Shown here piece by piece: positions 1-64,000 of a stretch of 64,000 nucleotides of DNA. This DNA is from Lasiosphaeria ovina (Eukaryota > Ascomycota > Sordariomycetes > Sordariales > Lasiosphaeriaceae). Each line of letters opens with the position of its first letter. Positions within the stretch are counted from its first letter, which is position 1. The DNA is taken from contig JAULSN010000003.1 in NCBI GenBank assembly GCA_033439765.1, forward strand, positions 2,232,001 through 2,296,000. The letters run 5' to 3'. The notes beneath the pieces were generated by a model, which was not told the origin of the DNA, did not search any database, and was given only the letters and a program-made list of their open reading frames with translations. The translations under genes and the position numbers were made by a program.

Positions 1-1346
1 GGGCTACTTATCACCTCGTCCCTACGTGTATGCCTGCAGCTCGTTTACCTCCTTTGCGTAATTATCGTAGCACCGGTCAATCGCTCTACTCGGGAACTTC
101 GGGACGCTTATCAAACCGACCGCAAGAACCAACCGATCCTATCTGGGGCGCTTGTCAAACCAGAGAAGATCTGTCGGCTTGCTACACGCGACCGGTGTCA
201 TCGAAGGCGAATACACCATGTCTAGTAGTGATCCCAGCAACAAAGGCACTCCCCGTGATGTTCCTCAGCAGGTGCCTGGCGAAAACCGAGCTTCGGTACG
301 GTCCTCCCGAGGCCATCCTGTGGTGGAACAACGAGCTCACTAGCGAGGCGCGTTTGGCTCTTCGCCACGCCGGCTTGGAAACCACAATGACCGCCCTGAG
401 AGAAAGCTTCGCCCTTGATGCTCCCAATGCAACTGAGAAGTTCCAGGAGGGCCCACTGGTCTTGGTGTGGGGCTCAAAGGTGTCAATTGCCGCGATGTTG
501 CTGTCAAGTTCGTCCCTGAGCCTCACCATTTCCGGTTTGAGGTCTTCCCGTATCTTGGTAGCGTCATGATCGTCCTCTATGTCGGTAATTTGGGCAATTC
601 TCTTGAACAATTTCTAGCTGCCCGCGGGGGCAATTTTTGCCAGCTTTCGCGTTCTCGTAAACCTTTAGGTGCTGGAACATCTTGTTTCTGAAGGGAAACA
701 GGGTCTGGCAGTGGACACAGGTCCGACACAAGTGTCTGGCGTCCAGTAGATCGGCTACGTCATAGAAAATGACCAGCACACCACTGACATGAAGTCAATA
801 TAGGGGGAAGCCTCAGCAAAGAACAAGCTAGACAAACCGCCAAAGTCCAAGCCTAACCCGTCGTCAATTAAGCATTCACCTCCCAAATTATGACTTACAT
901 CGAACACAAAAGCCGTACTTATCAGAGGGCCGAGAGAAAGAAGAAAGAAAGAATAATTAACTGTAAATAAAAGTCGTCATATCACGGAGTCAGCCAGCGT
1001 AATACAGAACGACAGAGAGACATAGGTGGCACAGAGATTGTTTACCATTATCAAAAGTGAGGTGAAAGTGAGTCAGGAGGCTGGGGAAAAAGTACGGAAG
1101 GCCGTCCCGATGTAAACGAATCAGGAAGTCAAGCCAACCACTTTATCATTCTGATATGGACGGGCGAGAAAACGAAAAAGAAAGAACCGAACTCCCCATA
1201 ACCCCCTCTCGCTAGATAAAAACCAATCCCCCTTTCCGCCCCTGAGTCACGTGCCCTTTCTTCACCACCAGGCAATCCGAGATCATCCTCCCAAGATATC
1301 AATATAGCCATACCTCCACGCCCCCACAAGACACCCACCCTGACGA
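1..1346. other. Left-edge region without a confident gene
   Basis: Open frames of 60-180 codons occur on both strands, but none has a recognisable domain and none is clearly favoured by composition. The minus strand near 564-779 carries the only protein-like motif and is listed separately. From about 780 to 1340 the sequence is purine-rich and looks non-coding; the last part is the 3' flank of the minus-strand gene ending at 1347. Because the window starts at base 1, this may be the remains of a gene or repeat that continues outside. Confidence 0.4.
564..779 (-). pseudogene. Possible zinc-finger-like remnant
   Basis: A 71-codon minus-strand frame has a C-x2-C-x3-F-x5-(K/M)-x3-HL arrangement (CVHCQTLFPF...QHLKV) that resembles a single C2H2-type finger. 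The frame starts with a non-ATG codon and stops soon after the motif, so it is at most a fragment. Such isolated fingers occur both in host genes and in fungal retroelement polyproteins; the flanks do not decide which. Low confidence. Confidence 0.2.
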
Positions 1347-3257
1347 CTAGTCATCACACGCCACGTCGACAGTTAGCTCGATGCCGTCGCCACGTAGTGA
1401 GCGCCGCATTTTATCCCAGTCAGGCCAAGTCCCTGCAAACGACGGCGACAAGACTATGGCGACGGTTTTGAGATTGGCGTGGCGTCCAGACCGCTTTCCC
1501 CGACGCAGATTATTGAAAGCCCGCCGGTAAGCAGCCGCAAAATTGCCCGGCGCCAGAAGGTCGTCCACCTGCAGCACGCCCCAGTTCTCGCCCGCCGCGC
1601 CCACGTCGTGCCAGTCCTCCAGCAGCGTCAGGTGCTCCAGCGCGGGCGGGAGCAGGTCGCTGAACATCCGCGGCGGGCCCTCGTCCTCGTCGTCGTCAAT
1701 GGCTGTAGGCGGCGCGATGCCGAACCGCGAGGACGTGGCCGTCGGGGTGCCGAATAGCGCGGACGTGGTGATGCGAAGGCGGCGCAGGCACTCCTGCCCT
1801 GCCACGTCGACGGGGCCGACGCCGCTTGCCTCGAGGTGTAGTGTTGTCAGCGGTGGCAGTGATGGGGAGCTGTGTAGTGTCTGCCGCAGGGCCGTCGACA
1901 GCACACGCTTCGGCGCCCCCTGCTCGACCTCAAATTCTAGGTCGTCGAAGCGGGGGGCTGGCGGCTCCCAGCCGGCCTTCTGGAGCGCGCCGGCAGCTGC
2001 CACTAGGACACCGTCGAGTAGGTCAAAGGTGCTGTCGTTGACGGGGTGGTCGTGGACGATGATGGCTGGGTGTGCGCGGCGGGCGGGGGACCGGGGTTTA
2101 AGGATCTTGACCACGCGCTGGCCGTCGTACACGCGCTCCTGCAGCTGCTCTGCGGGAATTCGCTGGTAGCCTCCTAGCACGGGGTGGTCCGAGGCGGGCG
2201 AGGGGCGGTTGCGGTACCGCAGCATAGAGTAGGCGTGCGATAGGCTCACACGGCCATGCGTCACCACCGTCGTGATAGTAGCCGGCAGGCTCTCCCACTC
2301 GTGGCGTACTGACTCGGCTGTGTTAGGCCCGTCTAGGTCGCAAAACAGCTCGAGCGTGCCAAGGCGCCCGCACGACTCCAGCGTCTCGCCCAGCCCCAGA
2401 ACCAGGCCCTGGCCCTCGATGGAGTAGCGGAGGATGACGTTGCCGGCGATTCCCTGCCCCGCGCTACTGCCGAGAAGTAGCCGAGGCACATCAGCCACCC
2501 TCAGATTCGCCTCAGGTGCCAGTACGACCAGCTTCTCGAGCCGCTCCAGCACGCCACTGATCAAGCGCCAGTGCTCGTCGGTTTGGCCAGCGCGTAGGGC
2601 CGTATTGACTGCCGAGTAGTCTGTGCCGAAGCCCACCGCGCTCTCGACGACCGGCTCAAGGCTTAGGACGCGCACGTTCCGGCACCGTATTAGCAGGGCA
2701 GCGAGTAGTCTGGACCCGAGAGGTACGCCAGGACGGCCGCTACTCCCAGCGTAATCCCCAAGCGGGAATGTTGCGTCCGGCGCTCGACTAAGACCGGTGA
2801 CGCGTAGAAAATCCTGAACATCGCCCGACTCGCCCAGCCTCAGATCCCTGCCCTCGAGTAAAGTAAAGTTCAGCCGAGACGGCAGCCACTCGAGCGCGGC
2901 GACGTATCCGGCCAGGAAGTCACCCCTGGCCGGCGGCGCCAGCAGCAGCGTGCGCAGGAAACCGAGCGCGCGCTCGGCACGCGCGCAGCCGTCGTCGCGC
3001 ACGCTGTTGTAGAAGTTAGGCAGCCGGTACAGCTGCCGCGTGGCGGCCTCGCTCGTAGCCCTGCACAGCTGCGCCAGAGCGCACAGGGCCGCCGACGCCA
3101 GCGCGTTCTGCACCAACTGCTCGCTGCGCGACAAGCCCTCGCCCGTAGTCATCTCGACGGCGAGCGAGCCCACGATGCGCGAGACGATCGCCGGCTTGGC
3201 GAACGCGGCGTCTGCGCTGGAGACGAGCTGGCCAGATGCACGCGAGTGAGAAGACAT
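1347..3257 (-). CDS. F-box/LRR-like protein, 636 aa
   Basis: An uninterrupted reading frame begins at the ATG at 3257 and ends with TAG at 1347. I chose this ATG because the frame upstream (to 4160) runs through a tandem-repeat array and gives low-complexity Ser/His-rich sequence. The N-terminus has 'IVSRIVGSLA' followed by 'ALAQLCRATSEAATRQLYR', the pattern of a degenerate fungal F-box (hydrophobic P-x-IV..I, then L-CR...R-LY). The rest is Leu-rich with regularly spaced 'LxxLxL' segments, as in fungal F-box/LRR-type proteins, which usually deliver substrates to SCF ubiquitin ligases. No catalytic motif is visible. A short stretch of the central part (TTVVTHG...VS) reappears in the AT-rich island at 6.7 kb. 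The F-box call is inference; the gene model is well supported. Confidence 0.7.
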   Translation of the reverse strand: MSSHSRASGQLVSSADAAFAKPAIVSRIVGSLAVEMTTGEGLSRSEQLVQNALASAALCALAQLCRATSEAATRQLYRLPNFYNSVRDDGCARAERALGFLRTLLLAPPARGDFLAGYVAALEWLPSRLNFTLLEGRDLRLGESGDVQDFLRVTGLSRAPDATFPLGDYAGSSGRPGVPLGSRLLAALLIRCRNVRVLSLEPVVESAVGFGTDYSAVNTALRAGQTDEHWRLISGVLERLEKLVVLAPEANLRVADVPRLLLGSSAGQGIAGNVILRYSIEGQGLVLGLGETLESCGRLGTLELFCDLDGPNTAESVRHEWESLPATITTVVTHGRVSLSHAYSMLRYRNRPSPASDHPVLGGYQRIPAEQLQERVYDGQRVVKILKPRSPARRAHPAIIVHDHPVNDSTFDLLDGVLVAAAGALQKAGWEPPAPRFDDLEFEVEQGAPKRVLSTALRQTLHSSPSLPPLTTLHLEASGVGPVDVAGQECLRRLRITTSALFGTPTATSSRFGIAPPTAIDDDEDEGPPRMFSDLLPPALEHLTLLEDWHDVGAAGENWGVLQVDDLLAPGNFAAAYRRAFNNLRRGKRSGRHANLKTVAIVLSPSFAGTWPDWDKMRRSLRGDGIELTVDVACDD

Positions 3258-3374
3258 TGTGATGTGGCGATCTGAGATGATTGTCAGCATTTGTGTTTGG
3301 TAAAGAGGCAAGTAGGATATTGGGAGCGTGGAGAGCGGCTTACCTTGTAGACTGTCGCGGTGGTTGTGTGTGAT

Positions 3375-3905
3375 TGTATGATCGGATATCGAAGCCACTT
3401 CTTGCGCAAGGGAGGAGTGACTGAAGCGTGCCCGTGAAGAAATTATTCGCGGATGAGTGTCGGAAGGTATGAGATGCGAGATAGACGAGACTGGTTGAAT
3501 GATCGAGTATATAAACGACTTGCCAAGCAAGGAAGAGGCGATTGGAGTCCAGCTGCAAGACGAGGATTGACTGATGCTCCGATGTGTGAGGTAGGCGACA
3601 GCCGAGGATGTGTGAGCGACCGAATATATAGGCCACTGGTCAAGGAAGGAGCGGGCGGCTCGGGTCTGTATGAGGAGGATTGGGTGCGCGTGCGATGACT
3701 GAGGTAGATGATAGATCTGTGTGAAGCAAGACCAAACGACCGAAGATATAGATCGATTATTGAAAATGAAATGCCGACCGAGAACGGTCCACAAGTGAAG
3801 AACTGAGGATGTGCGGAAAGATGTGAGGTGGGTGAAGGTCAAGGAAGAGGATGACTGATTGATCGAAGATATAGACCGCCGATCAAGCAAGCATGGGGTG
3901 ACTGG
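3375..3905. repeat. Degenerate ~120-bp tandem array upstream of the F-box-like gene
   Basis: Five copies of a unit anchored by GA(T/C)CGA(A/G)TATATA begin at about 3380, 3501, 3618, 3738 and 3861, that is, spacings of 121, 117, 120 and 123 bp. Each anchor is followed by a variant of GGCC(A)CT-TC-AGCAAGGA. A shorter ~29-bp motif (GTCGGCAGAGGAAGGA-like) continues from about 3945 to 4055. The array lies immediately 5' of the gene starting at 3257 and could be promoter or leader sequence. The anchor carries a TATATA core. Confidence 0.65.
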
Positions 3906-4195
3906 TATCTTTCTGCAAGAGCAAGCAAGAAATGACTGACGGCCGTCGGCAGAGGAAGGAATGACGGCTGTCGGTGGAGGAAGGATTGAATGCTTGGATA
4001 TAGGTAGCAGAGGAAGAAGGAGGCTTGGATGTAGGAAGCAGAGGAAGGACTGGATGCTTGCTAGAACTAGATGTGCGAAATGATTAATCTGTGGAAGCTC
4101 GAAAAAGTGGAAGAAGAAGAAGGAGGGGGAGGGGGTAGGAGGAAGAGAATATATAGCCATCCGGAGAGAAAAAGTGGGTCCCCCAAAATTGAGAG

Positions 4196-5189
4196 GTGCT
4201 CCTTCAACGAGCCCCGATGCTGCTGCTCCCTCGAGCTACTCCACTCCCGGGAGCTGTTCCTATTGTTCTCTCTGAAGGTCGTAATCAGCAAACACAGCTC
4301 CGCGTTACCAAAAGATCAGAGGGAGAAGAAAAACTGGGGCCGGTGGAGGATATGCTGCGTTTTCTCGCGGACTCCTCCACCGAGTTCCCACCTCGGTGTG
4401 GAGCTACGGTCCCGAGCCGGTTGCTTGAGATTAGACGAAGAAATGGAAGAGAAAGGGCAGGATTTCCTTTGCTAGGGGCTCCTACGTATGCCGTCTTCGG
4501 GACCGGTGAAGATATGCTGCGTTTTCTCGCAGACTTCCTCGCCGAGTTTCCACATCGGCGAGGAGCTACGGTCATGAGCCTGGTGCTTGACATTACACGA
4601 GGGCAGGGAAGAAAAAGGGCGGGAATTCTTCTGCTAGGTGCTCCCGCGTATGGCGTCTTTGGGGCCGGTGAAGATGTGCTTCGCATCCTCGCAGACTTCT
4701 TCACCAAGTTCCCACCTCGGTGTGGAGCTACGGTCCCGAACCTGGTGCTTGACATTAGACGAAGATAAGGAAGGAAAAGGGCGAAATTTTTTCTGCTGGG
4801 AGCTCCCGCGTATGCTCGTCTTCGAAGCCGGCAAGGTGTTCGTGCAGGCTGCTCTCAAGCGGCCGCCTCTTAGGACCCTAATTAAGAGGCTCGCGGCTCA
4901 GAAGCTTACGGTTCATAAGCACCCAGCTCTCGAGGAGTCTCTGGGCATCATCGTAGATGTGCGAGAAGACGTAGGCTCAGAGGAAGAGCAGGATATGTTA
5001 TACCTCTCCAGCGATGAGTCTGTGCGAGAGCGTTGGCGCCGCCGCCGGCCTGGTCATGCGCGAAATGTTTCGGAAGTACTGGCCAAGCTAGACCACCTGA
5101 CCTGTATGATCCGTAGCTGGCATTGTTCTAGGATAGTTGTCCTGTCCCGGATGAGCTTTGGGGCACCGCTTTGCTCTCCAGAACCTTGA
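4196..5189 (+). pseudogene. Broken ORF built of 54-residue repeats, function unknown
   Basis: Frame 4196-4768 encodes 190 residues containing tandem 54-residue units with the consensus (E)DMLRFLADF-x3-FP-R-GATV-x3-LVLDI-R-x2-GR-RAG-x-LLGAPAY-VFG-G. In the third unit a TAA replaces the codon seen in the other units, and one extra base around 4813-4820 shifts the rest into another frame. That second frame (to 5189) continues the same pattern ('VFEAGKVFVQAALK') and then becomes non-repetitive with an acidic stretch (SEEEQDMLYLSSDESVRE). I do not recognise the family. The two lesions suggest a dead gene or a repeat whose protein-like look is only inherited. Its purine-rich surroundings do not look like a normal promoter. 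Confidence 0.4.
4340..4830 (+). repeat. 162-bp (54-codon) tandem repeat, three copies
   Basis: The anchor GATATGCTGCGTTTTCTCGC occurs at about 4349 and 4510, with a diverged form (GATGTGCTTCGCATCCTCGC) at about 4672; the spacing is 161-162 bp. The unit length is a multiple of three and keeps the frame across copies 1-3. A partial fourth unit follows near 4800-4860. Confidence 0.75.
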
Positions 5190-6130
5190 GCTCCTCCAGT
5201 CTTGTCATGCTTGTCACGGCACGGCACCGTGGGCGTTGCGAGAAGGCCCCGGGTGCGTGGCTGTGCTGTAACCTAATGAAAATCCCGAGACAGCAGATTG
5301 CAATTCTAGCATCCTTTGGGTGGCGTGGTGTAGCAGAAGTAGGTGTTGAGCCCCGCCGTCACAGTTTTACAGTGGAATGCCCTTGATATTTGCTATGTTA
5401 CGGCCGAAGACTCGAGAAAGCGTGAACCAGCGCGAGACTGACCTGTGCGCTCTGCTTGTGGCAGGTTGATCAGATCTGCAGGGTGTCATATGGCCCTAGC
5501 TCCCCGGGTTGCCAGGTATTGGTATGTATTTTGTCTGCTAGCGCAACGGTATTACGTTACGAGACATCTTCGCTGCCAGCAGTGCCACAAGATATTTGCA
5601 GCTGCACTTGCCAAGCCTGCCCCGCCTGTCCCGAAGAACTGGCTCTCCCTGCGAGCCTCAGCTGCAGTGATCCCTGCTAATCTGACCGTCAAATGGCATG
5701 CTGCAGAGGCTCGAGCATCGAGGCAGTCCTTCACAGTAGCTTCATTCCAGCCTCACGGCATTCATCCGTTTGACAGTACCTGTGGACTCGCCGTACACCG
5801 ACCAGAAGCTATGTAGACATTAGTCCCCTCACAGTGTGAGAGATAAGCGGCAGGATAAAGCTGCTGCTGCAGGTGCCCGTCTGGTGTGCTGAAATGCAGG
5901 AGCACAACGACTCACGTTTGCTTCCCCGGGGACTCTTCCCTTCGCTTGGGGTCCCCGATCAGAGACGCTATCAGGAGCATGACATAATGTACGATGTGGA
6001 GGCAGAAGAGCGAGAGAAGGGATGGTGGGAGTTGTAAATGAGGTGGAAGTTGTCAATGAGGTGGAGACGAGAGGTTGCCCCTCCGCTCGAGAGCAACCTC
6101 TAGTGTTCTAGGGGATGGAAGACACGGAAA
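5190..6130. other. No supported gene
   Basis: Several 60-120 codon frames overlap on both strands. The plus frame 5445-5816 contains a CQQCHKIF motif, but codon use and length do not support a gene. Composition is mixed, and the segment passes into an AT-rich island from about 6130. Confidence 0.4.
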
Positions 6131-6654
6131 AGGAAACAAAAAACTCCTGAGCCACTCGTTATTTCTCATACGCAAACAAGTTACTCAAATTAGGTATATA
6201 AGTAGAAAATCTTCTAGATTAAGAAAGATATCTCTTTTACTTATAATATCTATTTCGTCGCCTAAAGTATAAGGATTTTAGCTTGAATAATTAGAAGTCA
6301 AAGAAGGAAAGGGGCTTTATTTACTTAGACCTCTAAGAAGATTCTAAAATTTATTACGTGGATTTAACTTTCGTTTTTTTAAAGTTCTAAAGTCTCTCTT
6401 GCTAGCTAAAAGCTTAGCAGTATTGAATAATAAAAACTAAGCGGGACCGTCGGAGAAAACACCAATTCTATCCCTTAAACCCTTAGTAAGACAGCTCGCT
6501 CGGTGGGTCTACTAAGCTACTTCGCTAGGTAGCCTTCTAAAAGGATATCTAGAATCGCAAGTTCCTAATTTGTAATCGTTGTGACGGTGGAGCTCAACAC
6601 CTACTACCGCTACACAACACCCAATACTGGAATTACAAGCTATTAAGCTGCAAA

Positions 6655-6730
6655 CTTGTAGTAGGTTATAACCCCTAAGCCTACTCATAGGGCTCACGGT
6701 GCCGTGCGTAACAACCGTAGTGCGCTGCAT
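6655..6730 (-). pseudogene. Fragment resembling the F-box-like gene at 1347-3257
   Basis: On the minus strand the frame reads RTTVVTHGTVSPMSRLRGY, matching ITTVVTHGRVSLSHAYSML in the intact gene. At DNA level about 20 bases around 6700-6718 match 2255-2275 at roughly 16 of 20 positions. The match fades on both sides, so this is a diverged paralogue fragment rather than a recent duplicate. Confidence is limited by its short length. Confidence 0.35.
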
Positions 6731-7336
6731 ACGACTATAGTAGCTACGCCGGCGTGCCCTTTACCTGCCGCGATAGCCCGCTCCCGCCAGGAGTTCATGT
6801 AGGATCCTCGTCTAGAATTAAAATATTCCGAGGTTTAATATAGCTACTAGGATTCTTACGACCCGGCCATTCGACCGCCCGAGATAGGACTTTAACGAGC
6901 GTTTAACGTAACGTAATCAAAAGGATATTAAAATTCCAGAGTGAGATAAAACGGAAGCCTCCATAAAGTCCGATTTTTATATATTCTTTTATATCTCTTT
7001 AACTAATAGAAAGGATATCACAACGGCTTGTCCATAATAGCTACACCGCTACGCTAGACCGCTTATAAAGATGTAATATAAACCGCTCGACTGTGTGGGC
7101 CGTCTATCTGTACGGCGCAATAGCACCTGTGGGCTGGGTTGGTGGGTGTGCGAGGTAAATAGAGGGCAAGCTCCTAGTGCACGGGTAATATTAGTCAAAC
7201 CTGGCTGTCACTCAAAGTGCATAAGTATAAGGAATATGTATTGCTTGCTTGAAGAACCAAGTAAGCTCTATCTAGGACCGTAGGCACGGTCGTCGTATAT
7301 ATCTATAAGTCTCGGCCAAAAAGAGCATTACTTTAC

Positions 7337-7388
7337 TGCTCAGTGCTCCACTCCTGCTCAGTACTGAGCAAGTGTGGGGTGCTGAGCA
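7337..7388. repeat. Nested palindrome in the AT-rich island
   Basis: A perfect 16-bp palindrome (TGCTCAGTACTGAGCA, 7355-7370) sits inside a larger imperfect inverted repeat. TGCTCAG starts at 7337 and the matching CTGAGCA ends at 7388. The surrounding 7335-7470 segment is clearly GC-richer than the rest of the island. Confidence 0.6.
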
Positions 7389-9090
7389 GCTCGGTTAGCG
7401 CCAAGGCCCTGTACTGCGCGCTGTCACCCTCTGCTCCTGCCCGGAGCTCCCCGCTCCTGCAGCGAGCCTAGTATAAACCGAGATTCGTAACGAGATGCTA
7501 CATTTTCAATCTGCTAAGCTTGTAACATGTCGTGTTAGAGCTTCTTACCTTGATATCTCCTAGGTTTACCAAAGGTCCGACTCGGGCCTCGGCTCCTTCG
7601 TCCGCTTTGGACGGGACTAGCTAACGCACTCACGTGTTTTAGCGAGACTACCTTTTAAATTAATAACTAAGCGTTCTTTACTCCTTTTCCTAGTTTAATA
7701 GAAGGAGTCTTGTTTTATTTATTAAATAATTTCATTCTTCTCACTTATCGTACAGGCTTTAAGCTTGTGCTTTTCTTTGAGATAGTTGAAAATCAGATCT
7801 CAGTATACTACAGCACTTAGCACTAGCTCGCTAATAGACCGGTGCGAGCTAGGCGCTTTCTAAACACCTTACTCACGTATTCTTCGCCTTAGTAGTAAGG
7901 AGATTACGTAGCCCACACGATCTACACAAGTCTTTAGATCTGGACTTTAGTAGGCTTCTACCTACACGACGGCCTCGCTATAATGGAACGCCCTCTTCCT
8001 ATAGGCTTTGCACTGAGGCCGTTGAGTGCGTTTTATTAAAGGCGGAGCTTCCACCGCTTTAGCAGTTGTGAGCTCGGTGAGGGTGTAGTGAGATTACACA
8101 CTCGGTATTCAGCGGACCCGATGCCGTGCCGTGATAGCTAGGGCTTTAGATTGGACTTACTACGCTTTCAAGCTTTGTTCACCAGATCCGTCACCATCGC
8201 ATTAGGAATTTAGAAAAGCAAAGCTTCTTAGTAACGGTGAGGATCGAACCCGCAGTCTCTTGGGTTGTCATATAGCTAGGCTTATACCTAAATCTAAGTC
8301 AAGGTACTAGCTATAGGGAGCTACTTAAGCTACGTGTTCGAATGCTTCGATAAAAAGGATTTTAATAAATAAAGAAGGATTAGATTAGAACGGGAAAGAA
8401 CTCCTTTATATTAGTTTATTAGAGCGAGTGCATTGCGTTGTAGAATACCAAATCCACGTAGATCCGATAGTCTAGCCGGTCTTTAGATACCTCTTGCTAC
8501 GGAACGGTACCGTAGGTGCAAGAAGCAAACCTACGGGTATCTAGCTAGATATTTTAGAGCCGGCCAATTATATATTATGAATAGGGTAGATGGCAATCTA
8601 ACTTGCTATTGGAAGGTATAGTAGGGTGAGGCGATAAAGGTCTAGGTTACGTATAGCTTGACATCGCCATATTCGTGCCACAAGATAGCCTTGAGGATAT
8701 TGTAGCACTGAACTTTAGCTCGCTACAAATACTCTAGGAGCTAGCTACGGTATTTGTGTGCGATCTAGGGCTCCGCCCGGCTCCTAGACTTAGGTGGCTC
8801 AGCTTCGGTCAGATCTTCAGTTCACCACGGTAGCTATTAGCTGCCGTAAGTAGCGGATAGCTTATTAAACTTAATTAAAGTTTTCACTTAATAACGCGTT
8901 GCTATTAAGATAGGATCTATAAAGCAAAGTTAGAAGAGTACTAGAAGATTCGGGATTCCGGGTCTTAAGTCTAATAAGGAAATCTGGACGACAGATAACG
9001 GTGAAGACGTTGGTATTTTTCTTTTCTTTTTTTAAAAGCGCTTTAAAAATTTTACGCTTAATTGTTATATTAAGGCCCTAGCGTATATAT

Positions 9091-10959
9091 TGCTTTTGAC
9101 TCTGGCGAGGGAGGCGATGCAGGTAGCCGTCTTCTTGGCCCTTTCGTCGAGGCAACTTGCAGCAGCCTCTCAGCATTTTAGGGACGGGATCATGCAGGTG
9201 CAAACGAAAGCCCTTGCACGGAAACGGGACCAGACGAAACACCTAACAACGGATACGTGCTTGGCTCCAGTTAGGGTTCCGAGCCCTAGTCGTCTTCACA
9301 TTTCTTGAGATAATTCACGACCTCGATAATCCCCCCCCGATGTCAAGGAGCTGGCACGGCGCGAGTGATCCGGAGAGAGGGCATTCTCGCTAGAGAAGCC
9401 ACAGTAATTACACCTTTGCCCTGTGCAGGTGAGAGTCATCATCATAGGTACATCGTGACCTTGACGGGATCCCTGCCAAGGATCATGTCCGCAGGTACCA
9501 AACAGCACATTGTGCCTCGCGAGCGGAGAGGGGTCACGGTCGGGCGTCTGGTCGCATTCTTACTTTCTCTGATGGTGACTGATGGAAGCATTGGGAGAAC
9601 ATCCTATTTTCCAACCGGCAGCCGTGTGAAGGGATTGCTAGTCTTTTCTAATTCGTAATTCTTTGAATGAGAGCTCAGCAACAGAATCAGGTCGACAATC
9701 TCGGGTCCCGGATTAACGCATTGGGAAATGGAACTTGAAGCTGCAGGCAAGCCAACCAAAGCCCAAAGTTGAAGCCATGCCCGGGAGCAGCCGCTAGATA
9801 TCCAAGATGCAAGACCTCGAAAATCGTTCTCGTTGTTGGTGGTCGCTGGCCTCACTCATTGGAGAGAGGAAAGCCCGTCAGATTTTAATCACGATTGACT
9901 CAGGACTTGCCGCACCGCAACAAACGCACTCTCTTTGACAGCCCCAAAATTTACCTGGCCATTATCTCGTTTTCACTTGGGCTTGCCCTGAGAGGACGTC
10001 GGATCTCTGCGAACTGTGCAGCAGGATTGACGTGACTTCCCTGCCGTTAATTAGCGGGCAGTACCTGCATCATCTGCACTCCCCGGCACCGCGTTGATAG
10101 TAGCACGCAATCAACCCCGCGCGTCTCGTTGCCCCGGTTGGCACTCGCTTATGCCCCTGGCAGGCAGGCATGTCGTTCCCAGCGACTAAGCTACTGTAGC
10201 AACGGTGCAGCGGCAGCGGGGCTGGGTAGTGGTGGATTTAATCTGACGGCCGTTGAGTGGCGCTTGGTGGGCCGCTCCCGGTCAGACTGGCTGCTGGGCC
10301 GGAATAGCCGGCGCGGTTCACCATGGCCCGACAAGCTGATGTGCTAGCCGCAATGTCTGACCAAATTGCGGAACCACGCCTCGACCGTCCACGCGGGACC
10401 CCAGTGGCGCGGTCCGCACTGCCATACGAGATTTTGCTGGATGCAATTACCCCTGAAATGCCCTATTTCCGATTCCCCCATTGCGGCCAGCCCTCTCTTT
10501 GTTTTTGTGCAGTTTTCAGACATGAGAGGCAATTGAGGAGAAGATGATCTCATTGCATCCGACTCCACAATATCTGAGGTCCATGGCTACAGTATGCGGT
10601 CATGTGTGGATACCAACGGCGGAAGCTAGGCAGCATGGAACCGCCTCGTCCAGGTACGAATCGGGAAGGCTGGGGGATCGGGGGTAGCAGGCCACAGGGT
10701 CGACGGCTAAATGGGACGCAGGGGCGGTTTAAGTCTCCCCATTAGGCGGGGAGGGTGCACTTTACGGGTACCGAAATTGAAATTGGGACTCTGGCCGTCT
10801 TGGCGGGAAAAGCCAAGCTATACATCAGCATTAATACACATGCAGGTCCCAGCTGTCGTGTCGTGGTGTTTGGCCCATCTGTGCCCGGCTGTCCGTCCTT
10901 GCCTCTCGTCTCCAGTCAAGCTCCCGTCGACCCTCAAGCGTGCATAGTTCAAGTCTAAC
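9091..10959. other. Intergenic, no supported gene
   Basis: Composition returns to host-like. Only short overlapping frames (60-100 codons) without recognisable motifs are present. The last ~200 bp should hold the promoter and leader of the lactonase-like gene starting at 10960. Confidence 0.5.
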
Positions 10960-12208
10960 ATGGTGGGAATCATGACGCCCAAGGGGCTCCTGTCGCTCTT
11001 GCTCGCGGCCCCGGCCTCGGCCGAGATCCTCTTCGCCACCTCGTACAACGACCATGCGCTCTACACGCTGAGCCTCAACGCGTCTTCGCTTGCCGTCGTG
11101 GCCAAGTCGTACGACTGCGGGTCTGAGCCGACATGGTTGACCCTCGACTACGCAAAGTCGGTTCTCTACTGCCTGAACGAGGGCTGGGGCGGTGCTGCCT
11201 CCATCACGTCCTACAAGACAACTGGCGGCGCCTTGACCAAGCTGGACGTCCTCCCGGTCCTCAAGAGCCCCGTGGCTTCGACGCTGTTCGGGCCCAACAA
11301 GACGGAGCTTGCCGTTGCCTACTACGACACGTCGTCCTTCATCACCTTCTCCGTCGCTGATCCGTCGAAACTGGCTCTGCAGCAGCAAGAGACGTACAAA
11401 CTCGCCTCACCGGGCCCCGTCCCCGACCGCCAGGACGTCCCCCACATCCACGATGCCATTCTCGACCCGACGGGCCAATATCTCGTGGCCACAGACCTTG
11501 GCGCCGACTTGCTCCACATCTACAAGATTAGCAATGACGCCAAGAACGTCACCGAGCTCACGCCAGTCAAGGCAGTCCCCGGGTCTGGCCCGAGACACGG
11601 CGCCTTTGCGACGGCTGGCAAGAACACGTATTTCTACAATGTCAACGAGCTGTCCAACACGATCACTGGCTATAGCGTGTCGTACGACAACAAGACGGGC
11701 CCTGCCTTCACCCGCCTCTTCGACTTCAGCACCCACGGTCCGGGCGGCACGGTCCCCGCCGGCACCAAGGCCGCCGAGCTGGTCATCTCTGTGAGTTTAT
11801 TTTCATCCCTACATCCCTTCAATCGTTCAGCAGTCTAACCATTTCCCCGCACAGCCCGACCAGAAGTTCGTCATCCTGTCGTCGCGCGGCGAGAGCAGCC
11901 TGACGATCCCCAACTTCGACGCCGGCAACTCGACGGCGCTGCCGTCGGACCCGCTGGTGTCGTTCGCCATCGACGGCGCGACGGGCGCGCTCAAGCTGGC
12001 GCAGGTGGCGCCGGCCGGCGGCGTCAACCCGCGCGGCTTCTCGCTCAACAAGGCCGGCACCCTTGTCGCCTCGGCTCTGCAGGACGACAACCGCGTCGTC
12101 GTCATCGCCCGCGACCCCGTCACGGGCCTGCTGGGCAACATTGTCGCGCACGCTGTCGTAGGTGTGGGTGCTGGCAACGGGCCCAACTACGCTCTCTTCA
12201 ATGAGTAG
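10960..12208 (+). CDS. Secreted 7-bladed beta-propeller lactonase-like protein, 394 aa
   Basis: Two exons, 10960-11790 and 11855-12208, are joined across a 64-bp intron (GTGAGT...ACAG, phase 0). The N-terminus (about residues 1-21, LLSLLLAAPASAE) is a classical signal peptide; ATG codons at 10960 and 10972 are both possible starts. The body has the repeated beta-propeller pattern of the 6-phosphogluconolactonase/carboxymuconate cyclase-like family (PF10282): 'PTWLTLD...LYCLNEG', 'VPHIHDAILDPTGQYLVATDLGADLLHIYK', 'GSGPRHGAF', 'NPRGFSLNKAGTLVASALQDDNRVVV'. Length and motif order match the family. As an exported protein with several N-glycosylation sequons it probably acts outside the cell, unlike cytosolic 6-phosphogluconolactonase; its substrate cannot be inferred. 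Confidence 0.88.
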
Positions 12209-12843
12209 ATGCGGATGGGGGGTTATAAAATTAGTGGGTGGTGTTTTAAAAGCGCCCTGGTGTAAGTGAATGTAAAATGCGGGTGATAATGAAAAAAAGG
12301 GTTGATTGCCGACAACGGGTGAATGGTAATTGAACTGAAGTGGCGAAAGGAGAATCTCATAATAATCTTACCAAAAGGCTATTAAAGTGAAAAGTAACTC
12401 GGCAACCTTGAAATACAAAAGAATCTTTAATTAGACGAAATTATTTCTCCGTATCCCCCCTCTTTGAAAAGATACAAAGGAGGAACTTACACCTTTTCTT
12501 ACTAGCCGCCCCTGAAGCTTACTAATTGTGGTCAAACACGGCACATAATGACACCACGCCATCAAAGCGTATAGACATAAAGCTCCGCCCTGCTGTGGTA
12601 TTTGCGTGATGAGATTTCTTGCTTGAGGTCTAGGGATCTGGCGTCTTTCTGCTGGCTGATCGGCTGGGCGTGGTCGGTCATGGATGGGGTGATAAGGGTG
12701 GGCGCCGCTGCTGCTGACAGACACTCGTGGTAGTATTAGAGATGATGGTCCGGTGATGGGTTTGCCATTGTATTTTGGTTGTTGGTTGGGAGTTAGCTAC
12801 CGACGGGTAGGTAGGTACCTGCTAATATACATCAACAGGTCAT
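12209..12843. other. Convergent intergenic region
   Basis: Lies between the 3' ends of the lactonase-like gene (plus) and the HET gene (minus). It has short A/T-rich runs suitable for 3' processing and no convincing coding frame. Confidence 0.6.
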
Positions 12844-14931
12844 CTACACCAGTCGAACAAAGAGATTGAAGAGTCGAGCTGCATCCCACTCCGTGTAGTG
12901 CACCCAACCGACGCCCCATCTGGTACAGTATTCATCATCGTCGCGTCGTACCAACAGGACCTTCCTCCGGCACCAAGAATACTTATCCCCACCATCTTCC
13001 CCGGGATTGCACACGGCGCACTTATGCTTTTGCGCTGCAAGGAGGACCAACAGCCACGGCCCTTTCGTCTCTGCGCCTTGCAGCAGCCGACAACTCAACC
13101 CGTACAGATATCCACACTCGTTGCCTGTGTCGGATATTACCACTACTCGCTCTTCTGTAGCCCCATCCCTCTCCTTGGATTCGATCTCCTCGTCTCTGTA
13201 GGTGAAAGAGCAGGCCGACGACGCGACGGCACAGAAATACAGAGCGTTCGCGCGCGTCTCGCTTGCTAGCATCGCAAGCATCACCTGCGTCGTCTCCTCC
13301 AAGTCGCGGTCCATGTCGGGGAGGTCCCCCTCTCCGGGCCGGCCCGGGCCTTGGTACGAGTCGGCGATCAGCTGGTACGCGTCGATGGTGTAGTAGCGGC
13401 GGCTGCCGGGCTTGCGGAGGAGCATGCGTCGGTACATGGGGTGGTGGGAGAAGCTGTCGTACCGGACCGGCGCCTTCCATCCTGCCCACGACCACGAGGG
13501 GAACTGGCCTGGCGCTCCCGCCTCGCGGCGAGACGGCGCCCTCGTGGGATGATACCACAGCAGGCTCTCGGTCAAGGGCGAGCACAGCCCGCAGAAGAAG
13601 GTCGTCTTGGTCGTCTTGGTGACATGTTCAACGATGCCTGCAAACGCGCTCAGAATGTCTTCGGGGTTGCCGAGCGTCTTTTCCGTGAAGCCCTGGACGA
13701 GGTCGATGTAATAGTTGTTGAACAGCGTCTGGGCGTCGACATCCGTCGCCGGCAATAGACTCCAGTGCGTCATCACGTTGACCAAGTCGGGCGAGGTGGT
13801 GCTCGAGTGGCTATCGGCGTCTTCCCAGATGCTTTCGAACCAGAGTTGTTCGCGGCACTGGAAGGAAACCTCGCCGGCCGAGAAGAAGATGCAGCGCTTG
13901 GCGAGCAGACGCTCTTGGAACGTCCACCCTCGCGTGTTGTAGCGCGAGCGCTCAATTGTCTGCCGGAACGTCGGCCTGTGTGCGATATCTATTCCAAGAT
14001 CCGTCCACTGGTGATAGAGCGTGGGTCTTCTCGTGAAGGGGCGGACGCCCGGCAGGTCTTCGTCCGCGTTTGTCCCGTCCACTGCGATGAGGGTTGCCAG
14101 CGACTCGCCGTAGATGGAGCCCATCCGCGGCAGCTGCCTTTGCACGTCCTCGGCGCTATCCTGAATAATGCAGAGCGCGTCGATCCAGATGTATCGCTCG
14201 CCGATTTGCCGAACAACTTGGAGCGCGTCGCGGATCGTCTTGGGGGTAGAGATTGGTTCCCGGGAGAGTCCACCAGGAGTGAACAGCCTCGATGTATTAG
14301 AGGTGAGCAGTCTGAGCTGTGAAACTTGGCCCCACACGTAGCTGAGTGTGAGGTACCTCGTCTTCGGGGTCGAGTATGTCAGGCAGTCGTCGACCACGTC
14401 AACGAGAATCAGCTGTCCACTCGCCAGCAGGTCTTGGCCCAGGTATGCCGTATTACATGCAGCGCCGTGTTCGGCCTCGCATTTGTGTAGCCACCCTCGA
14501 ATCATGCTCATATCAATCTGATCTCTGGGGACAAGGCGACCTGGCAAGTTCGCGTGGTCGAATTTGTCATGGCAAGGCGCCGACGAGTAGAGGATAATGT
14601 TCCACATCTGAGGAGGCGCCGGCAGTTCCACACTCAGAAAATCGTCTACCGTAAGGCCGGCCGGGGGCCAGTCCGGGACTGAACGCAGCCCTCGCGAGCA
14701 GCGCAGGACCACCAGGAACGAGCATAATGCGCAGCGGACGTTGGGAGGTTCCGAATTCCCTAGGTCCAGGCCATACTTCAGCGCCGTGTGATAATTGGCG
14801 AGGCCGAAGGCTAGGCGCTCGTAGTTGCCCATTTCAAAGGCCGATTTGCACTGGTCGCAAGTCTCTAGAGATGATCGGTGCAGCTTGACCTCTGGTCCCC
14901 GGATGAAGGGCACTGCGGCAAAGCTAGCCAT
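12844..14931 (-). CDS. Heterokaryon-incompatibility (HET) domain protein, 695 aa
   Basis: A single uninterrupted frame runs from ATG at 14931 to TAG at 12844. The HET domain (PF06985) begins near residue 191 with TRYLTLSYVWG and continues with 'TIRDALQVVRQIGERYIWIDALCIIQD', 'QLPRMGSIYGESLATLIAVDG' and the closing 'RGWTFQERLLAKRCIFFS'. HET proteins control allorecognition and can trigger cell death after fusion of unlike hyphae. The N-terminus has two CxxC-type pairs (CDQC near 25, CALC near 67), a frequent feature of fungal HET proteins. The C-terminus has another Cys cluster (CAVCNPGE). A copia element has inserted about 280 bp upstream of the start codon, so its original promoter is now separated from the gene. 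Confidence 0.92.
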   Translation of the reverse strand: MASFAAVPFIRGPEVKLHRSSLETCDQCKSAFEMGNYERLAFGLANYHTALKYGLDLGNSEPPNVRCALCSFLVVLRCSRGLRSVPDWPPAGLTVDDFLSVELPAPPQMWNIILYSSAPCHDKFDHANLPGRLVPRDQIDMSMIRGWLHKCEAEHGAACNTAYLGQDLLASGQLILVDVVDDCLTYSTPKTRYLTLSYVWGQVSQLRLLTSNTSRLFTPGGLSREPISTPKTIRDALQVVRQIGERYIWIDALCIIQDSAEDVQRQLPRMGSIYGESLATLIAVDGTNADEDLPGVRPFTRRPTLYHQWTDLGIDIAHRPTFRQTIERSRYNTRGWTFQERLLAKRCIFFSAGEVSFQCREQLWFESIWEDADSHSSTTSPDLVNVMTHWSLLPATDVDAQTLFNNYYIDLVQGFTEKTLGNPEDILSAFAGIVEHVTKTTKTTFFCGLCSPLTESLLWYHPTRAPSRREAGAPGQFPSWSWAGWKAPVRYDSFSHHPMYRRMLLRKPGSRRYYTIDAYQLIADSYQGPGRPGEGDLPDMDRDLEETTQVMLAMLASETRANALYFCAVASSACSFTYRDEEIESKERDGATEERVVVISDTGNECGYLYGLSCRLLQGAETKGPWLLVLLAAQKHKCAVCNPGEDGGDKYSWCRRKVLLVRRDDDEYCTRWGVGWVHYTEWDAARLFNLFVRLV

Positions 14932-15208
14932 CAGCTTCCTGGAGACTCATATCAGAGCCCGAACTCGAAAGCCCTTACCTGTGCTAAACAATTCCGAGCA
15001 CGATTTACACCAAGGCACTTCACATGGCTCGGGGTCAATGTTCGGATCCGACTCCTTATTGCCGAGAATTTGAGCAAGCGGTGGCATAATCCCACGACTC
15101 CCACCCTTACGGGCCGAATGCCATGGCGACTCCATCGCGGAAATAAGTATGAAGATCGGTTGAGACAGTACGGGCGTGACGAGCGTTTCCAGTGTGAAAA
15201 CGGCAAAG

Positions 15209-15213
15209 GTGTA
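15209..15213. repeat. Target-site duplication, left copy (GTGTA)
   Basis: GTGTA directly precedes the left LTR and is repeated directly after the right LTR at 21493-21497. Five base pairs is the usual duplication length for Ty1/copia integrases. Confidence 0.9.
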
Positions 15214-15459
15214 TGTTGGAATCACCAGGGTACCGGTACTGGAATCAACAGATGCGCTGCGCGCCGTAAGCTGGTGGTTCAAGTGATGGATTCGTTGTGT
15301 GTGTTCTATCTATCTGTTCCCCTGAGCGGGCCGCTCCAGATATCTGGGCCTGCGCCACCATAGCCACGGTGTGGCTAAGTCGCAGAGCCGTGGCGCCACC
15401 ACAGCCACAGTGCGGCTGAGCCGCAGAGCCCCTTGACTTATATGCGCGTTATTCCAACA
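15214..15459 (-). repeat. Element 1 LTR, left copy (3' LTR in element orientation)
   Basis: 246 bp, TG...CA ends, no difference seen from the copy at 21247-21492. A purine-rich tract (on the minus strand, AAAAGAGAGG at about 15468-15478) lies next to its inner edge and is a candidate polypurine tract. Confidence 0.93.
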
Positions 15460-15559
15460 CTGGAAAAACCTCTCTTTTGAGGCTGGAAAAACGCGCTGCA
15501 GATATATATACATATACACTTCGAAAAGGGACGAATACACTTCTTCCACCCGGCCTCTC

Positions 15560-18500
15560 TTACCGAGAGACCCATCCTTCCATGCGGACCGTAAGGCTGT
15601 TGCCGCCGATGAACCGTTCAAGGGCCCGGTTCGGTATGGCCTTTGTTAGGGCGTCGGCTGGGTTGTCGTCGCCGTGGATCCACCTGACTTCGTGTAGCTC
15701 ACGTCGCTCGTATGACTGCCGTAAGGCCATGATATCGATCATCAGCCTCTTTTCCTTTGTTGTCCCTAGCTTGACGAGGCACTCGTATAGCGAGTACGAG
15801 TCTGTACAGACAACCGTAGGTACGGTAGGTAGGTTGAGGTGCTTGGTGACCATCTGGATCGTAGAAGCCAGGGCGTAGGCCATGTCTACGCCGGCCACCA
15901 TACCGTAGACCTCGGAAGCGAGTACGCTACGTGTGACTCGCTTGCTCTTTGTGCTGGAGAAGTGAATGATGTTACCGTGAATGGTGAACTAGGACTCTAT
16001 CGTATCCTCGTTGGCCAGGATGATCACGAATCCGAGTTGTGATGTGAGGTCCCGGTTATTGGCGAAGGAGCCGTCGACGAAGACGAAGAGCTTCGTATTA
16101 GTCAGGTCCAGGGGGATAAACGTCAGCCCTCGGTCTTGGTTGCTGATCTGCCACTCTATACGTCGGTTGAGGGCCTTGAAGTCCTCTGGTGTAGGCTCCT
16201 GGTGTTGTGCTGCGCTTGACAGGTCGAAGCAGGCCTCAGGCTGACAGATGGAGGCGATATACGCACCGCGGGCCCGCTGTTCGACGTACTGCTGTTTGGC
16301 GTCAACTACGTTGTAGTCAGCGGGTCGTAGCCTACTGGCCTGGCCTTTCTGCCGTAGGGTGATCGTATCGTTAGTGAGTGTGGCGATCCCTCCGTTGAAT
16401 GCTAGTGGTTCCTTTGAAGTCAGGACCTGCTTAGGCTTTGTACTGAATGCGGCCTCTTGTAGCTGTCTTTCCTCAGCGTGGGAAAAGGCCTCGGTTGATA
16501 GGCCGATCGTATCATCGGTCTGCATTCCGATGTAGGTAAATTCCGGGTTTTCCGGGTTGGAAATTAGCAAGTAGGGGTCGTACGTAGATGTTATCATCTG
16601 GAGCTTCTCTAAGTGATGCTTATGATAGGTAGCCCACTAGTGGGTTCCTGCCTCAGCCAGGCCGTACAACGGCTTGATCATACGCATCACGGTACCTTCA
16701 GGGTACTGGTCCCGGATTTGCTTGGGTAGGTAGGCTAGGATTTCGCGGTTGAGGGTAGTTTCTGACTGAACGTAGGCCTGTGTGATATCCCGTAGCCAGG
16801 TAACCATACCGCGTTGCATGAGCGAGGGAGCGAGGGCTAGAATAAGGCGTTGACTAGCCCGCTGGATCGTCGGCGACTGGGTCAAAATAGACTCTTTACC
16901 ATCGTCTGCGTAGCCTTGGATGACGAGCCGTGACTTCTCGTAGGGCGTGGCGGTATTCTTGCCTTTGACTTCGTTGACGATACGGGACTTGAAGATGCGT
17001 TGGTGGCCCTGGTTATGGCCATGAATGAACTCGAATACTCCCCGGGCGATTAGACTATCAATCTCTTGTTGAGTAGACCTTTCGAACGGTGCGCCCGGTG
17101 TAGTAATCTTGCCTTCGGTACGAAGTCGTATCGATAACGTAGCGTCGGCCTGCTCCTTGTTTGTTAAGAAGGCCTTAGGTGCTTCGGCTTCCTGAAGGAA
17201 GGTGTGGGCTGGTCGGCCGCGGGGCCGGCCGCGAGGTCGGCCGGGAGGTCGGCCGCGAGGTCGCTGTGAGCTCGCCTCGCTGACTACGATCACATCCTCC
17301 GCTTCACTCGCGGGGGCTACTTCAGGTTCTGATGCCGTGATGGTTGACGTAGCTGGTGTGGTCGTTATAGCCGTTCTAGCCGTTGTGGCCGTTGTGGCCG
17401 TTGTGGCCGCTGGGTCTTCGTGGTAGGGCTTCATAACGGTTAAGCGGAAGGTACGTGGGCCGGTGGTCATCTCCAGGGTATAGTTCTCTCCGTCAACTGC
17501 GATTAATTTGAACGGTCCCTGCCAGCCGGCTTTCTCGCGCTACATACGGACTAGGGAGTTGACTGGTAGTTGAATGGTCCGTTCGGTCACCGGGCCGTTG
17601 CGTATTGCCAGGGCGCCGTTGACCTGCCGTACGGCCTGGAGTCGTCTGACGGCATCGGTAGCTTTCTTGACTGCTAGGGCTCGCTGCTTAATCGATGGCG
17701 AGGGCGCTGAGTCTTCGGTTAACCGGGGGTATGCGCCGAAGACTAGGAGGGTGGGGATAAGGCCGTTAGGCCCGGCCGTATCGTTGACTGCCTTGATGGC
17801 CATCTGGAGGGCTGCTTCCGGGCTTGCTTCGGGGTCTTCAGTCCTTAGGATGGTATATGCCCGGCGTAGGGCTGCGTGGTATCGTTCAACCTTGCCGATA
17901 CTGTTGTGGGCTTCTACGGGTATCTCTTTGATCGAGATCCCCATCTCCTTAGCCGACTGCCGGAACTCGGTCGATCGGAACGAAGTGCCGGCGTCAGTGA
18001 CCAGCCAGTCGGGCGGCCCTTGGTATACATTGATCCAGTAGAGGTAAAGGGCTTCCCAAACGAGTTTTGACGATATATCCTTCAGGAACTGAGCCGCTGA
18101 GAAGGCTGTAGCCGTATCGACGACGTGAAGGATAGGGCGGCCGTCGAGGTACAATATATCGATAACGACCTCGTAGTTGAACTCGTAGTCGTCGTGGAGG
18201 GTGAACTTGAACCGGGCCGGGCGGCCCGCGTTCATCTGGCACTGGTGGCATACCCGGTTAAGGAACTCGAGGGCTCCGAGTTCCACAGGGTGCCCGGCTG
18301 TCTTTAAGACCTTATGCAGGCGGGCGACCGACGGGTGGCCGAATCGGCGGTGGAGTCGGCGTAGTTCTGTGTCGGTAAGGTAGTTGTATGCGAGGGTCTT
18401 TTCCTTCGTTAGCTGAAGCCAGGGGTGTCCCCATTTCCGTATGACGGGGACGGTGAGGTTGCCCTGCTGTAGCTGGTTCCGTAGGTTATCGAACTTCAGG

Positions 18501-20584
18501 CCCAAGCGGTCCATATCCTGAATGCATAGTAAGAACGGTGTGTCCGCGGGGACTACGTGGAAGTCGATCGGGCCGAAAGGGGTAGGTACGGTGGTAGTAC
18601 CGAGGGGAGTAATTGCGTCGCCTTGGCCGAACTTGATCGTGGTTTCCGCTATTGACGGTCCTAGCCGAAGGGACGGTAGCTCTCTCTGGAGGGCACGGAA
18701 CTGCTGGTGCCCGGCTGTTGAGAGGCCTGCCGCCCCGGTATCGGGCATAATACCGTGGAACTCCGTAGCTGAGTAACGGCCATCGATAGTGAAGACTAAA
18801 GCGGGTTCTTGATCTTCCTGCCCTCCAGCCTCTACAAAGGGGTCCTCCTTCGTTAGGCCGTGCCGTACAGAGTTATCGGCAAGTAGGGTAGCGATTACGT
18901 GGCCGTCGGCTGGCGTGGAGCCTTGGAAAAAGGTGCTTTGGAAGCCGTTACCTTCGTCTTCCGACTGGTCGCTTTCTTCAGGGTCCTGTAGGGTCGAGGT
19001 ATCGTTACCCTCGGGGTCATCGAAGCTCTGGGTCCCTTCGTACCAGGCTAGAAACTGGGCGTACGTGGTTGACGGTTGTTGGCCGGCGTACTTGCTCTTC
19101 TTAAAACGGTTGAAGGCCAGGCGTCTTTCTTCTAGTGTGTGGATTGTTGACCAACAGCCAAGCTTGCCACATACGTAGCACTTCATGCCTGACGGGGGTC
19201 CTTTTGCCGGGAAGCTACGGCCCTTACGTCCGAAGCGTGCCTCTCGGCCGTTGCCTTTGAAGGTCCGGTCAGTCCAGTACTGCTGGGGGTCTCCAGGGCC
19301 TAAGGTATTGGACTGTTGTCTCTGAGCTTCGGCTGAAATATTGACTGCTGACCGTAGCTGGCTACGTACGCCTTCGTAGGTTGTAGCCGGGTTATACAGA
19401 CAGAGTGTACATTCCGGGATCCCTCGGCAGGCGTTGAGGACTTGTATACGGAGCAGTTCTTCTGACTGGCTGATAGTCGGGAGGGTGCGTTGGATCTTAG
19501 TAAGCTTGTTGAGTAAGAGCTCGAGGCATTCGATCCTTGGTTTCCCTGGGTTCTCGTCGATAACCTTACGTAGGGTGGTATTATTCCACTCCAGTAGGCG
19601 TAACTGGTTGTTTTCTTCGCTTTCGAATTGGGCCTTAATCCGGGCGATCACCGTAGCGAAGTCGTAGTTGTACCCGCAGAGCCAGTCGTAATAGTAGGTC
19701 AGGGCGCGGCCCTTCAGCATACTCGGGAAGGTCGCGGTATACTGGCCCTGAGAAATACCAAGACGGCGGTAGCAGTCTTGGAAGATCACTAGCTTAGAAG
19801 CGAGTACATCGTATACCTCGCCGCCGTACTTCATCTCGTCGTTGTACATCTTGGCCAGGTCTGTGAGTTGCTTCGCGATGGGGGCGTCTTGTGGTGTTGA
19901 TACGGGCGGGTAGTGAGGGCGGCCGTACCGGAAGTCCTGCCCTTGGAGACTACGTTGAGGTCTCTCGGTAAGGGGCTCCCGAAGCGGTAGTGCTGTAGCG
20001 GGGAGGGGCTCCTGCTCCCGAAGCGGCCGTACAGGTGGCTTCTCGGGTTCCGGTAGGTCGTCGTCAGGTTCTTGGATCTCCCTGAGGAAGGTAGGGTCAA
20101 GGATATTCATCTTGAAGGTCTTGCTCCGTCCTTTCTCGTATTTGACCTCTGCGTTGGACCAGAGGTGGAAGTCCTTAGCCGTAGCTGCCCGGTATAGGTT
20201 GTTGTAGACCCTATCACCGTCTACGGCCACGAAGACTCCGTTGCCTCGGAGCCAGTTGCGGAGGGTGGTCTGCGCTCGGCCCGGGACCTTCGCCTAGGCG
20301 GCGCTGTCCCAGTGCCCGAATTCTTCAGTGAACTGTACCCACGCGTATCTTCTTATCAGGGCCTTATTCTGCCAGCATTGTAGTAGAAAGTGAACGTGGC
20401 CACTGATCTGCTTGGTCGTTGGTGAGGTGAGTTGATCGAACTTGGTTAGTTCGCCCCAGGTTGTAGGGTCCACTTCGCCCTGAAGGTCGGGTGGGATCGC
20501 GGGTCCCGGGCTACGGGGGGGTTCTTCATAGGCCAGTCGGCTAGGCGAGGGTTCCGGGGACCCGGTACTCTTATCTTCAGGCAT
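15560..20584 (-). pseudogene. Element 1 gag-pol polyprotein, 1,675-codon frame with four UAG codons
   Basis: One reading frame runs from ATG 20584 to TAA 15560 with no frameshift but with TAG codons at about 20294, 17540, 16637 and 15989. Reading through them gives a complete copia polyprotein: Gag; zinc knuckle CYVCGKLGCWSTIH; protease DTGAA; integrase HHCC motif (HRRFGHPSVARLH...CHQC) and catalytic D, D, E (VIDILY, VTDAGTSF, GKVERYH); an AT-hook-like GRP array; reverse transcriptase with DITQAYVQ and MQTDD in the YxDD position; RNase H. At 16637 the context TH*WATY probably replaces a Trp. All four stops can be explained by a single C-to-T at CpA on either strand (CAG to TAG or TGG to TAG), so mild RIP is the simplest reading. 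Every catalytic residue I can see is kept. Confidence 0.85.
17203..17262 (-). other. AT-hook-like GRP repeat array in element 1 pol
   Basis: Between integrase and reverse transcriptase the polyprotein has RPRGRPPGRPRGRPRGRP, several overlapping copies of the R-G-R-P core of AT-hook minor-groove binders. It is encoded by a GGCCGCGAGGTC-like DNA repeat. A DNA-binding tail after integrase could affect target choice; this is inference. Confidence 0.7.
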
Positions 20585-21246
20585 CGTGGCTATCGTGGAG
20601 GTAAAGGGGTCTGGGGAGGGGCTGTAGGCTCGGAAACGAAGGACTTGGAGGAGCCGTCGGTAGGCTCGGAAACGAAGGACTTGGAAGAGCCGTCGGTAGG
20701 CTCGGAAACGAAGGACTTGGAAGAGCCGTCGGTAGGCTCGGAAACGAAGGACTTGGAAGAGCCGTCGGTAGGCTCGGAAACGAAGGACTTGGAAGAGCCG
20801 TCGGTAGGCTCGGAAAGTAGGAAAATAGTACCGAAGGAAGGTCGAAAAGAAATAGAGGGTAAAGCAAGGGAATACGAAGAAGTGAAGCGCGTAATGAAGG
20901 AATGAAGGGTGTACGCGTTAAACGCGTACGTTGTTGCTCGGTCGGTCGATCAATTGATCGCGTGAGCTGTGCGTGGTAGACGCTCTACGGCTAGGTGACG
21001 CCAGGGAGTCGGTCACGGCCACTTCTTCCGTAGATTTGAAGGTCCTCGGGCTGCGCTTGAGATTCGAGGCACGAATGCTCCGTTATACCGTCTCTTGCGT
21101 AGGCGGGGATACCTTCCTTAGCACAGGTTCGTAGGAGGGGCCGGCTTCCGGGCCGACCGGTCTCCACGGCGCTGTCTCTTCTAGTTGAACCTTGCTGATC
21201 TGTGGCGCTGGACTGCTCCAACAGTGGTGAATTAACCACTGATCAG
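20585..21246 (-). other. Element 1 leader between 5' LTR and gag
   Basis: Contains the 36-bp minisatellite (20625-20818), a 9-bp-arm inverted repeat GTACGCGTT-A-AACGCGTAC (20911-20929) and a perfect 14-bp palindrome CGATCAATTGATCG (20947-20960). The primer-binding site should lie next to 21246, but I cannot match it to a particular tRNA. Retrotransposon leaders normally hold packaging and dimerisation signals; the palindromes are candidates. Confidence 0.6.
20625..20818. repeat. 36-bp minisatellite, five full copies plus partial
   Basis: Units start at 20625, 20661, 20697, 20733, 20769 and (partial) 20805, exactly 36 bp apart, with the core TAGGCTCGGAAACGAAGGAC. The copies are nearly identical (one A/G difference in the first). 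The unit is a multiple of three and leaves the plus strand open (a 12-residue repeat), but no gene is evident; the array lies in the non-coding leader of element 1. Confidence 0.93.
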
Positions 21247-21492
21247 TGTTGGAATCACCAGGGTACCGGTACTGGAATCAACAGATGCGCTGCGCGCCGT
21301 AAGCTGGTGGTTCAAGTGATGGATTCGTTGTGTGTGTTCTATCTATCTGTTCCCCTGAGCGGGCCGCTCCAGATATCTGGGCCTGCGCCACCATAGCCAC
21401 GGTGTGGCTAAGTCGCAGAGCCGTGGCGCCACCACAGCCACAGTGCGGCTGAGCCGCAGAGCCCCTTGACTTATATGCGCGTTATTCCAACA
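21247..21492 (-). repeat. Element 1 LTR, right copy (5' LTR in element orientation)
   Basis: 246 bp, apparently identical to the copy at 15214-15459. In element orientation it provides the promoter; it is followed outward by the duplicated target GTGTA at 21493-21497. Confidence 0.93.
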
Positions 21493-22364
21493 GTGTACAA
21501 TACCAGGCGAGCGGGAAGGCATGTTGAACTATTACCAGTAGGATCCTCTGCGTTTCTTTATACATGGTGCTCAGCATCTTCGTGCGTATATGGGGTGATT
21601 TATCAACTGATATTTTTTTTCCCTTCTCTTTTTTTCAAAGCCCACTGTGTCTTGGCTTGTTTCGGCCAAAGTGGTGTCAATTGGAGTGTGTGGCCGAATC
21701 ACGCAGCCGATGGGGACGATGGTTAGATTTTGTTCAAGTTGGGTCCCTTCAAGTGTCGAAGCTCAGCTCGACGCCACGAATTGCCACCGCGTGATGCAGC
21801 GCACAGTCAGCTGCTGAGGTGGTGCCACCATCTTTCGATGACCTTCTTGGTTGCATGCGACCGGAGATTTCGTCCGGTATCCTCCAGTCCACCACTCGAC
21901 ATTAAGGCAGCAGATAACGCGAACGACGGTTGGATGGATTCCGGAGCCGTGGCTTCGTCCTTGACGCTGAGGTTGTCGCTCTCCCAGCTTGGAAGTCAAA
22001 CCTTTTGCGTCGACATATTTGCGGCGATGTCGCGTCGTCTAATAATTAAGCGGCGCAAACGGCGAGGTCAAGCTTGGTTGTGAAGTTGGGCTGCGTGACG
22101 TGGTAGTCCCTAAAGGTTGTGTCGTGCGAGGGCGGAAACAGCCGCGAGTGAATCGACAAGCGTGGGGAAAGACGCCACCGTGATTCTGTTCATGTTTAGT
22201 AGCTCGAAGATGCCGGGCATGTCTCAACTGCATCTCCTCGTGCGGGCGGGCAGGTTTGACGAGAACAAGCGGAAAGACTTAAGTGAGAAGCAATAAATCC
22301 ATTGAAGCGAAAGTCCGGCATCTTTCAGAAAAGGGGCCGCTCGAATCCCCCCCCCCCCCCAGTT
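21493..22364. other. Intergenic flank of element 1
   Basis: Begins with the second GTGTA target copy. No convincing gene is present. Short frames overlap on both strands, and a run of 14 C lies at 22347-22360 just before the ATG of the broken secreted-protein gene. Confidence 0.5.
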
Positions 22365-22991
22365 ATGTCGCGCAAGGCTCTGCTCACGCTTAGGGGTATT
22401 TACAACCAGACCGACCACGAGGTGCACAGGCTGGCGACGCGGGACAACTTCAGCAAGGCGTCAGGCGGCGGCTCACCACTACCAGCCAGACGGGCAGACG
22501 TGGCGAACGTGGGCAGCCACGCAGACGGGAAGCTCTCGGCCCGGCAGGTTTTGTAGATTGTGTAGTGCGGCTGCGGCTTCACGCTCGACCACGGCAACTG
22601 CGACTCTGCCGTGCAATCCCTCAAAAAGGATAGGTAAATGAATATACCCCACAAAAGATGGCCACAGATTGACTGACAGTGCTGGGACGGTTCAGAATTG
22701 GCCCAGTACGGCGCGAATGGAGTCGGGCACATCAGGCCGCACCTGGCCTGGTACTCGATCGCCGGCAGCGTGGTCGCCTTCGCCTGCAATCCCCATGGCA
22801 GTGACGCCCCGTTCACGGTCGACTACGGAGTCTTTTCGTACTCCAAGGTCACCCAGTCCTGAGGCTTGTATATCGCAGGGACGCTCGGGAATTCTGGGAC
22901 CGTATTAATGGCTGACGTTGGCTACATGCGGCACTCTGCTGGCCTCGACTTTTGTTCAAAGGCCAGAGGATATCCCGCCCATAGCTGCTAG
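22365..22991 (+). pseudogene. Broken small cysteine-containing (secreted-type) protein gene
   Basis: From ATG 22365 the frame reads MSRKALLTLRG...NQTDHEVHRLATRDNF...GSHADGKLSARQVL, meets two TAG codons about 22554-22567, and continues in frame as CGCGFTLDHGNCDSAVQSL. A plausible 46-bp intron (GTAAAT...GACTGACAG, about 22634-22680) follows. Beyond it a different frame gives WDGSELAQYGANGVGHIRP...VVAFACN...FTVDYGVFSYSKVTQS, a TGA at about 22860, then GLYIAGTLGNSGTVLMADVGYM...DFCSKARGYPAHSC. Spaced cysteines, small size and the GANGVG...CN pattern fit a fungal secreted, effector-like protein, but I do not know the family. Three stops and a frame change show that the gene is dead or badly damaged. 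Confidence 0.45.
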
Positions 22992-23658
22992 TTTGGTATG
23001 TTCTTGGGTATTTTGGTTGCCCCTTTCGCGCAGCTTTGTCCTTCGTTGCGACTTTTTGTGCCTTCCTTCATTCCACAACGGTCATGAAAACAAGGGAAAG
23101 ACCGTGAGGGATCTGGCCGATTGGCGAAAGAAGAGAGTTGTTGGGGTCGTCTGGTTCGGTTTAGGGCATGAAGGTCGTTGGTTGCCGTAATCTCAATGAA
23201 TTAACTAATACCACCATCATTATTGCTGTCACTCCGCGGAGTTCTCGCCGTGAGGTCGCCGGAAAGAAAGGATTCCAAAACTGTATAAAGCCAGCAGGGC
23301 GAGCGGCAACCCAAGCGTCACCCAAAACATTGCTGCAACAGGGCAAGCCGCGGCCTAAAATGGACTGGAAACCCGAGCTGAGATGACAATTGCCAAGTCC
23401 TCTGTCGGGCTGTGCTGTGCCTGCATCTCCGCGGGCCTGAAAGCCTCAAAACGCCTCCTTTCTTGGCACTGGCGACAGCTTGCTGCTCTTGATGCATCAA
23501 ACATAAATATCAAACGAAATCCAGACCATGATGCCTTGAAGCTCTGGCATCAGCATTCCAAGGACTCAAACAATCACCTGTCACACCCCGTCACCTCCGT
23601 CACCTCACTCCTCCGTGAAAAGAACAAACACCTAATCAATCTCAGCTCTTCAAGCAAG
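22992..23658. other. Intergenic, upstream of the coiled-coil gene
   Basis: No gene supported. A frame open from 23383 runs into the downstream gene, but its sequence before 23659 is not protein-like. This stretch should hold the promoter and leader of the gene starting at 23659. Confidence 0.5.
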
Positions 23659-24792
23659 ATGGCAGCAAAGCTCTGTACGACCCCCCTCAAGCCTTCCCGT
23701 GAGATGAGAGGCACAAGCACAAGCCAGCTAACACAACCCGAAGTCGCAGCAAGGCCGGGCATCCAGGAAGCCGCGGCCAAGAGCAAAGACCTGCAGCGGA
23801 TCCTCGCCGAAACCTCCAGCGCCGCGGCCCTACTCGCCAAAAACCAGTCCGAACTCGCCTCGCTGCAAGCCGCCATCACAGCATCCGACGCGCGCGTCAA
23901 AGACCTCGACCTCGCAGCACAAAAAGAACAGCTCGACCACGCGCGGCTGCGCGACTCGCGCGTGAAGCGTTTCGCGTACAGCGCGACCGGCCGCAAGGCC
24001 AAGTTCGACGCACAGGCACGCGCCGAGGAGGCCGAGTACCTGGCGGCGCTGCAGCTCGCGCAGCGCGAGACGGACGCCAACGCCGCGCTGCGGGGGCAGC
24101 TGCACGCGGCGCACAAGCCGCTCGGCGAGCTGCAGCGTGAGGTGGCGCGGCGGGCGCAGGCGGGGCAGGATCTTGAGGCGCTGTACGGGACAGTGTTCAA
24201 CGACGGCACGTGGGCGCTGTTTCCGGACGAGGCGGCCTCGAGGAAGAAGCTTGTTGCTGCCCAGGAGGCGCATCGTGCGGCGGTCGAGCGCGCGGCGGCA
24301 GAGGAGAAGGCCGCGGCGATGCTCAGCGAGGTGCAGCAGCTCGTGAGCGGCGCCGCGGTGAAGGCGATCGACGAGGCGCTGCACTATTCGCGTCGGCATC
24401 CGTTTAACAATGGTGTCGTGGCCGACATGCTCGAGCACGACGCGCTCGGGCGCGCGGGGATGGCTGTCGTCAGGGCGCGCATGAAGCTGATCGATGTGAG
24501 GGAGCTGAGTCCCATGGTCGGCGACTTGCCCGAGGTGGCCATTGGGCAGGGCAGCGGCGGCGGCGGGCCGTTTCGCAGCTGGGGGACCGACGATGCGGGC
24601 ATGGACGATATTCGCCGGTCACAGGGCGAGGTGCAGCGCGCTGTCAAGGTGGTCGATGACAAGGTTGCTGCGGCGGCAGAGCGGCGGAGAGAAGCTGACG
24701 CCGAGGTCAAGGTGCGGGAGGCGGTAGTCGAGGAGGCTAGAGTGGCGCTGCAAATGGTGCGGGAGAAGGTTTTTGCGAGTTTCTCCAGGTGA
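23659..24792 (+). CDS. Coiled-coil protein of unknown function, 377 aa
   Basis: A single exon starts at the ATG at 23659, chosen over the longer frame from 23383 because it follows an A-rich leader (TCAAGCAAG) and begins the composition-typical part. The protein is Ala/Arg/Glu/Lys-rich with long heptad-like stretches (residues ~45-190 and ~215-240, and again at the C-terminus ~315-370), so two coiled coils flank a short globular part containing 'LYGTVFNDGTWALFPDE'. A similar LY-x2-VF-x-GPTP-x-FP-E-D motif is familiar to me from conserved fungal coiled-coil proteins of unknown function. No signal peptide or membrane segment is seen. GC content is high, as in neighbouring genes. Function unknown. 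Confidence 0.75.
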   Translation: MAAKLCTTPLKPSREMRGTSTSQLTQPEVAARPGIQEAAAKSKDLQRILAETSSAAALLAKNQSELASLQAAITASDARVKDLDLAAQKEQLDHARLRDSRVKRFAYSATGRKAKFDAQARAEEAEYLAALQLAQRETDANAALRGQLHAAHKPLGELQREVARRAQAGQDLEALYGTVFNDGTWALFPDEAASRKKLVAAQEAHRAAVERAAAEEKAAAMLSEVQQLVSGAAVKAIDEALHYSRRHPFNNGVVADMLEHDALGRAGMAVVRARMKLIDVRELSPMVGDLPEVAIGQGSGGGGPFRSWGTDDAGMDDIRRSQGEVQRAVKVVDDKVAAAAERRREADAEVKVREAVVEEARVALQMVREKVFASFSR

Positions 24793-25634
24793 GGTTCGAT
24801 GAGATTCGAGGGGGAGTGCTCGCCGGGGCGCTCCAGGGGGGGTGTGCTTGGCATTAGGGGGAGTTTCACAGCGATTGCATTTCCCAAAACTCGGAAGGAC
24901 CGACATTGACTTATATTTCCTTCAATTTCCCATTCAAATACTAGACTAGCATATAGACGGATCCGGGAATGATCCTGTACCTTAAACAGAGCACTCTTCA
25001 ATGCTTTATTCGGTGATTCACAAGATATCATTCGCTCTCACTAACCCTGGCACAAGTGGCTGTCCACTCACAGCCCCGAGATCTGAATATTTGAAACGTT
25101 ACCGCTCTTGTGATCAGGCATCTCTCGTACTTTAATGTCATTGTCCCCAGTGGCATATTGTTACACAGTTTCCTCGATCTGGTCATCCGGCATCCAAAAC
25201 TCCCTACCCTTCACTTGGTACTCATGAGACCTGCGCATCCCGATTCAATGCAAGGGTTATTGTAAATAAAGGAGCATTGGTTCCATTCATGTACTCTATA
25301 AAGCGGGAGGATGTGGATCCAGCGTTCCGTTTCCTAGCAAAGCAACCTTGCATAAATTCAGGCTTTCAGCAAGCCAAAAAAGGGGAAACTTGCTAAACTT
25401 CGAACGAGTTAAACATACGTTTATATCTCTCCACTATGACCCAACTATTGTGTGTCCAATAGTTTGGTCGGAAACCAAGAACTGATTTAGTCGTCAAAAT
25501 AACCTTGAAGAAAAAGGGGTTCAAAGCCAGACCCACTGCAAATCTTCCTGCGACAAAACCAAGGTTGGACAGATGACGTCATGCCAAAATAATCGAACCC
25601 GAAGGTGCAACTCTTCTCAACCTTTCCCGATAAA
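24793..25634. other. Intergenic, no supported gene
   Basis: The AT content is somewhat raised and no frame exceeds about 60 codons with plausible codon use. It separates the coiled-coil gene from the hydrolase gene and should hold the latter's promoter. Confidence 0.5.
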
Positions 25635-25664
25635 ATGAACATGATCAAATCACAACCACCACCC

Positions 25665-26953
25665 ATGTCCCTAGAAGAAGAGGAGTAGGCAAACCCGACC
25701 TAGCCTCGGCCAACAACGCCTCTCTATTAACCAAAGGAGCACAGCTAACAAACTCAACCACAGAGCCACACGCATCCTCGCCGACGCACGCTTCCACCAG
25801 ACACTCACCATCCCCCCCTCTCACTGCCGCGACCGCAGCACACCGCTGAGCGTAGCATTCGCCGACATTGGCGACCCGAACGGGGCTGCCCTCGTGTCGG
25901 TCGGCGGGCTGTTCGGTTCGCGGTACACGCTGGCGCTGGCGGACGGGCTGGCGCGGGCACGGGGCGTGCGGCTGCTCGTGCCGGACAAGCCCGGGATCGG
26001 CGGGACGGATGGCGTGGGCGTCGAGGGGAAGATGGGCGTTTGGCTTGGTGAGTGGTTTTCTCTGTGTCTCTGTTGTCTCTCCCGATATGATGGTAAAGGG
26101 GGGTCCACAGTTGAGGGGGTTGGCTACCAGATAATGTTCGCGAGAGTGGCTTGGTCAGTTCGACCGACAAGACAGCTGATACTGACAAACAAAAACAGAA
26201 ATCATCACCGCCCTCACTTCCCACCTCCACCTCCCACACATCGCCATCCTCGGCCACAGCTCCGGCACCATCTACGCGCTCAACAGTGCCCTACACCAGC
26301 GGCACCTCCTCCACCCACAGCACCCCTACATCGCGCTCGCTGCGCCATGGGTGCACCCATCCGACAGCGGGGCGTTCCAAGCGTCAGTCGCCGCCGCGCT
26401 GCCAGACTGGGCCGTGCGGCGATGGTACGACGCCACGAAGGCAATAACACAGTCAGGCGCGTCAGCGATGCTGGGGCCGAGCACGGCGCGGCCGGGCGTC
26501 GAGATGGCGGACACAGAGACGGATCCGCTGACGAAAGCCATCGACGAGAAGATCTTGCAGTATACGCTGGAGGAAAACGTCGAGGGCGTCAGCCAGGAGG
26601 CGTTGTTCTGTCTGCGCGGCGGGCCGGGGGCGAAGGGTGATGATACTGGCGGTGGGAATATCTGGGGTGGCTGGGACGACTATGATGGGTTTCTACGGCT
26701 GCTAAGGGAGAGCGAGGGCGCTAGAGACAAAGGGAGTGCGAGGCTGGCGGTCGATGTGTATTTTGCCGAGGAGGACAAGACGTCGGGGAACCGCGGGTCG
26801 GAGTGGTTTGATGAGTGCTGGAAAACGAACGCAGCGGATTTCATCGACTACACGAGTCGGACGATGCCTGGGACGACCCACGAGACGGTCATGAGGCCCG
26901 AGAAGGGGGTTCTTGATGCCATCTTCCAGGCGTTGGGTGGCCGGAACACATGA
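25665..26953 (+). CDS. Alpha/beta-hydrolase fold protein, about 361 aa
   Basis: A three-exon model keeps the frame throughout: 25665-25684, 25737-26047 and 26199-26953. Introns are 52 bp (GTAGGC...AAAG) and 151 bp (GTGAGT...ACAG). In-frame ATGs at 25635 and 25641 could add up to ten residues. The fold is shown by the oxyanion region VSVGGLFGSRY (~60-70), the strand LLVPDKPGIGGTD (~86-98) and the nucleophile elbow ILGHSSG (Ser ~131). A likely catalytic His lies in MPGTTHETV near the C-terminus, and the acid is probably in VDVYFAEEDKTSG. This resembles fungal esterase or hydrolase-like proteins without a known substrate. The second intron and the catalytic motif are well supported; the first exon, 20-50 bp before a microintron, is the uncertain part. 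Confidence 0.75.
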
Positions 26954-27105
26954 AATCACGCGTCCAAAAGAAGATTTCGAAAGTAACGTCCCTGGTAATT
27001 AGCCCGTTGGCTCTAGATTTTAGACGACTTATTTCGATATCAAACCTGAGAAACCCCGGGAGAAACCCTCTTCTCCCAGCCCCAGAAAAACACTCCCCAA
27101 GCGCA

Positions 27106-30100
27106 CTACCTTGCCGTCAAAGCTCTCGCAGATTCAAAGATCCTTGGCGGCTTACTTTCCCTCCCAACCCCGCCGCCCGAGCACATGCTCTTGAAGAGAT
27201 CCCAGGCCGCCACTGCATCTCTCTTTCTCTGTCTCCTCTTCCTCTTCTCCCACACATCCCCCTTCGTTCTAGCCACCATGTCGACCATTGATAGGAGCCA
27301 GCCGTTGTTTTCCAGCCTCGCTACTGGAGGAATCGGCGGGATATCATGCCCCGGCTCCCCTCTGACGTCAACCGAGTTGAACTCGTCGAGGTTAATGGCG
27401 GGGAGATTCTCCGGGCTCGGCTCCTTTTGTCGCACTGTGAGGATATACCCCATGGTATGGGGGATCATGGGGGCCGACAGGTCGGGCTTGCTGACGGCTG
27501 CAGATACACATGAGTCAGCTTAAGCGTACGGGGTATGAGCCGGCATAAGTACGAAGCCGGGAGAGGCTTGAAAAAGTGAGCTGAGAGGGATGAATAAGAG
27601 AGCATGGAGAGATGAAGAAGAGTTAGGGTTAGGCTGGGAGATATGTCATGAGAAAAGGGCAACAAGAAAAGGCTGTACTCACACTCCCCCCAAAGCGCCG
27701 GGGGTACCCCCTTGACCACGGGCTGCGCATTAAGCGGGACTTCACCCCCTCTTTCTCCTTTCAGGGTAATCACCAACTCCGACGCGCCAAACTCCTGCGT
27801 CAGCTGCATCGGCCGCGCAAACAGCCTTGTCGTCAATATCTGACCCTGCCTATCCTTGACGGTGCTCGCTCTAGGCTGCTCCGTGTTGCCGCTGATCCTC
27901 GCCTTGAGTACGGGCACGCGCGTCTGCACCTCGACTCGCATGCCCGCGCCGAATACCTCGACTGGGCTCCTAGACGCCTCAGCCCCATCCGCCGGAGCGC
28001 GCCCGCCCGTGACATCGACGAGGTGGTCCGGCACAGGGGAAGACTCTCGCGGCGGCGTGTCAAGGGGAAGGTTCTTGACCATGCGGACAAACTGGTCGAG
28101 GGTGAGTGCCTTGGGCTTCGCCGGCGCCTGGCCGAACACGACCTCGATGTTCCACCGCCAGAGGTGCAACTTGGCCTCGCCGGCCAGCGGCGGCCCTCGC
28201 AGCGACAGCGTCGCCGAGAATTCCATGGGGCCAAAGTGCTCGGTCCAGAGCACGAGATTGAGCGCCGCCGTTGCGAAGAGCGTCACGGCCACATTGGCCT
28301 CGTACGAAAAGGGGTGGAACTGCATCAGGAAATCGGCATAGGCGCTGAATAGGATCCTGATGCTCAGCCTACCACCCAGCATGCGCTTGTTCACGACCAT
28401 GTCGAGCCTGCCTCCGCCCATCGCGGCAGACGGAGTAACCGCAAAGTATGCCGCTCCCGAGATGGAAAGCTCGGCATCGTACTGCCACGCGATACCCACG
28501 CGCGAGCGCGGGGTCGGGTAGTGCGACGGCACGGCAAAATGTGGATGAAATCCACCGACCGAGAACATGAAATCGCCGGCGTGTTCCGAGTTTGGAAGGA
28601 AGTAGGCGATTGCGAACGAGCCCGTGAGGCGGCACGAAGGATGGAGGACAAAGGACAAGGGCGTCAGCTCGCCCGTGACGATGACGGTGCCGTGGAACGG
28701 GTCGATGACGCACGAGACGGCAATGTCAACAACGAGAAAGGCGTGGGGGAAGGGATTATCCGGCGATCCACCCCCGACACCCTTGGGCACCTTGGGAAAC
28801 ACGGCCATCGCCGTGGCCAGGACGGCGAACTTTGGCTCCGCGCCAAGTGTCAGCGCAAAGACGGCCTGCGCGTCGACCGTCTGGAAGGCCTTCAGCCCCA
28901 GCCCAGCCACGAACCACATCTCGCCCTTGACAGGCGAGATGAGCTCGCTGGTTCCCGCGGATAGCACCACGTTCATCTGCTCTAGGACCGACCCGCCGGC
29001 TTCGGCGCGGTTGAGCGCGACAAATGGGAAGGCGGTAACTTCGGACGCGTCCACCGGCAGCCTCAGCCGCGAGTTGTATCCGAACCCGCCCGTGAGACCG
29101 TTGATCTCGGCGCAACCAAACTCGGCAATGGGGCCCTGAAGCATGCCAAATACAAAGAATGACTTTACGGCGAAGTCGGGGTAGAGCTCCTCGTACTGGC
29201 CGCCCGCGAGCGCCGACCACGCCGCAATGCTTGCGGCGATAGCCCCCTGGAATCCCTTCGACTTCTCGTTGTCAAAGCGCCGGAACGAGCCGGCTAAGCG
29301 CGTGGGCGGTTGTTCGAACGAGACAGCTATCCCCTCAACCTCGACGCTTGGTACCAGCGCGGCCAGATCTTCGGGGCGCGAGAGCTTGCTCAGATCCATC
29401 TTGAGTGTAAATCCCAAAAGAGCAAAAGCTATGGGGCCGATCTTCACGGTTGCGTCAACCGACAGCCGGATGATGGAGAATTTGTCGCCCTCCACAGACA
29501 GGCCGATGTTGCGAACCGACAGTGGACCAAACGTCTTGGCCATGGGTGCCACCGACTTGCCAGTGTTCCCTGGGCTGGCATTGGTGGTGGCGTCGGCCGA
29601 TGTTCCTGCAACAGTGGCCTTGCCTTTTACCTTATATTCTTTCTTGCCTCCTCCGCCAACCACGTGGTCGAGAATCAGCGTCGGCTTTGCGCCCTCAAGC
29701 AGGGCCACCTGAAAATGGTACCCCTTTTGCAAGTTTGGCTTATCGGGAGTAGCGTTCATCAGGAGCGGTTGGTCCCCAAATACTTGGTGATTCAACACTT
29801 CCACCTCGGCCGGCGAGATGTCGCGGTTCATCCAGACGACGCCAACCTGATCAAACGGCGGGGCAACGGTACCGACAACTGGAATGGTAGGCAGAGCTTT
29901 CAACTTAGACAGAGAGAAGCGAAGTAGTCTGCCCGGCCCTGCACTTTCCTTGCTAGGCCCTGGAGTCGCACCAGATTTGGAGCCATACGACCGCACTTGA
30001 GCCAGAGTAACCTCAAAATTGCCAATACTGGTCTTTATCGTGATAGTCAGCGCAAAAACGACGTGCCGCTGTTGTCCAGCCCTAGTACCCGTCTCCACGC

Positions 30101-33100
30101 TGCTGCAGGCCAGGGCAATGGTGAGTGCAGACCGTGGTATCTGCATCGAGTGAACAATCTTTGGCAGGTCGTTGACATCCTCCACCAGACCCTGCAACAG
30201 CGCCGCGATACTGAACATTTTCTCTTGGCCTTTGGCAACGTCTTCGTTCTTTACTTCGTGGAGGCTGGCATGAAACGACCACCCACTGTTGTCGGCGTCC
30301 CCTGGGGTTTGGCTCCTCTTCTTCTTGGCCACATGGGAGAACTGCAGGTCGAGCTCGACGCCATCCTTGAGCGACCCCAGCCTCAACTTCCCGTCCAGGT
30401 CAAACCGACCCGGCAGGTCCTTGTTGTACTCGTAGCTGAGCCACACATAAGTAATGTGGATCCCCGCCATGACATCCATGATTGCATCACTGGAGCCGTC
30501 CGAGGCGAAGAGCGCATACAAGTTGGCCACCTTGATGTTCACAAGCTTGCCGGAAATAAGCCACGAAGAGTCGCCGTTCTCACGCGCATACTCGATACGG
30601 GTACTGAAGGCGATCACGTCGTCGACCTGGGCTGCCTGGGCGGGATCCATTTTGAACGCCGGTGGCAGTGCGATCTCCGTGACGGCGTCAAACTCGACGA
30701 CAAATTCGGGCGAGCCACCCCCAAAGGTCATGGAGAGATCGAGGCGCAGCTCCTGAAAGCGCAGCACAGGAGGTGCATTCCCCTTATCCGTAGCTTCGGC
30801 TGCGTCGGCTGCCAAGGGCTGAGACTCGACGGCCGCCTCAAAGGAGATTGTCGTTAAGCCCCCGCCAAAGCTGACCTTGAAGCGTGCATCGCTGATCGTA
30901 TCCGGGATGCCGGCGGGGAAGACAAGGTCTGGTTCCCCAATGAGATCCTTGATGGAGAGCGAGTCGACGCGGTTGGGCGCCCGGGGTTCCATGGCCCACA
31001 CGCTCCCCAGAGCTTGGTAAGGGCGGAGCGTGGGCGGGATGTCAGTGGCCGAAAATGACTCATGCCACAGCTCGCTAGAGATGGAGTAGACGCCCTGGTT
31101 CCAGCGGAGCCTGACAAGAAAGGGAACTCTCTGCTGTTTGTTGGGCAATGGCAAACTGACTTCGATGTTGACGGTAAAGTATGCCGGCCGTGGCATGCTG
31201 GGCATCATCGAATCTATGCTCTTGCTACGAAAGCCGACGACAATACTGCGGAGGTCGAAGCCTTTTGTGAGATTTCCCAGGGCGTTTTTGATCTGCTCGA
31301 CAATGCCGTCCTTCTTCTTTGCATCAGGGGGGGGCGGTTGCGGTCCTCCCGATTCTTTCGAGATTAGACTCTCGCCCCAATGGAGCAGCTGAGCGAAAAT
31401 GTCGTCTGTGCTGTTATTCATCTGCAGCGTGACCTCAAAACCGCCGTCGCCAAATTTTATGCCCGCCGTCAAAGAGAGACCTTTAAGGGACGAAGGCGGC
31501 ACCACCTCCGTCTTGTCGACTGTGGTTTCGGTATCTAAGATTAGCGTCGCCTGGAGCCCGATAGTGGACTTTGTCTGGACGTGCGTCTCGAGCACGGCCT
31601 CAGCCACCCGGGTTCCCGTGAACAATACATCCGACACATGGACCTTGTCGCCCAAGCCGCTGCTCTTGAGAAAGTCCCCGATTGCGGTCATCCCACTAGT
31701 CGCCTCCATGTCTACCTCCATTGCCAGGCGAAGAATGAAACGCCAGTTGTGGCAAGGCACAAACCATAGACCTGATCGGTGGTCAGATGATGCGGCCGTT
31801 GCCCCTTGACTTAGGCCCGCCGGTGCCAGCGCGGCCGCAGGACGCAACTTGATGAGTCCTAGAATCCCAGCCACGAACGGCGGCAGATTATATCCCACGA
31901 GGTCGGCCAACTGAAGCAAGGACATTTTGCCACTGGTCCTGGTTGAGTCTAGAGCAAAGAGCATACCCTGGAGCCGCTTATCGTAGCCGAGAGGTGTCTG
32001 GAGAGTGGCAGCAGCGTCTTGGCCAAACTGAGAGTCTCGCATTGTCTGCTCTGTCGTGAACGCGAGCAGCGAGGCTTGGAGATTGTCAGAGCCTGACGCC
32101 CCCTTTGCCCTTGAATTGAGCTCAATCTCGACTGCATCCATTTTGATTTCGCCGGACGTATCAGTTTTTCCGCTGATGAGTACGCGAGTGTCGGCCATTG
32201 GAAAGCAGTCATCGACCCATGAGGCTATATCCGAGGTCTCCGTTGGCAGAGCACTTCGCTGAAAGGTTCTAGTCGTAGGGAGCGCTTTCTTGATGTCATC
32301 GGTAAAAAGTGCCATAGTCCATAGCTCCAGATCACGATCTGGCGTTGTAGACTTATCGACAACTTGTGAGCTCTCGAACCCCTGGTTCCAAAGCGTCAGC
32401 TTTTTGAATTTCTTTGAGCCTAATTGCCCGTTCCCATCGCTGTCGCTGTCATAGGGGTCCCTGCGTTTGGCTCCCTTTTTCTTGCTCTTCCCCTTTTTCT
32501 CCTTTTTCCCTTTCTTCTGTTTGATAGGCGTGATCTGGGGGTTTTTGGTTATGAGGCTGCTCTTGACCACCTCAAGTTTTACATCCTCGGCAGTTGCTTG
32601 AAGCCACACAAATTGGACTAATTTCGGCCCCGCCGTCTCCGGTTGGCAACTGTGAGCGCTCCAACTCGTCCTCATGGTTGCACGAGCAACGTCAACAGCT
32701 TTCCAGTACCGTGAGTCGGCATCCTTGTCCTGGGCGTCCGGGGGCTGCCACGTCGCAGGTGGCTCGTATAGCTCTAGAAGCCCCTTGTCGCCTGACTGGA
32801 CTGGGAGTGTCCCCCCAAACTTGATGTGATTGACTGCCACCATCTCCTCCATGGCCTCACCGAGAGACGTAGCTAGGAGGTCAACAAGCTCCTGTCTCGC
32901 CTGATCTGGCGTGATGGTGATATTTTGCAACCTCTTGAGCTTCTCGAGCTCTGCCCTCAATGCCTCGAACAGAACAGCGGTACCGTCCTTGTAACTTATC
33001 ACAGTCTGGATGTTGAAATCCTTCAGTGACACGTACTCGGATTTCTTTTCAATCCAGTACGGTTGCTGGGTGGCAAGAATAGTGGGCGCCGCGAAACCGG

Positions 33101-34270
33101 CGTCTCTGCGCATATCCATGACGGCGAGTAAGAAAAAGAGTACCGAGAAGCCTGGGGTAGCGATTACCCACTTAGCATGCGTGTCTGGATGGGACGGTAC
33201 TGACAATCAACAGTAGAAAAGGGGAAACAAATAGTAGGCAACTGCATCAAAGAGGGAAAAATGACAGTGGTTGACCTACTGGGATGGCCGTGCTTTGCGC
33301 CCGCCGATATCACAAATGCCTTGTTCTGGAAGTTAACCATATTCTCTGGCATGGCGAAATGGGACCCGTGATGACCAGTCTTGACGACGTCCAGTTTTAC
33401 ACCACCCGGGGCGGTGGCATTATTTTCCATCCAGGCCAGCAGGACGCGCTCGCGATCCTCCTCGGCATCGCCGCCCGTGTAGAGGGAGACGCGGAGGAAT
33501 GGCTTGACGTGAGTTTTCGTAGTCGTAGGCCAGATCACAACGGCCATAATGGATGCTCCATTGATCAGGCGCTCACTTCCCTTGCCCGGGTGTTCCGGAG
33601 CCACATCATAGTTTGTGAACATCGCGTCGCTGATGAAGTGCTGGTCGGCCCCGACGACGAGAAATACTGGCCGTTCGTTGTTGCGAATGAGGTCGCAGTT
33701 CTCGTAGACGTGGTTGAGGGACGTGACGGGCGCCCAGGCCTGTGTTGGAGTTGGGTTGAACAGCGGCGTACCCGAGAAGAGATCGTGCCCCATGCAGGGG
33801 GTCCCGATGACAGCATTGCAAATCTCGAAGGTTTGGGCCGGTTGTTTTTTGCCTTTCCCACGTAATTTAAACAACAACTTTCCGTTATCGATTTTCCAGT
33901 TCGTGTTTCTCAGCTTATATATGGCCGTGTAGGGACAGTAAAAGGTAGCCGAAGGCTCGATGAGCGTCGACTTCTTGTCTTCGCTGCCCATAAAGTCGTC
34001 ATACAGAACCTGCGTAAGAGAGCGGTAGTGGTCGCCGTCCCAGTGCGTAATGACGATTGCGTCAAGCTTGAACGGGACTCCATTATCATATCGCTTCCTC
34101 AGCTCTGGAATTGAGGCATGCGTCGCATCGTATCCCTCAGTATGACCACCGTCGATGAGGACTGCCCTTCGGACAACATCATCGCGCACAAGAAGATGCA
34201 CAGCGGCGTCGCCGGCGCCAACGTTGATGAAGTACGAGTCCACTTGACAGTCGAGGTAGGAGAGCGTCAT
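27106..34270 (-). CDS. Giant protein: metallo-beta-lactamase domain plus DUF6603-like body, 2,299 aa
   Basis: A three-exon model, 34270-33280, 33199-27683 and 27497-27106, has introns of 80 bp (GTAGGT...GTCAG) and 185 bp (GTGAGT...TGCAG) and sums to exactly 2,300 codons. The N-terminal ~350 residues are a metallo-beta-lactamase fold like the stand-alone or ComEC-type domain: VGAGDAAV, VLIDGGH, the metal motif ITHWDGDH (~75-81), later VKTGHHGSH and SAGAKHGHP. The last motif is completed only after splicing, which supports joining the two long frames. A Lys-rich, NLS-like stretch is near 555-600. The C-terminal body (~1550-2060) has FGPLSVRNIGL, NGLTGGFGYNS and GDFMFSVGGFHPHF...HYP, which I associate with DUF6603, seen in bacteria and some fungi. 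Start ATG 34270 is the first ATG in frame. Nucleic-acid, nucleotide or lipid substrates are all possible; function unknown. Confidence 0.8.
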
Positions 34271-35165
34271 GGCCAGGCTGGTGATTAAAAGCGACCAATT
34301 CTCACACACTGTACATTCTGATACCGGCGTAAGCTTCTTCGCCTCCCACGTCAAACGATGTCGATGGCGATCCTGGGTCGTGACGACTGAAGCAGAGGTC
34401 GATCCTCAGCATCCAAGATTCGGAACGGATGCGGGAGGGCCGTTTCGTGCACCGGCCACCACCCACACCGACATCGTTTCCCCTTGACGCCATCCTTGGA
34501 CGCCTACCCGAACAGAGAAGGGAGCAATTGCAACCTTGGCAATCCAGCCCCCTGGGCACCGGTTTGGGACAAGACCTGCACGGTATCGCTTGGGGTTTCC
34601 CATTTCAGCGCTTCAGCTGCGCATCGGGCGCCACGTCACACCACTAGTTCCAGAACACAGTGCCAGCACACTGCCGACGGCACTACAGTCCAATCCATTA
34701 GTGTTTGTTAGCGGGGGACTTTTCGAGATTCGAATTGCCTCGGTAACTTACGGCTCGCTCTAAGGGTTATTTGCTGACGGAGACAATAGCTTCAGACTTC
34801 CTATTATCAGACTTCCTATTATAGAATCTTGGAGGCCGTTTCTCCCAAAATCACCTTTCAAATGTTTTACCTGGCCGCTGTAGTCTTTATCCTCCGTAAG
34901 TACATACCTAAGTACTACGCTAACAAGCGATCAGGGATAAGACCGTAGCGTCAATAGACTCTTGAGTTGTGATTGGAGAACTTGGAGGCTCCCTGCAAAT
35001 GATGAATTGTCGATTCTCGCTGGAAACGCAGGACGAAGACGAAGGGAGAACATCATTTCGATATTTTTCCGAGCATCTGTTTCTGCTCCTGGTAGAAGTA
35101 GATGTTCTTGATCCCGGACATGTACTTTAGGAATGCACGCGCCGAGAACGTGATCCGAATCCAGA
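34271..35165. promoter_or_regulatory. Divergent intergenic region between the giant MBL gene and gene A
   Basis: About 0.9 kb separates the two start codons, so both giant genes must be driven from this interval, suggesting shared control. No specific binding site can be named. A short ATG-initiated frame near 34863 (MFYLAAVVFIL, followed by a GTAAGT donor-like site) could be a leader exon but has no clear continuation. Confidence 0.5.
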
Positions 35166-37767
35166 ATGGCCGACATCGCAGCCCCAAAAGCCAAGGCCGG
35201 GGCTACTGTCGTCGTGCCAATGACGCTCCAGGCATTCCTCGTCGCAAATGACTTCGGTGACACGGCCTACCAAGTCGCGCCTCTTATGCTGCCCGACTTC
35301 TCCAAGCTCCAGCAGCATGAAACAAATAGTGCCGGGATCTCGACCGGTTTGGGGGAGCCGGGCGGGGACCACTGGGATCACCACGATCTCATGGACCGCC
35401 TCGACACGAGCTGGTGGCGACTGCGGGCGCGGTACAGTACGCGCTTCCGGGACGTTGCAACAGGACGCCCGCGTGAGGGCCGGTCGGGAGTCTACTTGAG
35501 CTGGTGTCTCCCTCGTCTGTACCGATCCGCCATCACGGCTACCGAAAGCACGATAAGCACGCCCGAAGGACGCGAGCACTTCCAGGCGAAGAAACTCCGG
35601 AGTGGGTTCACCGTCGGCGAGTCCGACGATGGAAACCAACCGAGTCAACACAATGTCCAGGCAGGTCTCTTGCTGCTAGCCTAGGTGAAGACTGAGAAAC
35701 CCCAGCAGCTAATACCTCAGCGGGCAGTTCCGTGCAGTGCCCGATCGTTGGGTTGTGATTAGAAAGGTCAGGGCCGGAGGCAGCAGCGGAACAGGATCAG
35801 GGAAAGAGACCTGGAACCTCGTCGAGAGCAACTGCATCCGCTCCCTCGATGACGACGACTTCATCGCACCCGACGGTCCAGACGTCGAAATATCCACTTC
35901 CCCAGGGATGAGCCCGTCAGACAATGCTGGACAACCGTTGTCAGCACCGTCAGTCATGGGCCGGTCGGCTAAGCTCACGCCCGATAATCTTGCCGGTGCC
36001 AAGAAGCGTAATTACCGCCACCCCTTCAATGCTTTCGAGATGGGCCACGAATTCTTTGTCGACTACCAGCCGCACAACATGGGCGTCTTCTCATTCTTTG
36101 ACGACCTTCGCGACTGCGTTGACGACACCACCTCTGAACCCGCTACAGTTGACTATGCCATCATTGGTTTCCACTCGGATGCCCGCAGTGATCCTTTCAT
36201 GCTCAAGCAGCCATTGAACATGGCCAAGAGTGACCACCCATTAAAAAATGAGGAACTTTTGAGCGCCCTGGGCCTCGTTCTGGGCGATCCAGGTGCCGCC
36301 AAAGACGGCAAGGAAGTAAGCGATGTGGCCAGCTTCGCTCAAACGCTCGCCAGTGAAGATGGTCGCACACTCACGTACGGCGTTCTTCGGAGCGTGCGCT
36401 TCAGCCGCAGGAGTGCCAACCACCTCTCAGCTCCTTCGATCACGCTGCAGGAGGAGGTATTTGAACACCAACCCGTCGCCGTCGGCCTCCACACGCTCGA
36501 TGCTCTTGCTGCCTTCTTATACGTCAGCCTGGGCGGGCCCAAGAATACGTCGGCAGCGGTGCACACTTTCCTGAGCCAGCTCGTCATGCTTGTGGCGCGC
36601 GATGATGATGTCGATTCTCAACGCAAGGCAGCAGACGAAGTGGCTGGCCACTCGTGGGTTGCAAGCAAGGAGGACACACTCTGGCGGTTGCCTCAGAAGG
36701 GCGAAGGCGGGGATGAGCAAGCCCAGTCCTTTATCGTCACCGACGAGCACCGTGACCAGCTTTTGACCCTCAACGCTCTCCAAAGGCAATGTGACACATG
36801 CGTCCGCGAGGAAGAGCAACTCTTGCATCAACTTTACGGTTGCTGGTGGAACGCTTGCGGCCTTCGTAAGCTCCCGGCCGATGTCCTCGTGTCGCGCCGA
36901 GGTCAGGTCAAGAGACAAGCCGGCGATATCGGGAAGAGATTTCACAGCTTGTCACAGCGGAAGAATGTGTTGAAATTAGAGATCGAGACAGCGAAAACAG
37001 GGTTGGAAAAGCTACTTGGTGTCGAGAAGAAGCTCATCGCTGCGCCGGCACGGCCGTTTGGTCGACACCAAGACCCGACAATCCTCGTCGCCGGCGCCAA
37101 GTCTGGGTGGCCACCAGCCTTTGATAAACCCCTACCAGTACGCCTGGCCAGCGAGGTTGCCCCGTCCACCGCAGTGCCACCGGCACCAAGCGAGGCTTGG
37201 TTGGACGGCATCCTCCCCAACCTGGCCGAGCCACTGAAACCATTGTTGCGAGAATTTTCTTTGGTAGATGAAGCTGCCAGGCGTTCTGCGACCTGGGATA
37301 AGAGCCCGTATGCAGGTTTGGAAGACATGCAAGACGTTCAGGGCTGGTTTCCGCTCTTCATCGAGTGGGAGCTAGAATACTACCACATTCCCTTCTCCAA
37401 GTGGATATTTGAGCCTTCCGACGAGCTAAGCGGGCGGTGGCGGTGGGTGATCCCGCCGAAAACCAATCTCGCGCAAGATCCATTGGTTGGAACGGATTGC
37501 CGCCGCATCCACGGGAGGACGGCTTTTGTACCGGAGGCGGCAATGACGCTGCGCTCGAGGTTGGATCAGCTGTTTGCGCAAACAACAGACCCAGACCTCC
37601 TCAAAGTCAAGGAAGACGTCCTGAACCGCGTGTCCGCCATGGGATACTTCTCAGCACCCCTATCTGGTTTCACAGACCAGCTCCTTACGCTCCGCCGAGG
37701 TCACCATCCTCTTCCCGCAGCGACATCGGCATCTGGCGATCTAGAAATCCTAGAGATGCTTGGCCTC

Positions 37768-37772
37768 GAGCC
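37768..37772. repeat. Target-site duplication GAGCC (second copy 43307-43311)
   Basis: GAGCC ends the 5' half of gene A and also begins the 3' half after the right LTR. Counting it once restores the frame GLEPNV across the insertion site. Confidence 0.92.
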
Positions 37773-37989
37773 TGTTAGAAAGGCCATACTGGATTTGGCA
37801 TGGTCTTGAGGGTCCGGGCAGGGGCCGGGCAGGGTGCGCACAGGGCACCTAATTAGACCGCCTTTTCCACAGGCTCTACACTGGTCCCCGGCCTGCAGGG
37901 CGAAGAGCTTTTCTTCCTTCTACACAACGGAATACACACACTTGGAATACCCTCTTTTTGACTGCTTTTGCATGCTTTGGCTTCTGAAA
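37773..37989 (+). repeat. Element 2 5' LTR
   Basis: 217 bp. It still contains CTGCAG and TGCATGC sites, which would be prime RIP targets, so this LTR has escaped mutation. Confidence 0.9.
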
Positions 37990-38003
37990 GTTATGAGCCC
38001 GGA
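37990..38003 (+). other. Element 2 primer-binding site (initiator tRNA-Met half-molecule type)
   Basis: GTTATGAGCCCGG immediately follows the 5' LTR. It is complementary to the anticodon arm of initiator tRNA-Met (GGGCUCAUAACCC), the half-tRNA priming used by copia/Ty5-like elements. Confidence 0.75.
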
Positions 38004-38090
38004 AGCTGCATTCCCCAATACAACAACAAACATCTATTGAAGCCTCTATACCGACAGAGCAGTCTACGCGCACCGCGCCCGGAAAACCAC

Positions 38091-41000
38091 ATGACAACAA
38101 AAGAGAAGACAGTCGCCCTCGAGGGCTCGGATGACTGGCAGGCTTGGAACAACACATTCATTAGCAAGGCCGTTACGGCCGACCTTTGGTCCCTCATCGA
38201 CCCTACCTCTGAGGACCGCGGGGACTTCCAACAGAAGCCGAAGAAGCCCTCATTCGTAGTGTTCTCGATGAGCAAGGAAGCGAAGAAGAGGAGGACCCAG
38301 GCCGCCGCGAGGGCCGCCTCGGTGACCCGGGGCAATACGCCGGGTGTTGCTCCGGACCCCAACAACCCGTAACCCGAAATACAGGTCGCTGAACCAATAG
38401 CTAACGAAGACCACCTCCCGGCCATATGCCTAGCGGACCTGTCAGATAAGGATAATAAGGTCTACTCGTAGAGCCTCGCCCTATACAATATAGATATGAA
38501 GGACTACGAGACAGAGCGTAGGGCACTTGCTGCCCTTAAGGACTGGGTGAATAAGACTGTCTCGGCGCACCTATACATAGTTGCGTGCGAGCCCATAGAG
38601 ACGATCACCAGGTGGTATACAAATCTATAGGCATAGGCGAGAACCACTTCTTCGAACGATATAGGGAAGGCGAGGACCGCCTATAAGCAAGCAGTTCTCC
38701 CTCTCTCGAAGCCCCCGAAGTCGTGGAAAGCATGGATCAGCCACTAGGAGGAAGCCCTACAGAAGGCCAAGGCCAAGAAGGTCCCTGAGGCGCAGGCACC
38801 GGCCACCTGGTATGACGATTTCGAGACGGCGATTAGGGAGGTAGGGTGGACTCACTAGTATGCTACCTACCGCCTAATGAACCAAAAGAATATCGATACG
38901 GGGACCCTTAATTACCGGGACCTGGTGAACGCGTTTAACTAGGAGGTTAGGGTATAGGAGGTAACGAAGAAGCCCTCACGGTTTACGAAAGGGTCCTTCG
39001 GCGTAATATACGGTAACTAGGATACTAATAGCCCCGAGGAAGGGAAGGCACCGGGCCCGAGAAAGCGGAAATACACCGGAGGTAGCCAGTCAGGGTGTAG
39101 GGTATGCTCGAATCCCCACACCTTGGAAGACTATTGGTTCCTTTTCCCTAAGAAGGCCTGGGCAAAATAGAACCCCTCGAAGGAGCGTAGGAAGCGGGTA
39201 GAGGAGGTTTTATAGGCAGATAACGCTCTGAGGAAGGAAGTCGAGGCCCTGAGGAAGAAGGTCAAGGGAGACCTGCCTCGGAGAGGAAGCGTAAGCAGGC
39301 CCCGAGAGCCGAGTAGGGCCCCGAAGTCTAGAGCCTCGAGCCGGGCACCAGAGCCCGCCACTACAATAGAGGACGCCCCGGAGGAAGATTGACTAGTACG
39401 CTACGTAGGTAAGGTCAATGCCTTATTCGCCGTATAGCACGTAGCCTTCTCGATGAACGAATACCCTCTCAAGCACTCGGTAATACTAGACTCAGGCTCT
39501 ATAATATATATCTTTAACCAAGTTAGCCGCTTCCTTAATATTCGGCACGCCCTCGCGGGGGAATTCGTATGGGCTGGGGACTACAAGATCCCTATTACTA
39601 TATACGGCGAGGTGGACCTATAAGTTAGTAATATATTCGGAGGAAAGAAGGTCCTAAGGCTATATAATATGGCCCTATATAAAGGCATCGTATATAACCT
39701 GGTATTATTACGGCGCCTATATAAGAGAGGTATATACTAGGATAATAGCGGGGACCCTACCTACCTACGCCGTATAACGGATTAATCGGTAGTATATATA
39801 CTATAGGCCCGGTACGACTAATTCGTTATTAAGTATATTCCGGAAGACCTGAGTAGGGCCGCCTTCTTCACGAGAAGGAACCGGTTTAATTCCTATACCA
39901 AAAGGAAGCCCCAGAGCGTAAGCGCCGAAATCTGGCACCTACGTATGGGCTACCCAGGCCCCGGCGCCCTAGAAAGACTCGTCAATATAGCTTAGGGGGT
40001 ACGTATCAAGGGTATTAAAATAGTCGAGTATAGCGTATACGCGCGGGCTAAAATAAAGCGACAGGTCAAACGAGAGCCAAAAGATAAGCCTCAACGGCCC
40101 GGGGACTACTTTACGATTGACTTTTATAACTAGGAGCCTAACGATAAGAAGTATAACTCCCTTATACTAGTAACCGACCGCTATATAGGTATAAGCTGGG
40201 ATTTTTATACTACTAACCGGAAGTACGTAACCCTTATTACTATTTTGGAAGCCTTCTTTAAGGAGTTAAGGGTTCAATATAAAGTCGTACCGAAGGTTAT
40301 CGAGTTAGATAACGAGCTCAAGTTAGTAGAGTTTACGGACTTCTTTAGGAGGTATGGCCTAGTCTAGAAGCCCTCGGCGCCCCGTATATAGGGATAGAAC
40401 GGTACCGCCGAGAGGGCGGGGGCGTTAGTCAAGCAGAAAGCCCTTACACTTGCTTTAGGAGCCGCATTCCCGAACAAATTATAGCGGGAGATCTCTCGAA
40501 CGGCTATCTACCTGCTTAATAGGCAGCCTCGCGCTCAGAATAACTAGAAGACTCCTTATCAGGCCTGGTATTCCTTCTTCAACGGCTATACTCTTCCGTA
40601 CTCAGGGCACTTACGGGTCTTTGGCTATAAGGCATATACGATGACCGATAGGGCCCAAAATAAGGAAGAACGCCTCAAGCGTTTTAAGCCTAAGGCGTAG
40701 ATCGGCTACCTCATCGGCTATATAGCGACCAATATCTATAGGGTATAGGTGCCTTCAAAGAATATAGTCATCGTCACCCGGGACGTCATCTTCGACGAGA
40801 ATACTATATTTGACGGCAAGCTGGAAACCCTAGCGTAAGACGTCCGGGAAATGGACCCTATAGCCCTCGCGAACCACCTTGAAGCCCTCACGGTTAGGGA
40901 ACCTAATATTGAGGAAGTAGTAGCCACCCCCGGGGACCAGGAAGATATTAGGGACATCACTAATATACTAGAGGATGACGACGGCGTTATAGAGGATGAG

Positions 41001-42986
41001 ATCGTGGCGTATAGGGAGGTCCCTAAGCCATACGGAAGCCACACGGCAGGAGGGAAGGGCAGCGGGTCGCTCCCTATACTACCATAGTCGCCGCCTACAG
41101 CTATGCTAGCCGGGGCGATTACATTATACGGGCCGGGGGCCGACCTTGGGGAAACCCGGGCAGCCAAGCTCAGTATGACGGCAGAATGCGGGCCGGGGGC
41201 TAATCCGGGGAAAACCCGAGCAGCCAAGCTCAGTATTCAGGAGTATTGGAATGGGTCTTTCTATACAGGCATATTATCTTCTAGGGTAGGGACCCTAGGA
41301 AGGAAGACCCTTACGAGGGCACAGGTCGAACGGTTACTGAAGACCCCGTTGTCTATATACCGCCGGGACCTCCCGGACCCACCGGGTCACCACGGGGACT
41401 TGAAGGACCACCCTATAGGGAACCTCTTCGAGGACGTAGAGAGGGTACATCTATAGAGTTATATAGAGATACGTTCGTAGGTAGAGGTCTTATAACGAGG
41501 CCTAAAAGGCATTAAGGTCCTAGACTATAGGTGGGTATACGTCTATAAGTTCGATAAATACGGAAGGTTTGTCAAATACAAGGCCCGACTAGTTATCCGG
41601 GGAGATCAATAGCCGAAGAACCTCTCGGAAAGTAATTACGCTATAACCCTAGCCGGCCGGTCCTTCCGCACGATTATAGCGATAGCTATACACTTCGACC
41701 TTGAGCTCCTATAGTATAACGCCGTTAATACCTTCGTAAATGCCTCCCTAGACGAGGAGGTTTATATGCGTATGCCACCGGGGCATAAGAAGCCGGGCAC
41801 CGTTTTGAGGCTCAATAAGGCTCTATATGGACTTAGGAGATCACCACTTCTTTAGTAGAGGGCACTCTCCGGGGTACTCAAGACCCTAGGCTATAGCCCC
41901 GTCCCTCACGAACCGTATGCCTTCACCAATAACGGCGTGATCATTTTCTTCTATATAGATGACATCGTCCTCGCCTTCAGGGAGTAATAGAGGAAGGAAG
42001 CTCTCGAAGCCATCGAGAAGCTCAAGGCCCGCTTCCAGCTTACGGGTGGGGATGATTTATAGTGGTTCCTAGGCATTGAGATCCTCCGTGATAGGGCCAA
42101 GCGGCGCCTATGGTTATTATAGTCTTTATATATTACCAAAATAGGTGCCCTTGCCGATATATCACCTACACCGCCCACCAGTACGCCTATAGCGAGGGAG
42201 GAGCTGTTACCCTATGAAGCTCTCGCGAAGAAGGCCGACATCCTACGGTATATGCGGAAGGTCGGCTCTATCATATATACCGCCGTTATCACTCGCCCGG
42301 ACATGGTTTTCGCCGTCTCCCGGCTCTCTCGCTTTACGACTAACCCCGGCCCGGAGTACCACAAGGCGGCTGACCGGGTCCTCGGCTACCTACTTCGTAC
42401 CAGTCATCTAGCCCTATAGTTCGGAGGCGACGATAACTTTAGGGTGGCTAGTGACGCTTCCTTCGGGGACAACTCGGTAGACCGGAAGAGCTTATAAGCC
42501 TACGCTATGAAGCTTTTTAGGGGCATGATCGGCTGGAGGGCGAATAAATAGGCCACCGTGACGACTTCAACTACCGAGGCGGAGTTGCTTACTCTCTCGT
42601 AGGCCATAAAGGAAGCCCTATATATTAGCAGGCTGCTGAAGGAGCTATACGTCAACCTTGAGGACTACCGTATTACCGTCGAATATGATAACCGTATGAC
42701 TATTCGGTTGTTGATAGAAGAGATCTCCCAGTTGAAGACGAACCTTCGGTATGTTGATATTCACAACCACTGGCTGCGGCAGGAATACAGGCTTGGGCAT
42801 ATAAAGGTAGTATACACGAAGAGCGTAGAAATGATCGCTAACGGCCTAACGAAGGCACTACAAAACAACGCCTTCACGGAGTTCGTGCATCAGATGAACC
42901 TACAGGACGTGTCACGGCAGTTGGTGGCTAGAAGGCAAGAGGAAGGAACCCCGGTTGGGCATTTGGATTTGCCTGGGGAGTTGTGA
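38091..42986 (+). pseudogene. Element 2 gag-pol, one frame with dozens of RIP-type stops
   Basis: From ATG 38091 to TGA 42986 (1,632 codons) the copia polyprotein stays in one frame with no indel, but more than 20 stops are counted between 38370 and 40470 alone, mostly TAG. The changes are transitions: CAG/CAA to TAG/TAA, TGG to TAG, TGCA to TATA. Recognisable parts: zinc knuckle CRVCSNPHTLEDYW (its third Cys now Tyr), protease VILDSGS, integrase (GTAERAGALVK), reverse transcriptase with YIDD but YNAVNTFV where the first catalytic Asp (YDAVN) is expected, and RNase H ending in GHIKVVYTKSVEMIANGLTKAL. Codons before ~38370 and after ~42690 look unmutated. The copy cannot make an active enzyme. 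Confidence 0.9.
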
Positions 42987-43077
42987 ATGCCCTCAGGGCA
43001 CGGAAAGGAAGGAAGGATTTTGTGTATTTACTTTTACATGCGGTTACTTTGGGCAGTTGAAGCCGGGAATAGCTTCA

Positions 43078-43089
43078 ACTGAGGGGGTA
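43078..43089 (+). other. Element 2 polypurine tract
   Basis: ACTGAGGGGGTA abuts the 3' LTR start TGTTAG, the usual copia-type plus-strand primer position. Confidence 0.75.
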
Positions 43090-43306
43090 TGTTAGAAAGG
43101 CCATACTAGATTTGGCATGGTCTTGAGGGTCCGGGCAGGGGCCGGGCAGGGTGCGCACAGGGCACCTAATTAGACCGCCTTTTCCACAGGCTCTACACTG
43201 GTCCCCGGCCTGCAGGGCGAAGAGCTTTTCTTCCTTCTACACAACGGAATACACACACTTGGAATACCCTCTTTTTGACTGCTTTTGCATGCTTTGGCTT
43301 CTGAAA
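43090..43306 (+). repeat. Element 2 3' LTR, with an in-frame ATG into gene A
   Basis: 217 bp. An ATG at 43289 reads MLWLLK and continues in frame into the 3' half of gene A (570 aa to 45001), so an LTR-started transcript could make the C-terminal half. Confidence 0.85.
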
Positions 43307-45001
43307 GAGCCCAATGTTCTCAGGGCGATCGAAGGAAGTGCACCCGAGCTGGCTCCGTTTGGGGCGTCACCAACCGCCGTCTCGCCACCCCTATATCTCG
43401 CCAACAACCTGACACCGTTCAAGCCTGTCATGCACGGCCAAGCACGCTTCACGAAGCTGATGATCGTCGATAAGTTTGGGCAGATTGTGTCGGGCATGCA
43501 GCCCGCCGACTATGCCGGAAACAGCAGCACCGAGCGATATTCGCTGTATCCTTGTGTGTCGCCGGGTCTTACCTGCGGCATCATCCATTCCGAGGGCTCT
43601 CAAGAGGGGCACTACCTGCCAAACACGACCGTGAAGGCGGACGACGGACCAAACGTTTGCCAGTTCTTCCAGATACCACCGCGTATCAACCAACACGCAC
43701 GACTCAACGTACGATTCTTAATGCCGAGTGCTGCGGGTGGGTCCAAGCCGACTGAGCCGACTGGGTTGAGTGGAAATACCGTCCGTCGTGTTGCCACCGA
43801 GTGGGATAACCCCATCTGGGCATGGCTCGTGACCAACTTCCAAAGCCACTCGGTCCAGGTATACGACGGCGACGGCAGGTTCGTCCAGGAGGCAATTATC
43901 TTGGAAGGTTCGAAGCCCAATACCCACCGTGTAAAACTTTCCATGGGGCCGAACTCTAGCGGGTACGGCGTTCCCCCAGACGGCCGACTCGAGCAGCTAC
44001 TCGAAGCCATGCAGCAGCCTGAAATCCTTGTAGCCCTCTTCGACATGCTTGCCGGTGCAGCCGACAGCGGCTGGCAGGCAACCAGTGCTGATCTGGACGG
44101 CATGCTGCCGGCAGTGTTTGGGCGCCCGTTCTGTATTGCCGACCTCGGGGCGTCGATCGAGCTGGCGAGCCCCCCTCTGTCAAACGCCTGCTTACTTGCT
44201 TCCTCGTCGTCTCCTCGCAGCGATGACCTTGCCAGCATCCTCGGCTATGAGTTCCCTGTTGGCCTCGGCAACCACACGGCCGCTTTCGACGGTCTAGTCG
44301 GCACCTTCCCCGCCCAAGGCCCCATCAAAATGATTGCAACGGCATACAGCCTGGATGCCATGGAAGCAGCCAACACCCCTGAGGACAGTTACAGGTCGGA
44401 TGAATATCGCCCCCAGCCACTCCTTTTGAAGCCATATTTCGTACACGGGGATGTCGGCGAGAACCACGATGAGGCCCAGGGATCCTTTGCTGCGGCGCAC
44501 GACGCTCAACTGGCCAAGAGCTGCGTCAGTGTCATAGTGGACGCCAAACTACCGATCCACGTCTACTCGGGCTCGCTGTTCCCAATGGCCGAGATCTCGC
44601 TACCCCAATTGTCCGTCGACACTGCCATGAGCAACATGCATGCATTCTTCTCCGTGGGACCCACGCTTGTCCCCGAGAAGCCGCGTACTGATCTCGTCCG
44701 GGTAATGATGGGCGGCGAGGACGACGGCCTAGTCATGGCATCGGGGCCAACGTTGCAGATGCCAACGGGGGGGACGGACGACAAGGGAAGGTGGCGGTGG
44801 ATGCAGCCCAAGGTGGAAGGCGAAGACGAAGAGAGCGAAAGTGATGCTGAAGATGCAGAGAGCGGGAGTGGTGAGCTTGTAGGTGCTACGACGTGGTTTC
44901 CGGTACAGATGTTGCCCGTCGACGGGTCATTGAAGGTCGAGGCTGCGGCACAGAGCGAGCTGGTCGAGGGATACATCATGGTCGGGTCTACCAGTCGATG
45001 A

Positions 45002-45732
45002 GCCTGTTGAGAATCGACATTTGTCGTTGCGTATAATGAACCACAAAGATTGGGCGTCTGACAAGAGAACTGCGGCACACTGAAGGGCGCAATTCGGCAA
45101 GCCCGAAACTTACCGCTTGCTTGGCAGTAGCCATTTCCAAACTTGAATTCTCCAGCTAGTTCGTGCTTGCCAAATTACCCCTGCCCCTGACCGTCCTTGA
45201 CGGTCCGAATTTGGCTGGTGAGGGGTAACTCGGCAGAAATGGCAACTGCCACTGACACCGGCTTCGAGTCAGGGGCAGGTACGAGTCCAGAATTCATCTG
45301 GCAAGTGCAGTCAATGGATTCAGGGGCACTAATTCGGGCAAGCACAGAGTTGTGAATTCATTGTGCTTCCCCGGGTCCCACACAGTGCGCTCCACCTTCG
45401 ACCCAAAGGGGTAATGGGTTGGGATCGCCCTCGATAGTTTTAAACGCTAGCTCCCCAGGCCCCTACTCCCTGCTAGCAGCAGTGCTCAGCTTTTTGACTT
45501 TACACTTGACCACATCGCGGAGGAGCCATGAAAGTTCACCAGAACGGGCCAATCTCAAAGTCGACGCCCCTGATCGCGGAAGCCTCCCCCAATCTCGAGT
45601 CCGAGTCCCAATTACTGACCATCGCATCTCACACCTCAGGCTTGAACGCCCCTGGGCCATTATATCGCAAGATTCGGCACCAAACTTTCCCGGGCGGCAT
45701 CGGCGTCAAGTTCATCCGTATTTTGTTCCGCC
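45002..45732. other. Intergenic between gene A and gene B
   Basis: No gene. It holds a 12-bp inverted repeat (CCTGCCCCTGAC about 45180-45191 and its complement about 45268-45279) and a 7-bp-arm hairpin GACCGTC-CTT-GACGGTC (45189-45205). Both could be transcription-factor sites or a short hairpin for gene B. Confidence 0.5.
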
Positions 45733-48700
45733 ATGTTAACCGCCTCGAAAAACACGTTGTACCCGGCCTTCTCGCGCCGGGAACCGGACCGCACCCTCAC
45801 GGCGAACTCGTCCATCGCTTCAGAAAGGCAACTTTCGCGAGAACAGCTGCGGATCTGGTCCTACCAGGAGCCTTCACTTGCTGTGGGATCATACACACTG
45901 GCCGTTTCCCAGCATATTGAGGTCACGGATCCGGAAACCAAGAGACCCGTTCAGAAAGACCTACGGTCGCCTAACACTCTATTGCGCGTGTCAAGTCCAA
46001 AGTTTCGGCTGAACGACCCCCAAAAAGACATCCACAGCGTGTATCCAGCACCGGGACACGTCGGGTATCCCGAGACTCTGGCACACGTTGTCTTGGGCCG
46101 CGACACAGCACCATGGGAGAGGCGACTAGAAGTTGAGTCAGGCGGTGCCGGCGCCAAATCCAACAACCAAATGCCGTGGCTGGGCGTCCTGAGCTTTGCC
46201 GAGGACGAGCTGGTGCTGGACGAACAAACCTACCGTGAGGCCGGCTTTCCAACAACCACACCGCCGCCAACGAGCCAGGGCGCCATTGCCACAACCGCGT
46301 GGGAGTTGGAGCGCCTTTCGGCAACCGTCTCACCACTGACTGGCAATGCCAATATCCCTGCCGACAAAAAAGGCTACTCCGACAAAGACGAGGTTGCGGC
46401 TCTGTTGCTTAGGAAAGTCGACTTTCAGCGGCTCTTCGCATCCTATGCGGTAACTGGAGGAGAAAAGCCCAAACAGCAGGCTACCTGGACTGACGCCCCC
46501 GATCTTTCTCGATTCCTGCACATGGCCCACGTCCGAGAGACACACGGTGGGTTCATGGCCAGTACAGTCGATCTCATGAGCGACAGCGGCGTCGGTGCCA
46601 ACCCGCAGCCTCGGTTCTCCGTCGTCGTCAGCCCCAGAACAGGTCCGGTTGGCGGCGAGGCTCCGCGGCGCATCATTTCACATCTCATCTCCCTCGAGGG
46701 CATCTCCAAGACGACGTTTTCTGGCCCACAGAGCAAGGCCGGCTATGCAGTTCTCGTCTCCCTTTTCAGCTGGGACTGGATGTGCATGCCAAAAAGCCAC
46801 GATGACTTCAAGGCCACCATGGTCAGACTCGGCAGGAACGTTCGCCCGCTGCGCGTCGGCTTGCCTGATGAACACGCGGACAGGCTTCGGGAGGCAGAGG
46901 AAAGGTACAAGAAAAGAAGAGACGCTGCAGCAGTGAAGGATGACGGCAAAGAGACAAAGGATGCCGATCCTAGCCTAGACCCCGGGAAACCGAACGCGGA
47001 CCGGGACCCTATGTCAGCTTGGCTGAAGAAGACCCTTGAGGCGGGATACACTCTGAAGCCGCACACGCTGCCCACGGGGCAGGTGACGCGGTCTCTGTTT
47101 CGGGGCCCCCTGATCCCTTTCGCGCCCTCGGGTGACTCGGTCCACCCGTTCTCTCAGACTGGCGAAGACCTCACCCTAGTCGATAGCGAATCAGGCCTTC
47201 AGAGTGTTTCGTACAAGACAGCGTGGTATCTTGGCCGCGGCCTCGCATTGGCAGACCAGTCCCTGACGGCTGCACTTCTCCGCCTTCGCGGTAACATACA
47301 CGCTGAGGCGGTCCGACGTGTCAAGGCCAGAAGATCTGCTTCTGCTTCTGCTTCTGTTGAAACTGCCAATGACGGCAACGACGGTGGAGTGGGGGCTGAA
47401 GAACATACCATGGCGGCCGCCGGTGACCTTACTGTCACGACATTCCTCGGCAAGTTGCAAAGATCTCTTGACCAGCTCGATAAGGCCGAAGATATCACCT
47501 CACTGGCGAACAGCGGTGGCGCCGTGCGCTGGCTTCGCACAGAGCGTGATCGGCAGAGTCATGTGGTAGACCGACTGTCGGCGGCAGGTGTCGCTCTAGA
47601 TCTAACAGGCGAAGAATACGCCAACGAGCTCCAGGCTGTTGCCGAAGCTTTCTTTGGATACCCGCCGGCGCCTCGAAAGGATGGTAAAGACGACAAGATT
47701 CCCCCGATCCCGCAGCGCGTCATGGACCCAGATGCCATACTCGTCCGGGCTTGGGCCCTTGACAAATTCTACCTCGCCGGCATTCCGATCCACTACTTCA
47801 TCCCTGACCCAGATATGCTCCCGCGGGAATCCATTCGGACCTTTAGCATTGATCCAACATGGATCGGTGCCGTCGTGGACGGCGGCCTTGGCGTAGCGAA
47901 CCACTTCGCCAGTGGTGATGATGCCGTCCGTAGTGCCATCAAGCACTGCCTCAACTGTTACCTTCGCGAGCTACGGCCAAACGGCACAGGGAAGGGCACA
48001 ACTCTGCAGCTTCCCAAATGGGGGTTCTTCCTGCGCAGTACGGCCATTACATCTTTTCCGGACATGAAGGTGGAGGCGCGCTTCAGCAAGGCTGTCCCGG
48101 ATGGGATCCGTGAGGTGCTGTACATGCAGGTTCTCGCAGACGATATTCTCGTCTGTCTCTTTGACCGCGTCCCCGGCGAAGACAACTTCGAGAGTGTCTG
48201 TATCTCGCAACCGCCCCATCAGCAAGGATTTGCAGTGGGATCCACCCTTACCTCTTCCGACCTCGAGACCGTCTTCCGACCTGTGCCATTGGTGGACTTG
48301 GAGACCGTGCCGGCAGGGCCAGATCGGGAGAAGCTTCGACAAGTTCTCGCACCCGTGTCTAGAAAGTGGGATACAGCGACTGCGGATCCTGTATACGACT
48401 GGGATTCGGGGATGTTGCGTCCAGACGCCCTCATGAAGCAGTACGTCGCCGAGATGGCTGGCCGAGACGGTTCCAAGATTTGGAAGTGGAAGGGGTCGGA
48501 AATGGACGTGCCGTCTAGCCTTCTGGCTTTGCAACTAGGCAGGCCAAATTTCCAATTGACGCTCGGGGTTCAGAAGAATGATCAGGGAGTTAGCAACGAT
48601 GACGGTGATGGCCGGTGGACGAAGCCAGCGGTGCAGCTACACACTGGTCCAAGAACAAAAGCTCGGAGCGGCGGTGGCAATAATATCCACAGTCCCAAAG

Positions 48701-50229
48701 CCTCAGCAGCAACTCCGGTGCCCCCAAGGCTACGCAGCTATCCGGTCGACCCGAAATGGGTGCCGTTGCCTTCTGGTCCAGGTTCCCTTGCGGCCCAGTC
48801 ATTACTTGCAACATCCATGCCCAACGATGAACTCACAGTTCAAGGGCTTGTGGACAAGACCACTCAGGACTTACTTCTGCCGCGTGTCCAATATCCCAAA
48901 GAAGTCATATGGTACCCGCAGCCTAACAAGGCGCTCTGCCTTCCGCTCTTCAGCCCGGATGAGACAACCCACGCGAATACCAGCTTTTTAAACGGAGGCA
49001 GCACTGTCTGCGCACTTGACAGGCCGATGGACTTGGTCTTTTCCCTGAAACAGATGCAGGAGGTCGACAACAAGGAATATGACTATCCCGAGCGCCTAGA
49101 GGTGCGAATTCCCGTCACACTGGCCTCCACCAACAGCGTAGACTTTGCAGGAGAAGTTGGTGTCGACAAAGCTCCAACGCCGTTGCTCATGATCCCAGGA
49201 TCGGCTGCCGCACCGGTATTTCCCGCTATCGAGGGACTAAATTTGAGCAGGAGTCCACTTTGGACATATTGCTGCCGCCTTGTTTTGGGCGGCCTGTACA
49301 AGGCTCCAGAAGAAGGCAAGGATGTGGAAGGGAACTTTGGCCCAGTGATAGGTTCCCCAGCTCCGCTATATCCTGGTGCGTCTCTTCTGCTGGTCGTCAC
49401 AGCTTGGCCGCGGTTTGGACGCATCAAGATGAAAAACCTGGCCTTTGATGCATCCTTCATGATGCGCCAGGTCAACGTCAACAACCCCGCCCGGACTGTT
49501 TTCGACACCCAGTTTGACGTCTCGTGGAAGGACGGCGCCGTCTACTCGCGGCGCGTGACTGTTCGACCAGCCATCACACTCAAGATCACAGAGCCAATGC
49601 AAGTAAAGACGAGCGCTCTCGGATGGCAGTTGCAGCTGAGTGTGAAATCCTCTTCGCTCCTGGGACCCGATGAAGAAGCCATCTGGTACGCCAAACTCCT
49701 CAACGGCGACACTGCCACCGGGCGTTTGCCGCCAGACGCCCTCCGCAAATCCACTTCTAGTACTCACCTAGCAGAGAGGGTCAACGGGGAAGTTCCTGAG
49801 GTGCTTCCAGACTTTGTCGAGGTGTTCATCGTATCCAAGTCTCCGAAAAGCCAGCCGCTGGGCCCGCGCACAGCGCCATTCTTCTTCCCGAGGTTTGCCT
49901 CGCGGAAGCAGCTCCAAGACCTGCTGTACTCGATCGATGTGCGGTGCAACTGGAATACCGACGAAAGAGACGGCGGAATATCTGTGAAGTGGGATATCCC
50001 GCCTCCGGGGACGCCGTTTCTGCAGTCGCTCCGGCTAGGGGTCAACTGGTACCGCAAGGTTGTGTGGGCCAAGCTGGACAGCGGCTCGGCGTTTGTGCCG
50101 AAGGCCCTGCTGGATATGACGAGCCTGCGACACTTGATAATCTTTGACTACACGCTCGGTGTGGATACCGAGCACATGGTGGGCGAGTTCCGGGGCTTTA
50201 CTGGCTCTCGAGATGTCTACTTCCCGTAG
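45733..50229 (+). CDS. Gene B: giant protein of unknown function, 1,498 aa
   Basis: A single uninterrupted exon runs from ATG 45733 to TAG 50229. Visible segments are VGSYTLAVSQHIEV (~51-64), LRVSSPKFRLND, LAHVVLGRDTAPWERR (~116-131), PWLGVLSFAEDE, a charged Lys/Asp-rich linker (~390-425), LFRGPLIPF (~455) and SVSYKTAWYLGRGLALAD (~490-508), KFYLAGIPIHYFIPDPDMLP, and a beta-rich C-terminus ending RDVYFP. The motif order resembles very large bacterial proteins of unknown function that I recall with PHVVL-R-TLPWER and SYAAAW-LGRLLAL motifs; this is memory, not a search. No catalytic signature, signal peptide or membrane helix is seen. It follows gene A by 0.7 kb in the same direction, so the two probably act together with the divergent MBL/DUF6603 protein. 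It appears intact and free of RIP stops. Confidence 0.8.
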   Translation: MLTASKNTLYPAFSRREPDRTLTANSSIASERQLSREQLRIWSYQEPSLAVGSYTLAVSQHIEVTDPETKRPVQKDLRSPNTLLRVSSPKFRLNDPQKDIHSVYPAPGHVGYPETLAHVVLGRDTAPWERRLEVESGGAGAKSNNQMPWLGVLSFAEDELVLDEQTYREAGFPTTTPPPTSQGAIATTAWELERLSATVSPLTGNANIPADKKGYSDKDEVAALLLRKVDFQRLFASYAVTGGEKPKQQATWTDAPDLSRFLHMAHVRETHGGFMASTVDLMSDSGVGANPQPRFSVVVSPRTGPVGGEAPRRIISHLISLEGISKTTFSGPQSKAGYAVLVSLFSWDWMCMPKSHDDFKATMVRLGRNVRPLRVGLPDEHADRLREAEERYKKRRDAAAVKDDGKETKDADPSLDPGKPNADRDPMSAWLKKTLEAGYTLKPHTLPTGQVTRSLFRGPLIPFAPSGDSVHPFSQTGEDLTLVDSESGLQSVSYKTAWYLGRGLALADQSLTAALLRLRGNIHAEAVRRVKARRSASASASVETANDGNDGGVGAEEHTMAAAGDLTVTTFLGKLQRSLDQLDKAEDITSLANSGGAVRWLRTERDRQSHVVDRLSAAGVALDLTGEEYANELQAVAEAFFGYPPAPRKDGKDDKIPPIPQRVMDPDAILVRAWALDKFYLAGIPIHYFIPDPDMLPRESIRTFSIDPTWIGAVVDGGLGVANHFASGDDAVRSAIKHCLNCYLRELRPNGTGKGTTLQLPKWGFFLRSTAITSFPDMKVEARFSKAVPDGIREVLYMQVLADDILVCLFDRVPGEDNFESVCISQPPHQQGFAVGSTLTSSDLETVFRPVPLVDLETVPAGPDREKLRQVLAPVSRKWDTATADPVYDWDSGMLRPDALMKQYVAEMAGRDGSKIWKWKGSEMDVPSSLLALQLGRPNFQLTLGVQKNDQGVSNDDGDGRWTKPAVQLHTGPRTKARSGGGNNIHSPKASAATPVPPRLRSYPVDPKWVPLPSGPGSLAAQSLLATSMPNDELTVQGLVDKTTQDLLLPRVQYPKEVIWYPQPNKALCLPLFSPDETTHANTSFLNGGSTVCALDRPMDLVFSLKQMQEVDNKEYDYPERLEVRIPVTLASTNSVDFAGEVGVDKAPTPLLMIPGSAAAPVFPAIEGLNLSRSPLWTYCCRLVLGGLYKAPEEGKDVEGNFGPVIGSPAPLYPGASLLLVVTAWPRFGRIKMKNLAFDASFMMRQVNVNNPARTVFDTQFDVSWKDGAVYSRRVTVRPAITLKITEPMQVKTSALGWQLQLSVKSSSLLGPDEEAIWYAKLLNGDTATGRLPPDALRKSTSSTHLAERVNGEVPEVLPDFVEVFIVSKSPKSQPLGPRTAPFFFPRFASRKQLQDLLYSIDVRCNWNTDERDGGISVKWDIPPPGTPFLQSLRLGVNWYRKVVWAKLDSGSAFVPKALLDMTSLRHLIIFDYTLGVDTEHMVGEFRGFTGSRDVYFP

Positions 50230-51728
50230 GCCGGCATGTCTGTTGATGTTACCGGACTTTTGGGCTCGTTATGCCCCGGAGAGATTTTTATTGGCTTCCT
50301 TTCAAATCTGGGTGTTATTAGTCTATATATATATGAGCAACATGTCTCTGTTGTCATTTAACACTGAGATTTTTTTCCCTTTCTTTGCCCACCTTGTTTG
50401 GGTAGATAGATGCCTTCACACAACGGTCGAGGCAATTCCACCAATTCGGGAAACTTCTTGGTTTCCCTAGTCTCGCTAGCATCATCTCGCTGACTGGTAT
50501 CATCTATATCATCTTAGAGTCTACCTCCACGCCCCACCCTAACTCTTCCTCCTCACAGAGCCTTCCCAGCGCCACTTGAGACTACAACGTCCTCTTTAGC
50601 AGCCCAAGTATCTCCGGTCTCTGAGAGATCACTTTTTGACTGGAGAGATCAGGTATCCCCAATGACACCAGTCTCGGGCGAGGAGCGTGCGCAGGGCGAC
50701 TATCTGTATAAAGGCAAATCCAATGCAAGCCGTGAACCTTCTACGGAGCGATTTACAAGAAGACCGATCCAGTCATTGAACAAGAAGACGAGAGACAGGC
50801 TGGGCCATCAGATCTCTCCAGAGGCGCGCTGAGGCGCGCCGATGCGCAGCATGTACCGGAATTGCTGACGGATATGAAGAGGCTACAAATACAGGATCCC
50901 GATCGCCCAGGACGAGGAAAGACGCCAGAAGCGAAAGAAAAAAGACAAGGAACAACCGAAGAAACCATAAAGGAAATAGGCTACAGCATCTTGCACCCTA
51001 GGAACTCAGTCAACTCGTTTATTGAGCTCCGTTTCCACCTCGTTGGAACTTGCCAAGGTTCTAGTCTCCGGACCCCGGTACGGCTGTCACTTTTTACTTG
51101 TTCTAGTCTCTCATTTTGCATTTCCTTCCGGGGCCTGCATTATAACGATAACAGATAAATAGAAACAGGTGTTTTGGGGCTGGATCATTGAGCTCCCAGA
51201 AAGTTCTGCCACTTAGGTTGGTGTAGAGGACACAAAAGATAGGAGCCATGGTTCGAATCGAAACTTGCAGTTAGTGTCTGCCAATGACTCTCCGTATCCA
51301 ACAGCAGGAGGTCATAGTGCGCCAACCCTCGGTGTCATTCTGTACGTTCAGAATCCCTGGCAAGACTACCATACTAACCCTGTCGCATCAGGGTAAATGG
51401 ACAGGCCGGGGTAAAAGTCTTATTTCAACGGCAAGAAATGCAGCCTAACCAGTCATAAGGATCAGGGATTTGCCGCGCTGCCAACTACCGAACCCTCGCC
51501 TAAATCTCCCAATCTAACAATATATTATCAGAGATTGGCCCGCATCTTCCAGAATCGCACCCTTCGAAGCAACACAGGAGGGAGAGCGGTCCGCCACGCT
51601 GTATTTAGGAATGGCAATCCGGGTTATGTCGACGGAGTGCAGACGCGGCGTCCAAGACTTTTCATCGCACCCACGCCGAGACTTTTGGAATTCCATCGAC
51701 GACAGGCAACCGACCGAACCTCGCAACG
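50230..51728. other. Intergenic, with one orphan open stretch
   Basis: About 1.5 kb without a convincing gene. The plus frame from ~50760 to 51158 reads KKTDPVIEQEDERQAG...ALRRADAQHVPELLTDMKRL, protein-like for about 70 codons and rich in Arg/Glu. It lacks an upstream start in frame and decays after 50970; it may be an exon remnant. The last ~200 bp should hold the DUF1996 gene promoter. Confidence 0.4.
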
Positions 51729-53029
51729 ATGCAGTGGAAGACTCTCGCAGTGGCGCTGCTCGCCGCGGCAGAGCGCACCGTCGGCCAAGGGACAACGCCG
51801 ATGATGCGGTTCGGGTGCTCGCAGCTGGTGGTGGACCGCATCGACCCTCTAGTCAACCCCGGACAGGCACCATCTCCCCACCTGCACCAAATCGTGGGCG
51901 GTAATTCGTTCAACGTGTCTATGGACCCGGCCACGCACGACCTGCCGACGGCGTCGACGTGCACGAGCTGCACCTTCTCCGAGGACTTTTCCAACTACTG
52001 GACGGCCGTGCTCTTCTTCCGGGCGCGCAACGGCACCTTCAAGCGCGTACCGCAGCAGCAGGAGATAGGGCTGAGCGGCAACGCGGGGATCACCGTCTAC
52101 TACATCCCGCCGGAGACGGGCAAGTCAACCGTCACAGCCTTCAAGCCCGGGTTCCGCATGCTGGTGGGCGACGCGGGCCGCAAGTCGTCGACGACGCCGG
52201 CGCCGCACAAGGTGTGCCACCGCTGCATGCCCAAGTCGGGGGACATGAACAACATCAACTGCGGCTCGCCCGACGCGCAGACCCTGCCCAAGGACTTTTG
52301 TGCTGGCGGCATCCGCTCCATCACCACCTTCCCCACCTGCTGGGACGGCAAGAACACCGACAGCCCCGACCATATGAGCCATGTCGCCTACGCTACCGGC
52401 GCCGCCGTCAACGACGTCGGCCCCACCGGCAAGTGTCCCGCCAGCCACCCCGTCGCCATCCCCCAGGTCATGTACGAAGTCAGGTGGCAGGTTAGTAGTT
52501 GCTCCCGATCTAACAGATCTAGATAGTTCCTAAACTAACTCGACCAACAGACGGAGCTCTTCCCCAAGAGCGAGTGGCCCGCCGACGGCTCGCAACCGTT
52601 TGTCTGGAGCACCGGCGACAAGTCAGTTCTCCAGCATCCCCATCCCCCCCATAGCATCCCCGGCTCCGCCTGCAAAAGCAAGGAAAGAGACACATAACCT
52701 CGATGACTAACATCCAAAAGGAACGGCTACTCGCAGCACGGCGACTACGTGTTTGGCTGGAAGGGCGACTCGCTGCAGCGCGCCCTCGACGCCCGCTGCA
52801 CCGGCGACACGTGCAAGGAGCTCAAGACGCAGACCGTGGCCGAGGCCGACAAGTGCACGCGCGCCCAGACGGTCCGCGAGGACGTCAACGGCTGTAAGTT
52901 TGCCCGCGCTCGTATTGGACTGTTGATGTTCTGCCTGTTCGGTGGTGCCTGCTGGTTGATTTCTGTGGCGACTTACTGACCGCGTTTGCAGGGCTGACGA
53001 GTCTTCCGGGCGACGTCATGGTGATGTGA
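51729..53029 (+). CDS. Secreted DUF1996 protein, 347 aa
   Basis: Four exons, 51729-52490, 52551-52621, 52721-52893 and 52992-53029, are joined across introns of 60, 99 and 98 bp, all GT-AG, totalling 348 codons. The first ~20 residues ([20 protein letters not shown]) are a signal peptide. The DUF1996 domain (PF09362) fills the rest: [111 protein letters not shown]. Conserved His and Cys residues are present. The family is found in secreted or wall-associated fungal proteins, and some members are reported to bind or process extracellular polymers; the exact role is unclear. This copy lacks a C-terminal WSC domain. Confidence 0.93.
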
Positions 53030-53579
53030 TGCAATGTGGTTGCTGTTGGCTTTCGGGGGTTAGTTGCGTGTGTATGAGACTTGTGTCTTGCAGTTCATTA
53101 GTCTGGTGCTTTAGTTACTTTCGCCATGTGAGCACGCGAAGGAAGATTAGTAGATAGTAGGCAGGAAGAAGCCAGATTGGATTTGCAAAGGGAACGGCGC
53201 TCCGGGGTATCTAAACTACCTAAACTCCAGCCCCCAGACCCCGTATACTCCTCCCGAATGATCTCGACGCCGCCAAGTACCCCGTTATCACATTGCGCCG
53301 ATTACCCAGTTATGGTTCCGAGTCGAATTTGTACCAAGAAGCCAAGCAGATTTGGTGAATGTAGTGGGTGTGAGTGGATGTGGAAGCGTCTAGAGGGTGA
53401 GACACTCCAGCAGCTCTTTGTTGTTTCCGCTGATTCGGTGCATCGGTGCCACAGACTTAGTCGTATATAAACATGTCATTGTTCTGGTGCGAAACCTCGG
53501 CCACGGCAATGGTTAGGGAGAAATAGACGCCCGTGTGCCGTGCCCTCCATCGAGTCCCCCTCTCATAAACTTCCCGCTC
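53030..53579. other. Convergent intergenic region
   Basis: Lies between the DUF1996 gene and the minus-strand 241-aa gene; no gene motif is seen. Confidence 0.5.
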
Positions 53580-54305
53580 TTACATGAAACCACACATCGC
53601 CCGGATGATAGTTGATACCTCGCGCGCCGGCATGTCGGCGCCAACGTAGCCGAGCCTGCCCTGGCCGATGCGGGCGAGGGCCACAGGCGCCATGCGGTAG
53701 CCATAGATCTCCTCGAAGTACCTACGCTCGGGAACGGGGTCCAAGGGAATGTACCATGCTTCCTGGGCATCGACATTGGCAAGGAAGTGAGAGAATAAGT
53801 TGTACCTGGGCGGCAGGCGGTCGACCAGGCTCGGGCCGGCGACGGGGCTGTGTGCGGCGGGGGCGAGAGCGAGGTGGTTGAGACGGTGGTTGAGACCAAC
53901 ATTGACGGCGAGGTGGTTCAGGCTGAGGTTGGGGCCGAACCACCTTCCCGCCGTCCACGGGAGGCCGGCGCGGGCAAAGAAGGGCGGCAGGGAGAGGATG
54001 GGAGCGTCGCAGAACCTGCCAGCGAGCACGGTTATGCCACCGGCGAGGGTGTACCGCACGATGGTGTCCCAGACGTCGGCGTGCTCCTCGAGGGCCAGGT
54101 CGGGGTCCGTCGCGACCAGGGCGACAACCGCCAAGTCCTCGAGGATTTTGAGGACCCGTTGGCTGTCGACCGCACGCACAAGGATGGGCGGCTTAGCGGC
54201 GTTTGACTGCAGAGCCGCGCCGAGGGATTGGCAAAAGCTCCTGTCCATCTCGGAGAGGAAACCGAGGGACACAAAAGCAATGCAGACGTCACTCTGGTCG
54301 GCCAT
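53580..54305 (-). CDS. Conserved fungal-type protein, 241 aa, unknown function
   Basis: A single exon runs from ATG 54305 to TGA 53580. The sequence alternates short strands and helices: VCIAFVSLGFLSEMD at the start, PPILVRAVDSQRVLKIL, VVALVATDPDLAL, and then GGITVLAGRFCDAPILSLPPFFARAGLPWTAGRWF in the middle, ending with LGYVGADMPAREVSTIIRAMCG. This layout (Rossmann-like strands, a GG-x-T/V strand and a 'FF-x-AGLPW' motif) resembles fungal proteins of class-I glutamine-amidotransferase-like type, but no nucleophilic Cys elbow is obvious, so enzyme activity is not claimed. A repeated 'NHLAxNxGLNHRLNHLAL' stretch is in the centre. No signal peptide. Confidence 0.65.
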   Translation of the reverse strand: MADQSDVCIAFVSLGFLSEMDRSFCQSLGAALQSNAAKPPILVRAVDSQRVLKILEDLAVVALVATDPDLALEEHADVWDTIVRYTLAGGITVLAGRFCDAPILSLPPFFARAGLPWTAGRWFGPNLSLNHLAVNVGLNHRLNHLALAPAAHSPVAGPSLVDRLPPRYNLFSHFLANVDAQEAWYIPLDPVPERRYFEEIYGYRMAPVALARIGQGRLGYVGADMPAREVSTIIRAMCGFM

Positions 54306-54658
54306 GGTTCTCGCTGGCGGTATTGAAAGCTTGGAAGGGGTTATGGAGGTTGCCTGATGCCGTGCGAGAGTTTTTTATATGGCGGATAGGTAGAAAAGGG
54401 TGAGTGGAGGGCGAGGATGCTTGGGATTTACTTTTGTGGCGTTGCGATGTAGGTAGCTTCTTTTGCTCTTCCTTTTTTGTGTTGGATAATTACTTTTGAA
54501 GAAAAAAAAATTGTGCACCGAGCAGTAAGGGCGGGGCATGTTGGCCAGGCACCGAAAGTGAAAAGCTTTCCACATTGTAATGAATGACGGGATGAAACGA
54601 AAAGGACAATTTTTCTAACCTGATTTGTAGAGGGGAAATTGTAACCGTGTGCCGGTAG

Positions 54659-55348
54659 TCAAGCCGGTAGTAGACACGGTTGGGGACCGTGGGGACCGGG
54701 TGTGTGCTGCACTTGACGGAGCCTTTTTTGAAGAGCATGCCGAAGATTCCTCGTTTCAGCCCGGAGAAAGCGGGTCTCCAGCTCGGGAGAGATGGCGAGG
54801 TTGTAGGTGAGGACCCAGCGACAGCCAGAAGTGACGGGCAAGACCTCGTGCGGACACGTCAGAGTACCAGCAAGCAATGGACGGCTGGACCTCTGACTTT
54901 TAAAGACCTTAGTCTGGCCCCGATGCCTGAGCACTAGGTCGCCGCCTTGGTGGGGAGAGGGGAGGTAGACGACGAGGGCGCCAAACATGCCGGGGATCTT
55001 CTCGGTGCTGTCGTTTCACACATTGGTTAGCCAACTTGCCTGCAACAGCTGGGGATGATTCCATGATTCAATTGAACTTACTCGGTGTGTGGATTGAACA
55101 TGGCGCCCATCTCATAGATCAACATCTTGTACAGCTCGGCCGACACGGGGACCGAGATGCCGAGCCATGTGGCAACAATCGGTGACGGAGGTGCGGGGCC
55201 GCAATGTGGCAGGGGAGAACTTTGCGAACGAGCCAGCCATCTCGATGCTTCCCAGGGCCCGGAGGAGGTCAGCCTTGAGGCTGACATGGTAGGCGCTGGC
55301 CTCGACCACGTCGCCAGCAACACTTGAAGCATCCGTACTTCGCTCCAT
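54659..55348 (-). pseudogene. Truncated, frameshifted 2OG-Fe(II) oxygenase gene
   Basis: Starting at ATG 55348 (MERSTDASSVAG), the frame reads to GSFAKFSPATLR. A one-base shift near 55195-55205 is then needed to continue as PPSPIVATWLGISVPVSAELYKMLIYEMGAMF. A 74-bp intron (GTAAGT...ACAG, 55008-55081) joins FNPHT to DTEKIPGMFG, recreating the iron-binding H-x-D motif; then come LVVYLPSPHQGGDLVLRHRGQ and CPHEVLPVTSGCRWVLTYNL, which are typical of large fungal 2OG-Fe(II) dioxygenases. The protein stops about 60 residues later, whereas the family usually runs to several hundred more. The frameshift plus truncation indicate a pseudogene. Confidence 0.7.
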
Positions 55349-55432
55349 GGTCGTGATGGGGTTCGTGATTATGAGTTGCCGCCACAAGTCGCGATTGCGG
55401 GTCGGAGGTTGCACTTCGGAGTGCAGGCTCAA

Positions 55433-56677
55433 GTCTCAAAAGGTTGGTGGGGAAGGAGGAGAATGGAAGAGCATGGTGACTGGCTGCAATTGACAGTGGA
55501 GGACCTGGCCCATTTTATGTTCAAGAGTGGCTACGGAGCAGAAGTGGGATTGTTTTTTCCATGACAAAAAAAGGCCAATCCAAATTTTGGGGCATTCTTT
55601 CCCTGTGAAATCGTGGAGTTTGTCACATGCACCGCCCCGCTTCAGCAATTTGAGGCAACGCGCCTGTCTCGCGGAATTCTCCAAAATCCCCGGTCATGTT
55701 TCGGCCATTTTATTGGCCAATGCCCGGTTTCAAGGCCCATCAGTTCAGGGTGTGCATACATTAGGCAAGGGCCGACCAAAGCCGGTCCGCGCATGGGGTC
55801 TTGGAAGCCTTGGGAAGCCTGAGTCGGCAATTAAACCACTCTTCGGTGTAACCGTGACAAGCTCTCAACGTTTCTTCTCCGTCGAAGGACTTCGTACTTC
55901 ACCCCAACCCATCCCATATCCCACGTTCCACGCAAACGTTCGAGCTGGGCAGTACAAAGCTCTATCGAATTAACGCAAACCGGCAACTTCCACCGAATGA
56001 CAATCTAAGCTCCTCACGCAACATGACCGAATCAATCATGATCTCAATTCGGGTCGGTTAAGGATTCTGGGAGTGATGCACATCTTCCACAGTCGCCTCG
56101 CTATACAGTTGAAAGAGCCGGCTCTGTTCGGTTGGGAAATATCCACTTCAAACTAAGTCTAGTCTACCGTGTTTCAGCCGCAGCTGGCATCACGCCACCG
56201 CCAAGCTTACTAATTTCTCGTCGGTCACGAAAGCACCTACGACGACCAACTACCAAGCTCGCCATTTTCAGTTTATCCTCTTGATCATGGGCGCTTTTAA
56301 ACTCGTACGAGTAGCTCATCCGAAATCTTGGCAATCTCCTCTTTGTTTGATTGTTTTGTCTGCTGGTCTGAGAGGTTGGCCTCGTCCATCTGCTAAGAGC
56401 CTAAGCGGCTTACGGATAATTACACTGGGACTACCGAACCCCGGCACTAACGAAGCCTAGATCCAACGAAATCAAGACCTGCTTCCAGAGCTAAGCGATT
56501 TGAATCATTGCAGGGGCAAATCCAACCGAAGCTCGAATATATACCGCCTGTCCCGGCGAGCATAGCCTAACGCCGAGACCCAACGCTCACAATATCTTCC
56601 TCTCCTCGCTTGATCGGCAGTTCCCCATCAATCAACGCCAATACCGCCACCGAGCGATTGTTGAACAACGCCAAACC
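55433..56677. other. Intergenic, no supported gene
   Basis: The plus frame 55527-55973 (148 codons) has no domain. The final part should contain the promoter and leader of the P450 gene. Confidence 0.45.
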
Positions 56678-58242
56678 ATGACATCGGCCATTACCCTCGC
56701 CTTTGGCGGCCTGGTCGCCACATACCTGTTTCTTCGGTTCTTCATTTATGTGACCCAAGATTCTAAAGAGCCGCCGGCAATCCTGACGGGGATCCCCTTT
56801 CTCGGCCCCATCGCCGGCATGATCCGGGAGAAGTCGCGCTTCTACATACGTCTGCGCGGCACGTACAAGCTGTCCATTTATACGCTGCGCTTGCCGTTCA
56901 TGCGAATGTATGTCGTGAACGCGACCGAGCTCATTCCGGCGCTGCAGAAACAGTGGTGCACCGTCAGCTTCGACGCATTCGCCGCCGACTCCGGCTTCAT
57001 CTTTGGCACCAGCAAGAAGGCCAACGAGTTGATGCATCACGACATGACGAGCGACAACGGCTTCATGTTGAGCGCTTTCAAATACATCTTGCCTTCGCTG
57101 TCGCCCGGCCCCGACCTCGACGACATCAACCGGAGGACCATCCAGATCCTTACCAATGAGACGGACAAGGTCGTCGCCCAGGGATCTATGCGGGCCGGCC
57201 TGCAGAAATGGACGCGCGACATCATGGTCTTGTGCACCTCGGACGCCGTTTGGGGGCCGCAAAACCCGTACCGGGACCCTGTCGTGGCCGAGGCCTGGAA
57301 GACATTTGAGGCGGGCTTCTTCACCTCGCCATGTTCCCCCGGGCACCCTTCCTCTTCCCGAAGCTCATCCGTGCACGAGAGGTTGTCGCCGCCGCCTTGA
57401 TAGACTACTTCCATCGGGGCGGCCACAAGACGGCATCGGCGCTTGTACGCATGCGCTTCGAGCATCACCATGACATGCACGGCTCCAGTATTGAGGATGT
57501 TGCGCGTGGCGAGCTTGGCAACACGGTGGCACTGCTGGCCAACTCGACGACGGTCGCGCTGTGGCTGCTGTATCACATCTTCTCTGACGAGCAGGTGCTG
57601 GCCGACGTGCGCGGCGAAGTGTGGGCGCTGGTGAGCACAAAAACCGAGGGCGGGCGCCAAGTCAACGTCGTGGACCTGGTAAAGGTCAAGGAGGCCTGTC
57701 CCATCTTGGCGAGCACTTTCCAGGAGACGCTGCGGTGCCGCGCTCTCAACCCCGGACCGCGCCTGCTACTCGATGACGTTTCGCTCGACGGAGGCCAAGT
57801 GCTGCTCAAGAAGGGCAGCATGCTGATGATTCCGGCGCCCGTGCAGCACACGGACGAGGCCGCCTGGGGTGACGACGCACTGCACTTCGACTACCTACGC
57901 TTCGTGCCCGACAAGCAGCGCCGCTGGCCCAACCGCGTCGCCTTCCGCGCCTTTGGCGGTGGCCACGTCCTTTGCCCCGGCCGCCACTTTGCCAGCACCG
58001 AGCTCATGGCTCTGGCGGCGCTCATGGTACTACAGTTCGACATCCTGCCTGTCGCCAACGGCGGCAAGTGGGCCACGCCGACTTGGCACAACTCCCCTGT
58101 GCAGGCCGGCTTCCCCGTCATCGACGACGACATTGACGTCGACATCCGCCCTAGAGACCCCAGTGCCAAGTGGCGCGTCGAGTTTTCCGGCTCCGAGAAG
58201 GCCATGAATATTGTGTCTGAGTACATATCGGGCGTGGTTTAA
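56678..58242 (+). pseudogene. Cytochrome P450 gene with a single frameshift
   Basis: Frame one (56678 onward) encodes an N-terminal membrane anchor (LAFGGLVATYLFLRFFIYV), PP-rich hinge 'EPPAILTGIPFLGPIAGM' and the first half of a P450. Near 57325-57332 the frame must change by one base (FFTS / MFPRAPFLFPKL) to continue to TAA 58242. The second half has an I-helix ALLANSTTVALWLLYHI, where Asn-Ser replaces the usual acidic pair, ETLR (ExxR), and the heme loop FGGGHVLCPGRHF with its Cys. The I-helix and overall look resemble CYP7/CYP8-type enzymes, which act on sterols or related lipids; that is a loose inference. No GT-AG intron at the break restores the frame. Apart from this one-base lesion the gene is complete (~520 codons), so a sequencing error must be excluded. 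Confidence 0.8.
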
Positions 58243-59700
58243 TAAACAAAACCCGGAGATCGCGAATAAGTATCGCGCGGCGCGTTGATGTATACCCAAG
58301 CACTTATGCTATTTCTTGGCCGCGAATTGTTTTGGTATTAAGGACTTGAAGAACAAGACAGGCCACCTTGCGCTTTTGGGACATTTTCCAACCTCTGAAT
58401 CGGGGTTTCATTATTACTGGCAATTTGGAGAAACCCCATGCCCCGGAGCTATTGCTCGCTGTTTTGACTTTGCACAAGAACAACAAGTAATTGAACCCGA
58501 ATTCAGTTATTAAACCATTCCTCCGTGCAAGCAGAAAGCTTTGCAACTTTCCCATCATCAGCTTTTACGTTGGGAACGCCCTCCCTGCTGATTACTACCC
58601 AGGTTCACTAACGCAGAAAAACGGCCGCAATTGTCTAGTCAATCACGCACTCCGGTTAATTTACGTTGTGTGAGACGAAGTCTGACGGTGGCTCACTGTC
58701 GATGTTGATCGCTCCCAAGCAGTACAAGTGGACAACGCCGCCCGTGCATATGCCAAGATGGCCTAGCGCGGACTTCTACCAAGGCTCATGCACATCGACG
58801 CCGTTGGCTCCCAGGACACAGCCCCCAAGTAATATGGCCAGAAGAGGGGAAATTCGACGCTGACTTGAGTGAGCATAGATCCGCGGCGAAGTAGGCGACG
58901 AAAGCGTATAAGGTAAGCGCTATTTAACCGACGAGGCGTATTCAGTACACAACGACTATAGCACTAACTGGCTGCTGTTCCAAAGATATGCCACTGGTCC
59001 CTCCTCACACTCTTCAATCGGGTCCAACTATCCTTACAGTAAGGTAATTATGAACACAAACTACTAGTTTCACAGTTCGTCCACTTACCGCACCCATGGC
59101 CTCCGCGGCCAGGCCATGGAGCAACCAACGCGTATCGACCGGAATCAGAAAGACCAATCAGCTCCGGATACCAAACACCGCGGACTCCGAACCAGCCCAT
59201 AGCTTGTAAACCCGTAAAGGAGCAGCATCCTGGTACTTGCCGCGAGTTTGCTGTTGGGGGCGGATTGCGCCACTTAATTTCTCCGACAAACGTGGAACCT
59301 TTTCTTGCGAAGGAATGTAGTTGCTAAACATATACCCTCCCGCGTCAGACCGTGGTGAGCTCCAGCCATCGGGTACGACCATGACTGCTGTACGCACTGC
59401 ACTATGACCGATCCCACCCGCTTATTCCCGTGGGTGTGTGGGACACGGAAACGTTGCACCCGAGCTGCAGTCTTTCCGAGCGACAGAGCTGGCGGGCCAT
59501 AAGTCCGACCGCTGCTGGCCCTACTCTTCACAATCCCTCTCCCCAGTTCCAACCGCCAGTTGGAGGTAGCTAATAAGTAGTCCTCAGCCTAACTTGATTC
59601 CGCTTCAGCACTATTCCGCGTTCGGCGTTTACTTGCACTACCATCTTCAGCTCATCAAATTCCAAGGCACCATAACCCCCAACAGCCCCTAGCGTGCACT
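58243..59700. other. Intergenic, no supported gene
   Basis: Short frames only (60-90 codons), none with a motif. The last few hundred bases upstream of 59701 should be the promoter of the GMC gene. Confidence 0.5.
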
Positions 59701-61622
59701 ATGGCTTCAGAATTCGACTTTGTCATCGTTGGCGGCGGCCAGGCAGGCTTGGTGGTGGCATCCCGCCTGTCTGAGGATCCTTCCGTCAGCGTCCTTGTCA
59801 TTGAAGCCGGTGAGGACCTGACGGCTGACCAGCGAACGATGATTCCAGGCATGTGGACGCAGCTACAGAGCAGCTCAGCCGACTGGAACATGATGACTAC
59901 GCCTCAAGTAAGTCGCTGCCTAGTTCTAAACAAGGACCTGTTGTCTTTTTCTATTTCTCAACAGTTAACACGTGGCTCTAGAAAGGTCTCGGCGGACGAG
60001 AGGTACATGTGTCTCAGGGCCGTCTGCTCGGGGGCTCCGCCGCGCTGAACGGCATGATCTTCACGGTGAGCTCGGAAAGCAACCTGGATGCGTGGGCACA
60101 GCTGGGCAACACCGGCTGGGACTGGGCGAGAATGTCTAAGTCAGCCGCAAAGGCGTACAGCGTGACGACGCCGTCCAAGAAGGTCGAGGGTGGACCCATC
60201 CAGCTCGTCGTACCCGAGGAGAAGGGCAAATGGCCGCAGACCTGGCGGGACACATTTGCTGCGCTCGGGCTCCCGGCCGACAACGACCCCCTTTCGGGAA
60301 CCATCCTAGGCTCCGCGTTCAACACTGAAGCTATCGACCCCACCACCGGGACGCGCAGCTACCCGGGTAATACATATCTCATAGCCGCACGCTCCCGCCC
60401 GAACCTGACCATCTGGACGCAGACGCTGGTGGAGAAAGTCGTGCTGGAGAAGCCCAGCGACGGCAAGGGCGACGCGGTGGCCATGGGCGTGGCGTACAGG
60501 GGTGCCGACGGCCGAACGCAGACAGTGCGTGCGCGGCGCGAGGTGGTGCTAGCGGCGGGCGTTCTGCACTCGCCGGCGGTGCTGGAGCTGTCGGGGATCG
60601 GCGACGCGGGGCTGCTGACGTCGCTGGGCATCCCCGTGGTCGTCGACAATCCGCACGTCGGCGAGAACCTGCAGAACCACGTCATGTCCACGCTGTCGTT
60701 CGAGCTGGCCGACGACGCCAGCGCCGACCCCGAGTACGACACCATCGATGCGCTCGCCCGCCAGGACCCCGCCGCGCTCGCCGCCGCCATGGCCGACTAC
60801 GCGCGCCAGACCGGCCCGCTCGCCCGCACCAACTGCAACGCCACGGGGCATTTGCCATTCCCGGGCATCTCGACCCCCGTCGGCCGGCGCGACCTCGCGC
60901 AGCTGCTGGACGACACGAAGCGGAACCCTGGAGTCGCCGACGACAAGACGGCGCCCGCCTTCGCGCAGGCGCACGAGACATACGTGCGGAAAGTGCTGCA
61001 GTCGCCAGCCCTGGCGTCGGGGTACTACTTTGGATTTGCCGGGTGGGCGCAGTACGACGCAGTCGGAAAATGGCTGACGATCCCGGCGGGCGGCGCCGAG
61101 AAGTATTTCACCATCGCCGTGCTGCTGGCGCACCCGCTGTCGCGCGGGTCTGTGCACATCGGCTCGGCGTCGGCATCCGACCCGCGCCTGGCCATCGACC
61201 CCAAGTACCTCACGCACAAACTCGACGTCGAGGTGCTCGCGCGCCATGTGCGCTTCGCCGACGCGGCGCTCGCGTCCGCGCCACCGCTCGCCGCCCGCCT
61301 CAAGCGCGGCCCGGCTAGCAAGCACGGCCCCAACGCGCCGGACGGCGGGCCGGGCGGGTTCGCGGACGACGCGACGGGTTTGCAGCTCGCGAGGGACTTT
61401 GTTAGGGATACCGCGACGGGCGCCGCGCACTTTACGGGTACTTGTGCCATGCTGCCGCGGAAGTTGGGGGGTGTCGTGGATCCGTCGCTGCGGGTTTATG
61501 GTGTGGCGAACCTGCGCGTGTGCGACGCGAGTGTCATGCCGCTGACCACGCAAGGCAATACCATGGCGACCGTGTATGCTGTGGCGGAGAGGGGAGCCGA
61601 GATTATCAAGGCGGGTTTGTGA
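59701..61622 (+). CDS. GMC-family FAD oxidoreductase, 615 aa
   Basis: Two exons, 59701-59907 and 59982-61622, flank a 74-bp intron (GTAAGT...TCTAG, phase 0), giving 616 codons. The N-terminal FAD-binding motif VIVGGGQAGLVVASRL (residues ~9-24) with a following LVIEAG is clear. Next come the GMC signature QGRLLGGSAALNGMIF and the second signature GVLHSPAVLELSGIGD. The C-terminal GMC domain has HFTGTCAMLP, DPSLRVYGVANLRVCDASVMP and GNTMATVYAVAERGAEII, carrying the catalytic His of the HFTGTC segment. The family oxidises alcohols (choline, aryl alcohol, glucose-type). No signal peptide is present, so an intracellular enzyme is likely. Substrate unknown. The neighbouring P450 is a possible but unproved partner. 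Confidence 0.93.
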
Positions 61623-62243
61623 GTGGTGTGGGTTTCCTTGCCCTCAATGGATGAGGACGACGTAAATTTATCTGGAATATGTTTTTTTTTTCCCCAGTGC
61701 ACAAAGCTAGATAAATAATGAATAGGACTGGGAAAAAAGTATGTAGAGCAAGCAACTGCCTGCAGTCCGCCTGTCTTGGCTGCTTCTTGATCGAGTCTGT
61801 GGAAAGGTACCTATGTAGCTATATGTCCACCTGTCCAGTGTCTGGCCCGCCTCCGGGGCGATCCTGTTGCCGTTCCGTTCCCATCACTCCATAACCCAGC
61901 GGTTGCTGGTCTTAAAAAAACATATAGATGATGCCTGTAGTAGATTAAGGGGGTAATGGCGTGAGAGCTAGTTCGGCAGTAGACGAGGAGAGAAACTGCC
62001 TGCAGTATTTTCCTCACGTGCCTACCTACCTTTCCAGGTCCGTTCCATTACCTGGGTAAATGTGATTACTCTACACGACGAACCCGGCCCGCCTCCAGGG
62101 CGGCGGGCCTTTCTCCTCCCTTCTCCTATCCCTCATAATTCCCTCTCCGCAATGTGATCTCTGCAAGGACGAGCTTGGGTTGGCATGCTAAGCTGAGCAG
62201 AAGAAAGAAAAAGGAGAAAAGGAAAAGAGAGAAAGATATCTCA
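61623..62243. other. Convergent intergenic region
   Basis: Contains T-rich tracts after the GMC gene and no gene-like frame; the next gene on the minus strand ends at 62244. Confidence 0.5.
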
Positions 62244-63814
62244 TCACTTGTGGGTTCCGGACCCAGCAGATGCCGCAGCAGACGGTTTCGCCGCCGCTGC
62301 TGCTCCCTGGCTAGTAGGGGTCGGACCGGCCGTTACAGTAGGTGGTTTCGTTGCGGTTCCTTGGCTATTAGCCGAATGCACCGGCAGTCCCACTGCTGCT
62401 GCCTGTTTTGTTGCTGATGTCGTCGTAGCCGCGGTTGTGCCGTGGCTGGCAGCACCAGCACCGGCGGCAGTCGGCGAACTTGGCCTGGTGGTTGCGGCGC
62501 TCGAGGAGGCGGTGCTGGAACTATTAGTGCTGCTGCCGCTACTGGTCGCACCGCCATTGGCGAAGGCCGACGACGACGAGCGCAGGTAGCGCCGCACCCT
62601 GGCCATGGACTCCACGTTGCTCGTGTCCAGGGACGATGACGCGAACGCCGGCTGCAAGTGCTTGTACAGCTCGAGCTGCCGCTCCTTGGCCCTGGCGACG
62701 GCGAAGGCCAGGAAGCTGGCCGGCAGGAACGCGGCGTGCTCAAAGTCGACAACGTAGAGCCGCGCGTGGCTCACGTCGTCTCTGCCAGTGCCCCCTCCCT
62801 TGTCCGCCGTCTTGAACTTGAAGTTGGCCTGGCTGAGGTCCGTGTAGCAGAAGATAAGCTTCTGCTCTAGCACGACGGGCTTGTATTGCTTTGCGCGGTG
62901 GACCTTGGGCTGCTGCGCGGCCGGGGTTAAATGCGTGGTGGTCGACGGGGGTTTGGATGAAGATGATGATGATGATGATGTGGGCTTCACTCGCGGCCCG
63001 GGCTCGGGGTTTGCTGGAGGAACCATGGCACGGATTAGAGCCTAGAGTCCCATTGTTTTCATTTGTTCGTTAGCATTAGAGCAATATTCGGCCGGGTCGG
63101 CGGGGAGAGGGCCGGGGGGGGGGGGGGGCTGGAGCCCGGATATAGTTTCTTTTGCAACAGTAGTACCTCGTTTAGGTGTTCTTGTAGATCGTGTATACTC
63201 TTGAACGGTCTGTCGGCCTGCTCATCATAAAACATGGTGTTTTTAATGAGGCGACTTCCCCCGGCCGATGGCGCTGGGCCCGGGATATCGTCGACTGGGG
63301 GGATCTCACGAAAGAGTTTAATTGCGTCAACTACCATCTCGTAGCAGGCCTTGGCCTTGGCGTGGTCCAGTTTCTGGTCCTTTATGAAACGATGCATGTC
63401 TTTCGAGTCCTGCACCAGCTCCATGACGACGACCTCCTCGCCTCCCGCAGTACTAAACATGGCGAAGACTTCTGGAACGTGGATCTGAAAGCTTGGGTTG
63501 TCGCTTCGCTTCTTCTCCATGTGGTGGAAGGCGAGTTCCTGCATCTTCCCCTCTGCCATCACGCCGTCGCCGGTCTTGACGAAGACGGTAGGCTGGGTGG
63601 CTGGGTATGGAAAACCCAGCTTCCCAACATACTGCCCATCGCCGAGGTCCTTTTCGAGCCTCTGTTTGAACTGGGCAGTCCTGGCTACTTCCCGCGCAGT
63701 GGCGGCGTTGGTATTGGCACTGGAGCTATTCACGTTGACGTTGGTATTGTTGGCCTTGGAACCGCTGGCGTTGACGTTGGTGCTGGTACCTGGCTTGGAG
63801 GCGACTGACTGCAT
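62244..63814 (-). CDS. Aminoglycoside-phosphotransferase/kinase-like protein, 481 aa
   Basis: Exon 1 63814-63167 and exon 2 63041-62244 surround a 125-bp intron (GTACTA...TCTAG) that has a consensus TGCTAAC branch site and a run of 15 G/C at 63114-63128. The model totals 482 codons. An Asn/Ser-rich N-terminus (~1-35, NVNVNSSSANTN) precedes a kinase-like domain: TQPTVFVKTGDGVM, VHVPEVFAMF-like and VVVMELVQDSKDMHRF (hinge), FYDEQADRPFKSIHDLQEHLNE, then CYTDLSQANFKF (the catalytic-loop-like D-x3-N) and LYVVDFEHAAFLPASFL (the DFE metal motif). This is the pattern of fungal APH-type proteins. The C-terminus is a low-complexity Ser/Thr/Ala-rich tail of ~130 residues. Substrate unknown. Confidence 0.82.
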
Positions 63815-64000
63815 GTTGAGGGATGGCTAGGTTTTTGTTCAGATATCTGGACTATGTACGGTGCAGAGGCTTTCGGCAGGCGGCAGTCTCGGGAAACGGG
63901 GATAGTTATTGTCTGCTTTGATGCGGTCGAGAATACTGCCGAGTCATTTTGCGCCATTTCCGTCTGCACTCTGCCGTGGCTTCATTATTAAATACCCGAC

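Follow-up and report, generated by a model that had tools for sequence, protein, structure and literature searches.

Three families of giant proteins, here called A, B and C, form a conserved gene module, and this conclusion is well supported by their neighbourhoods in bacteria. The fungus Lasiosphaeria ovina carries the three genes side by side in the window (the whole stretch of 64,000 nucleotides of DNA that was analysed), and sequence comparison makes descent from a conserved bacterial gene cluster the best explanation of this locus. We propose, tentatively and with somewhat less than even confidence, that the module is a new class of modular machine: its core of three giant families is found in at least eight bacterial phyla, its cluster would have been taken up by an ancestor of many ascomycetes, and it would join exchangeable enzymes and target-binding domains, the enzyme being part of a core protein in L. 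ovina.

Three giant families, none of which has an assigned function, are here joined into one conserved unit, which makes each gene a handle on the other two. Both the enzyme slot and the binding genes vary, which suggests targeting that can be programmed, by a system that is widespread in bacteria and that many fungi have retained. In this locus a whole cluster of genes also appears to have passed from bacteria to fungi and remained together. An earlier reading of the window from its letters (the sequence-only reading) had suggested an undescribed system. In line with this, no paper with DUF6603, PF20248 or descriptive terms for the module was found in the literature searched, which excluded preprints and most subscription papers.

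The locus in Lasiosphaeria ovina

The window lies on the contig numbered C23 in our analysis of the 51.7 Mb genome, and the best match in a protein search from the locus was L. ovina B0T24DRAFT_699394. Open frames bear out the place and layout that the sequence-only reading gave for three giant neighbouring genes, A on the minus strand and B and C in tandem on the plus strand (Table 1), and the motifs that it quoted for B and C are found in their open frames.

Table 1. Features of the A-B-C locus, with positions counted from the first letter of the window
Feature	Position	Strand	Basis
Gene A	~27106..34270	-	Open frames, DUF6603 match, MBL matches, start ATG and stop located; limits approximate
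MBL-like part of A	33164..34354	-	THWDGDH, TGGD and GHHGS by eye; aligned with bacterial module MBLs
B, first coding piece	35166..35684	+	Open frame; motif GVYLSWCLP
B, second coding piece, ending at retroelement	35737..37772	+	Open frame
Copia-like LTR retroelement within B, ~5.5 kb	37773..43306	+	LTRs, target duplication, base composition
B, last coding piece	43312..45001	+	Open frame; motifs GRPFCIADL, FDGLVG
Gene C, 1,498 aa, single exon	45733..50229	+	Open frame; homology to bacterial C and to a Trichoderma relative

Gene A has two open frames, an MBL-like exon frame (33164-34354) and a longer one for the beta-rich body and DUF6603 (27465-33206), with one intron between them and one ahead of the last exon; exon limits are approximate. 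It is a member of DUF6603 (PF20248), scoring 413 bits in Pfam against a curated cut-off of 27 (E 1.6e-123). The MBL part belongs to the MBL superfamily by its metal-binding motifs and its similarity to the module MBLs, scoring 81.8 bits with a profile of 10 bacterial module MBLs from which the window protein was left out. By the Pfam Lactamase_B cut-off it does not belong there, as the first exon reaches 17.6 bits against 22.7; the module MBLs of loci L029 and L047 exceed that cut-off. The proposed fusion of an MBL fold to DUF6603 in the first gene is therefore upheld, clearly for DUF6603 and by motifs and module profile for the MBL. The window B and C proteins matched no Pfam or NCBIfam family.

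Gene B reads from 35166 to 45001 on the plus strand and is interrupted by a retroelement, which the earlier reading missed when it took B for a plain multi-exon gene. The two LTRs (37773-37989 and 43090-43306) are 217 bp each with one mismatch, a 5 bp target duplication, GAGCC, flanks the element (37768-37772 and 43307-43311), and a Copia-type reverse-transcriptase motif can be seen by eye. High TpA/ApT and low (CpA+TpG)/(ApC+GpT) are the composition expected after RIP. The inner part of the element is RIP-like, with values of 1.48 and 0.67, as against 0.45-0.61 and 1.18-1.29 in the measured exons of A, B and C. Its LTRs are near-identical (1 of 217 positions differs) despite this strongly RIP-like inner part with its many TAG codons; either an already mutated element was inserted recently or the inner part alone was mutated. 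A second Copia-like pol frame lies at 17540-20230 on the minus strand (896 aa), with gag-pre-integrase-like motifs by eye.

The first ~900 aa of C are homologous to bacterial C. The protein is well shorter than its Trichoderma relative (P0002), and the homology stops at residue 1357 of 1930. Because B holds a retroelement and C is without the last part of this relative, the window copy is probably damaged and no longer intact. By eye the tail of the Trichoderma protein looks lectin-propeller-like, an impression without search support. Comparing the fungal C tail with profiles of the downstream genes, A, B and MBL gave no lead, nor did comparing long fungal C proteins with Pfam and PDB.

Conservation of the module in bacteria

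We examined 59 bacterial loci chosen by two DUF6603 peptide patterns, in a scan of genome contigs that started from a DUF6603 alignment. They are not a random sample, and they include near-copies such as L029/L030, L049/L050 and L047/L055. Whether the three families are neighbours in bacteria was a check that the sequence-only reading had put forward, and they are: profiles found C in 56 of the 59 DUF6603-anchored loci, B in 52 and both in 51, within the stretch fetched. They always share the strand with A, and most of the genes abut. C is missing from L034, L039 and L063, and B from L034, L045, L058, L063, L064, L065 and L072; all eight of these loci are short contigs or contig ends. The named tree rows cover at least eight phyla (Chloroflexota, Bacteroidota, Pseudomonadota, Actinomycetota, Bacillota, Cyanobacteriota, Acidobacteriota and Thermodesulfobacteriota). 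The arrangement varies in detail, C being divided between two adjacent genes in many loci and B preceding A in L029-L033, L039, L071 and L079. The longest DUF6603 frames of the set, ~3,600-3,700 aa, are those of L057, L062, L068 and L069.

A plasmid search with C returned seven records, from Streptomyces, Embleya and Paenibacillus. DUF6603, C and B are consecutive in Streptomyces NBC_01276 and in P. polymyxa. On S. clavuligerus pSCL4 the order is MBL, DUF6603, C, B, with the MBL separate from A, whereas it is fused in the fungus. One Streptomyces plasmid has a small version of the module, with an A of 848 aa, a C of 748 aa and a B of 1,151 aa. Since such small versions exist, complex formation and structure are directly testable.

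The families also occur together across genomes. In 198 genomes from the order to which Chitinophaga ginsengisoli belongs, A was found in 11, C in eight and B in seven. B and C were absent from all 187 genomes that lack A, so that neither occurs in a genome of this set without it. Three of the 11 genomes with A lacked B and C in those searches, and one had A and C without B. The A genes of those three genomes, together with a third copy in G001 (L088-L091), score over 400 bits with PF20248 and only 54-68 with the module-A profile. In two of these four loci a gene next to A weakly resembles C (E 1e-7 and 8e-9); module profiles found B in none of the four. L063 appears to have A only, followed by an OmpA-family gene, but the contig begins within this A. 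That A stands alone elsewhere is not upheld as a general rule, as L088-L091 are a low-scoring DUF6603 subfamily and L063 lies at a contig start. Conversely, on a Paenibacillus sonchi plasmid (L019) C and B are adjacent with no DUF6603 detected. The earlier idea of a conserved module holds in that A, C and B are neighbours; it does not extend to the DUF6603 subfamily without B, half of whose four loci also have no detectable C, or to the one plasmid with C and B but no A detected.

Origin of the fungal genes

Quick trees (LG+G4 without a mixture model, SH-aLRT support), with many rows of odd composition, were made after dropping six near-copy loci, B sequences spanning fewer than 600 profile positions and C sequences under 550 aa. 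In the B tree, the 13 fungal rows, the window piece included, form one side of a branch with support 100. The fungi with 15 bacterial rows form one side of a branch with support 99, in a tree without duplicates; the support is 100 in another B tree that held the window piece twice and in which the fungi take two changes. The C tree likewise has its 13 fungal rows on one side of a branch with support 100. Window C groups there with Trichoderma, Fusarium and Myriangium proteins, away from the C of the second L. ovina set on contig C29 (described in the last section). The A tree holds two fungal rows, both from the L. ovina genome, which come together with support 100. This pair lies within a set of 17 rows, along with 13 rows of the bacterial group of the B tree and two bacterial rows outside it. 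Grouping the fungi with that bacterial group, which was named after the B tree had been seen, takes three changes in the A tree (AU p 0.29) and two in the C tree (AU p 0.22), and neither tree rejects it.

The trees that the sequence-only reading called for, to look for fungal sequences nested among bacterial ones, unite the fungal rows of B and of C in a single clade close to one group of bacteria. A single transfer of the cluster would be the simplest account of these sequences. The same reading took the few introns as a sign of late acquisition, which our results do not support. With the C29-type B as query, B proteins were found in many ascomycetes (Pezizomycotina), including Fusarium, Xylaria, Aspergillus, Orbilia, Ascobolus and the lichen fungus Peltigera, among the matches listed (120 of 357). 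Given this spread, the transfer into fungi looks old, not late. The spread of C29-type B and the single fungal clade in the B and C trees led us to reject late acquisition.

Variable genes beside the core

Of 64 bacterial loci, 10 (two near-copy pairs among them) have an MBL gene upstream of A; nine of these genes abut A, and a single frame separates the other from it. Other loci have other genes in this slot. By profile, an Exo_endo_phos-like gene occupies it in four loci, two of them near-copies, and L049 alone exceeds the Pfam cut-off (24.6 against 24.5). L038 has an LCAT-like (lipase-like) gene there (29.3 against a cut-off of 21). For 27 of the 59 loci, Pfam scans covered the gene directly before A, and many of these genes gave no match above cut-off. 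The earlier view of the MBL as the visible enzyme of the module holds for those ten loci, but the MBL is not fixed: nuclease- and lipase-like genes replace it elsewhere, and none was detected in C29. An unnamed family of 430-540 aa lies upstream of A in L040, L044, L061 and L087, which belong to different phyla. The members in L044, L061 and L087 have no Pfam match above cut-off, and by its position the family is a candidate new enzyme.

The genes downstream of B vary as well. One family, in 11 loci, has an N-terminal stretch of ~263 aa in common and is variable behind it; the member in L017 bears an F5/8 type C domain, and that in L073 matches Collar weakly. A looser group is defined by the middle of the L029 protein, which matches genes of L031, L035, L037, L039 and L048, while its Collar-bearing end matches still other genes. 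Among single downstream genes, one of L029 has Laminin_G_3, L036 has Lactonase and SGL propellers, L051 has Kelch and PQQ propellers, L037 and L039 have Collar, and L042 has Fib_succ_major; Gp10-like domains also occur in downstream genes. A further 66 of 176 candidate neighbours were compared with Pfam. Of the families listed (25 of 113), Collar came up most often, with five members; Fib_succ_major and propellers had three each.

Predicted structures and known systems

We predicted the structures of a single bacterial A and a single bacterial B. The A model is a long amphipathic beta-sheet, and its strands have a face difference of 2.65, compared with 1.46 (sd 0.18) in 500 shuffles. Its best Foldseek match was the outer-membrane S-layer protein SlpA, with LptD, ushers and ApoB100 among the best; these barrel-like matches have low TM-scores. 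The B model matched nothing at E 0.001 or better and no solved structure as a whole. PDB profile searches gave nothing for C; for A and B they yielded nothing beyond chance or coiled-coil hits, none better than E 0.014.

PHROGs had nothing for A or C, and only E ~0.01 for the B of L021 and one extra gene; an MBL protein (P0121) matched unknown-function families and a tail family there (E 6e-8 and 2e-5). A viral fold library returned four rows at E 0.001 or better, with TM ~0.1. One bacterial B had no match in 50,697 phage records, and A had none in viral contigs.

None of the known systems with which we compared the module clearly fits. A clearly belongs to DUF6603, yet the Pfam entry is that of a domain of unknown function only, and its description connects it neither with B and C nor with the enzyme and binding slots. 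Tc (ABC) toxins are large multi-protein sets with exchangeable enzyme and binding parts, and the channel of TcA is alpha-helical. The module may be analogous to them as a large multi-protein set with exchangeable enzyme and binding parts, in bacteria and fungi, but the A model is a beta-sheet. Pfam showed no Tc family in the window's A, B and C, in A, C and B of L020, or in A and B of L021. A fungal Tc complex is reported in Metarhizium (PMC13236867). Tail-collar and Gp10-like domains in downstream genes recall extracellular contractile injection systems and tailocins, but no sheath, tube or baseplate gene is among the Pfam matches listed for the neighbours (66 of 176 candidates in the largest scan). 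The MBL domain is of the same broad family as those of LmuA, Avs1a and ComEC-type proteins; unlike them, the module MBL is fused to or beside DUF6603, and it falls far under the NCBIfam Avs1a and ComEC cut-offs. The first exon of A matches the NCBIfam Avs1a model at E 7e-11, yet with 41.5 bits against an equivalog cut-off of 420, and is not a member of Avs1a (AVAST type 1).

Proposed function

The fixed A-C-B core suggests one complex. We lean towards a modular complex in which exchangeable enzymes are aimed by exchangeable binding domains, although we would put this at rather less than an even chance. A, C and B would assemble as one large cytosolic complex, as no signal peptide was seen by eye at the N-termini of ten bacterial loci. 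The amphipathic beta-sheet predicted for A may touch membrane or lipid. The complex would carry the enzyme encoded upstream, which in L. ovina A itself would bear by fusion, and the downstream proteins would serve as exchangeable receptor-binding parts that direct it to a target surface. Such a complex could be a modular weapon or delivery particle freed by lysis, and in fungi it might act inside the cell against invaders or grazers. Its target could be a rival, prey, a grazer or the cell's own membrane.

The structural matches of A could also be read without a weapon. A lipid carrier or membrane scaffold, in which A holds lipid like ApoB or LptD, B and C are its partners, the upstream enzymes alter its cargo and the binding genes fix the particle to a surface, would account for the amphipathic strands, for LptD, ushers and ApoB100 among the best Foldseek matches and for the lipase-like gene in the enzyme slot of one locus. 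We consider it unlikely, as the TM-scores are low, nuclease-like and MBL enzymes would be odd partners, and the patchy spread (11 of 198 genomes) and changing neighbours resemble those of conflict genes. If SlpA as the best match is given more weight, along with the binding domains of the downstream genes, the module might be a surface or extracellular assembly (an adhesin, a matrix or S-layer-like) with attached enzymes, used for attachment or for feeding on polymers. This seems doubtful, because the N-termini read by eye lack signal peptides and the module also occurs in Gram-positives and fungi, both without an outer membrane.

The MBL invites a different comparison, with defence inside the cell. 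It would then be a nuclease like LmuA, Avs1a or the RT-associated one, activated in the cell by A, B and C as its sensor. The patchy distribution would fit, the NCBIfam Avs1a model matches, and MBL domains match PADLOC models for LmuA (E 3e-13), RTasMBL (2e-9) and Avs1a (5e-8, for the window). This is improbable in our view, given the distance from the Avs1a cut-off. Moreover, A, B and C of L020 and the B of L021 have no PADLOC match at E 0.01 or better, Pfam finds no NTPase part in A, B or C, and the lectin, propeller and tail-collar domains suit a target outside the cell.

A second set and possible relics in the same genome

The fungal gene neighbourhoods come from one genome, that of the window and of a second set on contig C29. 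There a DUF6603 gene lies on one strand and relatives of B and C on the other, arranged with respect to each other as in the window, so that DUF6603, C and B stand on a short stretch in both sets. A tblastn search with the window MBL detected none in the C29 set. The C29 B has one intron, with a TAA, and is open otherwise. Between C and B of this set lies a gene (L023:354-1265) that looks lectin-propeller-like by eye, for which Pfam and PDB gave no support. About 4 kb from the second module, a frame (L024:6371-7768) carries PYEALSYVWG, which we take to be a HET-like motif. Solitary A-, B- or C-like fragments (L027 at C4:601k, L028 at C28:1234k, L026 at C12:1129k and L025 at C23:730k) look like relics of further copies, and the B-like one carries an internal TAG.
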